From Allomyces macrogynus ATCC 38327 (Eukaryota; Blastocladiomycota; Blastocladiomycetes; Blastocladiales; Blastocladiaceae): a stretch of DNA of 64,000 nucleotides. The stretch covers positions 96,494 to 160,493 of the forward strand of contig GG745341.1 of the NCBI GenBank assembly GCA_000151295.1, given 5' to 3'. This document shows positions 1 to 64,000 of the stretch, piece by piece (the first letter of the stretch is position 1; the number at the start of each line of letters is the position of its first letter). The notes beneath the pieces were generated by a model. That model ran no database searches. It worked only from the letters and a program-made list of their open reading frames with translations, and had not been told where the DNA came from. A program made the translations under genes and the position numbers.

Positions 1-549
1 ATTCTCTGATGAAGGTGCGAGACATGCACGTGGAGTTGGCGTGACCGCGCATGGCAGGCGCGCGAAAACCGGGTGCTCCTGGCGTGCTGAACGCTGGTGC
101 TTCTTTCATCTGGCGCCATGATGGCGTCGTTTTACAGCTTTCGCCGTTTCGCTGGCGTGGCATGTCAACAACCGCTGGATCGGATGGCTGGCAACTGAGG
201 TGGCGGCTGTGATATTCTGATTTGTCGTGATCGCGACCCCCGTGGCCCACGTCCGAATCGTGCCGGATGACGTTGGTTGCCAGCCGCAAGGCCAACGACG
301 ACGAACGATGATCCGCCGCACCATTCAAATCCAGGCCGCTTCCCGCCGCTCTCAACTTGCTGCAACTGCTCCTGCGCCGTGCCCCGCGGCGACTTAATCC
401 GCTCGCTCGTGCTGCTGGCCCGCCCAGCCAGATTCTCTGCTGCAGCCACCTCACCCGCCTCGGTCCGGCCAACTTGCCTGGATCTCGCCACCAACACGCA
501 ATTCTCGCCCTACAATCACTCGATCGGCTCTGTGTCTCCACTCTCCACC
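1..549. other. intergenic / upstream of folate gene
   Basis: No supportable gene is seen. The reading frame of the folate gene stays open upstream to about 277, but the codon there is TTG and no in-frame ATG occurs before 550, so this stretch is read as 5' flank and leader. Confidence 0.5.
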
Positions 550-2997
550 ATGTCTGCGCGCGCTCCGACTGCGACCACGCCCGCCGTCACGCCAGCGGAA
601 CTTACGAGCCCCGCGACCAGCACCAGCACAATCTCGCCGCGGTCCCCCTCGCCCGCGTTCCCGACTGGCCAGATTGGCCGTTCCTTGCCATGGGACGTGA
701 TCCACGTGCGCGACCTGGTCGTGCGCAACCGTGTCGGCGTCGATTCGTGGGAGCGGTCCAAGCCGCAACCGCTCCGTATCTCGGTTGCGGCCTACACCGA
801 CATTGACGCGGCGGGCGCACTCGACTCGCTGACGTCCTCGATCCACTACGGGACCATGACCACGCTGGTCACGGAATACGCCGAGCGGCACGCGTTCAAG
901 TCCATGGAGGCGCTCGCCGTCGGGCTCGCGCGCATGCTGATTGACACGTTTGGTGGACCCAAGGGGTTGCGGCAGGTCGCGATTACCGTCGAGAAGCCGC
1001 GCGCGTTGCTGCATGCCGCGTGTACGGGCGTGCACATTGTCCGGACCGAGGCCGACTTTGCCGAACCGGACGGTATCGCTGCTGCTTCCCGTGCCGACCA
1101 CCAAGACCGCATCTACATTCGCGACCTGTCGCTCTCGGCGATCATTGGCGTGAATCCCTGGGAGCGCGAGGAAAAGCAACTCGTGGTCCTCAACCTCGAC
1201 CTGGTCCCGCCAACCTCCATTTCCAACGCAGACACGGTGCCGCGCGCCTACAACTACCGTCTCGTCGCGAACCTCGTGCAAGACTATGTCGAAAAAACCT
1301 CGTTCAAGACAATCGAGGCGTTGTGCCACCATGTCGCGCGGCACAGTCTCGACCGATGCGGCATGCACCAATTGACCATCAAGATCGAGAAACCCTCGGC
1401 GATCGTTTTTGCCAAATCGTCAGCGGTGGAAGTCACGCGCGACCTGGCCTGGCTGAACGCAATCAAGGCGCACGAGCGCGCTGCGTCAACCACCGCCACG
1501 TTCCAGCGCACGCGCCGGTCGTCCCTCTTGGTTCCGCCCCCTACGGCGAGCAACGTGGCCTACATTGCCCTTGGCAGCAACCTCGGGGACCGTGCGGCGC
1601 ATATCCACCGCGCGCTCGACGAAATGGTCTCGCGGTGCCGCGCCGTGATTGCCGATACGTCGTTCCTCTACGAGACGGAGCCCATGTACGTGACCGACCA
1701 GCCGCGGTTCTTGAATGCCGCGTGCAAGATTTACACGCCCTTGGCGCCGGTCGAGTTGCTGGACAAGCTCAAGGAGATTGAGGCCGAGATGGGCCGGACC
1801 GATACGGGTCGTAACGGGCCGCGACCGATTGACTTGGATATCTTGCTCTATAACCAAGTGGAGATGAAGACGGAAAAACTCGAGATTCCGCATCCGAGGA
1901 TTCAGGAGCGCGAGTTTGTGTTGCGGCCGCTGGCCGAGTACGTCTCTGCCTTGTCTTTCTCGTTGGCGTATCCTGTCCCTAGTTTGCCAACTGACCGTGC
2001 CGACTCAACTAGCATCGCCGCCAACGTCGAGCACCCGACGCAATTCCGCACCGTCGCCAAGCTGCTTGCCCTCTTGCAACACACGCAGCCACAGTCAGAA
2101 CCGATGCGCCGCGTGCTCCCGCTCTCGCGCGACGTGGTCTGGACGTGGGGCCGCAAGACCTACATCATGGGCATTCTCAACGTGACCCCGGACTCGTTCA
2201 GCGACGGCGGCAAGTACACGACGCTCGACGCGGCGCTCGCGCAAGCGCAGGCCATGGTCGCAGCCGGCGCCGACATTCTCGACATTGGCGGCCAGTCGAC
2301 GCGCCCGGGCGCGCAAGACGTCGGGGAGGCCGAAGAAATCCGGCGCGTTGTGCCCGTGATCCAGCATCTGCGCGCGCACCTGCCGCCGACGGTCCCCATC
2401 TCGATCGACACGTTCCGCGCGCCCGTTGCCGCGGCCGCGCTCGACGCCGGCGCGAACCTCGTCAATGACGTGACCGGCGGCCACGGGGACGCCGCGATGC
2501 GCGCGCTGTGGGCCGCACGGCACGCGCCCGTGTGCATCATGCACATGCGCGGCAAACCGACGACCATGACGGCCATGACCGGGTACGCCGAGGTCGGCGG
2601 GATCGTGCGCGGCGTCGCCGCCGAACTGGGCGCGCGAATCGACGCGGCCTTGCTCGCGGGCGTCCCGCGGTGGAATATTATCGCGGATCCGGGCATCGGG
2701 TTCGCGAAAGCAGGCGACCAGAATTTCGAGTTGCTGGCGCACTTGAAGGAGGTGGCGGCGCCGCGCGTGCCGCTGCTGGTTGGGCCGTCGCGGAAGAGGT
2801 TTATTGGGGATGCGATTGGGCAGCCGGAGGCGGCGCGGCGGACATGGGGGACGGCGGCCGCGGTTGTGGCGTGTGTCGCCGGTGGGGCCGATATTGTACG
2901 TGTCCATGATGTCGGGGAGATGCGCGATGTGGTGCGGGTCGCGGATCAGGTGTGGCGGCGGCCGACTGTTGTGGGGGATGCGGATGGGAAGAAGTAG
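550..2997 (+). CDS. FOL1: trifunctional folate synthesis protein (dihydroneopterin aldolase / HPPK / dihydropteroate synthase)
   Basis: One uninterrupted exon of 815 codons ending in TAG. Three consecutive steps of folate synthesis are fused. Two FolB-type dihydroneopterin aldolase domains lie at about residues 46-164 and 186-296; each keeps the GV..WER segment and the [VI]EKP lysine motif. HPPK follows at about 336-463 (ALGSNLGDR, YETEPMYVTDQPRFLNA, RPIDLDILLY). DHPS is at about 537-790 (GILNVTPDSFSDGG, DIGGQSTRPGA, ISIDTF, NDVTGG, DPGIGF, GPSRKRFIG). Doubling of FolB in front of HPPK-DHPS is the known fungal Fol1 arrangement; yeast Fol1 is mitochondrial. The start is the first in-frame ATG, in a CCACCATG context. 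The Ser/Thr/Pro-rich first 45 residues are not a clear presequence. Key motifs look intact, so the enzyme should be functional and of the sulfonamide-target type. Confidence 0.95.
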   Translation: MSARAPTATTPAVTPAELTSPATSTSTISPRSPSPAFPTGQIGRSLPWDVIHVRDLVVRNRVGVDSWERSKPQPLRISVAAYTDIDAAGALDSLTSSIHYGTMTTLVTEYAERHAFKSMEALAVGLARMLIDTFGGPKGLRQVAITVEKPRALLHAACTGVHIVRTEADFAEPDGIAAASRADHQDRIYIRDLSLSAIIGVNPWEREEKQLVVLNLDLVPPTSISNADTVPRAYNYRLVANLVQDYVEKTSFKTIEALCHHVARHSLDRCGMHQLTIKIEKPSAIVFAKSSAVEVTRDLAWLNAIKAHERAASTTATFQRTRRSSLLVPPPTASNVAYIALGSNLGDRAAHIHRALDEMVSRCRAVIADTSFLYETEPMYVTDQPRFLNAACKIYTPLAPVELLDKLKEIEAEMGRTDTGRNGPRPIDLDILLYNQVEMKTEKLEIPHPRIQEREFVLRPLAEYVSALSFSLAYPVPSLPTDRADSTSIAANVEHPTQFRTVAKLLALLQHTQPQSEPMRRVLPLSRDVVWTWGRKTYIMGILNVTPDSFSDGGKYTTLDAALAQAQAMVAAGADILDIGGQSTRPGAQDVGEAEEIRRVVPVIQHLRAHLPPTVPISIDTFRAPVAAAALDAGANLVNDVTGGHGDAAMRALWAARHAPVCIMHMRGKPTTMTAMTGYAEVGGIVRGVAAELGARIDAALLAGVPRWNIIADPGIGFAKAGDQNFELLAHLKEVAAPRVPLLVGPSRKRFIGDAIGQPEAARRTWGTAAAVVACVAGGADIVRVHDVGEMRDVVRVADQVWRRPTVVGDADGKK

Positions 2998-3380
2998 GGT
3001 GGGTAATTGCGTCGTCGTCGTATTGTCTTAGTTCGTAGTATATTGATCATAGTGACCATAATTCATGGAGTGACGAGCGTCTCCGCGTGGTTGTGTCTGG
3101 CCACGCACGACTATCTGGCCGGATGCTCTACATCGGAACGTGTTTGATGCAGTCGCTACCGCCTCACCGTGCGCCAGGCTCGGCTGCTACTCGGCTGGGC
3201 TCGTCGTCAACTTGAATGTTGTGATCGTCAGCGACAAGAAATGAACGGCGATCGCCGCGAAAAGCTCCAGCGCCAGCGGCAGGCTGGGCGCTCTTACTTG
3301 TTGCACAGGACGCACCAAGCCTTGACCAGACCAGCGTGCACGCTCGTCGACGATCCAATTTCGCGCGCACGTCGCCTTCC
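2998..3380. other. intergenic
   Basis: Gap between two genes on the same strand. It must hold the end of the folate transcript and the arsenite transporter promoter; no further gene is seen. Confidence 0.5.
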
Positions 3381-4661
3381 ATGGCCAATCACACGAGCGC
3401 GGCCCGTACGTGGTCGCCGCACCACCGGTCTGTCCCGCATGATGCTGCCGAAGCGAGCGTCGACTGCCTCGTCGACGTGGAGACGAAAGCGGTTGGCCAC
3501 GACGACAACGACGACGACATCAAGGGTGCTGTGGTACTGCCCAACGCGTCTGGGCAAGACAACAGCGACAACATGAACGAAGTGTCGCCGCCGGCGCTCA
3601 ACGTCTTCCAGCGGTTCCTGACCGTGTGGGTCCTGCTCGCCATGGTCGTGGGCGTGCTTGTCGGATACTACATCCCCGACGTGCCCAAGTCGCTCGACAA
3701 GGCCACCGTCGCCGACGTGTCGATCCCGATTGCCGTCCTGCTCTGGGGCATCATTCTGCCAATGATGCTGCAAATCGATTTCGCGGCGCTGCGCAACGTT
3801 TTGCGGCAGCCCAAGGCCATTTTCCTGACGACGCTCGTCAACTATGCCGTGCAACCGTTCACCATGTACTTGCTCGCGTGGCTCTTTTTCAAGGTGATTT
3901 TCGCGTCGTATCTCGGCACGACGCGCGCCAACGAGTACCTGGTCGGGTCGCTGCTTCTCGGCGGCGCGCCGTGTACGGCCATGGTGTTTGTCTGGTCGAC
4001 GCTCATGTGCGGCGACCCGGCGTACACGCTCGCGCAAGTCGCCGTCAACGATTTGGTCTTGCTCGTGGCCTACTCGCCGACCGTCAAGCTGCTGGCCGGC
4101 ACCGCCGATATCCCGCTCCCGTGGACGACGCTGCTCGCGTCGGTCGGGTTCTTTGTGTTGGTCCCGCTCGTCTTGGGCGTCGCGATTCGCGCGGCATTGA
4201 TGCGCACCGTCCCGGGCCGCACGTGGCTCGAAAACACGCTGATTCCGCGACTCAACAGCCTCTCGGCCTTGTTTCTCGTCCTCATGGTCGTTTTACTCTT
4301 CATGACCCAGGCCACCGCCGTGACGACCAAAATCATCGACATTCTCGTCATTGCCGTCCCGCTGACGCTACAAACCGTTTTGATCTGGGGTATCACGTAC
4401 GCGGCGAGCCTGTGGCTGCGGATTCCGTACGAGGTGGCTGGACCAGCCACCTTGATCGCGTGCTCGAATTTCTTTGAAATGGCCGTGGCCGTTGCGGTTG
4501 CGCTCTACGGGCCAGCGTCGGGCGCGGCGTTGGCGACGGTGGTTGGGGTGCTGATTGAGGTCCCGCTGATGCTTGCGCTGGTGGCCGTGAATAATCGCAC
4601 ACGTGGGGTGTTTGATCGGCAGTGTGCGGATGTGGTAAGGGGTGGAGAGCATGTGGAATGA
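3381..4661 (+). CDS. ACR3: arsenite efflux transporter, ACR3 family
   Basis: Single exon, 426 residues. Predicted plasma- or vacuolar-membrane carrier expelling arsenite (and perhaps antimonite). After a hydrophilic acidic N-terminus of about 75 residues come about ten hydrophobic segments. The ACR3 signature GGAPCTAMVFVWS, holding the conserved thiolate cysteine needed for metalloid transport, is at about residues 194-206. The segment SNFFEMAVAVAVALYG with the conserved glutamate is near 361-376. The ATG lies in a TTCCATGG context; the frame extends slightly upstream but only to a GTG. No arsenate reductase or regulator lies beside it, so it is not part of a visible arsenic cluster. Confidence 0.93.
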   Translation: MANHTSAARTWSPHHRSVPHDAAEASVDCLVDVETKAVGHDDNDDDIKGAVVLPNASGQDNSDNMNEVSPPALNVFQRFLTVWVLLAMVVGVLVGYYIPDVPKSLDKATVADVSIPIAVLLWGIILPMMLQIDFAALRNVLRQPKAIFLTTLVNYAVQPFTMYLLAWLFFKVIFASYLGTTRANEYLVGSLLLGGAPCTAMVFVWSTLMCGDPAYTLAQVAVNDLVLLVAYSPTVKLLAGTADIPLPWTTLLASVGFFVLVPLVLGVAIRAALMRTVPGRTWLENTLIPRLNSLSALFLVLMVVLLFMTQATAVTTKIIDILVIAVPLTLQTVLIWGITYAASLWLRIPYEVAGPATLIACSNFFEMAVAVAVALYGPASGAALATVVGVLIEVPLMLALVAVNNRTRGVFDRQCADVVRGGEHVE

Positions 4662-5559
4662 AGGGTTGGATGGGGTTCTGTGCTGAGCCATGTAAAAAGT
4701 GTGTCAGAGTATCACCCCACGATATTGTCGTGAGGCACCATCCATTTCCACCCACACAAACGACTTGACCAGCAATTGCACCCACTTGGCTCTTGCGGCT
4801 CGCAACATCAGAACGCTTTGTTGAAAAGCAGCGAATGGCTCAACAAATGACGCCCAGGCTGGCCGAGAAGTGGCGTTTGGCAAAGATGATTTGTACTGCA
4901 CTCCATTGTTGTTGTGACAGCTGATGCAGATCTAATCAAGCAAGTCTTGTCATCGACCGCTTTTTGGCCGCATCTTTCCATAAAAAGAGGATCATTTGCT
5001 GCGGCTTCGATCACATCCTGAGCAGCCTCAGCAACCACCATCACATTTTCCGGCCCATTTCAGCTGCTGGTCATGGTAACACACAGTGGGGAATGACTAG
5101 CCTCGATTGGTGCCATGCGCAGTCCCCGTGGCCACCCTCTCATCGCGGATAATGCCTCTCAGGTCCAGGCGTTGTTAGGCGGTGTGGGATGGCGCGATCC
5201 ACTCGTCTTGCTGCGGCCATCACAAGGGGCACACATAATGCATTATCACGCTGAATCTCAAGCTTCGCGAAGAACATGCCTGGCGGTGGCAATGTCGGCG
5301 CACCACGGTTTTGCTCATACCCCCTCGCGCCGTTACTGAGCGCCGTCGCTCGGTCCTCGCGAGCATGTGAGGTACTCTCTCGCTCCTCTGCTCTCTCAAT
5401 CGTTGTTGCCGTCTCGTCCGATCGTTACATCTCGCTCTTGCACCATAGAGAACGAGGTTCGGGTCATATTTGATTCGCTCCTGTCACTTTTATCGCGCGA
5501 CAATGCCCATCGACAACGCCAACGCGCGCGACTCACCATTTCGCTTTCCTCAATCTCAC
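4662..5559. other. intergenic
   Basis: Nearly 0.9 kb without a supportable gene. Only short overlapping open frames are present, none resembling the neighbours. Confidence 0.5.
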
Positions 5560-7366
5560 AGTGCAGCTCGACATCGCATTCAACATTCTGTTTCGACGCA
5601 ACGATTACGCGCGTTCGCACGAAATGTCACGGCACGCATGTGCGCCGTCTATGTTCTACGAAATCTGGGACCCGATGGCCAAGGTCAAGGGCACTGACAC
5701 GCTCGTTTCGCTCGACGACTTGCTCAACAACACGACGGTCGATCTCTCGCGCGAGTCGCTCTCCCTGATACGGCAGCTCTTCGCAATCCCGAAGGTCTTT
5801 TCGAGTTGGTGCACAAGGCGGGCGGCGTAGCCGTGCGGAACACCCGATCGAAAAGACAATGGCCACGAGTCTCGCTTTGCCGACAATCGGAGCCCGGTTT
5901 TGGCGGAGCAAGTAAATGTGGCTGCTGTCTCGATTCGATTGTGCGAGGTCGTGGTTTGATCTATTGCCCGCTGTGACTGCTGCAAAGGACGAGCGCAACG
6001 GCGGCGACGAAAAGGAAAATTGTGGCAGCAAGTCTGGATTTGGTGCCAAGTCGGATGGGGTCAAGACGACTCAAGCAGCACCGCACCATGCCGACCACGC
6101 CAGGCTCCTCCTGGTCGCGGTTGGGCTTTCGCGGGTATCGCTCAAGAAGTTGTGCTTGCTGGCACCAAGCTGCTGGCCCCGTTCGCACCAACCATCTCGT
6201 CTGCAACAACGGGTATGTCATTGTGTTGCAATGGTCTACTGACATGGTCATCACTCGCCGTATTTGTCACTGATCATTCACACGCTCCGCCTTTTCTTTG
6301 TACACCAGCCCCAGACGTTATTCGTAAAGCACCTGTCGCTTTGTCGGGTGTGGCTGATACTTTCCCACCGCCCATTCACTCTGCTGTCTCACCCGCTGCA
6401 CCGGCCGTATTTCCGCGGCAACATACCAGGCGCTTGGTCCATCAACCACCCAAGAGCGATCAAGCGTGTGTTGCCACGTCTAGTTGGAGTGCAGCTGTTC
6501 CTGTCATCCGCGCATGCGACGCAAACGCCCAACATCTGGAGGGCTAGTTTTATCATCGCCCAACGTTTCAAGGGTGACTGTTGATTCGCACGTGCACCGT
6601 GACCGTCCGGCGTTTGGGGGACTGGATTCGTCATCGCCTAAGGTGTCCAGCGTGCTCGCCGATCCACGAAGTCGTGGCAAACGCCCGGCAAGGTTTGGAG
6701 GAGCTGCCTCGCCACCGCCCACGATTCAGCGTGCACCAACAATCAAGTAGACCTCGGCAACATTAGACGCGATTCCGTTTGTTGCGACACTGTCACTGTT
6801 CAAGGTGCTGCTCACGAGTCGCTGGGCGCTCACGCTTGAACATCACCTGCGCGAGCTTGGGCCAGTGCGCGACGTTTTGCTGGACGAGGCCAAAAAATGT
6901 GTCACGTTTACGATGTCACGAAGTATCCCCGAGTACGTGACCAAACCATCTCATGGGAATCGCTGTTAATGCATGGGCTGACCACTCACTCACTCTCTCT
7001 CTCTCGTGTTCTCTAGCCTCCTCCACCGTTTCACGCAATGTTCGCAACTTGTGGTGGGCGGGACCTTGTTTTCGGTTCGTATCCCCACGTTTATATCTTG
7101 TTATTTGTGCTGCTGGCTGACGTTTCGGTTCTTGGTGCTTTCCAGGTTCAGCCTCCGACCAGCTTGTGGTGGCAGCAGCTCCACCATGCCAAGCGCGCAC
7201 GGTTTTCGTGATTCTCACCATTGCAAGCGGCACCACATCGATGGAAATGGCGCAGATCTTGGCCAAGCACAACGTGTCTGGAGTCATTGACTTTGTGGGC
7301 CCAGTGCCATACTTGCCGGGCAAAACAAGCCATTATGTGCCAGTTTGCCGCACCGCACCCCATTGA
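5560..7366 (+). pseudogene. RSRR family copy 1, decayed
   Basis: Recognised only by comparison with better copies downstream. Around 5650-5860 the frame reads FYEIWDPMAKV..., then LDDLLNN..., matching the family N-terminal domain, but a 1-nt frame shift near 5795 separates it from its continuation ELVHKAGGVAV. At 6761-6940 a stretch with LRELGPVRDVLLDEAKKC corresponds to the first RRM-like domain. At 7200-7366 RTVFVILTIAS...GPVPYLPGKTS corresponds to the second. No RS-rich segment remains between them, and no continuous spliced frame can be built. This is the outermost left member of the array. Confidence 0.72.
6515..6740 (+). repeat. three imperfect tandem repeats of about 75 bp
   Basis: Three successive units translate (frame of 6484) as variants of RP.SGGL.LSSPNVS..., FGGLDSSSPKVS... 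and FGGAASPPPTIQ..., each preceded by a basic RP/KRP step. They sit where the RS domain would be in decayed copy 1. Confidence 0.5.
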
Positions 7367-7389
7367 GTCCGTGGGCGGCCGCTTACTTC

Positions 7390-9227
7390 AATTCGCGGCT
7401 CCGGCCGCTGCCGTCCGCTTCCGGCAATGCAGCGGACGCGACAGCTGCACTTCTACACGTCGAGATTTGTGACCCGGTCGTGGCAGTCGCGGCCACGAGC
7501 AAGCTCTAATCGCTCGTCCACCTGATGAGCGACCTGTCGATCAAGCTCACGCCTGAGTCGCTGGTGCTGACTCGCTCGCTCATCCTGCTACCCAACCACT
7601 TGGCCGGCCTCGTGCGTGATGCGGGCGCCGTCCCTGTTCTCGCTGATTCAGCACTCGCCCATCATCCGACACTCGCGGCTCGGCCAGTTGCCGATGCGGC
7701 TCCTGTTCTTGCCGCCGCGACGCCCTTCCACTTGCGCGACACGGCAGGAGCTCGCGAGCTGCTGATGGCAGCAAAGGAGCAGCCGCTGTTGTCCGTGGAA
7801 AGTGTTGATGCAGTGGAAAAGGCAGGCGCGGCGATCAAGTGCGAGGGTCCGACTGAAGATGAATCGTAACGTGCGCAACTCGCCACGTCTCTTGTTCCCG
7901 AATGCTCATGTGCTCGCCGTCACCTACCTGCTGCACCGGCCGCGCAACTCGAAGCGCTCGATGTAGCGACCGCTGTCCAAGAAGGAGATGTGGCGAGTGT
8001 TGCTGCTTTGGTCGAACACGATTATTTCGTCGAGCATGCTGTCTTGGTCAAGAACGATCTCTTGCCGTCGTCGAAGCCCAAAGCGATGGACCCACTTCGC
8101 AGCACCCACCCGTCTCCGACCGCGGCGCAACGCGCAGCCACGGCGCCCTCGAATCGACCGATTTGCTCTCAAGCCGACCGTGCGTCTGCTGCAGTTCTGC
8201 CCGACGACAGTACGGCTCGTGTTCGCGATCGCCCGAGCTATTGCGAGACGGGTTCTTTGCCGGCAACATGGGGCCCGTCTTCTTCTCTGCGCTCGCCTCC
8301 AAGCTCACCCATGTCTGGCGTCGGCAACATCAACACGGTCAAGTTCATCACGACGCTGACGCCGTTCAAGATGCCCGCCTCGAGCCTGTGGCGGTGTAAC
8401 CTCGAGTTCAACTTGCGCGAGATCAGGCCCGTGCTTGACGCGCGTCTGGACCGCTCCAATGGGCAAGTGCGGTTCACCATGTCGTGGTTGATTCGCAAGT
8501 ACGTTTTGCGACGTTTAATCTCAAGGCGCACGCTCATGCAAGGACTGACCGTCACTTCCCATCCGCGGCGATTAGTCGCGTCCCGCGTGTCGCGCGTCGC
8601 GCAGTTTGTGAAAAGTGGAATCTTGTTCTCGGTCTGCGATTCTTTTCCTTGCTTGCAAATGCCATGTGCCAAAAGCTAGCCTTAGACAACCATTTATCTT
8701 CGCTTCCAAATCCAGCCCACGCACGTGCACGACCAGCAACTTTTGACGGCACGCTCGCACTTCATTGCGCCGCCGCGCCTGATCTACCTACTCCTCAACC
8801 TTCCGCGCAACATCACGCTTGACCTGCTGCTCCCGATCCTGTTTGCGCGAGGTGTGCATGGTGTTCTTGACCTTGTCGGGCCCGTGCCGGGTCTCCCAGA
8901 CAAGACGAGCCAGTACGCTGTCATTTCTCTTGTTTATGTCAAGAAGCGAAGCACGTTGCTGACCGTTTGGGCGGCGGTCGATAGGATGGCCTACTTGAGC
9001 CTGAGCCCGACAAGCCGCAACGATGGTCGTGCCTTGGTTGATGCGTCGATTGATGGCCACCAGTTGCAGGTACGCTACTTCTCATTCCCGCGTATCGTCT
9101 CCACCCACTGACGAGCCTTGCTGCCATTTGATACTAGGTGTGCACGATCAGCGACCCGGCCAAGTTCTTTGCGTCGACGCACGACCTCCGTGCCGTGATT
9201 CAGCGCTACGTGGAGAGGCTCGATTGA
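7390..9227 (+). pseudogene. RSRR family copy 2, decayed (in-frame stop, no RS domain)
   Basis: Second left-edge member. The N-terminal domain at about 7396-7650 (EICDPVVAVAATSKL, then SLVHLMSDL...LVRDAGAVPV) is cut by an in-frame TAA at 7534-7536. The first RRM-like domain is at about 8311-8496. The second is at about 8770-8915 (LIYLLLNLP...GPVPGLPDKTSQY). It then continues through two introns with good signals to YLSLSPTSR...DGHQLQ and the tail VCTISDPAKFFASTHDL, ending at TGA 9225-9227. The C-terminal exons are in frame, so decay is concentrated in the N-terminal half. No arginine/serine stretch is present. Confidence 0.75.
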
Positions 9228-9714
9228 GGAGCACGGAACGCGGCGGGCCGCGACTTGGGTTTCTCGGCGAGTGAGGATGGCTTGGTCGTGATCGTTGTTC
9301 AGTCGCTTGTATTAAGAATCAACATTTGATGCTGTTGAGTGCTGACCAGCACAATGCATGGCTTGTGAGTGTGATCCATTTGCGTGCCACATGCGTTGAG
9401 CGTTGAGCGGCGGTATGAGGACGAGCGTGACAGCCACCTCCGCGTTCGACGACGACGAGGGCCGCATATGGGATATGGCGACGACACGCCCCGCAAGGAG
9501 CAAAGGCACGAGGACGAGCGCGACATCCGTTGTCGGAATGTCACGTCCCATGGAGGCCAAGTTCAAACCAAGAGCGAGAGCAACAAGTGCCTTGAAACGG
9601 CGCGAGCGATCCAGAAACTAGACGAGAACTTGCATTATGGAGCGGCATGATCGATAGGCAATACAGCTCTCTTGAGCATTCTACGCTCCTTTGCAACCTC
9701 TTCAAGTCGCAATC
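9228..9714. other. intergenic, convergent
   Basis: Lies between the 3' ends of copies 2 and 3. A short basic/acidic frame (RKEQRHEDERD) occurs but nothing supports a gene. Confidence 0.45.
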
Positions 9715-11623
9715 TCAAGCAATCCTCTCGTCCTCGTTCAAAAGCGGCGCAAGGTCCGGATCACCCAGGACGAGCGCCGTGCAGCAATCAAACACGTTCT
9801 TCGGGTCGGTAAAGAAGGCGCGCGGGTCCTCGATTCGGGAAAACTAGGTTATGTTGCCAAGAGCGTGGGCGCGTCAGCGAAATCCAAAGCGTGAAAGAAA
9901 GGGAAAAAAAGTGTCGGCAACAACGCACCCGCATCTTACACCCAAACGCGACCCACTCGTCACGGTGCCTGAGCTCTTTTGGAGCGCGGGGCGCATCAAA
10001 CGTCAAAAACATGTAGCGCAGCCGCGTCCCCGGCACCGGCCGCTGGCCACGATCCATATAGGGCCACAAGCCAAATGCCCTATAAATCTCGCGGTTGAGG
10101 TCGACCGAACTGGTCTCCGGGTACTGCGGCGGATTCACGGCCAGGTACACGACGAGTGGCGTCAAGTTCAGCACCGCGGGGGCAACCTGCTGCGAAAACG
10201 GGTCCAGGGGCTGCACGCGCACCGGCAGACCGCCAATTACGTAGCCGCTGCGGCGCAGCACCTGGACGGCAACCTTGCGCGGCATTGCGTCCGGCAACAG
10301 ATCGATCTGCAGTGTCGCCGCCCTGGATCCCTTGGCGCGCCGGATTTTGGCCGTTGAATGCAGCGACGTGAACAGCGACTCGAACCGCCGAGTATCGCCC
10401 GGGGTCTCGAATGGGGAGAGGTTGCTGAGCCGGAACTCGAACGTTGTCGGGGACGGCGACGATGAACGGGTTTGAGTGTCCGGAGCCACGGGCGCAGTAG
10501 GTCGCGACGGCGGGGCAGAAAATGACGGGTCGGTTCGCGGGCGGGCTGGGGACCGTGCAGGACGAGAAGTTGACGTACGGAATCGTGATTCCCGGCGTGG
10601 CCACTCCCGTTCACGAGAGCAGGACCGGGACTGGGAACGCGACCAAGACCGCGACGTGCGCATTCGCTGCTGGTGCGCTGGCACATAAGAGTTCTCGTCG
10701 CGCGCGACGGAATCCCTTGGGTGAGGCCGTTCCCGCGACCACGAACGTAACCGCGACCGCGATGGCGACCGTGACCAAGATTGCGTGAATGAGCGGTCGT
10801 TTCGCAGCGTGCGATCCACTTGTACCGATGTCCGGCCGCGGCTGCGCGACCGAGGGCGCGAAATTCGAGCCGATGAACGCGGTTCCAGACCCGTCCACCC
10901 GCCTGTTTGGTCTGCTTGGTCGTGAGTGCCGAGGTCAGGGCGGGGGAGAGCGAGAACACAATCAGGATGAGCCACACCGCCAAAACTAGGCGCCGTGCAG
11001 GCGCTATCTTTCCCTTGACCGCCACGCGGACGCTGCTGCTCCTGCTGCAATTGCGGCGTTGAATTCGCGGCGGGATCGGTGACGGTCAAACCGCCAGAGG
11101 GCGGCGGGCTCGCAGCGACGGGTGGGGCCAGCGCGCTGAGCAAAGCACCACCGCCGCTCTGCGCGAGCAGCATGTTCTTGATTTGCGCGGGGATATTGAC
11201 GTGCTGCTGGAACATATCACGCCCCTGCGGCGGCCGTGAAGCGTCGATCTGGCCGCCCAAGGGTGCAATCGCCGCAACAGATTGCACGGGGGCAGGTTGC
11301 ACGCCCAAGCCCATTGAAAGCGTCATGGTCGGTTCGAGCAGCTCAACGCGGAGGCCAGTGCCATCGCCAGCCTCAACAAAACGAATACGCAGGTCCATGA
11401 GCAACTATCGAGGGCCGGGAGAGTAGTGTGGTCGCGATGGTCGATCGTCAGGTTCGCTGGAGCGTGCACGACATTTGCACATGGACGTGGATGACGCTCA
11501 GAAACAAGAGAGCGCAGCCCTGATGTGACTCGGACGCACCTCTGGCTCAGCGAGAGCGGCGTGGCCTCGACGAGGAGGGCCCGTCGCAGCCCCAGCAGCT
11601 GGCAAAGTCGTATTACTCGACAT
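9715..11623 (-). CDS. RSRR family copy 3, intact
   Basis: Three exons (11623-11540, 11404-9929, 9843-9715), both introns GT...TAG, 562 residues. Exon 1 is short and low-complexity (MSSNTTLPAAGAATGPP), matching the TTLPGA motif of copies 7 and 8. The conserved N-terminal domain starts LLMDLRIRF. An RS domain is at about 208-328. The first RRM-like domain starts TFEFRLSNLS (about 346) and the second VVYLAVNPPQYP (about 443), with LRYMFLTFD as its RNP1-like strand and ending GCKMR at the splice. The tail reads FSRIEDPRAFF...LVLGDPDLAPLL. RS plus RRM-like domains suggest a nuclear RNA-binding role (inference); substrate and partners are unknown. Confidence 0.8.
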
Positions 11624-12163
11624 CGTCACGACAAGGCTCTCGATAACGACACTTCGGCACAAGTTGCAGGTTCAATGCGCGACTTGACGGGATGGGCCCG
11701 TGGCCGCAGTCAAAGCGAATGGTGGAGATCCGGATTACTGGCTGTCACTCGAGAAGGACTGGTCCCCAATCATGAGGGCTGCGCAGAGCTGTGTGCCTCA
11801 GGTTGCAGGCAGATGGGCGAGGGCAACTCGTAACGAATCCGCGACGAGTATGATGACGAGTCCGGCGCAGAGGCCGAAGTCGAAGCAGTGAGCTTTCTTC
11901 ATTTGGATGAAGTCGCCTCGAACGAACAGTTTGGTGATGTGGCGAGGCGTGACAGGCATCAACCACAAAGGCGACACAAGGAACAGAAGAAAAGGTGGGT
12001 TGCAATGTTCCTCTGGTTGAGTTGCGTGTGGCCACAGACTCAAAAAACAAAAGTCTGCCATGGTTCTTGAATCACAAATGCAAAAGACGATCCATTTCTG
12101 TCGCGAATGAGCGCTCTCCACCACATCTTAGCGCCGCCCGCACAGAACAAATAGCATGTGCAG
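11624..12163. other. intergenic
   Basis: Between the start of copy 3 and the 3' end of copy 4. Expected to hold the copy 3 promoter; no gene seen. Confidence 0.45.
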
Positions 12164-13907
12164 CTATTCCCGCTCGATCGCTTGGGCAAGCGCCGCAATT
12201 TTGCGGTCGAGGTCGGCGGGAGAGGCAAAGGCAGCCGCTGGGTCGACGATGCGCCGCAACTGGAAGCGCCGACACGGGCCCACCCCACAAACCAATCAGT
12301 GTCCGTGGTGAGAATCAGACACGTGCGAAAAGGAACGCAATCAAAACGGGCCATAACATACCTTCAACCGCCTTCCGCCGACAAAGCATCCTTCGAGAGC
12401 CATGACGTCCCGCTTGTTTGCGCTTGAGACGGTCAAAAAGCTATAGATTCTACAGTCCCAACGACGGATGCGCGCGTCAGCCATGGTATGATGAAAAACG
12501 GCGCCGTGCAATGCAACGTACCCAAGATCTGGCCGGCCAGGGACTTGCTTTTCGCAATGATCCACCCCAATGCTCATGCGTAGTTTCTCGATCGCTCGGA
12601 ACAGGAGCGAGAAGGAGGCGGGTGCATTGAACACAATGTATGTGGGGCGAGATGGCGGGCGTGGATGCAGATCGTCGGCCGGGTCGGCCGGGCGAAGCTA
12701 AAATGCCAATACAGAAGTGGAGAGTGAGCACCATGTTCACTTCGACCAGGTGCAAGCGAGTGCAATCCATACCGTGACTCGAAGGCCCCCAACGATGATA
12801 CCCGAATCGCTCAGCACATCGTGCACAGCTCTGGAGACACAACTCGATTAGCGTTCCTGACTTGCAAATGAACGGCACCAGCGCCGCGGGAAAATCTCAC
12901 GTTGGTGAGCGCGGCACCTAAAAACGAAGCTGACGTCGCGGCGCATCGACGACCAAATCGTGCAAGGCGCCAACGCGGTGGCTCAAGGCCTGCGCAAATC
13001 GGTGCTTCCAGGGCAACTTCTCGGCGACTGTGGCGGGCCCACCAGACAAGCCACCAATGAACTGCACGGCGTGCGCAGAGAACGCACGCTCAGAAGCATC
13101 TGGCAGGTTTGGCCGACGACTGCGCTCGGGTGATTGCGTGCAAGTAGGGTGTGGCAAACGCGATGCCCGCGATGAGCTGCGGGAGCGAGAGCGTGATCGA
13201 GAGGGTGGGAGCCGGCTCCGGGAGCGTGACGACCGGACCCGAGAGCGTGAAGAACGGGTGCGGGGGCGAGACTGGGTGCGCTCGGTGGAAGTTGCGCGTG
13301 GACAAGAGCGACATGACGATTGCGACCATGGGCGAGAGCGTGAACGCGAGCGAGGTCGGGAGTCCGGCCCAGTTCGAGAGTCCGGCCCAGTTCGACGCGC
13401 ATTCTTGGAGCGAGCAGCAGAATCAATCGAGCGGCTGCGCGTGGATTGCTCCCCGGGGCAATCACGGCTGCGCTCGCGATTGCGCTTTTCTTGTCGATGC
13501 CCATCATTATCGGCCAGTACCGATAAGGTTGGGTTTACTGCTGGTGGCAGTGCAGTGGCGGCCGCTTGGGAAGGAGGGCCAAGACCAGTACAACGCGACA
13601 TGGCGCCGCACACTGGTGCTCCAACAACATTGCGGTGCCACTGCGTCGAGGCGGGGACCGAAATGGACGATCTGCCCGCCGACAGTGCAAGGGAGTGCAG
13701 CCACGCGTCGGTGCCCATGAGGGCGGACAATAAGGCCACGGCCGGAGCAGGCAGAACTGTGGTCGGGTCAAGCAGGACATCAACCACAGCGCGTCCAGTG
13801 CCAGCGAATTGCGAAGGTATCGTTACAGTCGACTCGCAAATGACGACGGGTACAGCCGCTGGGTTGATGGCATGTGGCCGAAAGCGCACGGCCATGGTTA
13901 CAGCCAT
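12164..13907 (-). pseudogene. RSRR family copy 4, complete except for one amber codon
   Basis: Five exons join in frame (13907-12901, 12830-12773, 12697-12522, 12449-12362, 12259-12164). The N-terminal domain reads VTMAVRFRPH...TVTIPS and SVPASTQWHRN. A long RS domain follows, then a first RRM-like domain whose conserved tryptophan (FWVPR in copy 12) is replaced by TAG at 12920-12918. After it everything is in frame: LSDSGIIVGGLRV, RPTYIVFNAPAS, IYSFLTVSSANKRD, FVGGRRLK and the tail LRRIVDPAAAFASP ending in TAG. The start used is the first ATG of the exon; paralogues have a separate first exon that I could not find here. It could be a new pseudogene or a truncated N-domain/RS protein. Confidence 0.75.
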
Positions 13908-14689
13908 CCAAGAGTGGTCTGGCCCCAATGGCTGCTCCACTGGCAACATAACTACGCATGGAACAATCCCGGTTCCAGTTTGCGATGTGCTGGTTCACGA
14001 AAAGAGTTTGCAGCAAGTGCAGGTGTCGAGTTGAGCGCTTGTGGAATTTCTGGCGATGACAGATGTCTTGAAGCAGCATGACATGATTGGCCTTTACATC
14101 AACAAATGTGATCAATAGCCTGGAACAGCCTGGACCAGTCAAGATGGCGACAGCATGGCCACACCTCCGATTCAAATCTCTTTTCGGCCAAAAATCAAGA
14201 TAAACAGCTCTCCCCTTCTCTCTTTTCAACCCATCGCACTTTAGCGGGCATTGTGACGCGTCCTGCGCAATGCTCTATCTAGCGAGACCATGGCCGCGCT
14301 TGCGGTCTTTGGAACAGGGGCAATAAAGTCACATCCCTCGTTGCATGCAAAAGGAACCGCTCGAATGTGGCTGCACTCATGAGAACAGCAGTGACTGTGA
14401 CCTTGTTCATTGATGATCCTGTCGATGGACACGACTCATCCCAGTTGAGGCTCAGGCGCGGTTGCCTGCCAGAGGACGCAATACTCGTTCTATTGAATGT
14501 GGTTCCCAAACAGTTCACTCGCGTGCTTGGCCTCCTTGGCTGCGAATACGGCAAACAACATCATCGGTGTACCATGATGCTGGCCAAAACCGAAGGAGCC
14601 ACTGAAGTCAAGCAACCTCACAACAAAGTCATCAACAATGAAGGCCTTTGTAAGCCGCGCTCCTCCGTTGCACCGTCTGTGCGCCAACC
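13908..14689. other. intergenic; possible missing first exon of copy 4
   Basis: No supportable gene. The acceptor-like CCAG just upstream of copy 4 suggests an upstream exon somewhere here, but none is convincing. Confidence 0.35.
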
Positions 14690-16127
14690 TCACCCGCGAT
14701 CCTCGACGAGATCTCGCAGGTCTGGATCACTCAAAGCGAGCGCTTTGCAGCGTTCATCCATGTTTGCCGTGCTCGCAAAAAACAGTCTCTGGGTCCTCGA
14801 TGCGGGCAAACTATAGCCACCGTGAGGAGCCAAAGCTCATTTTAATGAGAAGAGGTGGCATGGAATATCCACCCTAACTTTTCATCCAAACGCAACCAAC
14901 TCGTCCATCTGCTTCAGCTCGCCCGGGGTCCCTGGTGCCACGAACGGCGCAAACATATATCGCAGCTGCGACCCAGCACTGGCCGCCGGCCACGGTCCAC
15001 ATACGGCCACGCACCAATCGCCTTGATGATCTTGCGGTTGAGGTCGTCCGAAGTGGTTTCCGGGAACGGCGGCGGATTCACGACAAGTAGAAGACGTGTG
15101 GGAGAATGCCGCGCACAACAGACGCGACCGACCGTCAAAACGGGTCAATGGGCTCGACGCGCACTGGCAGGCCGCCAATCACAAGCCGTTGCGGCGCAGC
15201 ACGTGAATGGCAATCACGCGTGGCACGGCGCCCAGCAACAGTTTGTTACGCAAGGTCGCAGTCTGGGACCCACGGGCATGCCAGATTTTGGGACTTGCGG
15301 AAAGATTCGAAAACAACGACTCAAAGCGTCCCACATCGCTTGAGCTCCTGAATAATGGAAGGTTGCTGAACACGAACTCAAGCGCCGCCGGAGATCGGGT
15401 CGATGGTGGAGGAGCGTCCAGGGCAACGCGACTGCTTGACGGGAGACGTGCATTTCGAGCGGACGAGCGAGATTCAGAACCTTTCCACCCGTCCATTTGA
15501 TTGGCTTGGTCGCGAGAGCGTGAGCGCGGATGGCTGGAGCGAGAATGCAAACGATGGCCACGAGAGCACAAAGGCCTCGTGCGGGAGCGAGATCGTGAGC
15601 GACGTGACGAGCGCAAAAGGGAGCGTGAGCGGGAGCGGGACTGGTGCCAACCCGCAATACTGGGATCGTCGACCAAGCAGCTGCACGTTGAATCATCCAC
15701 ACCAAGGCGACCCCAAGCGCGCTCACTGCTGCGTGTGCGCCGTCCTCTCCCTGTCGGCCAGTGACGGGTTCAGCGCTGCTGGAGGTTGCGGCTCGGTAGC
15801 GGAGGACGGAGCACCACGATGCAAGAATGCCATTCCACCAGCCGGTGCTTCAAACCGCACTGTCGACGCAGGAACCGAAATGGGCGACCCACCCGTCGCC
15901 TGCACAAGGGCCTGCAGTCGAGGGTCGACCCCTATCATGACGCTCAGAAGGGCCAAAGGCGGTGCCGGCAGAGAGGTTGTCGGATCAAAGGGCGCATCGG
16001 CCACAGCGCGACTGGGCGCGGCTGAGTCCGGCGGGATCTTTACGGTGGGTTCACAAACGTAAATAGGCATGACAGTCGCCGAGTTGGTGGCTTGTGGGTG
16101 GAAGCGCACGGCCATGGTCACCGTCAT
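14690..16127 (-). pseudogene. RSRR family copy 5, frameshifted, mixed ancestry
   Basis: N-terminal domain from ATG 16127 (VTMAVRFHPQ...VCEPTVKIPP) closely follows copy 4. An RS stretch at about 15500-15680 lies in another frame. The first RRM-like domain (LEFVFSNLPLF...RFESLFSNLS) closely follows copy 3. The second domain is broken again (VVNPPPFPETTSDDLNRKI and LRYMFAPFVAPGTP are in different frames). The tail is also split: RIEDPETVF in one frame, ALALSDPDLRDLVEDRG in another. At least three frame changes rule out a normal product. The copy 4-like front joined to a copy 3-like back suggests exchange between neighbours. Confidence 0.75.
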
Positions 16128-17093
16128 TCGATGCTCTGGCGACATGATCGTTTCTTGAAGACTGCAGCAAATCAACTTGATGTCGCGAGATGCTGGGTCA
16201 AGACCAGGTGCAGAACATGTCCGCCCACACAATGGAGTGCCGCCGTTCGAAACAGCATACACATGGTGGACGCGGCACATTTGTTTCGAACTGCGGGCTT
16301 TCAGGGGCGAAACTTGAACGCATAAGCAGTCCGAGCGGCGCAGTTGGCTTTATTTTCCATATTGTTGCCGCTTCATGCTTCATTCAGCAAGCAACCACAA
16401 AGCATCTGCAACCTGTGCGGCAACGCCCATGGATTTGTCAAGCTTCATGTGCACGCCAGTCACGAGGAAATCGCTCGAGTACGATCCCGTTGTAATTTCT
16501 GAAGTTGAAAGGTGCCTTGCTGCGGACAACCATCAAAAGCGCTGAACAATGTCATGACGAAAAGCAACGAGTGCAAAGAGAGTGCTTCCGATTCGCAATG
16601 AGGTCGCCTTCAAGGCTCAAAACAATTAGCGTGGGTGTGCGCGAAGGGAATGAGCGAAGCAAGCGACGTTCTAAATTGTCCTTCATCAACGTAGCTCCCA
16701 TCGTGGTCGCCAGGGTGTGGACCTGTCAACGTAATGGCCGTGAGACCCGCCAAAGCAAAGAGCGCGAATATGTGCCGATGGACAGATTCTGCCCGATCTG
16801 GTTAAGCCGGAGCATCCACAAGCCCAAGCATCTCAGCTTGGCGAGGTGTAGCGTTTGCCACGCGTGCGCTTGTCCAGGTAACATCAAACCGAGGGCATTC
16901 AGTCAACTGCGTGTGGGCAATCATCGTCAAGGGCGTTCCGTCATGAATGGGCACAGTACGGCCAGCCTCGACAGATCATCTGGCAGAATAGCATTTGATG
17001 CCTTTGTCGGCAGAGGAAGCAACGGGAAACAACCAACTTTAGCAATTCAGATCACATGCAAACAACCCAACATGCATTTCTTTGCGTGCCCCT
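16128..17093. other. intergenic
   Basis: Nearly 1 kb with no gene or family fragment I can support; short open frames only. Confidence 0.4.
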
Positions 17094-18640
17094 TCAACGT
17101 GTCGAAACGAGATGCTGCATGTCCAGGTAGGAGAGCGCAATCTCTTTGCGCTTGTCGAACGCGTTTTTGATGCGTTCTAAAAACGTGGCGGGGTCGTCAA
17201 TTCAAGCAATCTGCATTCGGTACGTCCAGAGAAACAATTCAATCGCGTCAGATTGGGATGCGCACGGCGAGCAAGACACAAATAATCGACACGACTTCGC
17301 ACGTACGCGTATCTTGTGCCCGCACACGACCATCCCGTCACGCACCATATTGTTGTGCTGCAGCCGGCGGTTCACCGTCAAGAAGTTGAAGAAACAAGCG
17401 AGTGCCCGGGACAGGACCGTGCACATGGTCGACAAACGGCTGCTTCCCATCGACCTCCAGTTCCCGGGAAAGCCAGCTTGAAAGCTTCGGGTGGGGGCAA
17501 TTTCAGACCCACGTAAACCTCGGGCGAAGTGCTATCGCGCCTCATGGAGTCCCACTTGGAGTCAACCTGCTCGATGGAGAGCCTGCAGCCGTTGAAGACA
17601 AGACCCGACCGTGACACGCCGCGCAAGACCACAAGCCCGGTCAACTGGTTCGTCGTGACAATGAGCCCAATCGCGTCATTTCCACCAGTTGCAGTCGGGC
17701 TGCAGCTCAACAGTCGCGTCAGGATGCGGAACATGACCGTGATCCGCTGGGCAGACCGGTTATTACATGACACGTGGTGAATGCGGACTTGAGCACGTAA
17801 CGAGGTTCAGAGCGCAATCGTGAGCTTGAGTCGCGTCGTGGAGGAGATGGTGATCGTGCTGCAGGCCGTGGCAGCCTGGAGCGAGAGGGAGATCACGGCC
17901 GAGAGAATGAGCGAGTGTGCTTTCGGTCATGATGCCGCAATCGGGATCGCGAGCGTGATTCCAGTCTCGACCACGGATAGGCCCTTTTGCTGCAGCGATC
18001 GGAAGGAGAGCGACTTCGATTGCGTGTCGTCAAGGTGCTAATAGACTGCATTCTCTGTGAACTCCGACTCCCATCATCCTGGGCCAATCGGGAGACGGGA
18101 GGCATCGTCATGGCGCTTTGCATCGGAAGAGAGGTGCAGAGACCGTGGCCGTAAGCGCGCATGGGGCTGATCAGGATCAACCGGTCGAGAAGCTTCATCA
18201 CTGGCCAAAATCGGATCAGCAGCAGCGGCCCTTCCAGCAACCAGCATTGGTATTGGAACACTTCCAAAGCCCCTTTGACACAAATATTCGAAACTCATTT
18301 TCTCGCCAACCAGCAATCACATCGACTTCGCCGCTGCACCATGGAAGGGCACTGTTTGGTCTCTCTGATGCAAGGCAGCAATTGGTCAAAAGCCGCACAC
18401 AGGCCGTGAAAAACGCGATCTTGTGTTTGCGTAAATGAGGTTTTGGAAGTGTTCCATTGTCGAATGAGCAGGCACTTGCTTGTGCACCAGATGCAAGGGC
18501 GGCAGCACCGACAGCGAGTGTTGTTGCAGCGGCACAATCAGAAGCTGGACGAGCGCTGGCTTATCCTGCGCGATCGAGTGGAAAATCGGGTTTGAGGCCA
18601 GGTCCACGACCGTCACGAGACCAATGGGCTTCCCTGGCGA
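17094..18640 (-). pseudogene. RSRR family copy 6, 5'-truncated and broken
   Basis: Starts abruptly with the helical motif DLASNPIFHSIAQDKPALVQLL (about 18612-18550); the N-terminal domain and first exon are absent. A weak RS segment is at about 17900-18060. The first RRM-like domain (GLIVTTNQL...VSRSGLVFNGCRLSIEQVD) is at about 17560-17770. The second is in shifted frames (PEVYVGLKLPPP, then FFNFLTVNRRLQ and VVCGHKIR). The tail IDDPATFLERIKNAFDKRKE ends in TGA at 17096-17094. It is closest to copy 7. Confidence 0.72.
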
Positions 18641-18837
18641 TGGCACAGCGGCGCTGGATTCGAGGCCCAGTCGAGTCCGACAAGCCCGTTCGACATAAGC
18701 CTAGTTGAATTCCTTTTCTGTATGTACAAGGCCTGGAGCGGCAACGGGAATCGCAAGCACAAGCAAAAGACTTCATCGCACAACAGCCACCCCTCAGCCA
18801 AAAGCAAAGAACGGGTGCCGCCCGATATGAGTGTCCA

Positions 18838-20733
18838 TCAACGCGTCGAAACGAGATGCCGCAAGTCTGGGTCGGCAAGCGCAATTTCCTTGCACTTGTC
18901 GAACACATTCTCAATGCGGTCGACCAACGCGACAGGGTTGTCAATTCGCACGACCTAGAAAAGTGGTGCAAATGAATCGGTTTAGCGTGCCTGCGGCCAA
19001 GAAACGCGGTACGAGCGGAAAACGACAGCATACCCGAATCTTATATCCATACACGACGGCCCCGTCGCGCAGCAGCATCACATTAGGCCGCCGCGGCCGC
19101 TCCACCGTCAGAAACCCGTAATACAAGCGTGTGCCCGGCACCGGCGGCGCCCCGCGGTCAACGAAGGGCCATACGTCATCGATCTCGAGCTCGCGCGAGA
19201 GTGAATTGGTCTTGACCCGCCCTGGTGGCGGCAAATTCAGGACCAGGTAAATTTCAGGCGACGGAGCCCTGCGCTTCAAGTACATCCATTTGGGGTCCGC
19301 TGGCTCGATGGTGAGGATGCGGCCGTCAAGCACGAGTCCCGACCGTGACACGATGCGCCAAACTACGGGTCCTGGTGTGGAATTGGTCTTGACAATCAGC
19401 CCAATCCCGTCGCTCCACCTTTTGTGGTCGATGCGCAGCTCTGTGGTCGCGCCGGGGATGCGGAACATGGACGCGATGCGCTGGGCTGACCGTTCAATTC
19501 CCAAGGACACATGGCGGATGCGGAACTCGAGCACGTGGAGAGGCTTGATATGAGACAATGGAGAAGGCAGGTCGCCCCGTGGAGGAGAGGGTGACTGTCC
19601 TGCAGGCCGCGGCGAGCGCCAGGAGCGAGGAGGAGGAGGAGCACGCGATCGAGTCAATGAGCTCGTCCGAGTGTGCTTTTGGTCACGATAGCGCGACCGG
19701 GATCGTGACCGCGACCGCGACCGCGACTGCAGATCAGTCGCTTTCCTGTGGCGATCGGAAGGAAAGTGGCTGCGGCTACGGCCGCGAGAAATCCGGCTCC
19801 CACGGTCAGTAGCGGATCGGTGACGGGAGGCATCATGACGGCGCTTCATGTTGGGAGAGTCGTGCAGAGAAAGAGATCGAGACCGCTCGTGAGACTCATC
19901 ACGAACCGGTAACGATCGGTCCACAACCGACTGGCCAACTTGTGGCTCACTGGCCATCATCAGATCCGCAGGCACGGCCTCCCCAGTATCCAGCATTGAC
20001 ATCGTCGAGAGCAGAGCCGGAGCTTGATTTTGTACCGGCTGCGAGAGGGGCGGCGGCAGGGCTGATGGGTCTTGCTGCAGCGACGCGAGCAACAATAGAG
20101 CAAGCGCTGGCTTGTCCTGCGCAAGCGCGTGGAATATCGGGTTCGATGCCAAGTCAGCAACCGTCAGGGAATCAGCGGTTAAATCTGGTGCTGGCGCAGC
20201 GACGGGCGCGGCGGGTGGTCCGAGCAGGATTGAGTCGCCACCGAATGCACGAACCGAGTGATCAATACTCGCTGGTAACTACACAAGCTGCTGGAGCAAA
20301 ACCTGCACGTGAACGGGCCACGAGGCGTCGATGAGGCTCAAGTACTGCGAAATAGGAATGGCGGAGCGCATGACCACGCTGTTCGCGGTCGTGTCGACCA
20401 TCGCAACTGGCTCATACACTTCGATGCGGCCAGCGTCTGTCGAGGATGACTTGATGATCCGGATTCGCATCATAAGCGCGGCCTAGCCCGGCAATACCGT
20501 TCAGAGCTCGTCAGCAAGAGCTCCGAGATTGACCCAAGAGGATCCAACACGAAAGCGCATACCTCCCGAGGCACTGCCGAGCTCGCCACAAATCCCGGCG
20601 CAGGAATCGTTTGTGCGAGCGCAGAGGTCATTGCACCAGGAAGCGTCGTTGCATCGGCATGAAGTCGCGCAGAATATGAGAGTGCGGCCTCAGCTCCAAG
20701 TGTCAACATGTGATGGTGTTGGTCGCTGGCCAT
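18838..20733 (-). pseudogene. RSRR family copy 7, complete except for one amber codon
   Basis: Three exons in frame (20733-20563, 20482-19034, 18954-18838), 578 codons. Exon 1 reads MASDQHHHML...TTLPGA...VPRE, parallel to copy 8. The N-terminal domain (MMRIRIIK...VEVYEP-like) runs to QQLV, then TAG at 20281-20279, where copy 8 has CAG in QQLVQLPASI; the frame continues LPASIDHSVRAFGG. The rest is intact: LASNPIFHALAQDKPALALL, an RS domain, LEFRIRHVS...LTIEPADPKW, EIYLVLNLPPP...YYGFLTVE...YKIR and the tail VVRIDNPVALVDRI...ALADPDLRHL. A single C-to-T change separates it from an open frame, so it is either a very recent pseudogene, a readthrough case or an assembly error. Confidence 0.78.
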
Positions 20734-21457
20734 AGGTGCTGAGCAAGAGCCAAGGCGAGAAAAGTCGTCGCGCAAGTCGTCTCCACAATGCTGCAAACTC
20801 TCGTTGGTGTCCACAGCTTGGTCAGAAAGTCGCGTATTGCACCAAGTCTTGCTGGGCTTGCTGGGCTTGCTGATATTCGAGAGGAACAGTGGATGGCAAG
20901 CTGCTGGACATGGAGCCGGCCTGGTTGTCAGGTCGTGGTGGCCATATGAGAGCAGAGATGAAGAACAGCCAACAGACATGGATTGCATTCATGGCTGTTC
21001 CGGTCACTCCACTATTACTTACAAGGCGAGGGAAGAGACACTTTTCCGCAACAGTTCCTCGACGTGGGGGCCGCCGCCGAAAAATTTATTCCCGCGTGGT
21101 CGAATCGACATGAGAATAGGTTTTGATGTTTGTAAATGCATGGGCGCACAATTTGCTTTCGCACGCTAATAGATGCGACATGCACAAGCCGAGATTCTGA
21201 GCACGGCAAGGAACGTCGATGTGCCAAGCAAGTACGCATGCTTTGCGGAGCCACGGTGGCATCGCGTAGACAAGCCCTGGCGAGTCACAATCCCTCGAGT
21301 ATTGTTCATGATTGAAGCCCGCAGGAACAACGGGAACACCGAACGCACAGCCAAAAACCTTCGTCAATATGTATTCAGTTCTCAATTGCAGACTGACTCC
21401 CATAGCGGAGAGAGCCGATCAGGTGTCGCCTGAGACGCTGGCATGCGCGGTTACAGT
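20734..21457. other. intergenic
   Basis: Between the 5' end of copy 7 and the 3' end of copy 8. No gene or family fragment recognised. Confidence 0.45.
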
Positions 21458-23333
21458 TCACGCGCCTTTCCGGTCAACGAGGGGCCGCAAATCCGGGTCG
21501 GCGAGCGCAATCTCCATGCACTTGTCAAACAAGTGCTCAATGCGGGCGAAAAACGCGACGGGATCGTCAAGCCGCACCACCTAGTTGAGTGTACCCAGAG
21601 CAAGCGTGTCAGAGAAGGGTGCATATCGACCAACAACGCGAAAGCCAGCCGAACAAAGCGGAACCAGCCAAAAATTGGAAGCAGTGTACGCACGCGAATC
21701 TTCTGTCCATACACGACCGCTCCATCATGCACCAGCATCATGTTGGGTTGCCGCGGCTGCTCCACAGACAGGAACCCGTAAAACAAACTCGTGCCAGAAA
21801 CCGGCGCAAAGACTCGGTCAACAAAAGGCCACGCGCCGGGACGCTCGAGTTCTCGCGAGAGCGCGTTGGTTTGAACCGCACCAGGCGGCGGGATGTTCAA
21901 GATCACATAGATTTCCGGCAGCGGCACCTCGCGGGCCATGCGTTGCCATTTGGGGTCCACCGGTTCGATCGTCAGCATGCGGCCATTGAACACGAACCCC
22001 GACCGCGACAAAACGCGCGCAACCACCGTTTCGGGCAACTGGTCGGTCGTGACAATGAGCCTGATCCCGTCCTCCAACCGGCGGGGGTCGTGGTGCAGCT
22101 CCGTGGTCGCGCCGGGGATGCGGAACAAGGACGCGATCCGCTGAGCACCACGCTCGTCCGATGCGGGCACGTTGCGGATACGGAACTCGAGCACATGGAC
22201 AGCACCCGGCCCAGAAGGCAATCGAGAGCTAAGGTCGCGTCGCGGAGAAGACGGCGGATGTGGCCGTGGTGAGTATCGGGGGCGTGGCGACCGGGACCTC
22301 GACCGCGACTTGGCCCGTTTACTTCGGCGATCGGATGGAGAGCGACTTCGACGGCGGCTGCGGCCACGCGCCGTCGAGGTACGAGAGCGCTTGTCCCGTG
22401 AGCTCCGGCCCCCATAATCATCATGACTGGATCGAGCGCGGGAGGAGTCATCACGTCGCTTCTTGTCGGAAGTGCGACGCGGGGACCGGGACCGCTCACG
22501 AGGCGCTGCATCTTGAATCAAATGTGGGCTCTCGCCATTCGCTGCAATCGAGCCAGCAGCTGCAAAAGACTGCCCAGTGCCCGGCATCGGCAATGCCGAG
22601 AGCGGGGCCAGGACGTGATTATGCACTGGATGAGAGCGCTGCGGGAGCTGCGGCAACGAGTTCTGCTGCAGCGTGTTGAGCAATAATTGGGCGAGCGCTG
22701 GCTTGTCCTGCGCGAGCGCGCGAAACAGCGGGTTTGACGCCAAATCGGCCACCATCAGGGAGCCTGCGGGTAGCTCGGGTGCCGGCGCAGCGGCGGGTTC
22801 AGGGGGCGGTCCGAGCAGGATGCAGTCGCCACCATAGGCGCGCACCGAGTTGGCAATGCTCGCGGGCAGCTGCACGAGTTGCTGGAGCAAGAGCTGCACG
22901 GGAACGGGCCAAGAAGAGTCGACGTGACTCATGTACTGCGACAGAGGCACGACGGCGTGCGCGGCCGTGCCGTTCGTGGCCGTGTCCATCGCCGCAGTCG
23001 GTTCAAAAACTTCGACACGCCCAGCAGCCGTGGGCGATGGCTGGACGATCCGGATGCGCATGGCAAGCGTGGCCTACCCGAAACAATACCGTCCAGAGCT
23101 CGTAAGAAAGAGGTCCAGCCGTCTGGACGGACGAGAAACATCGACAAGAAAGCACATACCTCACGAGGCGCCATCATGCTCATCGCCAGCCCTGGTGCAG
23201 TAAACAGCGGTGCCGGAGCAGAGGTACTCGCGCCAGGAAGCGTCGTTACATTGGCATGAACTTGCGGAAGAGATGCGCTCGCGGATGCTGTTCCAAATGC
23301 CCGCTTTTGATGGGAGTGGTGGTCGCTGGTCAT
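21458..23333 (-). CDS. RSRR family copy 8, intact (best reference member)
   Basis: Exons 23333-23160, 23073-21694 and 21580-21458; introns of 86 and 113 nt, both GT...TAG; 558 residues. Exon 1 encodes MTSDHHSHQK...TTLPGAST...APRE. N-terminal domain about 63-146 (MRIRIVQPSP, VEVFEPT, LLLQQLVQLPASI, SVRAYGG). An STI1-like helical motif LASNPLFRALAQDKPALAQL is near 172-201. RS domain about 249-327. First RRM-like domain about 350-427 (VLEFRIRNV...GFVFNGRMLTIEP). Second about 439-518 (EIYVILNIPPP as RNP2-like, LFYGFLSVE as RNP1-like, GAVVYGQKIR as last strand). Tail VVRLDDPVAFFARIEHLF...ALADPDLRPL. No named family recognised; a nuclear RNA-binding protein is the natural reading of RS plus RRM-like folds, by inference. 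Confidence 0.83.
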
Positions 23334-23947
23334 GGTTGCACAAGACAGTCGAAACTGAGGACCGTTGGACAACCCGTCGGTATTGGCAACTTGGGACGAA
23401 TAATGTCAGCTTGCGACGAGTCTTGCTGGCATTCAAGAGAAGCGGTAGATGGCAAGCAGCGTCCGCGCGGGCCGAGTTGACGACGGTGACGAAGGACGCC
23501 GCAAGCGCGCAGTGTCGCTGGATGTGATAGCAAGCAAAATGGTGTTGGTGATTGATTGGACACATTTTTTTCCAGATTTTCCGCAAGTTCACGGATGCTT
23601 CCTCGTCGTTTTTAGACGATAAATACGTTGCCCTCGACGTTTCTCGCGTCGCTCTGCACACGCGCAAGTCGGACGGTTGCATTCTCATCATGGGCGTAAC
23701 GCGCTTGTTATATGAGTGTGATTGTCGGCCGAATGTTTTGTGTGTGGCCTTCGACAAAGTTGCCGGCCGTCATTCGGTTCCGACTCCGATCTCTGCATGG
23801 ATGGTCGATGCATCAACGTTGCTGACAGTTGCAGCATCCTGTGCCGAGTCTCAGAGCGTGCGATGTGGATAGCGGGATGAAGTCTCAGGAGTCCTGCGAG
23901 ATTCAGGAAAGCCTCTCCACCCCTGTTAACAACGACACCCTCCAAAA
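23334..23947. other. intergenic
   Basis: Between copies 8 and 9 on the same strand. Promoter of copy 8 expected near the right of its first ATG; no gene seen. Confidence 0.45.
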
Positions 23948-25863
23948 TCAATCTGCTTGCGCAGGTTTCTCAAAAATCTTCTCCTCCACGAGGTGCTTGA
24001 GGTCCGGATCGGCCAAAGCAAGCGTCTTGCACAGCTGGTACGTGTTTTCGCTGCTCTGAAAAAACGTATCGGGGTCCGTGATCTGCGTCACCTACGATCA
24101 AAAAGCGCAATCGCGTAAGCTATCAGCCCCTGCCGTACATCGTGAATCTGCCGTGAGAATGGGCGCAAAAATGAGAGGGGGACACGGACCCGCAGCTTGC
24201 ACCCAAACGCCGTTTTGCCGTCAAGCGCCATGACCGCTGTCGTCGTTGTACTCGACCGCAACTCATTCGTCAAAAACATGTACCGCAGGTCCGTGCGCGG
24301 CACTGGCTCAAATGCGCGATCCAGGAACGGCCACGCGCCGCCCACGGCAAAGTGCCGCGTCAAGTCGTTGGCATTGACCTCTGGGAACGGCGGGTTGTTG
24401 ATGACCAAGTAAATCTCCAACGCGTTCTTGCGCACACCCACTTTCGCCGCGAGTTTCTTGGACACTGGGTCCATGGGCTCGACGCGCAGCGGCAAGCTGC
24501 CGACAATGAACCCGTTGCGGCTCATGACGCGCTCCACGACTTCCCGGTGGTGAATTCGACTCGTGAGCGAAATGACCATGGTCCCCATGCCGCGCTCCTG
24601 GACCGCGTGGAACTTGGCGGGGGAATCGCGCGTCCCAAACAGCGACTCGAGCCGTGTCACGCCGCGGCCGATGCGAAGAGACCAGTGGTTGCTGATCCAG
24701 AACTTGAGCACTTTGAGAGATGGCGCCGAGTCGCGCGGTGACCGAGATCGCCGCCGAGATGATGAGGATTCCATGCCACGGCGCTCACGACGAGATGGTG
24801 AGCGACTACGTGTGCGTGTTTCGGGCGACCGCGGCCGCGTGGATCGCGGCAGCGAGGGGGAATGCGAGCGAGACCAAGAGCGAGACAAGCGGCGCGATCT
24901 CCGAGTCTCCTTTGCAGTCACAAGCGCCGCCAAGGGCGCTGTCGTTGCCGCCATGTGGGGTGATAATGCTGTCGCGAGGTTCAATTGCCCGTGGCCCACG
25001 GCGTGCGCAGGAGGAAGAGTACTTGCAGCGCTCGACGTCGGCAATGCAACGGCACCGTGAGGAGCAAAGTGGTGGGCAGGTAGGTTCGTCACGTTCGTAG
25101 AGCTCGCAGAAAAAGTTGGGACAAGCTTGCGTCCAAAGTGCGCTCGCTGCTGCTGTTGCTGCTGCAGCGTCCATAGGAGCGTCTGGGCGAGCGCCGGCTT
25201 GTCCTGCGCGAGCGTACAAAAGATCGGATTGACAGCCAAGTCAGCGATACTCAATGCCACGCTTGCTGGTTGCTGCACAGCCGAAACGGAGCTGGGCGGC
25301 ACGACATTCGGCCCACACCGAACACATTCTCCGCCCTGCGCGCGCACCGACTGCTCAATCCCGGCGGGGAGATCAACGAGCTGCTGGAGCAAGACGTGCA
25401 CGTGTCGACCCCACTGCGTGTTAGAGCGGGTAATGCATTGGAGCGGCAGGTTGGTTTCGAGAGTCCGACCGTTGCTCGAGAGCGTCGCCGTCGGGTCAAA
25501 CACTTCGATGCGGGCCCCGGAGGAGGAGTTGGTCGCGACATGGCGGATCTGAACGTCGAGGGTGAGCTATCGCAGCAGATGCCGTTTCGCCAAGGTCAGT
25601 TCGGCATTTGTGGACATGGTGCCCACGCGATTCCGACTCACGCCCACTATCCAGCACGATCCGATCCGGTGGAGAGTGTCGCGCACCTCTATCTGCGAAT
25701 TCTGGCCGGTTTGGTCGGTCAAGTTTGGGTCAGCTTGTGCTTGCGCGGATACAGGCACTGGAAGCGTTATCAAGCCGGAACCGCTGGCCGTGGTGCGCCA
25801 TGCATTGATCGTCGACGGTGTCGGCCATGGAGTCCAAGAGGCACCAAGAGTGTTGTTTTCCAT
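23948..25863 (-). CDS. RSRR family copy 9, intact
   Basis: Exons 25863-25687, 25566-24190 and 24091-23948; 565 residues. This copy shows that exon 1 is coding: exon 2 begins LTLDVQIRHV with no ATG before the conserved domain, so translation must start in exon 1 (MENNTLGASWTPWP...NSQIE). N-terminal domain IEVFDPTATL...LLLQQLVDLPAGI...RAQGG. Helical motif LAVNPIFCTLAQDKPALAQTL followed by a run of six glutamines encoded by CAG repeats. RS domain, then LKFWISNHWSLRI...RLESLFG, GFIVGSLPLRVEPMDP, EIYLVINNPPFPE, LRYMFLTNE and GCKLR at the splice. The tail is VTQITDPDTFFQSSE...ALADPDLKHLVEEK. In sequence it sits between copy 3 and copy 8. Confidence 0.82.
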
Positions 25864-26435
25864 TGTCGCGGGTTCACGGGTGTCGTTGGTCGTCAAAAAT
25901 GGTGCTTTGCAAGTATTTTTGCCGTGTTGGGTCGCAAGCAGGTTTTGAAGTCACAGCTGTCGGTCGGGCGCGTCGATGAGCCCCAGAGAATGAGCTTGCG
26001 CACGGAAACTGCGTGCAGATTTTCGCGACTAGCACGAGCTCGTGGGTCGTCGACGATGCGGATCGCGGACGCGAAGGATGGTGGCTCCCGACGTGGGCAA
26101 ACGGCCTGTCGTCGAGGTCATTGTACTGCGTAAGTAATGTAAGTATGCGTAACTTGACCGTAGTGTTACGCTGACGTAAGCAAGGCATTTCAAGCCGACT
26201 TTCTCGAGCAATTGTTGTTGCTCATTCTTCAAGCGTGCCTCAAGTGGTGATCGCTGCCTCAAACAGCACCAAGCAACCTCGTCCAGACTTCGTCGCACTC
26301 TCTCGACAACTTGACGTCCTTGGAAACCATCATGCTTGCTGCAACGCCCTTGATAGCGGCACCTGGTTCATTGTGAGCTGCAACGACGACGGCTCTTTGC
26401 CTTGGCCAGACGAGATCCTGACGGACACCGGCACA
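25864..26435. other. intergenic between divergent copies 9 and 10
   Basis: About 570 bp between two divergent family members; likely contains both promoters. No other gene recognised. Confidence 0.5.
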
Positions 26436-28151
26436 ATGAATGCCTACGGCGGCTTGCCTTTGAACGGCCCTGCCCCGACGGCCACCATACCCATGCCGGC
26501 CACCATGCCCATGTCGGCACCAATGCCAGCGACGGGACCGGTCTCCCTGCCTGGAGCCATGCCCGCACCGACTGGCCATGACGCTGGGGTACGCCAGACC
26601 ACATGCCATGCTTTAACAACAGCATGAGCCATCCCGGCTGACCATGGGCTCCTTTTGATAGTTTACGATCAACATTCAGCTGCGGTACTTGCCGATGACG
26701 ATTACGGGGGAGCATGCACGCATTGAAATGCACGACCCCATGATCACGCTTGCTATAGACCCGCCAGGCACTTCCATTTCCGTCTCACAAGCTTTGATCC
26801 GTACCGACGTTTCTTGGCCGTCATTTGTGCAGGTTCTTCTCCAACAGCTTGTGCAGTTGCCCACGAGTGTCGAACAGTCGGTGTGCATGGCCGGCGGCAT
26901 GTACCTGCACGTCGCGCCCCCTCTTCCAGCTCCTCCCGTTGCTCCAGCGCCGCAGCCGCAGCCGACGTCGGCTCTGAATGCTCTCGGCACGCTTGCCGCG
27001 AATCCGATCATGCAGTCGCTTGCGCAGACGAACCCGGTGCTCGCGCAGATGATGCTTGCTCAGGTTGCTGGAAACGCGACCGCTTCTGGATCGTTGCCCG
27101 CTCACCCCGCGCCGAGTCGCGACGACCACCGTCGTGGGCGCAGTCGGTCGCGATCGCCGTCCCACGGCCGTGGTCGTCGCATCAGCGGCAGTCGCTCGCG
27201 GTCCCCACTTCGCCGCGATTATTCTGGCCGCCGGCCGCCATCACCTCTCGAACGGGCTCGCCGCGGCAGTCCTCCTCGGCGCGATAACCCTCTTCCTCCA
27301 CGTCGCGGCAGTTTCCGCGCGCGCAGTGGCAGCCGCACGCGCAGCCGCAGTCCCATCGACAGTCGCGGTCCCTCCTCTCCCTCTGGCTTGCTGGAATTCA
27401 AGGTGGTCAATTTGCCCAGTTGGAAAGCGTCGTTCAACGGCCGCATCGAGTCCTTTTTTGAGCACACGGGTGCGCGCGCGCGGTTTGAGCCGACAGGCCT
27501 CGGCACGGGGAATGTGCGGCTCGAGTTTGATTCGGTGGCGCTCGATGTCGAGACGGTCGTGCGCCGCACGTTGGCGCGGTCGTGGACGGTGTTTGGTGGC
27601 CGCCCACTGATTATTGAGCCGTTGGATCCGAAGTGGCGCCGGCTATTGCGCGAGACGCCAAAGCCTGAGATTTATGTCGCGATCAATACGCCGGGCCGGC
27701 ACGAGGCGCCGCTCAAGGACGTGACGCGGCATTTTGATGTGGATAAGGTGCGCCGCGGTCTTGGAAGAGACACTCCACGTCGCTGTCTTTGGCACGCTTG
27801 CTCACTCGCGGCCTTGTTGATTCTTGTTGATTCTGATTGTAGGTGTGGCCCTACCTCGACCGCTCGCCGGCCTACATTCCCGGCACGACCTTGTCCTACA
27901 CGTTTATGACCGTCGAGAGCCCGCCGCGGCCCAACCTGTTGATGGACCGCGACGGGGTGATCGTGTTTGGCCACAAAGTGCGCGTGAAACGCATCGAGGA
28001 CCCCGTCGCGTTTTTCCGCACGCCCTACCAGCTCCACGATATGTGCATGCAAATGGCGCGCGCCGACCCAGAGTTGAGCAAGCACGTGGAGCACGCGGTC
28101 AGGTCGGGGCACTTTGGCAATGGCGCGAAGGGGTCGCGCGCTCGGTCGTAG
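26436..28151 (+). CDS. RSRR family copy 10, intact
   Basis: Exons 26436-26588, 26680-27747 and 27843-28151; 509 residues ending in TAG. Exon 1 is methionine/proline/alanine-rich (MNAYGGLPLNGPAP...VSLPGAMPAP). N-terminal domain MTITGEHARIEMHDP...VLLQQLVQLPTSV. Helical motif LAANPIMQSLAQTNPVLAQM. A compact RS domain at about 150-225. First RRM-like domain LLEFKVVNLPSW...VFGGRPLIIEPLDPKW; second EIYVAINTPGR...LSYTFMTVESPPRP...FGHKVRVK. It differs from copies 3, 7, 8 and 9: the intron between the second domain and the tail is absent (KVRVKRIEDPVAFF is continuous), and an intron lies inside the second domain instead (VDK/VWPYLD). Its 3' end was copied into the copy 11 region. Confidence 0.83.
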
Positions 28152-28497
28152 TTAGTGGTGGCCGGTACTTTGGTCGCATGAAGCCGTCGTGAAAGAGGGT
28201 CGTGTCTCTTGCTCAAGCAAAGCGCCGTCCCGCTCATGGCTCATTCGGTCCATGCCGCGTGTCATGCTTCCAACTGGTGGAGAAGCATGGGCTCAATCAA
28301 CTTGTGTTCTCGAGGTTTCTTGCTGTTGCCGTCGGTTTCTTGTTTCTTCTGGTCGTGTTCGTGCGTGAGGTCATTGCTGTTGTTGGTCGTGTTGTCTTCT
28401 GAACTTGCCGCGTTTCCAAGTTCCTTTTGCCCTGCCTTCCCGTTCATTTCACTTTCGGAACAAAAATTGGCGTCTTTCATGTTATGCGATGTCCCCT
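28152..28497. other. intergenic, convergent
   Basis: Between the 3' ends of copies 10 and 11; shared terminator region, no gene seen. Confidence 0.5.
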
Positions 28498-31330
28498 TCA
28501 CGAGTCCTTGATGAACTCCAACCACTCACGGATTCCATGCTCCAGCGACTCCTTGCTCGCAAAGAGCGCTTTCGGGTCCTCGATGCGGGAGACCTAGATG
28601 CGGACCTGCACGTCAATCTCGTCCTCGGTCCCGTTCTTTCCAACCCCAATCCACAACTCGCTCCAAATGCGCACTCAGTTCCGTACCTTGACTGTGCGGC
28701 ACTTGTACTCCAGCCCGTCGAGGTACTTGCCGTTACGAATGGTGTTCGCCTTGGTCGTCAGGAACGCAATGGTCCTACACCACCACCCACGACCCGTCAG
28801 GTCCCAATCTCACCCGCCCACCCCCTGCGCCACGACGTACCGGTCGCCCATGTCGGGCACCAAGTCGTTGACCGGATCCACATCGCAATTGATTTGCTGC
28901 TGTCTCGCCCACCGATGCACCGAGTCGATGTTGGTGACGGCCGGTACATTGGCCATGAAAAACGCCGATCGCGCGGGGGCCGACGCGTCGGGCACGTAGC
29001 CGGGGTCGACGGGTTCAAACTAGTACACGACGCGCGCGCGCGGCGTTGTGTTGGTCAACGATGCGTTCGCCCCGAAACACGGTAAGTCCGTACCTCGACG
29101 CGCAGACCGTTGATGACGAGCCCAGACTCGCGCACGACTTCCTTGACCACACTACAAAGAATCGCACCACGAGGGAGAACGTCAGGTCACGTTCTTTCCA
29201 AAATCACCACTTGCCGTCGCCGCCCAGGCCGGTCCGGTCCCGTCCGTACCTATCGGTCCGTGCCATTTCCAGCGTCACCTCACCCGACCGCACATCCAGC
29301 CGGATATGCCGCACAGGCCCGACATCGTACAGCGCCGACTCGAGTCGCATCTTCCATCCGGGCGCTTCGGCGATTGAACGGCCTTTCGGGGACATGCGCA
29401 GCCGGAAGGCCACGTGTCGCCGCGGGGAATTCGCAGGCCCCAAGGGTGGAGACGCGCGTCGCCCGGACGCGGCACGGCGACGCGATCGCGATCGCGACCG
29501 GGTACGCCAGCGCGACCGCGAGCGAGACCGNNNNNNNNNNNNNNNNNNNNNNNNNNNNNNNNNNNNNNNNNNNNNNNNNNNNNNNNNNNNNNNNNNNNNN
29601 NNNNNNNNNNNNNNNNNNNNNNNNNNNNNNTACTCGATGCTAGCCGACCAACATGCCGGCACGACCTGATCCTACCGTCCTGACCATCGAGAGTGAATCG
29701 CGACCCAGCCTGTGATGGACCGTGACGGGGTGATCGTGTTTGGGCACAAAGGGCGTGAGTAACGCATGGATGAGCCCGTCGCGTTTTTACGCCCGCCGGA
29801 CCAGCTCCACGATCTGTGCATGCAAATGGCGCGCGCCGACCCAGAGTTGAGCAAGCACCGGAGCACGCGGTCAGGTGGGGGCAATTTGGCAATGTCGCGA
29901 AGGGGTGGACGCTCGGTCCAGTTATGGGTGGCGCCTACCCCGGTCGCATCAACCCGTCGTGAAAGGGGGTCGTGTCTCTTGGTCCAGCAAATCGACTTGG
30001 AGCTCATCCGGGAGTGTGACCTCTTCCGGTCTCGCAAGCGGGACCGCGACCTGTCTCGGCCGCGCCGGCCGCGGTCGCATCGGGCCGCGTTCGACAGTGA
30101 GTCACTGGGCGCGACGTCGGCCGAGAAGACCAACGCCGACTCGAGCGGGAGCGCTACCACTGACGGCGCTGGAACGGCCGCGAGCGTCGCGACCGGGGTC
30201 CATGTCGCGGGCGCTGCCGCAGGGGCGGCGGCGGCCGGTGTCGGCACAGCGATGGGCGGGGGCGGCGCGGTGAACGCGCTACATTCAAGGCGCGAAGGCC
30301 AAAACGCATCAACGTCCAGGCTCCACTCCATTCCACTCTAGGTACGCCGATGAATCCGTACCCAAGCGAATCGCCCGCGCCCGCCATCGCCGGCGCACAC
30401 CCGACGCCACGCAGCGTTTCAGCGAGCGCGGCCGGCATCCCCGTAAGCGTTTGCAAGAGCAGTTGAATCGGAATGGGGAACGCGGCGGCCGCAGCGTGGT
30501 GAATCGTGTCGGGCAGCGAGAGCGTCGTGCCGTGGCCCGTGGCCGGGTCACGTACGTGCACGGCCGGCGCGTCGATCGCGACGGGGTAGGCTGTGCCGGG
30601 GGCGTGCGTCGTTGGCGCGGAGAGCGTGAAGACGACGGTGTACTGCGAAAGCAGGGGGAGGGAAGTTTGCAAGTGCCAGCGCGTGGCAGGGAGGAGATAG
30701 ATCAGTAGCACGGACCTCGGGCCCATCCTGCGCCGCCGCGGCGGGCGCGAGCTGCGGCGTTGGTGGAGCGGCGGCCGGGATGCCGTTGAGCATTGCCATC
30801 GGCGCCGGTGCAGTCAGGACGCTGTTGAGCACCGACATCGGCGTCGAGGTGGCCGGGACGCTGCCGTGCATCGGCGCCGCGAGCCCGTACCCGTTCGGCA
30901 TCACGCCACCTGTGGAGAGCATGGGCGTCGCGCTTGCGGCGAGCACGCCGGGAGCGGCCAGCGCGCCGGGTCCGTGTGTCGGCGCGGCAGCAGCTAGGAC
31001 GGTTGCTGGGCCAGCCCAGAAGGGCGCGGCAGCTGTCATCATCGCCGGTTGCGCCGAGGGCGGTGCCCACGCCGCGCCCAGACTGGGGCAAACATGCGAC
31101 ACTGGTGTATGGATGGAAACCGGGATCGCGGGATCGTACGAGGGCACACTTGGCCCGGGTGCGTTGGTCGTGCTGACAGGCGCGGGCGGCAGCAAGCTGG
31201 CAAATGAAGGGCCGTTGGCGGCGGCGAGGTGGTCGGTCCCGGTCGCGACCGGCGCGCTGGTGGTCTGCGGCGGGCCGGACTGCAGCAGCGGCGGCGGCCA
31301 GGCCATGCGCGGGAAGTTGCTCGACGCCAT
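28498..31330 (-). CDS. RSRR family copy 11, split by an assembly gap and an inverted fragment of copy 10
   Basis: The most intron-rich member. Upstream exons: 31330-30716 (MASSNFPRMAWPPPLL..., 205 codons of Ala/Pro-rich sequence), 30642-30362 (YTVVFTLSAPTTH...LLLQTLTGMPAAL) and 30278 to about 29985 (Ala/Pro-rich, then the start of the RS domain). Downstream of the gap: RS end and first RRM-like domain to 29208, then 29151-29094 (VVKEVVRESGLVINGLRVE), 29019-28814 (FEPVDPGYVP...SAFFMANVPAVTN), 28774-28687 (TIAFLTTKANTIRNGKYL) and 28593-28498 (VSRIEDPKALF...). Every junction outside the interruption keeps frame. Whether the interruption is real or a scaffolding error cannot be told from the sequence, so coding status is open. 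Confidence 0.65.
29531..29630. other. assembly gap (100 N)
   Basis: Exactly one hundred N, the usual placeholder for a scaffold gap of unknown size. It falls inside the RS-coding part of copy 11, where arginine-codon repeats would hinder assembly. Confidence 0.97.
29631..29981 (+). pseudogene. fragment of copy 10 (3' exon and flank), inverted relative to copy 11
   Basis: Nearly collinear with 27860-28208 of copy 10, covering DRDGVIVFGHK, EPVAF, QLHDLCMQMARADPELSKH and the 3' flank up to GTCGTGTCTCTT, with small indels and a stop in place of the VRVKR junction. Homology ends sharply at about 29981, where copy 11 RS sequence begins. Its left end is the N gap. Confidence 0.8.
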
Positions 31331-31505
31331 GATTGCTTGCGGTCGCGTCGCCGTCGTCGTCTGTCGTGGTGCTGATCCAATTCCCCTCGAACTTGACGAG
31401 TTCGCCGTGGACCCAGCCCCACCGCAGCCGCCAAACTACCTGCCTTCGCTATGGGCGCCCGCTGCTGCCTCGGCGCCGGCGACCGCGCCCGCCGCGCCCG
31501 CGACC
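31331..31505. promoter_or_regulatory. compact divergent promoter region, copies 11 and 12
   Basis: About 175 bp separates the first ATG of copy 11 (minus strand) from the chosen ATG of copy 12 (plus strand). No core element was identified; the assignment rests on gene arrangement only. Confidence 0.35.
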
Positions 31506-33617
31506 ATGACCATGGCCGACGGTGGGGCCTTGCTCGCGCAGCTGCAGCAGGTCATGGCGCGCCAGCACCAGTCTTCCTCGCAGCACGCGCTGCAGCAGTC
31601 GCTCTTGCAGTATGCAATGCCGCACGCGCCTATGAATCCGCCCTCGGCCGCGCACGCGACGCCGGCACCGACGCCAGCAGCTGTGACGAGCCCGCGGCTC
31701 GCGGCTGCAGCAGCTCCAGCTGGACCGGCACAACCAGCAGGCTCTGATAAAGATCACGTCCGTACTCTCAGCTGCCATTCCTTCAGTGCGCGACCACCAA
31801 CGCTCACTGCCCTCGTCCCGCCCTCAGTTGACCATCATGTTCGCCCTGAGCGCGCCGGCCACGCACGACGGCACGCACCCATACCCGGTACGCGTGTGCG
31901 AGCCCGTCGTGCTCGCGCCCGCCACTGGCACGCCGGCGATGGGACGGTCGCTCGTCGAAACAATCATGCAGGCGCACACGGTAATGCCGCTCGCGGGCCC
32001 AGCGCTCGCACTCGTGCGCAACTTGCTCTCGATCACGCCCAACCTGACCGAAATTGTGCGCGGCGCCGGTGCGGTCGCGACCAACGTGCCGAGTTCGGCG
32101 CAGTGGCACCTGGACTTGATGCAGCAGTACGTCGGGATGGGGCTCGTCGGGAGCGGGTCATCGTGGATGGAACTGATTTTGTCGTTGGTGCACGTCTCTA
32201 GAGCGCAAGCGGTGTCGTCGAGTCATCCTCCTTTGGCCCAGAATGCCGCAACGGTGCAGAATGCCGCGATGTCTCAGTTGACCGCAATTGCGCCGAATGC
32301 TGCCGCCGTCCAGCAAGCGGCGCTGATCCACCAGATGGCGCTGACGCAGCAAGCCGCGATGATCCAGAACGCGGCCTTGGCCACGCCCGCGCCGACCACG
32401 ACGCCACCGGTCCCGGCCAAGGAACTACCGTCGCGCCGCTCGCGCTCGCGCTCGCGCTCGCGGCCGAGGTCTCGCGATCGCGGTCGTCGCCAACGTGAAC
32501 GTGAGCGGGACCGGGAACGCGACCGTGAACGGGAACGAGGCCGCGACCGCGAAGGCCGTGGCCGGGACCGCGACCGGGATCACCGTGAAGGTCGGGACCA
32601 CGACAGGGACCGCGATCGCGACCGGCCTCGCACTTCCGCGCGTGACCGGTCGCGCGACAAGCGTTCCTCCCGCCGCAGTCGCAGTCGGTCCCGGCTCCGG
32701 TCGCGCGACCACCAGTCCTCGCGCGCAAGCGACAACATCCCGCGGCCTGACCCCACTGCCGCCGCACCGCCGCCTCCACCCGCCCCGGAACCGCTCCGCA
32801 TCGGCCCCGACCACTGGCAACCACGCCTCGCCGGCGCCCCGCCCGGCCCGGACCCGTCTCAAGCCGCCGGGTTCGTGCACATGCTCGGCAACCTGACGGG
32901 CGCGACCGCAGCGGACATGCGCCGTCGTTCGCGGCGGTGGGAGCGGCGGTTCGACCAGATTTTCGGGCACACGATTCGACCGCAGTTCCTCTACCTCGAC
33001 GACGATCGGAACCAATTGTCGTTTTGGGTTCCGCGGTTCCCGGGGGTCGTCGCGGAAGTAATGAGCCAGTCGGGGATCGTCGTGGGCGGTGCGCGGTTCG
33101 ATGTCGGTGGTCATTTCCTGCTTGTGCGCGTGCCCATTGACGGAGACTGACCGACGCGTGCCCCCCAAATTCCAGTTTGAACCGGCCGACTCCAGCGACG
33201 CGCCGCTGCCGGACCAGCGGCCGCCCGAACGCGAAGTGCACGTGCTCGTAAACACGCCCAACGTGGCCCACTTTTCGAATCTGTTGCATGCGATGCGCTG
33301 CCACGGCCTGTTCCGCGTGGATGCCGACTTGAATTACGATATGCAGGTGCCCAGATGCAGTTTGCCGTATGGGTACCTCTCGCTCGCACCGGACTGCCAA
33401 GGGCGCGCCGAGGATCTGGATGGGGTATTTGTTGGTGGGAAAAAGTTGCGGGTACGTTCGACTTGGTTGGGATTCACGGCGGGATCCGTGCAGTGAGCTG
33501 ACTGATTCGGGGACGCAGGTGTTCCGACTCAACGATGCCAAGGCCGTGTTCGCCGATCCGGCGCGCTTGAAGCAGGAGGTTCGCGCCATGGGCGAGCGCG
33601 TACTTGCCGAGAACTGA
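31506..33617 (+). CDS. RSRR family copy 12, intact (second sub-lineage reference)
   Basis: Exons 31506-31757, 31828-33102, 33176-33451 and 33519-33617; 633 residues. Exon 1 starts MTMADGG and is Ala/Gln-rich. N-terminal domain LTIMFALSAPATHDG...VRVCEPVVL...VPSSAQWHLDL. Then Ala/Gln-rich repeats (QNAATVQNAAM) and a long RS/RE/RD mixed-charge domain at about 285-400. First RRM-like domain FVHMLGNLTG...QFLYLDDDRNQLSFWVPR...GIVVGGARFD. Second FEPADSSDAPLP...VHVLVNTPNVAHF, YGYLSLAPD and FVGGKKLR. Tail VFRLNDAKAVFADPARL. It lacks two phase-2 introns found in copies 11 and 14. An in-frame ATG at 31329 is an alternative start, though it would overlap copy 11. Confidence 0.83.
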
Positions 33618-35267
33618 TGCTCATTGGTTATTGTCTTTTGCTGCGCGAAGTGTTCCTTGGAGTGTCGTGGTCCTTGATTTTGTCAGTTTTGATCGTGACG
33701 TTGAATCTATTGGACCTTGAGCGGCGTCCGGCCTCGACCCACTTTCCCATCACCTTTGCGATCCATGATGGCTCGGTCGTCGCACACGGTAGAGAAGGAT
33801 GTCTATGAAATGCAGATCCGATTTAAATGTTCAAGAATTGGGGCCATGAGGACGAGCATCCCCTGAAAACGGCGTGCCGTTGGACGGCCGGCCAGAGCGC
33901 CAAAACGTCGATGGAAAGCGAATCAGGTCCGGGCAACGACCTTGCTTTGGGACGGAGAGCGCATCCAAAGTGGGTCTTTGAGGACGGCGTTGGTATGAAA
34001 AGGGCGATGGATGGAATGTGTTTTGCCACAAAGCGGCCGGTGTCAAGAATCCCTGGTCGGACGCAAACACCGTCCGACCAGCGCGCTACTTTTGACGGTA
34101 AAGCGGTTCTTCCGTACGGGCTACGTCAGGTTTCGACAGGAATTGGGACAGCAAACACTTCAAACCCGCAGCACTTTGACGCCATTCCCTTCAAAACGAC
34201 CAGGCCCGCGATCGGGTGTGCAGGCTTTTTCTGTCGGTGATGTGATCAAATCAAAACGTTTCTGTTGCGTTCACCGCCCTGTTGCGCCCTGCCGCTCGCG
34301 CAGGCTGGGTCGGGAGTCCGGCTTGCCGAGATTGCACCTCCGACCTTGATCGCTGCACGACTTCCACCGGACCAATTCCACGGAAGTTTGACATGCTCAG
34401 CCGACTGAGTGACATCGACGTGGAGCGAGACAAGGTGCCATGTTGGGGCAATGGGCAAGGACGGCGGCATTGCGCCAATCACTGCAAATCGACGTGCATG
34501 AAAATGGAGGATGCACGACTGAAATTGCATCAGATCCTGGAGTGGAACAGCGGCGTGCGTGTTGTCGACACGAATTGCAGAACAGGAGGGGCGAGCATCA
34601 GCAAGTATGGTCGGGTCCGGCCCTCGAGTTTTGCAGCACAGGCCATCGCGGGAACGACAAATGAACGGCCCCAGACATGCAAAGGGTACCATATTGCCAT
34701 GAGCATTCGCGGCGACCTTGATCGGGTGATGCAGGCGATTTGCGGATGGGAACTTCAGTCAAGCTTGACGAGTGCCACAAATGTGTCAGCGAACCGGATC
34801 ATGGCGTCGACGCTGGTTGTACAGAGAAGTGACGCTGCTGTGTTGATTGGATGGGCGTGCAGTTAGTGTTACCCGAGTTGTGGAAAAGGGGGGTTTGGCG
34901 ACAGTCGTGAAGAATGGAAAGTGCACTCCTCGAACCAACTCGCGGGGGCGGCCCGCCTTCTATGGCGATTGTTGGCTCCATCACACTTCCGTTACGGCCC
35001 GTATATTTCACTAGCACAAAACATCAGCGACGACGCCCGCTTGGCGACGTCGTCGTCAATTTCCTCCCATCCTTGCTGCGCGATTTTTCCATCATTGCCC
35101 CAGCTTCGCACACGTGCACATCACTTGTTCTGCGTTCCCCCAGGTATCGGAACACGTCTCGCAACGTATCCTCTCGCTGGTTGATGGTCTGTTAATGATT
35201 CCGCAACGGTCAGTGTCTTGGCGACACGGACGCCCGAGACTGTGCTGTCCAACTCAACACGAAATAT
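33618..35267. other. intergenic, 1.65 kb
   Basis: Largest empty stretch inside the array. No family motif, housekeeping gene or RNA gene recognised on either strand. Confidence 0.45.
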
Positions 35268-37272
35268 TCACTCAGACGCGACATCGAGATGCAGGTTGGT
35301 TTTGAGGCACGGCTTTTGCTCCAGACACTGGACCGCGTCCCGCTGCGGACTCGATGGCGCGAGCGTCAGGTACCCGTACCTAGGCGTCGCGATATGGCCG
35401 GACACGGCCGTCAGCGAAAAATCCAATACGCCCTGCGCTTCGCTGACGCGCGACACGTACTTGATCCGGCATGAGTCCCCAATCAAATGGCCTTTTTGGA
35501 GGTCGATATCGGCGACCATATTAGAGCGGTGAATCGCATCGGCGAGAGCGTCAAAATGGTGGGACGGCATGTTTAGCAGGACACAGACGGGTCGGGCGGG
35601 CGGAATCATGCCGGCGGGCAGCGCGTCGCAAGGGTCGGTGGGTTCAAACTGTGCGTCCACGAGGTCACGGGGGGAAAATTGGTGAGCAAATAGCGGACGA
35701 GAACGAGCGAAAGGGTGTTCTGTACCTCGATCCGGGATCCGCCAATAACTAGGCCGGAAAGGCGCATCATGTCTCCGACGATACTGTAAACGGGGGGTCA
35801 CAATGTGAACAAACAGCCGCCAACCAGACCTTGAGAAAGTCGTGCAACGGACCCCGGCCGCCGCGGCAGCCAAAACGACACACGTGTCCAACCTTCGTCG
35901 AGGTGTATGTGTTGCGGCATCGGCAAGGGCACAATCGACTTGAACACGCGCAGCAGGAGACGGTCGCGCGTGGGGCCTGCGTCTCCAGAGGCAAGGCCGC
36001 GCGACAGCTTGCCGACAAACTGAATCATTTGCGAAATAAAGTTCGCCGGCGGGAGCGAGAGTGTGCCAGGAGGGACGTCATGAGCCTCGAAGGGGCGCCG
36101 CCATTGCCAATAGGCCCGACTGCGGCGGCTCCGCGAAGGCGAGCGGAATTCACGATCGTCGTTAAGGTCACGACCGTGAGTAGGCGACCAGTGGTCGCCA
36201 TCGCGATCAAGGGGGCTGCGAGAGCGACAACGGCGGCCACGGTCATCGCTCCGGTCGCGGCTGCGGGAGCGCAAATGGTGGACACGATTGCTGCTCCAGT
36301 CACGGCCGCGAATACAGTATCGGCTGCGAGCATACGAGCGGTGGTCGCGATCCCCATCGCTCTGGTAGCGGTTGCGACTCCGACTCCTGCTATGCGCTCG
36401 CGCCCCACGGCCGTCACGATGTCGACGCGAATCACGTTCACGGCTGCGACTGCGGCTCCGCATTCGAGATCGCTCGATACTGCTGTTGCGAGAGCGAGAT
36501 GGCTCCCCGCCGTCGCGGTCAGCAGCGCCGTTGCTCGCAGAATCGGACGGGGTCAGCGGCGCGTTGGCAATGTAGACGTGAGCATAGGGTGCTGCGGATG
36601 CTGAAACCGCGCGTGGCACCATCATCTCGCCCTGCGAGCGCGCGGGTGCGGGAATGTCGGTGATCGTCACGGGAGCCAGAGGAGGTGGCAGAGGCGCAGT
36701 GGGCACATGCTGGAGCATCAGCGGCGGGTGCAAAAGCGAAAGAATATTGCGGTGCCATTGCGTCGATGCGGGTACAGTTTCGGCACGCCCACCCTAGAGC
36801 TGGACCAGCTGACAGAGGTTCGACTCAACATTGAGCAAACTGCGAATCAGTGTGAGCGCTGAGCCAGAGAGCGGCAGCTGGGCATTCACGAACGTATCCA
36901 TCAGCGAGAGCCCCAATTCGGCTGTACGGGTGTGAGCACGACGGGTTCGAGGACATGCACGGCAAACAGTCGGGTCGCATCATGCGAGACTGGGACGCGC
37001 AGCGCAAACATGATCTTCATCTTCAGGTCGTCCCGAAGCATCAGCGGTTCAGCGGTCGGTTGGAACGGTGCGGAGAAGGCAGAGCACACCTGATGATCGA
37101 CCTCCTTTGCGGCAGGTACGGCTGGAACTGGGACAGTTACTGGTACTGCTGATACGACCGGGATAGCACCATCGGTCTTTTCGTGCGCATGCGATGGTAC
37201 TGAGCAAATCGCAGTGTTGACAACTTGCGATCGCCACGCCATGGAAGTAGAATTGACTTGCGGGCAGTCCAT
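35268..37272 (-). pseudogene. RSRR family copy 13, broken in the N-terminal domain
   Basis: Exon 1 from ATG 37272 (MDCPQVNSTSMAWRSQ...) keeps the NS.SMAW motif of its sub-lineage. The N-terminal domain KIMFALRVPVSHDATRLF...LEPVVLTP loses frame near 36915 and then carries an in-frame TAG (QLVQL, stop, GGRAETVPAST) near 36796. The RS domain and first RRM-like domain (FISQMIQFVGKLS...HIHLDEGWTRVSFWLPR) are intact. The introns at 35853/35783, 35726/35648 and 35461/35379 are in the phases seen in copy 14, giving MMRLSGLVIGGSRIE, FEPTDPCDALPAG...VCVLLNMPSHH and YGYLTLAPSSP. I could not find the DP.A.F tail exon. Two N-terminal lesions and the missing tail argue for a pseudogene. Confidence 0.72.
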
Positions 37273-37810
37273 TTGCAGAAAGAGCAAATGCGGTCGGGTG
37301 CTCGTGAAGTGCTCAGGTTTAGAATCCATCCAAACATCGTCAAATATTGTCAGAAACATCTTCTCAACGGGCCACAACGGGGTGTTCCGTGAACAACGCC
37401 CGCCCACCCGCCGACATCGCAGGCAATACCGCGTTGAAGTAATTTCCGTGTGCCTGCGCGGTCTCTTGTCTTGGCTGGGCTCGCCAACAATCTTGGCATT
37501 CTGGGCCTGACATGCGGATCAAAGCATGCGCCGACGGTTTGCCCAAAATGGGTGCCAACACACCGGGCTTCATTTTGCCAGAGTAATGCCGGGCACATCC
37601 AGCCATTTCCGATTGCAGTGTGGTGTTTCGATGCGGCAAGCCGATACGCTAAGGGAGATCCAAGACCACTATGCTGTTGGCTCGGTGTGTGCCGCTCAGC
37701 AGCCGGTTGCTTCCATGGCGTGACGATGTGGTGCAGAACCGCGACACTTTCCCTTGTTTGTCAGGTTGGAGAGAAAAATTTGAGTACAGCCCATCCACAA
37801 TAAGCTATAC
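37273..37810. other. intergenic
   Basis: Between the start of copy 13 and the end of copy 14; no gene recognised. Confidence 0.45.
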
Positions 37811-40408
37811 TTATTCCACTTTTTCCGATGTGGCCCAAAGCGAAGAAACAACCGACCGTGTCCACATCGCCTCGAGCTCGTTGTCGAGTCGTCCGGGATG
37901 GGCAAATACAGCTTTGGCGTCCTCCAACTTGAACACCTGCGGCACAAATCCGTCAGCAAAAGGCACGACGTGTGCGCGCGGTACGCGGCGATTCGTACCC
38001 GCAACTGCTGGCCGTCGACCCAATACTTGTCGAGGTCCTCGACGCGGCCCGTATTGTGCGACGGCACCGTCAAGATCGCGTATCTAACACGCGAGCACGA
38101 AACATGCTGTCAGTACCGTGCTTCCTGAGGCAGCCGTGCGCACGAACTTCGTACTCGATATTTGAGCCGAGAACTGTCCGCCCCATCATGTCGAGATCGC
38201 CGGTAATGTTGCGCTCGCGCATCGCCTGGACCATGATGTGGAAGGAGCCGTGATGCGGCGAGTGCAGGATCACAAATACGTCGCGCCCCGGCGGCTGCTC
38301 GTCGGGTGGGAGAGCATCATTCGGATCGGCCGGCTCAAACTACGTGCATACGAGATTGGGTCTCGTTGAATCAACATCGCGAATCCTGGAGGAGGCCCGA
38401 CTTGTTTCGATTCCGTCAGAACGTACATCGCAACGGGTACAGCCGATCACGACGCCAGATTGTCGCATCACGTCCGCAACCACTCTAACCAAGCACAATT
38501 CAAATGCGAGTCAGTTCCCCCGCTCCCCTCGCGGTGCTGAACAGAGCCATCTCAAAGCGTACTCGTCAGAGACCGACCGAGCGACCCAAAACGAGAGCTC
38601 GTTGCGCGCCTCATCGGCAAATACGTGCCGAGGTGAGCACACGTCTCGGAACGCCAAATGCAGCCGGCCAAACCAGTTGGGATGGCCCATCATGTCCTTG
38701 ACCGCGCCACCGCTCAGTTTGGCGACAACCTTGATCATGGTCTTGGCCAATTCGGACTCGGGTGGAGGTGGGGGCGCACGACGGCCGAGATCGTCGCGCC
38801 ATAAGCCTGGTGACGCGGATCGACGGCGACGACGATTGTCACGATCACGGCTTGGGGTTCGAGTCCGTGGCCGGCCTGACCGCCGGCGTGCCCGCTCGAC
38901 GCTCCGGCTGCGACTGCGACTGCGACTGCGGCTGCGGCTCCTCCTGCGCGGGTGCAGCTTGGCACCAATCCGGTCTCGCGCAGACCGGCACTGGGGTGAA
39001 CGCGATCGCGACCGACCGCGGAGCGAAGGGGGACGGCGCTGGTGCGACCGCGATCGCGACCGACTGCGACTCAAAGCAGAGCGGCGCGGGCGCGACCTTG
39101 ACCGTGATCGAGACGTCGCGCGACTGCGCGTGGACCTGCGCTGCCGCGACCGTGACCGTGACTGTGACCGCGAGCGGCTCTGGCCGCGATTACGCTCGCG
39201 GCGTGAATGGTGCCGCTGCCGCCGCACGGAGCGGGAGCGTGATCTGGACCGCGATTTCGACCGCGATTTCGACCGCGACTTGCGCACCGGCGAGCGGCTT
39301 CGATTGCGACGAGATCGGCTGCGATCCCTTGACCGCGAGCGAGCGCGGGGTCGAGATGAGGCCAAACTGAGCGACCGTTCGCGGCTGCGTTGAGAGTCGC
39401 GTGAAGGTGGGCTTGCAGGCACATTGACCGAGGCCTGGGTGGGTGCGGGTGGAGCATGGATGGGCATGGGTGAAGCCTGGACGGGTACGGGTGGAGCGTG
39501 GATGGGTACGGCCGCAAATGGCGTCGCAATAGGTGTAGACACAGTGGCCGTGGTATTGCCGAGGCTGAGGAAGGTCGGTCGGACGGGATGAGCATAGTTT
39601 CCATCATTCCCAATTGAGAACACATACGTGGCCGAGTGCAAGTCGCGGTGCCACTGCGTCGCGGCCGGCACCGACATGGGCACGCCGCCCGACACGCGCA
39701 CAATCTCGGCCATCTTACCGGTCACGCCGATCAAGCTCTTGACGAGCGTGCTGGTGGGATTCGAGAGCGGGAGGGTCGTGCGCGCCTCCATGAGCGCCTC
39801 GACGAGCGAACGCGCGGGACGCCCTTGGTCCTGGCCCATGAGCACGACTGGTTCACAAACTCGCGCCGCATAAGCTTGCGCGCCGGTGGGCTTGATTGGC
39901 GCGCGAACGGCAAAGAGGATGATCATCTGCGAGCCGAGTCCCGGCGATACGGTAAGTCGCGTCGTGTGCTCGAATCTGGTCGCGATCGTGAGTATACCTC
40001 GTCGTCTCCGGCAGCGTGACCATCACCGTGAACAGGGGTAGGGTGAGATGGAGGCACCGAGGACGGCTCCGGCACGGCAGCCCCAGGCGAGGTGGACCAG
40101 GTCAGGGAAGGAGAAGGAAAAGTGGCCGGGTACGATGCGAAATTGGCAGACGCGGAAATGGAGGGCGGGATCGCAGCAGGAGCGACACGGTGTTGATAAA
40201 AAGGCACGACCGGTGCGGAAGTGATTGGCAAGTTGCTATGGGCTTGGAACGCGGCAAGGCCGGCCTGTCCAACAGCTGTGGTGCTGGCCGTTGCGAGGTG
40301 GTTGGTACTTGGCGCCGTGCTTACTGCTGTTGTTGGCGGTCGCCATGCCATGCGCGGGAACATTGTCGCATTCGACGGCGTGACGTCGTTAGCTATCCGC
40401 GCGTCCAT
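37811..40408 (-). CDS. RSRR family copy 14, intact, longest RS domain
   Basis: Six exons (40408-39998, 39926-38578, 38484-38427, 38339-38155, 38083-37999, 37936-37811), all phases consistent, 737 residues. Exon 1: MDARIANDVTPSNATMFPRM..., sharing the FPRMAW motif with copy 11. N-terminal domain MIILFAVRAPIKP...VCEPVVLMG...VPAATQWHRDL. Pro-rich repeats (HAPPAPTQAS). An RS domain of well over 150 residues with SRSKSRSKSRSRSR blocks. First RRM-like domain MIKVVAKLSGG...HVFADEARNELSFWVAR; then ADVMRQSGVVIGCTRCD, FEPADPNDALPP...VFVILHSPHHG, YAILTVPSHNTGRVEDLD, VDGQQLR and tail VFKLEDAKAVFAHPGRL. It is the clearest representative of the six-exon structure. Function unknown; SR-like RNA binding is inferred from layout. 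Confidence 0.83.
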
Positions 40409-40519
40409 TTGCAGCGAGTTGCGGTCACTTTATGGTCGGTCAGATGTGTGGAGCGCCAGGTCGCAGCCAGGGGCAGCAGCATGACCGATGCGATACTTCA
40501 TGATTCGTGATCACAATCA

Positions 40520-40830
40520 AACACGACGGACATAGCGCAAGGAAACATTTGTTTTGCTCACACTCGTAAATCGATATGTTTTTATCACATAAACCACAAA
40601 ATGATCGAACCAACAGCGCACCCTTGCGCGGCCATGATTGTCCCTGCAAAAAACATGGCGGTCGCGTTGCGCGGGTTCTAGTGCGAGCTGAGCGCGGGAG
40701 GCCGCTGTACACCCGGAAATCAATCCAAACACGTTGCCGTCGACAGTCGACGGGTTGGCCGCGTTGGTCGTCTTCATGATCGCATAGGGACATCGCGATG
40801 CGCAGGTTGTGCTTTCGCTCACTCGCCATA
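40520..40830 (-). pseudogene. decayed 3' copy of the ZIP transporter gene
   Basis: Minus-strand sequence reads KTTNAANPSTVDG.VFGLISG, matching KSTDAANLATVYGVLFGLISG of the ZIP gene at 41777-42757. The end of the gene and its A/T-rich 3' flank also align. Stops and shifts abolish coding. Only the C-terminal part is present. Confidence 0.75.
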
Positions 40831-41065
40831 GCTGTGACGCTGTCCATGAGGATCAAAGGGCCGCCCGTCATGCTTGTTGGTCAGTGGTTGGGTGAAAAGA
40901 CAATCGAGATTGAACGGATGCAGGAGCCTCGACTTCAGTTTTGGCACTCTCACTCGTGCTCCAAGCAAGAGCCAGGCATCGAAATGAGCCAGAGCGCAAA
41001 ATCACGCTCTTTCAATTGCAAGAACATCACCCCCGAACCTTTATCACTTTGCTCAGGGCGATCTG

Positions 41066-41467
41066 TCAACGGACCGCAATGGCATGGCCTCCAGTTCGGT
41101 CACAAGCCGTGTGGTCGGCAGACGCAGCCTTGGCGCCGTCCAGTTTGAACACATGCAGAGCCATGACGTGGACCATGTTGCTTGACGACACGGTCAACAC
41201 CGCGTACCTGAAGCGCAACGCTCGTCGTTAGTCGGGGGTTTCTTCACCCTGGCCAAAGTCGTGCAGGCAAACCCGTCCGTACTGAATGGACGTGCCCGGA
41301 ACCGAGCACCCGACCATGTCGAGATCGCCCGTAAGACTTCGCGCGCGCATCGCTTGGACCAGGATGTGGAACTGGTGATTCTGCGGCGAGTGGAGAACGA
41401 TGTAGACGTCGCGCTCGGGCGGGTGCTCGTCGGACGGAAGCTCGTCGCTCGAATCGGACGGTTCAAA
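41066..41467 (-). pseudogene. RSRR family copy 15, C-terminal fragment
   Basis: Only the second RRM-like domain and tail remain: FEPSDSSDELPSDEHPP, VYIVLHSPQNHQFHILVQAM, then across an intron YAVLTVSSSN, fused without the usual last strand and intron to VFKLDGAKAASADH and a TGA at 41068-41066. Nearly parallel to copy 14, so derived from it. The RS, N-terminal and first RRM-like parts are missing. Confidence 0.75.
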
Positions 41468-41776
41468 CTACGGTCCGTGGAAGCTGGTCAAATTCGCACA
41501 TCAAAGTACCCCGCCGTGGACACCGCTGTTGGGAAAGACAGAGCTGATTCAATGTTTGGTCATGGGCGGATTCATTTGCAGCGAGTTGGCTCACTGATGT
41601 TCGGTCGGTCGGGACCTTGGACTCTGGTGTTGCATTCGCGAGCGATGTGACCCAGCGTCATGAGGGGGTCCAAGAGTCAAAGTCAAAGTCAAACCAAACC
41701 ACACATCCATTGTTTCACACACGCAAAAGATATCTATCACAAAATCCAGCAACACGATCGAACCAGCAAAACATCA
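41468..41776. other. intergenic
   Basis: About 300 bp between the copy 15 fragment and the 3' end of the ZIP gene; holds the ZIP 3' flank, homologous to that at 40.5-40.6 kb. Confidence 0.5.
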
Positions 41777-42757
41777 TTATGCGCCTGCGACCTCGAACAA
41801 GACAAGACTTGCGGCCATGATCGCCATCCCGGCAAAGACCATGACGGCCACGTCACGCGGGTTCTTGTGGTGCGACAAGGCCGTCGGAATCAACTCGGCG
41901 ACGGCAATATACGTCATAATGCCCGAAATAAGCCCAAACAGGACGCCGTAGACGGTGGCCAAGTTGGCTGCGTCGGTCGACTTCAAGATCGCGAACCCTA
42001 GCAGAGCGCCGATGGGCTCCGAGACGCCCGTGATCGTGCCCCACATGAACGCCTTCCACTTGGACCCGGTCGCGTAAAGAATCGGCACGGCGACGCAAAT
42101 GCCTTCGGGGATGTTGTGCACGGCAATGGCGACGGCGAGCGGCAGTCCGGACGCAACGCTGGAGCACATTGAAATGAACGTTGCCAGGCCTTCCGGGATA
42201 TTGTGGATCGTGAGCGCGATACCCGTGACCATGGCTGTGCGCAGTAGACTCGCGCGGTCCTCGGCCGACATGACCTGCTCGGCCGTGAGTGCCACGTCGC
42301 CCGCATCGCTATCGCGCGGCTTGTCCTTGATGGCCGCCGCCGTGCCCGCCTCCGGGTCTGGACTCGATGACGCGGGACGTGATGGCGGGCGGCCGCCCGA
42401 CGCGCCACGACGCATCAGCTTCGACTCGAGCCAATTGACGCCGGCTTCCATGCCGACCGCGAGCAGCGCGCCGGCAAAGAACATGCCGGTTGCGGCAATG
42501 TAGGCGTGCTTCTTGCCGGTTTCGCTTGGCCATGCCTCCTCGAACGAGGCCTTAGACTCCATCCAGATGTCAAGCAATGAAACGTATAACATGACGCCGC
42601 CAGCGAGCGCCATGCCCGTGGCGAGGAAACGTGGTGATTGCAGCGAGCCAAACTTGACGGATGCGGCCCCAAAGGCCGTCGACAGGCCCGCGCCAATGGC
42701 CACGGCAAACGCGAGGCCGTAGTTGGGTTCGCCGGTCGTTTCGTGTGATCCGGTCAT
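41777..42757 (-). CDS. ZIP-family metal (zinc/iron) transporter, ZupT/GufA-like
   Basis: Single exon of 326 residues. A ZIP permease moving Zn2+ or related divalent metals into the cytoplasm from outside or from an organelle. About eight hydrophobic segments are visible. The two diagnostic HNIPEG motifs are at residues 185-190 and 214-219, in the paired metal-binding helices; a Pro/Asp/Lys-rich loop at about 115-165 separates the third and fourth segments. The start is the first in-frame ATG; the frame runs further upstream only to a GTG. It is the only unrelated gene inside the RSRR array, and a damaged partial copy lies 1 kb away, so it was carried along in a local duplication. Confidence 0.92.
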   Translation of the reverse strand: MTGSHETTGEPNYGLAFAVAIGAGLSTAFGAASVKFGSLQSPRFLATGMALAGGVMLYVSLLDIWMESKASFEEAWPSETGKKHAYIAATGMFFAGALLAVGMEAGVNWLESKLMRRGASGGRPPSRPASSSPDPEAGTAAAIKDKPRDSDAGDVALTAEQVMSAEDRASLLRTAMVTGIALTIHNIPEGLATFISMCSSVASGLPLAVAIAVHNIPEGICVAVPILYATGSKWKAFMWGTITGVSEPIGALLGFAILKSTDAANLATVYGVLFGLISGIMTYIAVAELIPTALSHHKNPRDVAVMVFAGMAIMAASLVLFEVAGA

Positions 42758-43918
42758 GGTGCACGGGCGTGAGTTGGGACTTGCGGTCGAACGGCGGGCC
42801 AGAAATGACCGAGGTAAGCGTTGAGAGCAGGCGTTGCTGGGTCTGTCCCCTGAGATCCATGGCGTCGCGCGAGTATATATGGACACCGACGAGCAGGCCG
42901 CGCCGAAATGATGGTTATCTTGATCGGAACCGCTGGATGCTGGTGCTGCTGGACGCCGCCGCTGGTGCACGAGTCAGAAGCGGTCGGCGCCGAGGACGTC
43001 GAGCCGTCGGTTGCTGTTGTTGAGGTGGAGCACGTTACCGCGTCTTGTCGGGCAGAAAAGACAGCAAGAGAGCAGAGCAAATTATGCTCCGCACAGGCAT
43101 TCTCTATCCACGGTTCATCCACGCGCCCCTCGGAACAACAGAGAGGCGCTGCGCTTTGGAATGAAACGAAAAGTGGCGTGCACTTTCGAGTTCAGCCGCA
43201 GCAGCTGGCTGCCACCCGCATGCAAGCTGCGCCCAGACTTTGCGCATTCTTTCGAGCCCCTTTTGAAAAACGGCGATTTCAGCCCAGTTCTTTTGTGTCC
43301 AAGTTGGTTCCAGAAAAAGGATGCACGTCACATTCTCCAGGAGAGGGTCGTGCTCCAACTGCCCATGCAGCGTGCAGGGGCGGGTTTGAAGGCCAAGCAG
43401 CGCCAAGCAGCATCGCCACGGCAGGGCACGAAGACACCAGCCGCAACGCCCGCCGCCATGGATATCTGATCCAGCGCTGATCCGGCTCGACGGCAGGCGC
43501 GCGCATCCTTGCATACAATTTGGCATGGGAGCCGGGACATGGTCGAGGGCTCGATGGGATGTGTGTGCGGTAGGGAGTATGGGCGATGTCCACGTGGTCA
43601 CTGTGTCGCGGTTGTCGCCACGGCCGTACTGTTGCCGGCCGGTGGACAAGAAAGCTGCCTTGGACCGGAACGTGCGACAAGGGTCAGGAGATTCATGTCC
43701 CGCGCGCCGCGTGCACTCGGTCATTTGCTCGCGCTCCCGCTACCGCTCAAAGCCTGCTCACTCTGACTCAAGGGTACTCGCTTTCCACCACAAGTTTGGA
43801 TGATGCTAAAACAGGTTTTTCGACATGCTCTGAAAAACTAGAGAATAAGCAGCCTGAGGCAAGGCGAGGAACCGAACACGAGTTTAAACCATGTTGAGCA
43901 TAATTCGAAACTCGTCCA
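42758..43918. other. intergenic, 1.2 kb
   Basis: Upstream of the ZIP gene and downstream of copy 16. No gene or family fragment supported. Confidence 0.45.
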
Positions 43919-45986
43919 TTACGACGCGGCATTCTCCAGCGCGTTGGCAGCGGCAAGAATCTCCTTCACAATAATATCGCCGGCCGCAAACTTCTCCACC
44001 GGGATGTCGACCCGACAAACCTATCAAACACCAAGCAGCTCGTGGGTGAGAACCTGGGGCTGGGGGGGGGGGGGGGGGGGTGGTCACGGTGGAAGTGGAG
44101 GTGGAAGTGGAGAGTGGCAATACCAACACGCAGCACCTTCCCCTGGAACAGCACGCCGTCCAGGTCCTCGCCCGACATGAATCTCGAATGAATGACGGTC
44201 ACGAAGCCGGAAATATGACGATGCGGCCGTGCGGATGCGTGAGAAACCATTCAGGAAGCGAACACAAACCGGTCATTCCACACACCTCGAAGGCCGACCT
44301 CGCTCGTACATACTGCACAAGTCGAGCATGACGTGAATGCGGCGCATGCTCACCTCCTTCATCAGCTTGTAGATCGTGCTGGCGCTGGGCGCGTTATACA
44401 GGACGTGGACTTGCCGTGGTGGGGGCGTATTGGTGGGCATCCATTGAGAATCGGCAAGCTCAAACTGCAAGCCCACCGAGAAAGAACACACACACGAAAT
44501 CACTTCAGTTTTCTCTCGAGTTCATGGCGAAACAACCACGCCGAGAGCCCGTACCTTGCACAAGACGTGCCCAATGACCTGGTGCGACTCGGCGAGGGCG
44601 TCGCGAATCGTCTGCGGATGCTTTGGGATCCAAAACCGCATCCTTGCCTGCTTGCCGTCGAACTCAACGCACCGCGGCTTCACCGTGACCACAAACCGCT
44701 GCTGCCACCAGGCCTCGTCAGCGTGAAGGGTCCATTCTTGGGGCCCGATGAGATGCGCCATAGACTCGACATGCTTGGCAACCACGACCGGCTCGTGAGC
44801 CAGAATGGGTTGGGGATGTCCTTGTTGAGGCTGGGCTTGGCGCTGGAATGCAGCCGTGACGGTATCGGGGGCTGGGGTCGTGCACGCGGACGCGATTGCG
44901 ATGGTGGTGGGAGTCATGGGCGGTGCCGCGAACGCAAACGCGAACGTGAACGCGACCGACACCAATCTGTACCCGAGAACGCGACTTGCGGCTTAGTTCA
45001 GGGCTCCGCGAGCATTGTCGCGAGCGCGATCTTGAACTACGCTGCAAAGAATGGCGCGCAAGCTCGAATGCTGGGTCTCCTGGTGCCAATGGCGTGTGTT
45101 GCGCTGAGAGTTGGAGCGTGTCCTGAAGCGAGACGTTGCGCTCGAGCGCACACTCGAACGAGAGCTCGAGCGTGTGCGAGAAAGAGAGCTCGAACGCGAT
45201 CGGAATCGAGCTTGCGCATGTCCAAGAAAGTGAGGTCGAGGGTGCGCGAGTACGTGAGCTAGAGCGTGGACGCAAATGCGCGCGCCAATGCAAATGATTG
45301 TTCGAGGTCGCGCGACCGTCCACTGCGTCGCGCACGGAATCGGTTGCTGTTTGGTAGTGATGCGCTGAATCAACGGCAGTTGGTTCCTGAACTGGAGGAC
45401 TTGGAAAAAGAGGTCGTCCGCGCTGAAAACAAACCAAAACTGGTGTTTAACTTCGGACAACGGGCCGCCAGAGTTGGAGGGAAACGATGATGGCGTACCC
45501 GCGGTAGAACCATGCCGTTTCAGGCAAACTGGCACAGCGAGCGCCCCAGATGCAGGGGCGAGGTCTCGCAGCTGGAGCGGGATGGCGCCAAGAGTATGGA
45601 TCAGAGCGAAAGCCGGTGGTGAAAGTGTCGCGGCAACGAGGGAAGCGTTGCTGAGCGGCAACAGTCCCGTGGCAAAGTGGAGAAGCATTGGAGAGAACAC
45701 TTGAATTGACTTGACGGAGAATGGTGCTGTTGCCGGCGTAAATCGGACGCCAATGGCAATTGACAACTGCAATGCCGTGCAACAACAATGTCAGGCCTGG
45801 TCTTCATGGACTGAGTTCGCACAGACGGAGGCGAGGCATAAACCACGAGCCAATATTTACATGATGTGAAGCGGTGCAGACGGCTGGGACATCATGATGA
45901 AGATGAGCGGTCGAGTCACGGCCAACGGCCCGTTGGAGCGGCGGGCCTTCACCAGGCGACGTGCAGGTGCCAGTACTTGCCGCCAT
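43919..45986 (-). pseudogene. RSRR family copy 16, probably broken (RS frame shifts, lost acceptor)
   Basis: Possible exon 1 from ATG 45986 (MAASTGTCTSPG). N-terminal domain LSIAIGVRFTPATAP...LSPPAFALIHTLGAIPL. The RS region is spread over two reading frames (FRSRSSSLSRTRSSSRSS, then SRSPELSRKSRSR), and the first RRM-like domain (CVEFDGKQARMRFWIPKHP) is in a third. The following exons read FELADSQWMPTN...VHVLYNAPSAS, then FVTVIHSRFMSGEDLDG...GKVLR, but no AG acceptor exists before FVTVIHS. The tail VCRVDIPVEKFAAGD (44020-43919) has a good acceptor. A 19-G run lies in the last intron. Damage in splicing and frame favours a pseudogene. Confidence 0.62.
44062..44080 (+). repeat. G homopolymer, 19 nt
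   Basis: Uninterrupted run of G, in the last intron of copy 16. Length is likely approximate because such runs assemble poorly. Confidence 0.9.
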
Positions 45987-46177
45987 ATCGGCAGAAGTTG
46001 CTACTGCTGTCTTCGTATTGTCGGCCGTGGGCGGTAAAGACTGCACCGCCGCTCCCGCTCCAGCACCTGCAGAAAATTATCCGCCCGCACCTCGAGAACG
46101 GCTATGGCCCAGGAATAGCCTTGTCTGTCCGTCCAGCACCCGTCGACTCGACGAGCGAGCAACTTCATTCACCAGAA

Positions 46178-47725
46178 ATGACCTTGACCATGGCCGTGCG
46201 AGTACACCCGCTGTCCGCCAGAGCCGTGTCTGGCGCTCCCGTCGCAATATTCGAGCCTACTGTGCTGCTGCCGTCAAGCTCGCCGCCTATCAAGGCTCGC
46301 TCGGTTATGGACGTGCTCCTGGACCCAACTGTTGTGATTCCTCCCCCAGGTCTCGCACTGTTGCGTGCCTTGGCTGGCGTTAATGCGAAGCTCTACGCGA
46401 CGACTCAAGCGACTGGCGCAACACCCGTTCATGGGTCCAGCGCCGCGTCTGCTGCTGCTTTGATGTTCATGGCGCCACCTGCCGACCCCATGATTAGTTC
46501 TGCGGTTCCAGTCGTGCCGAATCCTCGTGTCGAGGTCAAGAGCCATCCAACTCCTCTTACGCAACACGGCCCTTCACCACAGTCATCTCGAACAACCTCT
46601 CCACCGGATCGCGACCGAGCGCGCGACCACAAGCGTCGACGAGACCAGCGCAACCGCGACGCTCGTCACCGGCGCTCATCGACCGATTCGCGCCGCGCTT
46701 CACGCTCCACCCATCCGCCCTCGCGCGCTTGTCTCCGGACCAACGAGACAATACATCAAGGAATCGTGGCCGAGCGCGCAGCCGCAGCCCCGCTCGTCAT
46801 TCCCAACCCCATGACGGAGAAACAGAGGTGCGCCGGCCTCCACTCCCACGGCTCCCAACGCGGCCGTCGGGGATGGTGCAGTTTGTGGGCCCTCGGCAGC
46901 AACGTGCAAAACGCTCCGGGTGGGTAATGTGGTTCATGACGGCTGTCAACAAGGCGTTTAATGTTACGGACGTGGCCCTGGATCAAGATCGACGCGTTGT
47001 CACGTTTGGCGTCCCTCGGTCCGCGTCCTTGTTCGTCCAGACCAAATGGATGATCGACGGGCGGACACTGACTGGTGCATGTTCACGTCGATTAGGGCGG
47101 TGCGTCAGGTCCTGGCCGAGTCGGGCATGGTCGTGGACAGTGTTCGGGTCGATGTCTGTACTTGCCAATTGCTTGACCTCACTGCCGCCAGTTTCCTCCA
47201 CTTCCTGACCATTCGGCATTTGGTACATGTTTACCTAGTTGGATCCCGCGGATCCGGCCGACGACCTTCGCTCACACCCGCGGCCGCGAGACGTGTATGT
47301 GGCCTTCAACGTCCCGCATTTTCGTGCCGCGTGGAAAATGGGGCTGTGGTTCGGCTATTCGCACGCGGGCAGGCGCGTGCCCGGTCGACCGGATCTCGGG
47401 TTTGTTCTGATGTTGTGTGTTCTGGTCATTGCGCTTCCAGAAATGATGGATGCAGGGTCGTATAGGCGTTACACAAGTCTCACGGTCGCGAGCAAGAACT
47501 CTGTCGACATCCACAACTTGGAGCGCGTGTCGCTCACAGCTGGTGCCCCCGTCGTGGCCGTCGGTATTATTGTCTGTTAATCCTCTTTTCCTCTTCCTGT
47601 CGGCTCCAGCGTTATTGACACTGCGCATGCGGCTGCGGTTGCGACGGATCAAGGATCAGTTTGCGGCGCTTTCGTCTCAACAGAGCCTCGAGCTCGAAAT
47701 CCAGTCGCTCGCGCGAACGCTTTGA
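46178..47725 (+). pseudogene. RSRR family copy 17, one frame shift in the RS domain
   Basis: From ATG 46178: TLTMAVRVHPLSARA...IFEPTVLLPS...LLDPTVVIPPPGLALLRAL, then RDRARDHKRRRDQRNRDARH. Near 46730 the family pattern moves to another frame (SRNRGRARSRSPARHS), and everything after is consistent: VVTFGVPR spliced to AVRQVLAESGMVVDSVRVD, then LDPADPADDLRSH...VYVAFNVPHFRAAW, then RYTSLTVASKNSVD and a tail RRIKDQFAALSSQQ ending at TGA 47723-47725. All other junction phases match copy 14, so one indel, or a sequencing error in a repetitive stretch, is all that separates it from coding. Its start faces copy 16. Confidence 0.62.
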
Positions 47726-47945
47726 GAAGGAAAAGAGGCGCCTGTGTCATTGTTGTTCCAAACACGACCGAACCCATTTGCATCTACGTGCCGCACAGCG
47801 ACGCGTCCGGGCTGTTAGAGGCACAAGAAGCATCTTCTTGATTTGAGTCCTCGCTGAACGAGACAGCGTTGCGAAGACAAGCAATTTTCCATTAATTTCA
47901 TCCACAGAACACGGCAAATCACTCTTGTCGATCTTCTCCACCCCC

Positions 47946-49905
47946 TCACCACGTCCATGCGTGCGACTCGATCGCCTTCTTGAGTTCCCGGTCGTCGCCC
48001 GCAGCAAACAGCCGCGCCGCGTCATACAGGCGCACAACCTATGACACGGCAGTATCAGTGGTTCTCTGTCATTGGTCCACGGCGGCGCAACATTCCACAT
48101 ACCCGTAGCCTGTGCCCGCGAAACACGGTCCCATCCAGTGCCTCGCCGCGTGTATGGCTCGATGCAAAGACCGACATGAACGCGTACCAGCACCGCGGCG
48201 TCACGGCCATGTGCTTGCTGCTTGGAATATCCACGAACCCGTTGATGTCGAGCAAATCGAGTTTGCGTGCCAGGTCGCGCACGGCGTTGCCGGGCACGTC
48301 ACGGAAGAAAATCAGGTAGATGGAGACGGGCTCTGTGGGCACGGCGGGCACGGCAGGGTGGGGAACCAGCCGCGCGTCGGGGCGGTGGACGAGCTCAAAC
48401 TACAAGCGTGGCGCGGCATATCAGGAGGGTGCGGGGCGAGCTCGCGCGGTGCCCATCGAGTCGGGTCACGTACATGCAGCCTCACATGGCCCATGACGAT
48501 TCCAGACTCGAGCTCAATGCCCGAGACCCTATTGGGACCATTCCTCAAGGATCAGTCGCGTGTCCGACCGCATTCACACACCAAGAAACCAGCAAAACGC
48601 ACCCATCATCCTCGCGCATCCACATGCGAATCACGCGCGCCTTTTCGTCCATCACAAAGTACCGCGGCGAGTACCGCGCAATGAACCGGTGCACCCACAT
48701 CGGATCGACCATATTGCGAATCGCCGCCGCCGGGCCCATTGCCACGACCCGCATTTCCGTCAAGTACTGCCGCGCCCTCGATGAGGGCTTGCCCGCTGCG
48801 ATCGGGGGTTTGGTCGAGATCACGACTGCGTCATCCCCGCCGCCACGGGTGCGAGCTGCGCGTGGGGATCGCGACCGTCCACCCCGCAGCGACGACGGGC
48901 GGTAGGACCGCGAGGGAGACTGTGACCGGGTGGACCGCCGCGTGGGGAACAGCGCGCGACTGATGGTTCGGGAGCGATTGCATTCGCGCGGCGAAAGGAG
49001 CGGAACGGCGTCCGCGGGACGAGTCGGTGCGTCGCTTGCGCGCCGGCCGGGATCGCGATCACCGGGTGGAGACGATTGCGGCGGTGTGGCCGGTGCTGTT
49101 GTCGCCGGCGAGGGCAGCACCGGTGCGGTCGGGCCAATGCTAGGGGTGTGGAGGTCGAGCGCGTTATGATCGAGTGAGGAACCGTCGTCACCATTCATAC
49201 CGAAAAAAGGAGCGCACAACGTACGCGTGCATTACGTCGGATACCCATTCCGGCTCCTTGACAATGACCGGGACGGCGCCTACGCTCTGGACCACGCGCG
49301 ACAAGTGGTCGGGCACCTGCGAGAGCATCCACATCAGCCGACCCACTTTGTCGGATACGTCGCAGACGCTCGTCGCGAGCCAATCCGAAAGTGCTTGCGG
49401 TTCCGCGCCCTGAGGCACGACGAGCGGCTCCAAGACGCTCACGGCGCTCGCGGGAGATCCGGGCACGATTTGGAGGCCGAACAGGACCGTGATCTGGTGG
49501 GAAAAGAGACAGTATCGGATCAGTGCGTGGTTCGTCGTGGTTCGCACACGTCCCCAAACGCTGACGACGACAAACATTGTCCGAATTTGCGTCGATCCGC
49601 GGCGTCCAGTGCTCCCCACGGCTGATCAGAAGATTCGGGTGGATTTGGCCGGATTCGGCGGTCATGGGACGTGACAACCAGCGTAGAGCTCCCGCGCGCT
49701 GTTGCAGTTGCACTTCATCCGGCGACGTCCACGGCGCGACGCTGTCGCTGGTCGATCGTGGTGGGGGGGAAACAATGGGGTCGTGCACCGCGATCGACGA
49801 GGACTTGGTCGTCCAGGATGGTGCTGGCGCGGTCATCGTCGGTCCATTGGTCGGCGAAAAGGGCGTGGGATGAGCTCCATGAACGTTGGCAGCCGAGAAT
49901 GTCAT
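47946..49905 (-). CDS. RSRR family copy 18, intact, divergent
   Basis: Six exons (49905-49714, 49493-49225, 49139-48603, 48528-48474, 48399-48103, 48038-47946), 480 residues, phases consistent. Exon 1 MTFSAANVHGAHPTPF. N-terminal domain ITVLFGLQIVPGSP...VLEPLVVP...VVQSVGAVPVIV. An intron between this domain and the RS region (phase 2) is shared with copy 11. A short RS domain (STRSQSPSRSYRPSS, GGRSRSPR). First RRM-like domain YFVMDEKARVIRMWMRED then VSGIELESGIVMGHVRLH. Second FELVHRPDARLVPHP, VSIYLIFFRDVPG, WYAFMSVFASS, FRGHRLR. Tail VVRLYDAARLFAAGDD. The most diverged intact member. Confidence 0.8.
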
Positions 49906-50244
49906 GGATGGAGGCCACTTCGTCACACTTGCTGGTGGTGCAGGTGTTTGCTGTTGCAGTCGAGACCGAGCGGTGAGTGAAGCATTGCGGGGAGCGGCGC
50001 CGTGGTGTTCAAGTATCGCTCTGCCAGAAAAAAGGGACTGAACCAGCTCACCAAGTTATGTCCTCTACTCGCCAAGGATCCTTGTCCCCAAGCACCGTCT
50101 TGGCACGCGCTCGTTCAAGAAAAACAGGGATGCATCGTTCAACGGAATGACATCGTTGCGCGCCGACGACCGCGTCGACCGCGCCTTGGCGGCCGCCGCT
50201 GGAGCTCGCCAAAGCCTCACCAACGCGGCCACGACGACCGCCTC
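49906..50244. other. intergenic
   Basis: Short gap between copy 18 and copy 19 on the same strand; no gene seen. Confidence 0.5.
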
Positions 50245-52630
50245 TTAGTCGACTTCGCGCGCCATCCGGTCCACCAAATCCACCACGTGCCGCGGCGAGC
50301 TGAAAAATTGGTCCGGGTCCTCAATGCGCACGACCTGCAGCGAAAGAAACGGACAGTCGTGGTGAGCATAACGAGCCAGCCAGATCACGACAAGCCAGTC
50401 AATCCACAACGCACCCTGATCGGCCGCCCCTGCACGTACACCCCATCAAGTCGCTCCGCAGCATACTGCGACCGCCGCAGCAACGTAATGAACCCGTAGC
50501 CCGTGTTATTGCGCGGGCTCACGCGCGAGTGCAGGTCGAGGTCGGCAAAGACGCCGCTCGCCTTCATGAGCTGAAAGAGCTCTTTGAACGCGGCGCGTAG
50601 CGGGATGTTGAAGAGTGCATAGCATGCACGCGGTTCCCGGGGTAGGATCTCGGCGGGGGGCATTTCGGCCGGGTCGGCGGGCTCAAACTGAGTGCGTTAG
50701 GCGCAAGAGTCTTACGTAGTCAGAAAGAGCGCATAGCGGAGGGCGCGGAATTGGGCCAACGCACTTTGAAGTAGAGCTGGCCGATAATTATCCCCGACGT
50801 GGCAATGGTTGCTGGGACAACACTACGCACGTTCGAGAGCGAGTTAGCTCCACGTCGTCGCCAGTCGGTCTCGTCGACAAACGCAGACAACATACTCTGG
50901 CGATGCCGGCAGCGAAAAATGCAACACGTTCGCGTCGGCGTCGTACTCCAAGTCGGACGGCGTGCCCACATCGCGCAACGCATGCGACAGCCGATCAAAC
51001 CATTGCGGTTTTGTCGGGCGCTGACCCTTTGGGTACATGTGCGCGCGGAACCGCACTTTGGGGAAGGGACGGTAGGTGAGACTGCGCGGCACGGAATCTT
51101 GAGCAGTAGCAGTAGTATCGCGAGCTCGAAGAGAGCCATGAGCGCTGCGACTGCGAGGGGAAGTCGCGCGACTACGCGACCGCGACCGCGAATCAGATCG
51201 ACGTTTCTGCACGCGGTCGCGCGACCGCGAACGATGTCGGTCGGACGAGTTCTTGCGCCGGCGCCGACTCGGGCTGCGGCTGCGGTCACGGTCACGGTTC
51301 GCGCGCGGTTGAGGAGCAGGCTCGTCGACTGCCGTGTCCGATTCAGCAGAAGGCTGCGACTGCAGTTGCAGTTGCGGCTGCGGCTGTAACTGCATCCGCA
51401 TCTGCATTGCCGCGAGCTGCTGGTGGTAGTACTGCGCATGCACGGCCGCGGGTGCCGTTGTCAACGCCTGCGGGGTCCATGCTGTCGACGCTTGCGGCGT
51501 CCATGCCGTCAACACCGTCTGCACAGGCGGGGCCGCCAGCGACACTGTATTCATTGCCGGCACAGCAGCGGCAAGAGGTTGCGCCGGCACGTTAGCAGCG
51601 TGAGACGGCGCAAGCATTTCGACCAGAGGACCCGAACTCTTGCCAAACCTTTCGTGATGAGCGAACCCATTCAATTGCGCAAGCAGATCCTGCACACTGG
51701 CCTCGCTGGTCGTAGAGTCCACCGTTTCCACGGCCGCCGGCGCCGCTGCTGCCAGCGCAGTTGGCTCGCTGTGCAAATGGCCCGGCATGGTCGGGTTCGG
51801 GAGCGCCACCGACGGTGCTGGGCTCATGGGCGACGTCGTCGACGCGGCAACTGCCGACGAGAGTTGCGCGAGCCACGCGGGCACGTCCGTCGCGGGAGTA
51901 GGAGCAGCGGGAAGGGGCGTCGTCACCGCAGCTTGAGCACCCGGCATTGCCGCATCGTGCACATCAAGTCTGTTCGAATGCGCTGTTGCGGAAGCGCCCA
52001 GGAGATCGCGGTACCAGTGGCTCTGGGCGGGGATCGTGACAGGCTGCAACCCCGACTGGAACACGAAACTATTCAACTGCGTCGTGATCGAGGCAAGCGA
52101 GCGGAAGAGGACCAGGTCGGCCATGGGCAGCGGCAACTTCATGTCGACCAGCGCGTCCAGAATCGATTGGCCTGTTGACGACAGCGGAGATGTGCCGCGC
52201 AGCACGACGGGTTCGCATACTTGGACGGCGCCGTTGGCCGTCGGCATGCAGCGCACGGCAAACAAGATCGTCCACTAGAAAACGAGCGAGCAGGACCGAC
52301 CGGTTGGTAAACAACCGGAGTCCAAAATGGCGCTCCACAATGCATCGACCACCTCAATACGCCTTATCCCATCTTCCGCGCTGGCCCAACATGCTCGAAT
52401 AGATGTACCTGCTGCTCGTTGCCGCTCGGGAGCATTATTGAGCCATAACCGTGGCCAGGTGCAGCAGTCAGCGAGGCGCCCTCAACAGGAGCATGATAGC
52501 CGGCGGGGATGGTACTGGCTGCTGGCGTCCACGGAATCGGTACTGGTGCTGGCACTGGCGGCTGCTGCAGCTGTTCCGCATACTGGCTTGGCACCATGGC
52601 CGAGCTGGTGGGGAGGCGCCAGTGTTGCAT
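50245..52630 (-). CDS. RSRR family copy 19, intact
   Basis: Exons 52630-52409, 52274-50896, 50822-50765, 50687-50415 and 50334-50245; 673 residues. Exon 1 MQHWRLPTSSAMVPSQYAEQ; the same frame is open to another ATG at 52909, which would add 93 residues. N-terminal domain WTILFAVRCMPTANG...VCEPVVL...IPAQSHWYRDL. A long Ala/Pro/Gln-rich linker follows, then an RS domain (SRSPSRRRRKNSSDRHRSRS). First RRM-like domain LEYDADANVLHFSLPAS, then TSGIIIGQLYFK. Second FEPADPAEMPPAE, ACYALFNIPLRAAFKELF, YGFITLLRRS, VYVQGRPIR. Tail VVRIEDPDQFFSSPRHV. It is the last member on the right of the array. Confidence 0.82.
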
Positions 52631-53159
52631 GGGCGGGACGGGACGACTGCTGGCTGTTGCTTGATGAAGAAACTGAACAATGAGCCAAGACTTGCAGATC
52701 GACGACTGGGCGAGCTGGTAGAGTAACGTTGCAGGAGGCCGCAAGCTGATGGCTCGAGCGGTGCCGTTGGTGCTGGGTGTCCCGCCAGGAGCTGGTCTGT
52801 TGTTCGGCAACGGCAAATTAGTGATCGCTCGATGTTGGCTGGAGGTGTGGGCCGCGTTGGAGCCTGGAGAAATGGAGGTGTCCACAGCTCCAGACTCTCG
52901 GCTCTGCATGGATATCTGGAGCTGACTGCACTCGCTTGCTTCCCACTCCCAACCACAAGAGAAATCCGAAAGACAACAGCCGTGTTTCCCCTTTCACCAT
53001 AACGGTTCCAGATGCGACATATGCGCAGATCACAAACGTCAATATCAAATGGCGCAAAGTGTGACAAGATCAGCAAAATGCGCCAGGTGCATAGTGACAT
53101 AAAGCAGAGTGTCATGCCAGCACACAACTTGCAAAGTTGAATCGTTTTCTTCCCTTGAA
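52631..53159. other. intergenic, right edge of array
   Basis: No gene supported apart from the possible longer first exon of copy 19. Confidence 0.45.
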
Positions 53160-55930
53160 ACACCAGAAAGCTTGACCCTCATTAACATTGACTGAGGGAG
53201 AGTGCAACACAACGTTGTTTACATGTCACGTCCATGCATGGGTGTGGCACCTTCTGAGTGCCACAGGTCTTGCTGCCTTGGTGGTGCCACCAGCAGTGCA
53301 GGCACCAGTCCCAGCTCAAACTTGAGCAGTGTCAACAGCAGTATGGGCCCAACAGGGGGCTTCACCAGTGGCAATGTGGCCATTGACGCCTGGACCCTCT
53401 GCATGTTGCTGACAACCCAAACAAGGGGGGGGGGGGGGGGCAGTGGTGGTGGTGCCACTGTGCCCAGACTGGGCCCAAATGCGCCAGTCATTCACAGGCG
53501 GCTGTGGACCACTGAGTTGCTGCTGCTGCCCTTGCCCACAATTGTCATGGCGGGTCAACCAACTGCATCTGCATGGCAGGTTGCAGTGTTCTGGGACATA
53601 CTGGTCAGTGTTGTGCACCCACATAGTCACAGTTGCATTCATGGCACATCAGGTGGATCAGTGAGCAAGACTAAGAGTGGTTGGCCAAATTGCAGTCAAG
53701 TGAGTGTGTACTGGGGTCATTGTGGATGTGGGCATTATGGAAGGATGCAGATGGGCTGTAACAGTTGTGGGGCACAACCATGTCTTGGCTATCATTGGGC
53801 ACAGCCAGTTCCCAACAATCATGGGCCAGCATGACCAGGTCCTGTCACTTGCTGGGCATTGCCAGGTCAACACAGTCATTGGGCATGGCTATATCCCATG
53901 GCTAGTCAAGTTTGACAATTGAAATGACACACAACTTCTGTGTGGTGCATCAGCAGCACCAAGACTATGGTGCACATGTGTGTGACCACTGTTGCTGGTT
54001 GCATTGGATGGTAGTTCCATGGGCTGGCTCAGTGCAGCACTTGCTGTGGGCTTGGCTGGCAAGGGCAGCAAAGGCATGAGCTGGATGGGCGAGATTGGCG
54101 TGACAATGAGTTTGGTGGGCAAAGGCAGTTGGGCCATGCACTGTTTGGCTGCACTCTCCTTGCTTGTAGGTGTTGGCATTGGTCACCACCTGAGTGGCCT
54201 CAACAATGGGCAGTGATTGCACATAATGCAGGAGAGCCAGTGCAGCAGCCGTTTTCAGCACCACAATATGCAGTGGCGCGTCATTCTGAGCCTCCATGGA
54301 ACTTGCTGGGGGCACTCAGGCCATGACAACCTGTGTCATGGGGGTCACTGGGTTTGAAATGCTCTTGGGTGAGACAGGATGCTTTGCTGGTGCACATTTG
54401 TCATCAGGCACAGTCACAGACACAGACACAAAAACAATGAGGATCACACAACCTTGGTCAGCTGGTCCTTGCTCAGCACTGTCAACACCTCAAGCACCAC
54501 TGATTCTGGGAACAGGAGCTCAGTGAGCTCTGGTGTCAACAATCCCACATTGGCCATCATGTCAGCTTGGCTTGACCAGGCCATTGGCTCATCTTTGCCA
54601 AGTGCCAACTTGCTGCAGCAGTGCAACAACACAGCCAGGCTGATGGGCAAGAACTGCTCATTCATGATTCTCAGTGGGCTCAGTGCAGCTGAGCAGACAG
54701 TTGATCTGAGTGGTGTGGAGTTGTCAGTGCCAAGTGAAATGGCCAAGTCCATGGCCATGAGCAGCACAGGATCAGCAAGCTCACATGGCCATTGGTGGTG
54801 CATGACATGGTGGAGAGTGTAGAGGATGTGCCAGGAATGCTGTTGACCAGGATTGGACCTGGGCTCAATGTGGTGGGAAGTGATGTGGCAGCAGGCAAAG
54901 TGGTAGTAGGTGACACTGTGAAGGAGACCTGTGCCAATTCCATCTTGGGTTCTGTTGCCTCCTGGTTGCTGAGCATGCCTGACATGGAGAGGAGTGTTCA
55001 TGCCATGTCATGCTTGTGCTGGCTGTGGTTTGTGTTGATGGGCACATTGCCATTGAGTGACAGTAGGAGCATCAGCTTGACAGTCAGGCCAGAGGCAGTC
55101 ATGAGTAGCAGCAGGAGGTCAGCTGGCACCATTGTGGTGATGATACAGTGCTCATGCACTTGCACTTGTCAAGGTCAATGACATTGGAGGAAGATGAATG
55201 GTGCAACATGACTGGTGGCAGAGGAGGACCAGGAACCAGCAAGGTGGCAATGGAAGAAGGGGCTGACTTGATCATGACTGACATTGGCTGCAGGGTGGGC
55301 CCATACAGTCCATGACCAGCAACCATTCTGTCAAAAATTCAGATCAATCCATGTCATGGCCAAGTGGAGGTATGTGCAGGGTGTCTACACACCAAACGTT
55401 TCCTTGACATCCTACATGACATGATCCACTGGTGCAATAGTCGCCATCTTGTCAAGTTGATTATTTTCAGTGACTGGCAGCATTAGGCTCATTGAGGACA
55501 GGTGCAACAACAGTGCGTCCATGTCCATCAACTCATTGCCCATTAACTCACACCAATTGTCTTGTCAATGTTCATTGACTCAGTGCTCATCACCTTGTTG
55601 ACAAGGACACATGTGAGCTCCTCACCTGTAACAAGCGACCCAATCCCACATGTCTTGGCAATCATGTTGTGCATCTTCTGCAGCACTTGCAGCAGCTGCT
55701 CAAAGTCAAAAGCATTGGACTGCCCATCATGTAGTTGAGGCCCTTGAGCAGGTTGACAATTTACTTTTCCTCATGGCCCAGCACATGCACAATCGCAGCA
55801 ACTGGCTCAGGGACCTGCAAGATGGACATGGCTGATTGGCTGGACACCAACTTGGGTGTCAGCACAGGCAGCTGGTGGATCTGGTGCCAGACACTGGTCT
55901 GGTCCAAGCACAGGGCAAGACAAAGTATCC
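53160..55930. other. CpG-depleted block of foreign composition
   Basis: Composition changes sharply from the flanks: CpG is nearly absent while TpG, CpA and GpC are common. By reading, I find no CpG from about 53,581 to 54,060 and none from about 54,280 to 55,395. Open frames are broken; the longest minus-strand frame (54444-55001) contains a helical-looking stretch (LRIMNEQFLPISLAVLLHCC, LLTPELTELLF) that I do not recognise. Imperfect short repeats with ATTGGGCA/CAGTC steps lie around 53740-53890. No terminal repeats or target-site duplications were recognised. It could be an old methylated and deaminated element, or inserted or contaminating DNA of another origin. Confidence 0.7.
53425..53440 (+). 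repeat. G homopolymer, 16 nt
   Basis: Uninterrupted G run inside the CpG-depleted block. Confidence 0.9.
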
Positions 55931-56383
55931 AGGTTGGCAGGTGGGGAAGAGCACCGACGGCCGAGCGGTCAGGCGGGCAGGACAGAACAAGATGAAGTCA
56001 GTCTAGGAACAACAGGGCATCAGCAGCAGTGTGGGGAGAGAATGAGGAGCTTGAGTGGGGGGCCAGTGTGCAGCCCCTATTTGTGGGCGGCGTCAGGATC
56101 TAATGGCGCCAGGTCCATTTGGCGGGCGACTTGCGGTTCTGCGGCGGTACACCCGAATTGGCGATCATCATGCAGCTGCACATGAGCGATGGACTTCGAC
56201 CATGTCTCGCTTTGTCTCAAAATGTCTCGCATTATCACGCGTTTGTCTCCCGCACTGCTGGCGTGACCCGCCAAAGCAGACTCGATAGTTGTGACAGACA
56301 CACGGTTTCGGCCTGCCGAAGCAGCGTTTGCAGTGTTGGCCGGCGCCAGTTGCACCTCCTTCTCACCAATCCACGTCGACGAG
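55931..56383. other. intergenic / upstream of RPL39
   Basis: Composition returns to the CpG-rich norm. A minus-strand frame over 56077-56472 is open but I recognise nothing in it. The region should hold the RPL39 promoter. Confidence 0.4.
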
Positions 56384-57094
56384 ATGGTGCGTGGCCACCT
56401 TCCGCCACCATAACGCGGCAACCCCCAACCACCCCGACCGACACCCCCCCGAAAACCCGTCGCCATCGCCAAATACCGACTCGCAATGGGGACCTGAACG
56501 ACCGATAATGCTGACCGAGCGTCCCCACTGCCCTACTCGCCCGACGGCCCGCGCTTCGCCCCCATCACCGACCGTGACCACGCGCGTCCATCCGTTGCAC
56601 CAAATCTTCTTTCGCGGGCCCAATTCGCCTCTTTAGCCGTCCAACAAGACTTTCCGTGTCAAGCGCATCCTCGGCAAGAAGGAGCGCCAGAACCGCCCGA
56701 TCCCCTCGTGGATCCGCCTGCGGACCGACAACTCCATCCGGTAACGATCTCGCCGTCTTTACCGTGCACACCGGCCCTGGAAACGGTTTTTTGCGGGCAG
56801 GAGGGCACGCTGCGCGGGAAGCGGACTGTTTGCTCGTTTTCGAGACGCGTGCGGCCGTTGTGAGGAGGAACGCAAGAGCGTTTTTACGGACTGCTGGCCG
56901 TTTTCGAACGAAACGTCGAAATCCCGGTCAATTTGCGCCCTGCTGCCCTCCCCTCTTGCCCGCTGCCGCCCCACAAGCGCTCCGCTCGACCCTCCGTTTT
57001 TCGCTCCTACCACGAACCTAACATCGCGATTTTTTCCCTCTCTAGCTACAACGCCAAGCGCCGTCACTGGCGCCGCACCAAGCTCAACCTGTAA
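56384..57094 (+). CDS. RPL39: 60S ribosomal protein eL39
   Basis: Exons 56384-56386 (ATG only), 56637-56740 and 57046-57094, giving 51 residues, the invariant length of eL39. Reads (M)[18 protein letters not shown], then [12 protein letters not shown] and [15 protein letters not shown], an almost perfect family match; eL39 lines the peptide exit tunnel of the large ribosomal subunit. Intron 1 (250 nt) begins GTGCGT directly after the ATG and ends CTTTAG; intron 2 (305 nt) is GTAACG...TCTAG. A lone start codon in exon 1 is common in small ribosomal protein genes. Stop TAA. Confidence 0.93.
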
Positions 57095-57548
57095 AATGGT
57101 CGAGCTTTCGGTCGGTGGTGTGGTCGCTTCCTGGTGCTGTTGACCGTGGCGCTCGCGCCGTCAACGCCCTCGTCGACTTCGTTGCGGAACCCGGATTTCG
57201 CCCCGGTCTTGGTGCCCGCTGCGTGCCGCGTGGAGTGGCGATGGCCGTCGTGTCGTGATTCAGTAACAAGGAGATGCCATTGTGTATTTTTTCCTTGGAA
57301 ATCCGTTCTGTGCCGTCTGGTCCTGGATTCAAAACGAGAGCTTGTCGCGTCATACCGCTCCCGTCGTCTTTGCGCGATAGCTCGCCGCACTGGGTGCCCC
57401 AAACGCTTCTTTTTTCATCAACATTGTCTGCGATGGTTCCCTATCGCTGCTCGATATTGAAAACGAGCGACTTCGATGATCCAGCAGGAAGGGATGGAGG
57501 ACGCGTGCAGCAAAACTCGATTGTATCAACATCTTTGCGTCGCAAACA
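57095..57548. other. intergenic, convergent
   Basis: Between the 3' ends of RPL39 and HSCB; no gene recognised. Confidence 0.5.
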
Positions 57549-58562
57549 TCATTCGAGTTCGGCCCTCCTGTCGGCAATCGCCTCCATAATATTGTAGAAA
57601 TACTGCAGCTTGATGACCTGGTCGCGAATCTCTGCGAGCCCCTGGTCGTCGGCGGCCATGGATTCAAAATTGGGCGCAAACGGGCTCGGCACCTTGGCAA
57701 ACGCGTCGTCGAGCGCACCAACCACGGCCCCGATTTCGGCTACGATCGAACCGTCGCGTGAGTGAGTGCCAGGCACGAGACCCAACGGGGTCGAAGCAAG
57801 CGAAACAGTCGGCACCTTGCACTGCGCTGGCCGGCTCGTCGAGGTCCTCGAGCGACTGTGCGTCATCGACTTCCTCACGCGTCTCCATGACGAACAAGAG
57901 CAGTTCCGGGTCGGTCGCGGGCTCGCTCTCAGTCACGTCGGAGTCGTACAGGTGCAGCTACCGTCCATCACGTCGGCGTCTTGCGCGCGTCAGTCCTCCC
58001 CTCCAACGTCTCGCGCGCGGATGCAACTTCAACATACGCAGTACTTGGCCCTTGCCAAATCATCCTTCAAACATGCCCACGCCTTATTCATGACCGCCGC
58101 CTGCGCCTCGGCATCCGCCGCGTCGTTGCCCTGCACGTCTGGGTGCACAATCCGCTGCAGCTGCAAGAACCGCGTGCGCGCGCGTGGTAAATCGACGCGC
58201 CAAATTGTCGCGCCCGTGGCCCCCACTTCCCGCGCGGGTTCGTCGACGCCCAGGATTTCGTGGTAGGTCGTAGCCGGATCGAGCGGCTGCACGCGGGAGC
58301 AGATGGGGCAGGCCGGGACGACGGTCGGGATCGGGGTGCCGCATCCGGCGCACGGGTGCGAGCGGGGGGCGGGGATGGGGGTGGAGAGGGTGCAGGATGC
58401 GTGCAAAAGGCGGGTGGGCGCGTGCAGACGGGTGCGGAGTGTGGAAGAGAGGACGTGGGTGCAGGCGGGTGCGGTTGCGTTGGTCAGGATCGAGGTTGGG
58501 CGTGATGTCCGTCGCAAGACGCCGCGTGCGGCCGGGAATAATGTGGACATGGACTTGATCAT
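57549..58562 (-). CDS. HSCB: mitochondrial iron-sulfur cluster co-chaperone HscB/Jac1
   Basis: Exons 58562-58038, 57957-57816 and 57739-57549; 285 residues. A J-type co-chaperone that brings the Fe-S scaffold ISCU to mitochondrial HSP70. An arginine-rich N-terminus (MIKSMSTLFPAARGVLRR) fits a mitochondrial presequence. A four-cysteine zinc knuckle, CAGCG...CPICSRVQPLDP, is at about residues 70-90, as in human-type HSCB. The J domain follows with the conserved HPD (LQLQRIVHPDVQG) and NKAW. The C-terminal ISCU-binding helices read ELLLFVMETREEVDDA and IRDQVIKLQYFYNIMEAI. The start is the ATG before the presequence; the frame is open further upstream but without a better ATG. It is divergent from the taspase gene with about 280 bp between. 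Confidence 0.92.
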
Positions 58563-58841
58563 CGTGTTGCAGGCAGCTGCTGGGTCAGTGTCTGCTTGCG
58601 GTTGGTGCGGAAATGTTGGCCGACAACATCGATGGAGCGAGGCCAGGAAAGCGCGATCGGCGAGCAACAAAAGGTGGAGCGGCAAGAAAGGCAGGGCTGA
58701 CACGTGCAAATGGCCGAGCCACCTGCTGCAAGTCACGCCTTGAAATGAGAGACGAGGCGTGGGCAACTTCCACTCCGCTGTCCGTCCTTGTCGGCATCGC
58801 AACGCATTCCGCCCGCTGGCACGAGGACGGCGCTCACGGAC
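58563..58841. promoter_or_regulatory. divergent promoter region, HSCB and TASP1
   Basis: About 280 bp between the first ATGs of two divergent genes. No specific elements identified. Confidence 0.4.
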
Positions 58842-60758
58842 ATGGCGCAGACACAGCAAGAAGTCGGCCCGTTACGTTCCGAGGAGCAAGATGCATCAGT
58901 GCCGCCAAAATCCAGCTTCTTCCGTCAAATAAAGAACGACTCGACCAGCACAAACCATTCTTCAGAGTCTAATGACCCTGCGGCCACAGTGGACCCACCT
59001 TCAACTATGGCCGATACCGCTGAACCCCGACCATCGCGTGCGATTGTTGTCATTCACATTGGCGCCGGCCAGCACAATCCAGCTAGAATCAAGCAGTATC
59101 GCAAGTCGTGTCAGCGCGCATGCGACGCGGCCGCTCGAGAGTTTCGATCGGGAGAAGAAGCGGGCCCAAACGCTCCTCCGCAGCTGGCAACTGCAACACG
59201 AGCGGTTCGAAATGCGGTTGCGCGCTTGGAGGTTCGATCTCGCCTGCACCAACGGCCTTTGCGTCACTTATGTGGTGCTCATGCCTATTTCATCGCGTAG
59301 GACGACGTGACCATGAACGCGGGGACCGGGTCCAATCTGACCTGGGACGGAATCGTCGAGTGCGACGCATCTATCATGGACGGCGAGTCGCGGCGATGGG
59401 GTGCAGTCGGCGCTGTTCCAGGTTTGTCGATTTCGTGATGGACCGCGTGGGTGAGGGACCAGCAACTGATGTTGCTATTGTCGTAGGAGTGCAGAACCCG
59501 GTCCATGGCGCGTTTGCACTCGTGCAGCAACAGCTTGCTGGACTGCTCCCTGGAGGCCGCGTTCCTCCCATGTTCGTGTCTCATTTTTTCCCTCGCTCAG
59601 GCTTTGATGACGAGCGAGAGTGTCACGCTGACGCTTCCGCTTGTTAGGATGGTCGCCGGCGCGTCCGGCGCTGAAACGCTCGCCAGACTTGGTGTTCTGC
59701 TCGTCAATCCAGATACGATGGTCACCGGTGCGTATGAGCCGGACAGCTGCGTTTCTGTCGCCAAGTTGCGCGTATGAGCCGGACAGCTGCGTTTCTGTCG
59801 CCAAGTTGCTCACGGCATTATCCCACAGATCGTGCACAACGGCGACACCAAGCGCACCGCCGCATTTGCGCAGACGCAGCCGTGGCAGCATCGTCCGAGC
59901 CAGATGCTGCATCAGCGATTCCCGCGAAACGGCCTCGAACTGATCACGCCGACCCAGACAACGATGACGACATTCTCGCAGAGTGGAACCACGACACGGT
60001 TGGCGCCATCGCCATGGATCACGGCGGCCACATCGCTGCGGCTGTTTCGAGCGGCGGGATATCGCTCAAATCTGGCGGCCGTGTCGGCGAGGTGCGACCG
60101 ATGCTTGTCCACCCCGCCCGGTCCCGCTCCCACCCCTCATTCGCGACTCTCTGGTAGGCCGCCGTCTTCGGTGCCGGATGCTGGGCGCAGGACGAACGGC
60201 CCGCAAGTGAGCGCGCCGGCGTCGGTGTGAGCTGTTCTGGCACGGGCGAGCACATCATGCAGGCGTTGCTCGCGAAATCGTGCGCTGACGCATTAAGCCG
60301 GCCCGAGGACGAGATGGAGAGTAATGTGGACCGGATTCGGCACGTCGTGCTGGGTGCAGGAGGTGCGTTATGCGCGTTGGCGGACATTGGACGGCGGATC
60401 GCGCTTATCGTCCAGATGCATTGGTAGAGCTCGTAGCCGAACCAAGCGTAGGGCTGATTGCGCTGACGGCTCGCGACGGGGTTTATGGTGCGGTTTCTTG
60501 CATTGCCGCGATTTTGCTTCACGCTGACCTGCCGATTCGGTTGCGTGCCATTCAATTGGGTAGAGTGCGTTGCGTCAGATCCCCTACTTGTTCATGGCGA
60601 TGCCGTTTCGCTGACGCTTACCTGGCAGAGTTCACGTCGCGCACACGACGCCGACCATGTGCATTGCCGTTTGGCAGTCCGACACGAACGCGATGCAGAT
60701 CCATTTGTCGCACCTCCCTCCCGGCCGCACTATGACCCACCAACTGTGGCCCGTGTAA
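58842..60758 (+). CDS. TASP1: threonine aspartase (taspase 1-like Ntn hydrolase)
   Basis: Exons I can place: 58842-59231, 59301-59421, 59487-59571, 59648-59727, 59829-60091, from 60158 to about 60365, and one or two more to TAA 60756-60758. It starts with VVIHIGAGQHNPARIKQY and RACDAA; then MNAGTGSNLTWDGIVECDAS and IMDGESRRWGAVGAVPGVQN across a splice. Next, AGASGAETLARLGVLLVN. The autocleavage/nucleophile segment HDTVGAIAMDHGGHIAAAVS carries the catalytic Thr; then SSGGISLKSGGRVGEAAVFG, GAGCWAQ, SCSGTGEH and a C-terminal MCIAVWQSDTNAMQIHLSHL. Taspases cleave after aspartate in nuclear proteins. The last 250 bp need a frame change near 60640 that I cannot explain by an intron. The stop overlaps a possible AATAAA signal. 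Confidence 0.87.
59730..59809 (+). repeat. perfect 40-bp tandem duplication in a TASP1 intron
   Basis: Two identical head-to-tail 40-bp units (59730-59769 and 59770-59809), starting GCGTATGAGCCGG and ending CCAAGTTGC, in the intron between 59727 and 59829. Absence of differences implies a recent event. Confidence 0.95.
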
Positions 60759-60945
60759 TAAAGGTGTGCGGCAATGCGACGCGCGTGCTATTGAATCCAT
60801 TTCCCAGCGTGGCAGCAATGAGTTGCGAATAACAAATCCATGGATTGACGCAAAAAGGCGCGATACAGTGCCATCTCATTCCGTTCAGTCCGACGAAAGT
60901 CTCCCCAGCGGTCATCAACTCTTGGCTGTGCGGATCGCGCACTGC

Positions 60946-62214
60946 TCAGCGACCCACCTTCCACGCGACCGAACCGATCCCATGAAACGTCGACTTGAGC
61001 GCCTTCGGGTTCGCCCACGCCGAGTTGAGGTAGGCGTCGTCCTCGTCCTCTTCCAAGCGCTACATAGGCCCCACCGACATGCCGCGTCAGTATCCCTATC
61101 CCCAGTCGCCGCTTGCTCCTCGCCTGCGTACCTTGAGCTCCTCCTGCTTCTTGTGGTAGTAGGCCATGAGCTCGCGCTGCCCGCGCTCATCGAGCGGCGG
61201 CTCGCGCATCGGAGCGCCGGTCCCCTTGCGCTGCAACTTGGCAATTATCGTCGTCTTGTCGTTGCGCCCCACAAAATCGCTCAGGAGCTTGCCGCGCTTG
61301 AGTTCCTTGCCGGCCCACCAGAGCGTCGCCGTGTTCGGGTCCAGCACCGTCTTGGCGTGCTATGCGCGAAGCATGAGCGTGAATGTGGGACCGCGTTGAG
61401 GACGAGGCGAAAAGAACGTACGACGGTCGCGCCAATGTCCTCGGTATCATCCAATATTTCCTGGACCGGATCGAATTCAGGCAATCCCATGGGGTAGGCG
61501 ATCGTAACGGCGCCCTTGAAGTTGGCCAGGATCTTGTCAAGGGACTCGCGCGTGAGTTTGACCTTGAGCTGCACGTTTTTCTGGAAAGCAAACGGTCGCC
61601 ATCGACGTGAGCTTCCCAGTGTGCCGCCACAGAAATCGAGCAACCGGTGGGTACCTTGGAAATCGCCTCTTGCGCCTCGGTAATCGCTGCCTGCATCATG
61701 TCGTGGATTGATTGCAGCGGAGCTACGCCGAGTCCCACGCGTCAGAAGGCAGTGTGCTCGGTCGAGAATCCCACGCACGACACCCAACGGCAACGTACCA
61801 AAGCCGTTCCGCCGCCCAGTCGGGTCCGGCCGATGCAGGTGCTCGCGTCCCTCGTGCACGACAACGGGACACGGCGCGTCTTCGGCGGGCGCACCGCTGC
61901 CGCCACTGGCTTCCTCCTTGGCGAATTTGGCGAGTTCCTCGTCCGTGTACCCGTGGTTGCTGATGGGCTTGTAGGCGCCGTACTTGGCGAGGTCGTCGAC
62001 GGCTGACGCATTCCACAAGACTCGTCAGCATATCCGCTCGTAGCAAAACGGACGGAAGGTGACGTGAGGGCGTACCTGTGCACAGCCGCTCGATGCGAAG
62101 CCGCGTGTTGTGCAAGTAGACGAGGTCGGCAATGACCGTGTCGGCCGGAGTCGCGGCGGGGATCTCGGCAAGGAACAGTGACTCGTCGTTGGCTTTGAGG
62201 TGGATCAGGACCAT
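60946..62214 (-). CDS. CFAP298: cilia- and flagella-associated protein 298 (Kurly/C21orf59 family)
   Basis: Six exons (62214-62076, 62002-61799, 61722-61655, 61580-61422, 61359-61132, 61059-60946), 303 residues, all phases consistent. Required in animals for assembly of axonemal dynein arms and ciliary motility. Conserved blocks: MVLIHLKANDESLFLAEIP at the start, LAKYGAYKPISNHGYTDEEL, KGAVTIAYPMGLPEFDPV, TLWWAGKELKRGKLLSDFVG, TTIIAKLQRKGTGAPMREPP, YYHKKQEELK and the C-terminal DDAYLNSAWANPKALKS. Length is close to the roughly 290 of animal orthologues. The start is set by homology; the frame is open further upstream. Its presence implies flagellated cells. Confidence 0.93.
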
Positions 62215-62566
62215 GGTGCAGCGGGTTGCGGGTGGTTGTGGTGGTTGGGTTGCAGATTGTGAGAAGAGGATGGATGGTCGGCGAGATTTGAGGAATCGCA
62301 GAGCGTGCGAGAAGTCTTCAACTGTCGTCGACGTCGGAGAGGTCGTTTGCTCCGTTTGCTCCGTTTGCTGTGTGCCGCGGCTGCTCAGTCGATTCCAGCA
62401 CTCTCCAGCTTGCTGTCGGCGAACCAAGAGCGGGTTGTTGGCGAGATCAAGAGCAAGCAAACCAACAGACGAGCGCGGTATCATACATGAATTCATTTGA
62501 TCTCTCAGCTCCTACTATACCCGCCCGACCCACGCGCTAGCTCCGTGCCCATCACAGGAGGCATGA
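62215..62566. other. intergenic
   Basis: About 350 bp between CFAP298 and the 3' end of UBA3 on the same strand; CFAP298 promoter expected, nothing else seen. Confidence 0.5.
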
Positions 62567-64000
62567 TTACTCGTAGTGCACCGTGGCACGCAGGCTCAGC
62601 GGCAGGCTCGCGTCAGTGACCGTCATGGTCTCGCCGTCGTCGACAAACTCGCGCAGCGGCTTGGCCAGGTTGGGCCGCGTCGCCTGCTCGAGCGACTTGG
62701 GGTTTTGCATGTAGAGGGTCTTGCTCGCTGTGCGCAGCGACGGCCGCTTGAGTTGCCTAGTTGATAAAGAACGAGAGAGGAGTGAGCATCTGGTCAAGAG
62801 GTGGAGAAAAGCAACCACCAACACACGTACAAGTCGACGCGCTCCTGCAACAGCTCAATCACCTCCCCAACCGTCGCATCCTTGCCCACCGTCACCGTCG
62901 TCTTACCCGATCCGCACACGGGACAATCGGGCTTGCGCTCCAACTCAAACGTGTACGTATACACGCCCGCGTCGCCCGTGTACATCATGTAATTGTTGAG
63001 CACCGGCTGGCAATTGGTCGCGAGCTTGACGGCCTCAAGCACGCACGCTGCAGCCACGACCGCGTTCGTCGACGCAATCGCCGGAATAATGTTTTTCACG
63101 ACCCCTTGGGCTAGCGAATACGTCACGCCGCGAATCCCGTACTGCTGCGCGCGGGCCAGCGCCTGGTCGTAGACCCACGTGATATGGTCCGGGTTGTCGC
63201 CGTCGAGCCGGTGGTCTTCGCCAAATTCCTTGGGCCATTGCAGCAGCGACGCCCATGCGACGCAGTGTTCGGGCAGCCGCGGGGTGTGCGCGATCGTGCA
63301 GATCGGGAACGCCGTCTGCTTGGTGATCATGTCGAGCGAGCACTCGTAGCACGCGCTGATGCGGGGCAGGATCACGCGTGCCTGGCCCTTGAAGCCTATG
63401 CCGAGGAAAGCACGCCGGTGGTCAGCTTTTTGGGCGGTGGGTGAGACGCGAAGCCGCGCGGCATAAAACCATACCCTCGGTACCGCCATCAATCAAGGGC
63501 TTGAGCGTCGACGGGTCGTCCTCGTCGTACATGTTGACGAGCGTCGCGTTCATCCAGCGGCGTGCCTCGATCGAGTCGAGGCCCGTGATGACAATGTTGA
63601 ACTCGCTGTAGAAATCCGTGTCCTTGTCCTGGATCTTGCAGAAATGACTCGTGGCGCGGTAGAGACAGCCGAGACAGAGAGTGAGCCGCAGAGAACGCCT
63701 CCAGCCCTCGCATGATCGGGAAAAGAACACGTACGGCGTCACCTTGACGTGCGGAATCCGCGCGTTGATAAACTTGGCTGCGACAATAGCCTTGGGACGA
63801 CCGATATCCTTTTGCCTGCCGCCGACACGCGCGTCATCCACGCCAAATCAACAGTCCGTCCCTCCAACTTGTCGCACCACGTCACTGCCGCGCACACGTC
63901 GCGTTTGTAACGTCCGTACCGGAACAAAAACTGGCGGTTCAAATTACTCAAGTCGATCGTGTCCATGTCGATGACGTGAATATCCGAGAACCCGGACAGC
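62567..64000 (-). CDS. UBA3: NEDD8-activating enzyme E1 catalytic subunit (partial, runs off the window)
   Basis: Exons 62756-62567, 63395-62831, 63634-63475, 63815-63731 and 64000-63920 (continuing outside). Forms a heterodimer with NAE1 and loads NEDD8 onto the E2 for cullin neddylation. Visible: [18 protein letters not shown] with the nucleotide-site arginine, [45 protein letters not shown] spliced in frame, and the catalytic cysteine in [14 protein letters not shown]. The zinc cysteines are in CYECS and CPVCG. Then [18 protein letters not shown] and [19 protein letters not shown], and a C-terminal ubiquitin-fold domain ending [19 protein letters not shown] and TAA. The N-terminal ATP-binding loop lies beyond the window edge. 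Confidence 0.95.

What the first reader, a model, noticed from the sequence alone, without database searches (positions are those of the whole stretch)
5560..52630. A 47-kb array of a previously unrecognised RS-domain / twin RRM-like gene family
Nineteen related units on both strands share one layout: variable exon 1, conserved N-terminal domain, RS domain, two RRM-like alpha/beta domains (with YGFLTV-type and [VI]Y[VL].LN.P strands) and a helical tail with [RK][IL].DP..FF. Eight have complete spliced frames, two lack only one codon, the rest are decayed. I do not know a named family with this combination. Sequential birth and death of SR-like proteins in one locus suggests strong diversifying or copy-number selection, for example on RNA processing or on control of a genetic parasite (speculative).
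Basis: partly seen in the sequence, partly recalled or inferred. Interest (0 to 1): 0.92.

Follow-up and report, generated by a model that had tools for sequence, protein, structure and literature searches.

The report
Decaying array of SR-like RNA-binding genes
The fungus Allomyces carries many old, mostly broken copies of one RNA-binding gene side by side, each built from a front domain of unknown kind, an arginine/serine stretch and two RNA-recognition domains, and related to a conserved single gene elsewhere in its genome.

Summary
The array is real. Both core domains are predicted as RRM folds. The front domain is predicted with fair confidence and found no match in Pfam or the PDB.

Three corrections. 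(1) The family is not confined to this locus: 56 chained units lie in six clusters. (2) It has a likely founder, a conserved pair on C30/C70 (dN/dS 0.06-0.17 in three main exons) with the same domain order and phase-0 intron; one of its RRMs passes Pfam's cut-off. (3) Diversifying or copy-number selection is not supported: the closest paralogs are about as old as the homeolog split or older, dN/dS is mostly below 1, and the sister contig lacks 12 of 19 units. u10 is under clear purifying selection.

Just past the array, 2.7 kb has lost almost every CpG to TpG/CpA on one homeolog only; its counterpart carries the family's front domain.

The parts
5633..7360 (+). u1, decayed: NTD and R2 only
7510..9227 (+). 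u2, decayed: NTD, R2, tail
9715..11398 (-). u3, subfamily A; 271 of 273 domain codons in a two-exon model
   Evidence: tail intron
12164..13949 (-). u4, NTD, R1, R2, tail; broken under strict splice rules (98 of 229), 210 of 229 with six exons under relaxed rules
14696..16115 (-). u5, NTD, R1, R2, tail; broken
17097..17794 (-). u6, R1, R2, tail; no NTD found; broken
18838..20476 (-). u7, subfamily A, R1/R2/tail open; a stop separates the NTD
21458..23333 (-). u8 = AMAG_08002 (558 aa), exons 23160-23333, 21694-23073, 21458-21580
   Evidence: protein; exact splicing; its printed window coordinates are one base high
23948..25863 (-). u9, subfamily A; 269 of 269 domain codons with relaxed splice rules
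   Evidence: C64 homeolog has a stop
26493..28151 (+). u10 = AMAG_08004 (496 aa), exons 26493-26588, 26662-27747, 27843-28151; homeolog AMAG_07103, dN/dS 0.18 in the main exon
   Evidence: one search prints window coordinates one base high
28525..30624 (-). u11, broken; contains the 100-N gap 29531-29630
29763..29867 (+). isolated tail fragment, opposite strand, beside the N gap
31837..33496 (+). u12, subfamily B; 210 of 210 domain codons, two exons; tail not detected
35391..36979 (-). u13, NTD, R1, R2; broken
37696..39926 (-). u14, subfamily B, long RS; 166-172 of 214 domain codons; C64 homeolog 65% identical with stops
41126..41419 (-). u15, R2 remnant
44122..45760 (-). u16, NTD and R2; broken
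46178..47580 (+). u17, subfamily B; 181 of 206 domain codons with relaxed rules
48055..49577 (-). u18, subfamily B; 142 of 142 domain codons, four exons; R1 and tail not detected by profile
50245..52262 (-). u19, subfamily B; 168 of 170 domain codons, four exons incl. tail; R1 not detected by profile
5227..23125 (.). segment with u1-u7 and the body of u8, absent from sister contig C64 (16 bp between the flanking matches); C64 keeps u8 exon 1
43587..52945 (.). segment with u16-u19; about 400 bp in its place on C64
53230..55950 (.). CpG-depleted tract (14 CpG, 187.5 expected); C64 counterpart gene carries the family NTD

Best explanation
This is an old, founder-related family of SR-like RNA-binding proteins, restricted to Allomyces as far as searched, arranged NTD - RS domain - RRM1 - RRM2 - short helical tail. 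SHOWN by computation: shared domain order, predicted RRM folds for both core domains, an RNP1-type aromatic pair in 19 of 31 R2 sequences, common descent with a conserved pair on C30/C70 (same domain order, same phase-0 intron, founder R2 a Pfam RRM), six clusters, purifying selection on u10 and on the founder, and absence of 12 of 19 units from the sister contig. INFERRED: the proteins are nuclear; the RS domain is phosphorylated and recruits them to splicing or mRNA-processing complexes; R2, possibly with R1, binds pre-mRNA; the NTD is a docking or dimerisation module. A few copies (u10, u8, AMAG_07989, perhaps u3, u9, u12, u18, u19) work as diverged partners or competitors of the founder, and the rest are relics. 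Duplication mostly predates or matches the homeolog split; since then the arrays have mainly shrunk by deletion, stop/frame decay and, at this array's edge, CpG-directed mutation.
Confidence: 0.6

Rival explanations
1. Mostly a graveyard: the founder pair, AMAG_07989, u8 and u10 do the work, and the array as such has no function.
For: 12 of 19 units are incomplete even under relaxed splice rules. The sister contig lacks 12 of 19 units and its u9 and u14 counterparts carry stops or split frames. The fungus lives with both states.
Against: Seven units keep long spliced frames although R1-R2 dS between window paralogs is 0.93-1.77, and dN/dS in the 9 measurable of 10 subfamily-A R1-R2 pairs is 0.28-0.56, unlikely without past constraint.
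Confidence: 0.3
2. One reading: copy number and sequence are driven by conflict with a genetic parasite or by another arms race.
For: Lineage-restricted as far as searched, multi-cluster, strong difference between homeologous arrays; CpG-directed mutation at the array edge points to some genome-defence-like process nearby.
Against: dN/dS exceeds 1 only in 3 of 21 NTD pairs, all cross-subfamily with u14 (u7 1.04, u8 1.20, u9 1.22), and in no measurable R1-R2 or tail pair; no recent duplicates were reported in the window; the sister contig lacks copies rather than having more.
Confidence: 0.07
3. The similarity is an artefact of RS low-complexity sequence; the units are unrelated.
For: RS sequence probably crowded one database search (25 of 31 rows are not Allomyces, many of them SR proteins; rows not tested one by one).
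Against: NTD, R1, R2 and tail profiles lie outside the RS stretch and vanish on shuffling; exact intron sharing.
Confidence: 0.01
4. A mobile element carrying an RS/RRM gene spread the copies.
For: Copies on six contigs, on both strands of C62 and C64.
Against: C62/C64 and C22/C61 clusters are syntenic, introns are kept, and no repeat of 200 bp or more was reported except u7/u8. Transposon genes in the clusters were not searched for.
Confidence: 0.02

Closest known systems
C30/C70 gene pair of the same genome (L014, L011)
   Same: NTD, RS, R1, R2, tail in the same order; a phase-0 intron directly before the 'xxR[IL]xDP' tail start in both founder copies and in u3, u4, u7, u8, u19
   Different: Has an RRM-like stretch between NTD and RS and another after the tail (both weak against RRM profiles); one homeologous pair, strongly constrained
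PUF60/FIR, U2AF65, Hsh49 (SF3B4): tandem-RRM splicing factors
   Same: Best Foldseek rows for the AMAG_08002 model; U2AF65 also has an N-terminal RS domain (recalled)
   Different: No NTD in those proteins (recalled); AMAG_08002 lacks a third RRM after R2 and has a ~40-aa tail
Canonical SR proteins (SRSF family)
   Same: RS repeats plus RRMs
   Different: RS precedes the RRMs here; the extra NTD; no Pfam RRM hit in array members
PTB / hnRNP L-type RRMs (RRM_5)
   Same: Founder R2 matches PTBP2 RRMs in the PDB (E 0.03) and RRM_5 weakly (19.6 bits)
   Different: Below the RRM_5 cut-off of 27; PTB-type proteins have no such RS domain (recalled)
RBMY on the mammalian Y chromosome (analogy only)
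   Same: Multicopy RRM family with a serine/arginine-rich region (passages of PMC5816366); relation to the conserved RBMX is recalled
   Different: No homology beyond RRM; sex-linked there, not known to be so here

Membership tests
RRM superfamily | beta-alpha-beta-beta-alpha-beta fold | tested here: met
   predicted for R1 and R2 of AMAG_08002
RRM superfamily | match to Pfam RRM_1 above its cut-off | tested here: not met
   0 of 9 array ORFs and 0 of 7 proteins; the founder's R2 does pass (24.8 vs 20.7 bits)
RRM superfamily | RNP1 aromatic pair in beta-3 | tested here: met
   R2: 19 of 31 sequences show [YFH]-x-[FY] incl. founder YAF; 3 show one aromatic only, 2 matched a wrong strand, 7 gave no pattern match. 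R1 of array subfamily A and of the founder lacks it (by eye)
Canonical SR proteins | RS-dipeptide-rich domain | tested here: met
   10-19 RS/SR dipeptides in the best 60 residues of the seven complete units
Canonical SR proteins | RRM(s) N-terminal to the RS domain | tested here: not met
   order is NTD-RS-R1-R2 in the full-length rows and
Canonical SR proteins | nuclear, SR-kinase-phosphorylated, splicing activity | not testable with these tools
   -
U2AF65/RBM39/PUF60 group | third C-terminal UHM-type RRM | tested here: not met
   only a ~40-aa tail with short helices follows R2 in AMAG_08002; other members judged by sequence only
PTB/hnRNP L (RRM_5) | RRM_5 match above cut-off | tested here: not met
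   founder R2 19.6 bits vs 27
Known fold for the NTD | clear match in the PDB | tested here: inconclusive
Family of the C30/C70 founder | same domain order, profile homology, same intron | tested here: met

The most novel reading that the evidence does not exclude
Allomyces amplified a constrained RS/RRM gene into six arrays of SR-like proteins headed by a domain of a fold not yet solved. After genome doubling the arrays were pruned not only by deletion but also by a CpG-directed, RIP-like mutator that nearly saturated a family-related gene on one homeolog. If so, an early-diverging fungus, from a group described as having largely replaced 5mC by 6mA, has (or had) a duplicate-silencing cytosine-methylation/deamination system.
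Probability: 0.35. Interest if true: 0.8.

Novelty: new variant of a known kind. Interest (0 to 1): 0.58.

Why it matters
It adds an SR-like family with an orphan domain, restricted to Allomyces as far as searched, to a poorly studied fungal phylum, and gives a natural comparison (two homeologous arrays and a constrained founder) in which amplification and loss of RNA-binding genes can be dated and tested. The adjacent CpG-stripped tract makes a direct test of RIP-like mutation in Blastocladiomycota possible.

Tried and rejected
RS artefact: rejected by controls outside the RS stretch. NTD as a divergent RRM: rejected (hhalign 0.2%). SmaI, XPC-binding, CDC27, TFIIA, ALMT and DUF2457 Pfam hits were below cut-off and are taken as chance. 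STING and other Foldseek rows for the NTD have E of 0.2 or worse and are taken as chance. Domain trees were short, weakly supported for deep order and rooted by me on the founder; only the u10 and u14 homeolog pairings are relied on. u15 was not used as a neutral control: its homeolog match was read on the antisense strand; a second antisense piece over u14's 5' side (dN/dS 1.33) is left out for the same reason. Rfam: 0 matches. Papers: no mention of the family in the listings, nor of the four AMAG locus tags tried; passages with the word Allomyces in PMC8476143 and PMC2997006 did not bear on it. Absence outside Allomyces is limited: two searches scored only the 7,984 and 7,988 best word-sharing candidates, one search scored 1,614, the 25 non-Allomyces rows were judged RS-driven without testing each, and the founder itself was never searched (cap reached).
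Full report
OBSERVATION. Profiles of four parts, the N-terminal domain (NTD), R1, R2 and tail, were seeded from three or four database proteins, extended over the window and over further genome stretches. Three shuffles and one reversal of the same ORFs gave one hit at E < 0.05, against 140 real ones.

WHERE. The window is C62:96494-160493 of a 54-Mb genome in 75 contigs. C62 is 1,321,136 bases long, the same length as the contig of AMAG_08002, so the genome is taken to be Allomyces macrogynus ATCC 38327 (inference). That strain is described as polyploid (passage of PMC11878562). Other genes in the window are a FOL1-type folate enzyme, an SBF transporter, a ZIP transporter inside the array, a DnaJ-like frame (below Pfam's cut-off) and a ThiF gene.

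GENE MODELS. Two units match database proteins exactly: u8 = AMAG_08002 and u10 = AMAG_08004, each with two introns.

FOUNDER. C30:25968-29762 and its homeolog on C70 encode NTD, an RRM-like stretch, RS, R1, R2, tail, then another RRM-like stretch. Profiles built without it hit it in the same order: NTD 0.008, R1 2e-4, R2 3e-7, tail 3e-5 for C30 (E for 5,000 sequences). Its R2 passes Pfam RRM_1. A phase-0 intron sits at the same place, directly before the tail, in both founder copies and in u3, u4, u7, u8 and u19 (u8 from the database model, the others from my models). Founder dN/dS is 0.106, 0.06 and 0.17 in three main exons; three shorter matched pieces, some not in its frame, gave 0.24-0.59.

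OTHER CLUSTERS. Single-protein searches of the genome and fetched stretches show clusters on C64, C22, C61, C26 and C32. Chained units: C62 20, C22 13, C64 9, C26 5, C61 5, C32 4, total 56, fragments included; C26 and C32 were read only in part. C62/C64 and C22/C61 are syntenic; the C26/C32 pairing is inferred from similarity. AMAG_07989 (802 aa) lies upstream of the window on C62 and has an A. javanicus relative, 71% identical over 88% of R1-R2, whose 112,223-bp contig has the same length as that of the A. javanicus relative of u7/u8; that they share one contig is inferred.

SELECTION AND HISTORY. u10 and its C64 homeolog: dN/dS 0.18 in the main exon, 0.23 in the last and 0.30 in the first-exon stretch (Fisher p 2e-26 and 2e-5 for the first two), like FOL1 (0.10, 0.175), SBF (0.20) and ZIP (0.08 in its main block, 0.47 in the other). 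u14 sense pieces range 0.12-0.69 and u9 pieces 0.19-0.57; the u12 NTD piece gives 0.65. dS is 0.41-0.62 for FOL1, SBF and ZIP homeologs and 0.39-0.47 for the founder's main exons. The closest window paralogs, u7/u8, have dS 0.93 in R1-R2, 0.51 in the NTD and 0.67 in the tail, so they are about as old or older. Paralog dN/dS is 0.28-0.56 in the 9 measurable of 10 R1-R2 pairs, below 0.75 in 17 of 21 NTD pairs and above 1 in 3 of 21, all across subfamilies with u14. On C64 the stretch matching window 5227-23125 (u1-u8) is missing with 16 bp between the flanking matches, and C64 keeps only u8's first exon, which points to deletion on C64. Window 43587-52945 (u16-u19) is replaced by about 400 bp; its polarity is less certain. 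So the array is old and shrinking, not visibly diversifying.

CpG TRACT. Window 53230-55950 has 14 CpG where 187.5 are expected; observed/expected is 0.86-1.49 in the other kilobase blocks. C64's aligned counterpart has 1.29. There, 95 C64 CpGs are CA and 92 TG on C62, of roughly 210, and 2 are kept; two control blocks keep 101 and 135, most of theirs. C-to-T at CpG is 0.46 per strand against 0.07-0.10 in four controls; CpA is also raised in this block (0.21 vs 0.03-0.08) though not in the neighbouring part block (0.05). Identity outside CpG is 0.775-0.788, slightly below the controls (0.798-0.869), so the change is mainly but not purely CpG. That C62 is the changed side is inferred from the genome's usual CpG level. 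The C64 counterpart gene carries a clear NTD (E 2.5e-14 for 100 sequences) and no detected RRM. Two further CpG-poor tracts were seen in the stretches examined; one (C64:84501-86901) overlaps a family unit. With three tracts no association can be claimed. The genome has C5 cytosine methyltransferase matches over the Pfam cut-off on 9 contigs (16 matches). A review passage describes near-complete replacement of 5mC by 6mA in early-diverging fungi, including Blastocladiomycota (PMC13297926), and a chytrid study reports no RIP in Chytridiomycota (passages of PMC6572847).

MECHANISM. Most likely these are nuclear SR-like RNA-binding proteins: R2 (with R1) contacts RNA, the RS domain gives phosphorylation-dependent recruitment, and the NTD gives protein contacts. 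Only folds, homology and constraint are supported by computation; the rest is inferred from the domain types.

Noticed in passing
window 53230-55950; C64:126193-129419: Sharply bounded CpG-stripped tract on one homeolog only: 187 of roughly 210 aligned C64 CpGs are CA/TG on C62 and 2 are kept; RIP-like or methylation-driven mutation. Its C64 counterpart carries the family NTD.
   Followed up: partly
L020/L021 (C64:84501-86901) and L035 (C61:171101-173001): Two further CpG-poor tracts (observed/expected 0.2 and 0.29-0.37); the C64 one overlaps a family unit at 84334-84899.
   Followed up: no
G000 C65, C53, C9, C25, C23, C19, C63, C70, C30: 16 matches to C5 cytosine DNA methyltransferase (PF00145) on nine contigs, all over the cut-off, in a phylum described as mainly using 6mA.
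   Followed up: no
window 61265-61741: Homeolog block with dS only 0.05 (93.7% identity) between adjacent pieces of 0.30 and 0.35: possible recent gene conversion between homeologs.
   Followed up: no
P0033 (A. javanicus GGF32_009010): Only 5 RS/SR dipeptides against 48 in AMAG_07989, although the stretches around the RS region align well: frameshifted model or real loss of the RS domain.
   Followed up: no
C64:128856-129716 and 126468-128822, minus strand: Long open frames with the family NTD but no detected RRM and little RS: the NTD may occur outside the NTD-RS-RRM layout.
   Followed up: partly
window 271-2994: One open frame with FolB, HPPK and pterin-binding domains (tri-functional folate enzyme).
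   Followed up: no
window 29531-29630: A 100-N gap lies inside u11, next to an opposite-strand tail fragment, so local order there may be misassembled.
   Followed up: no
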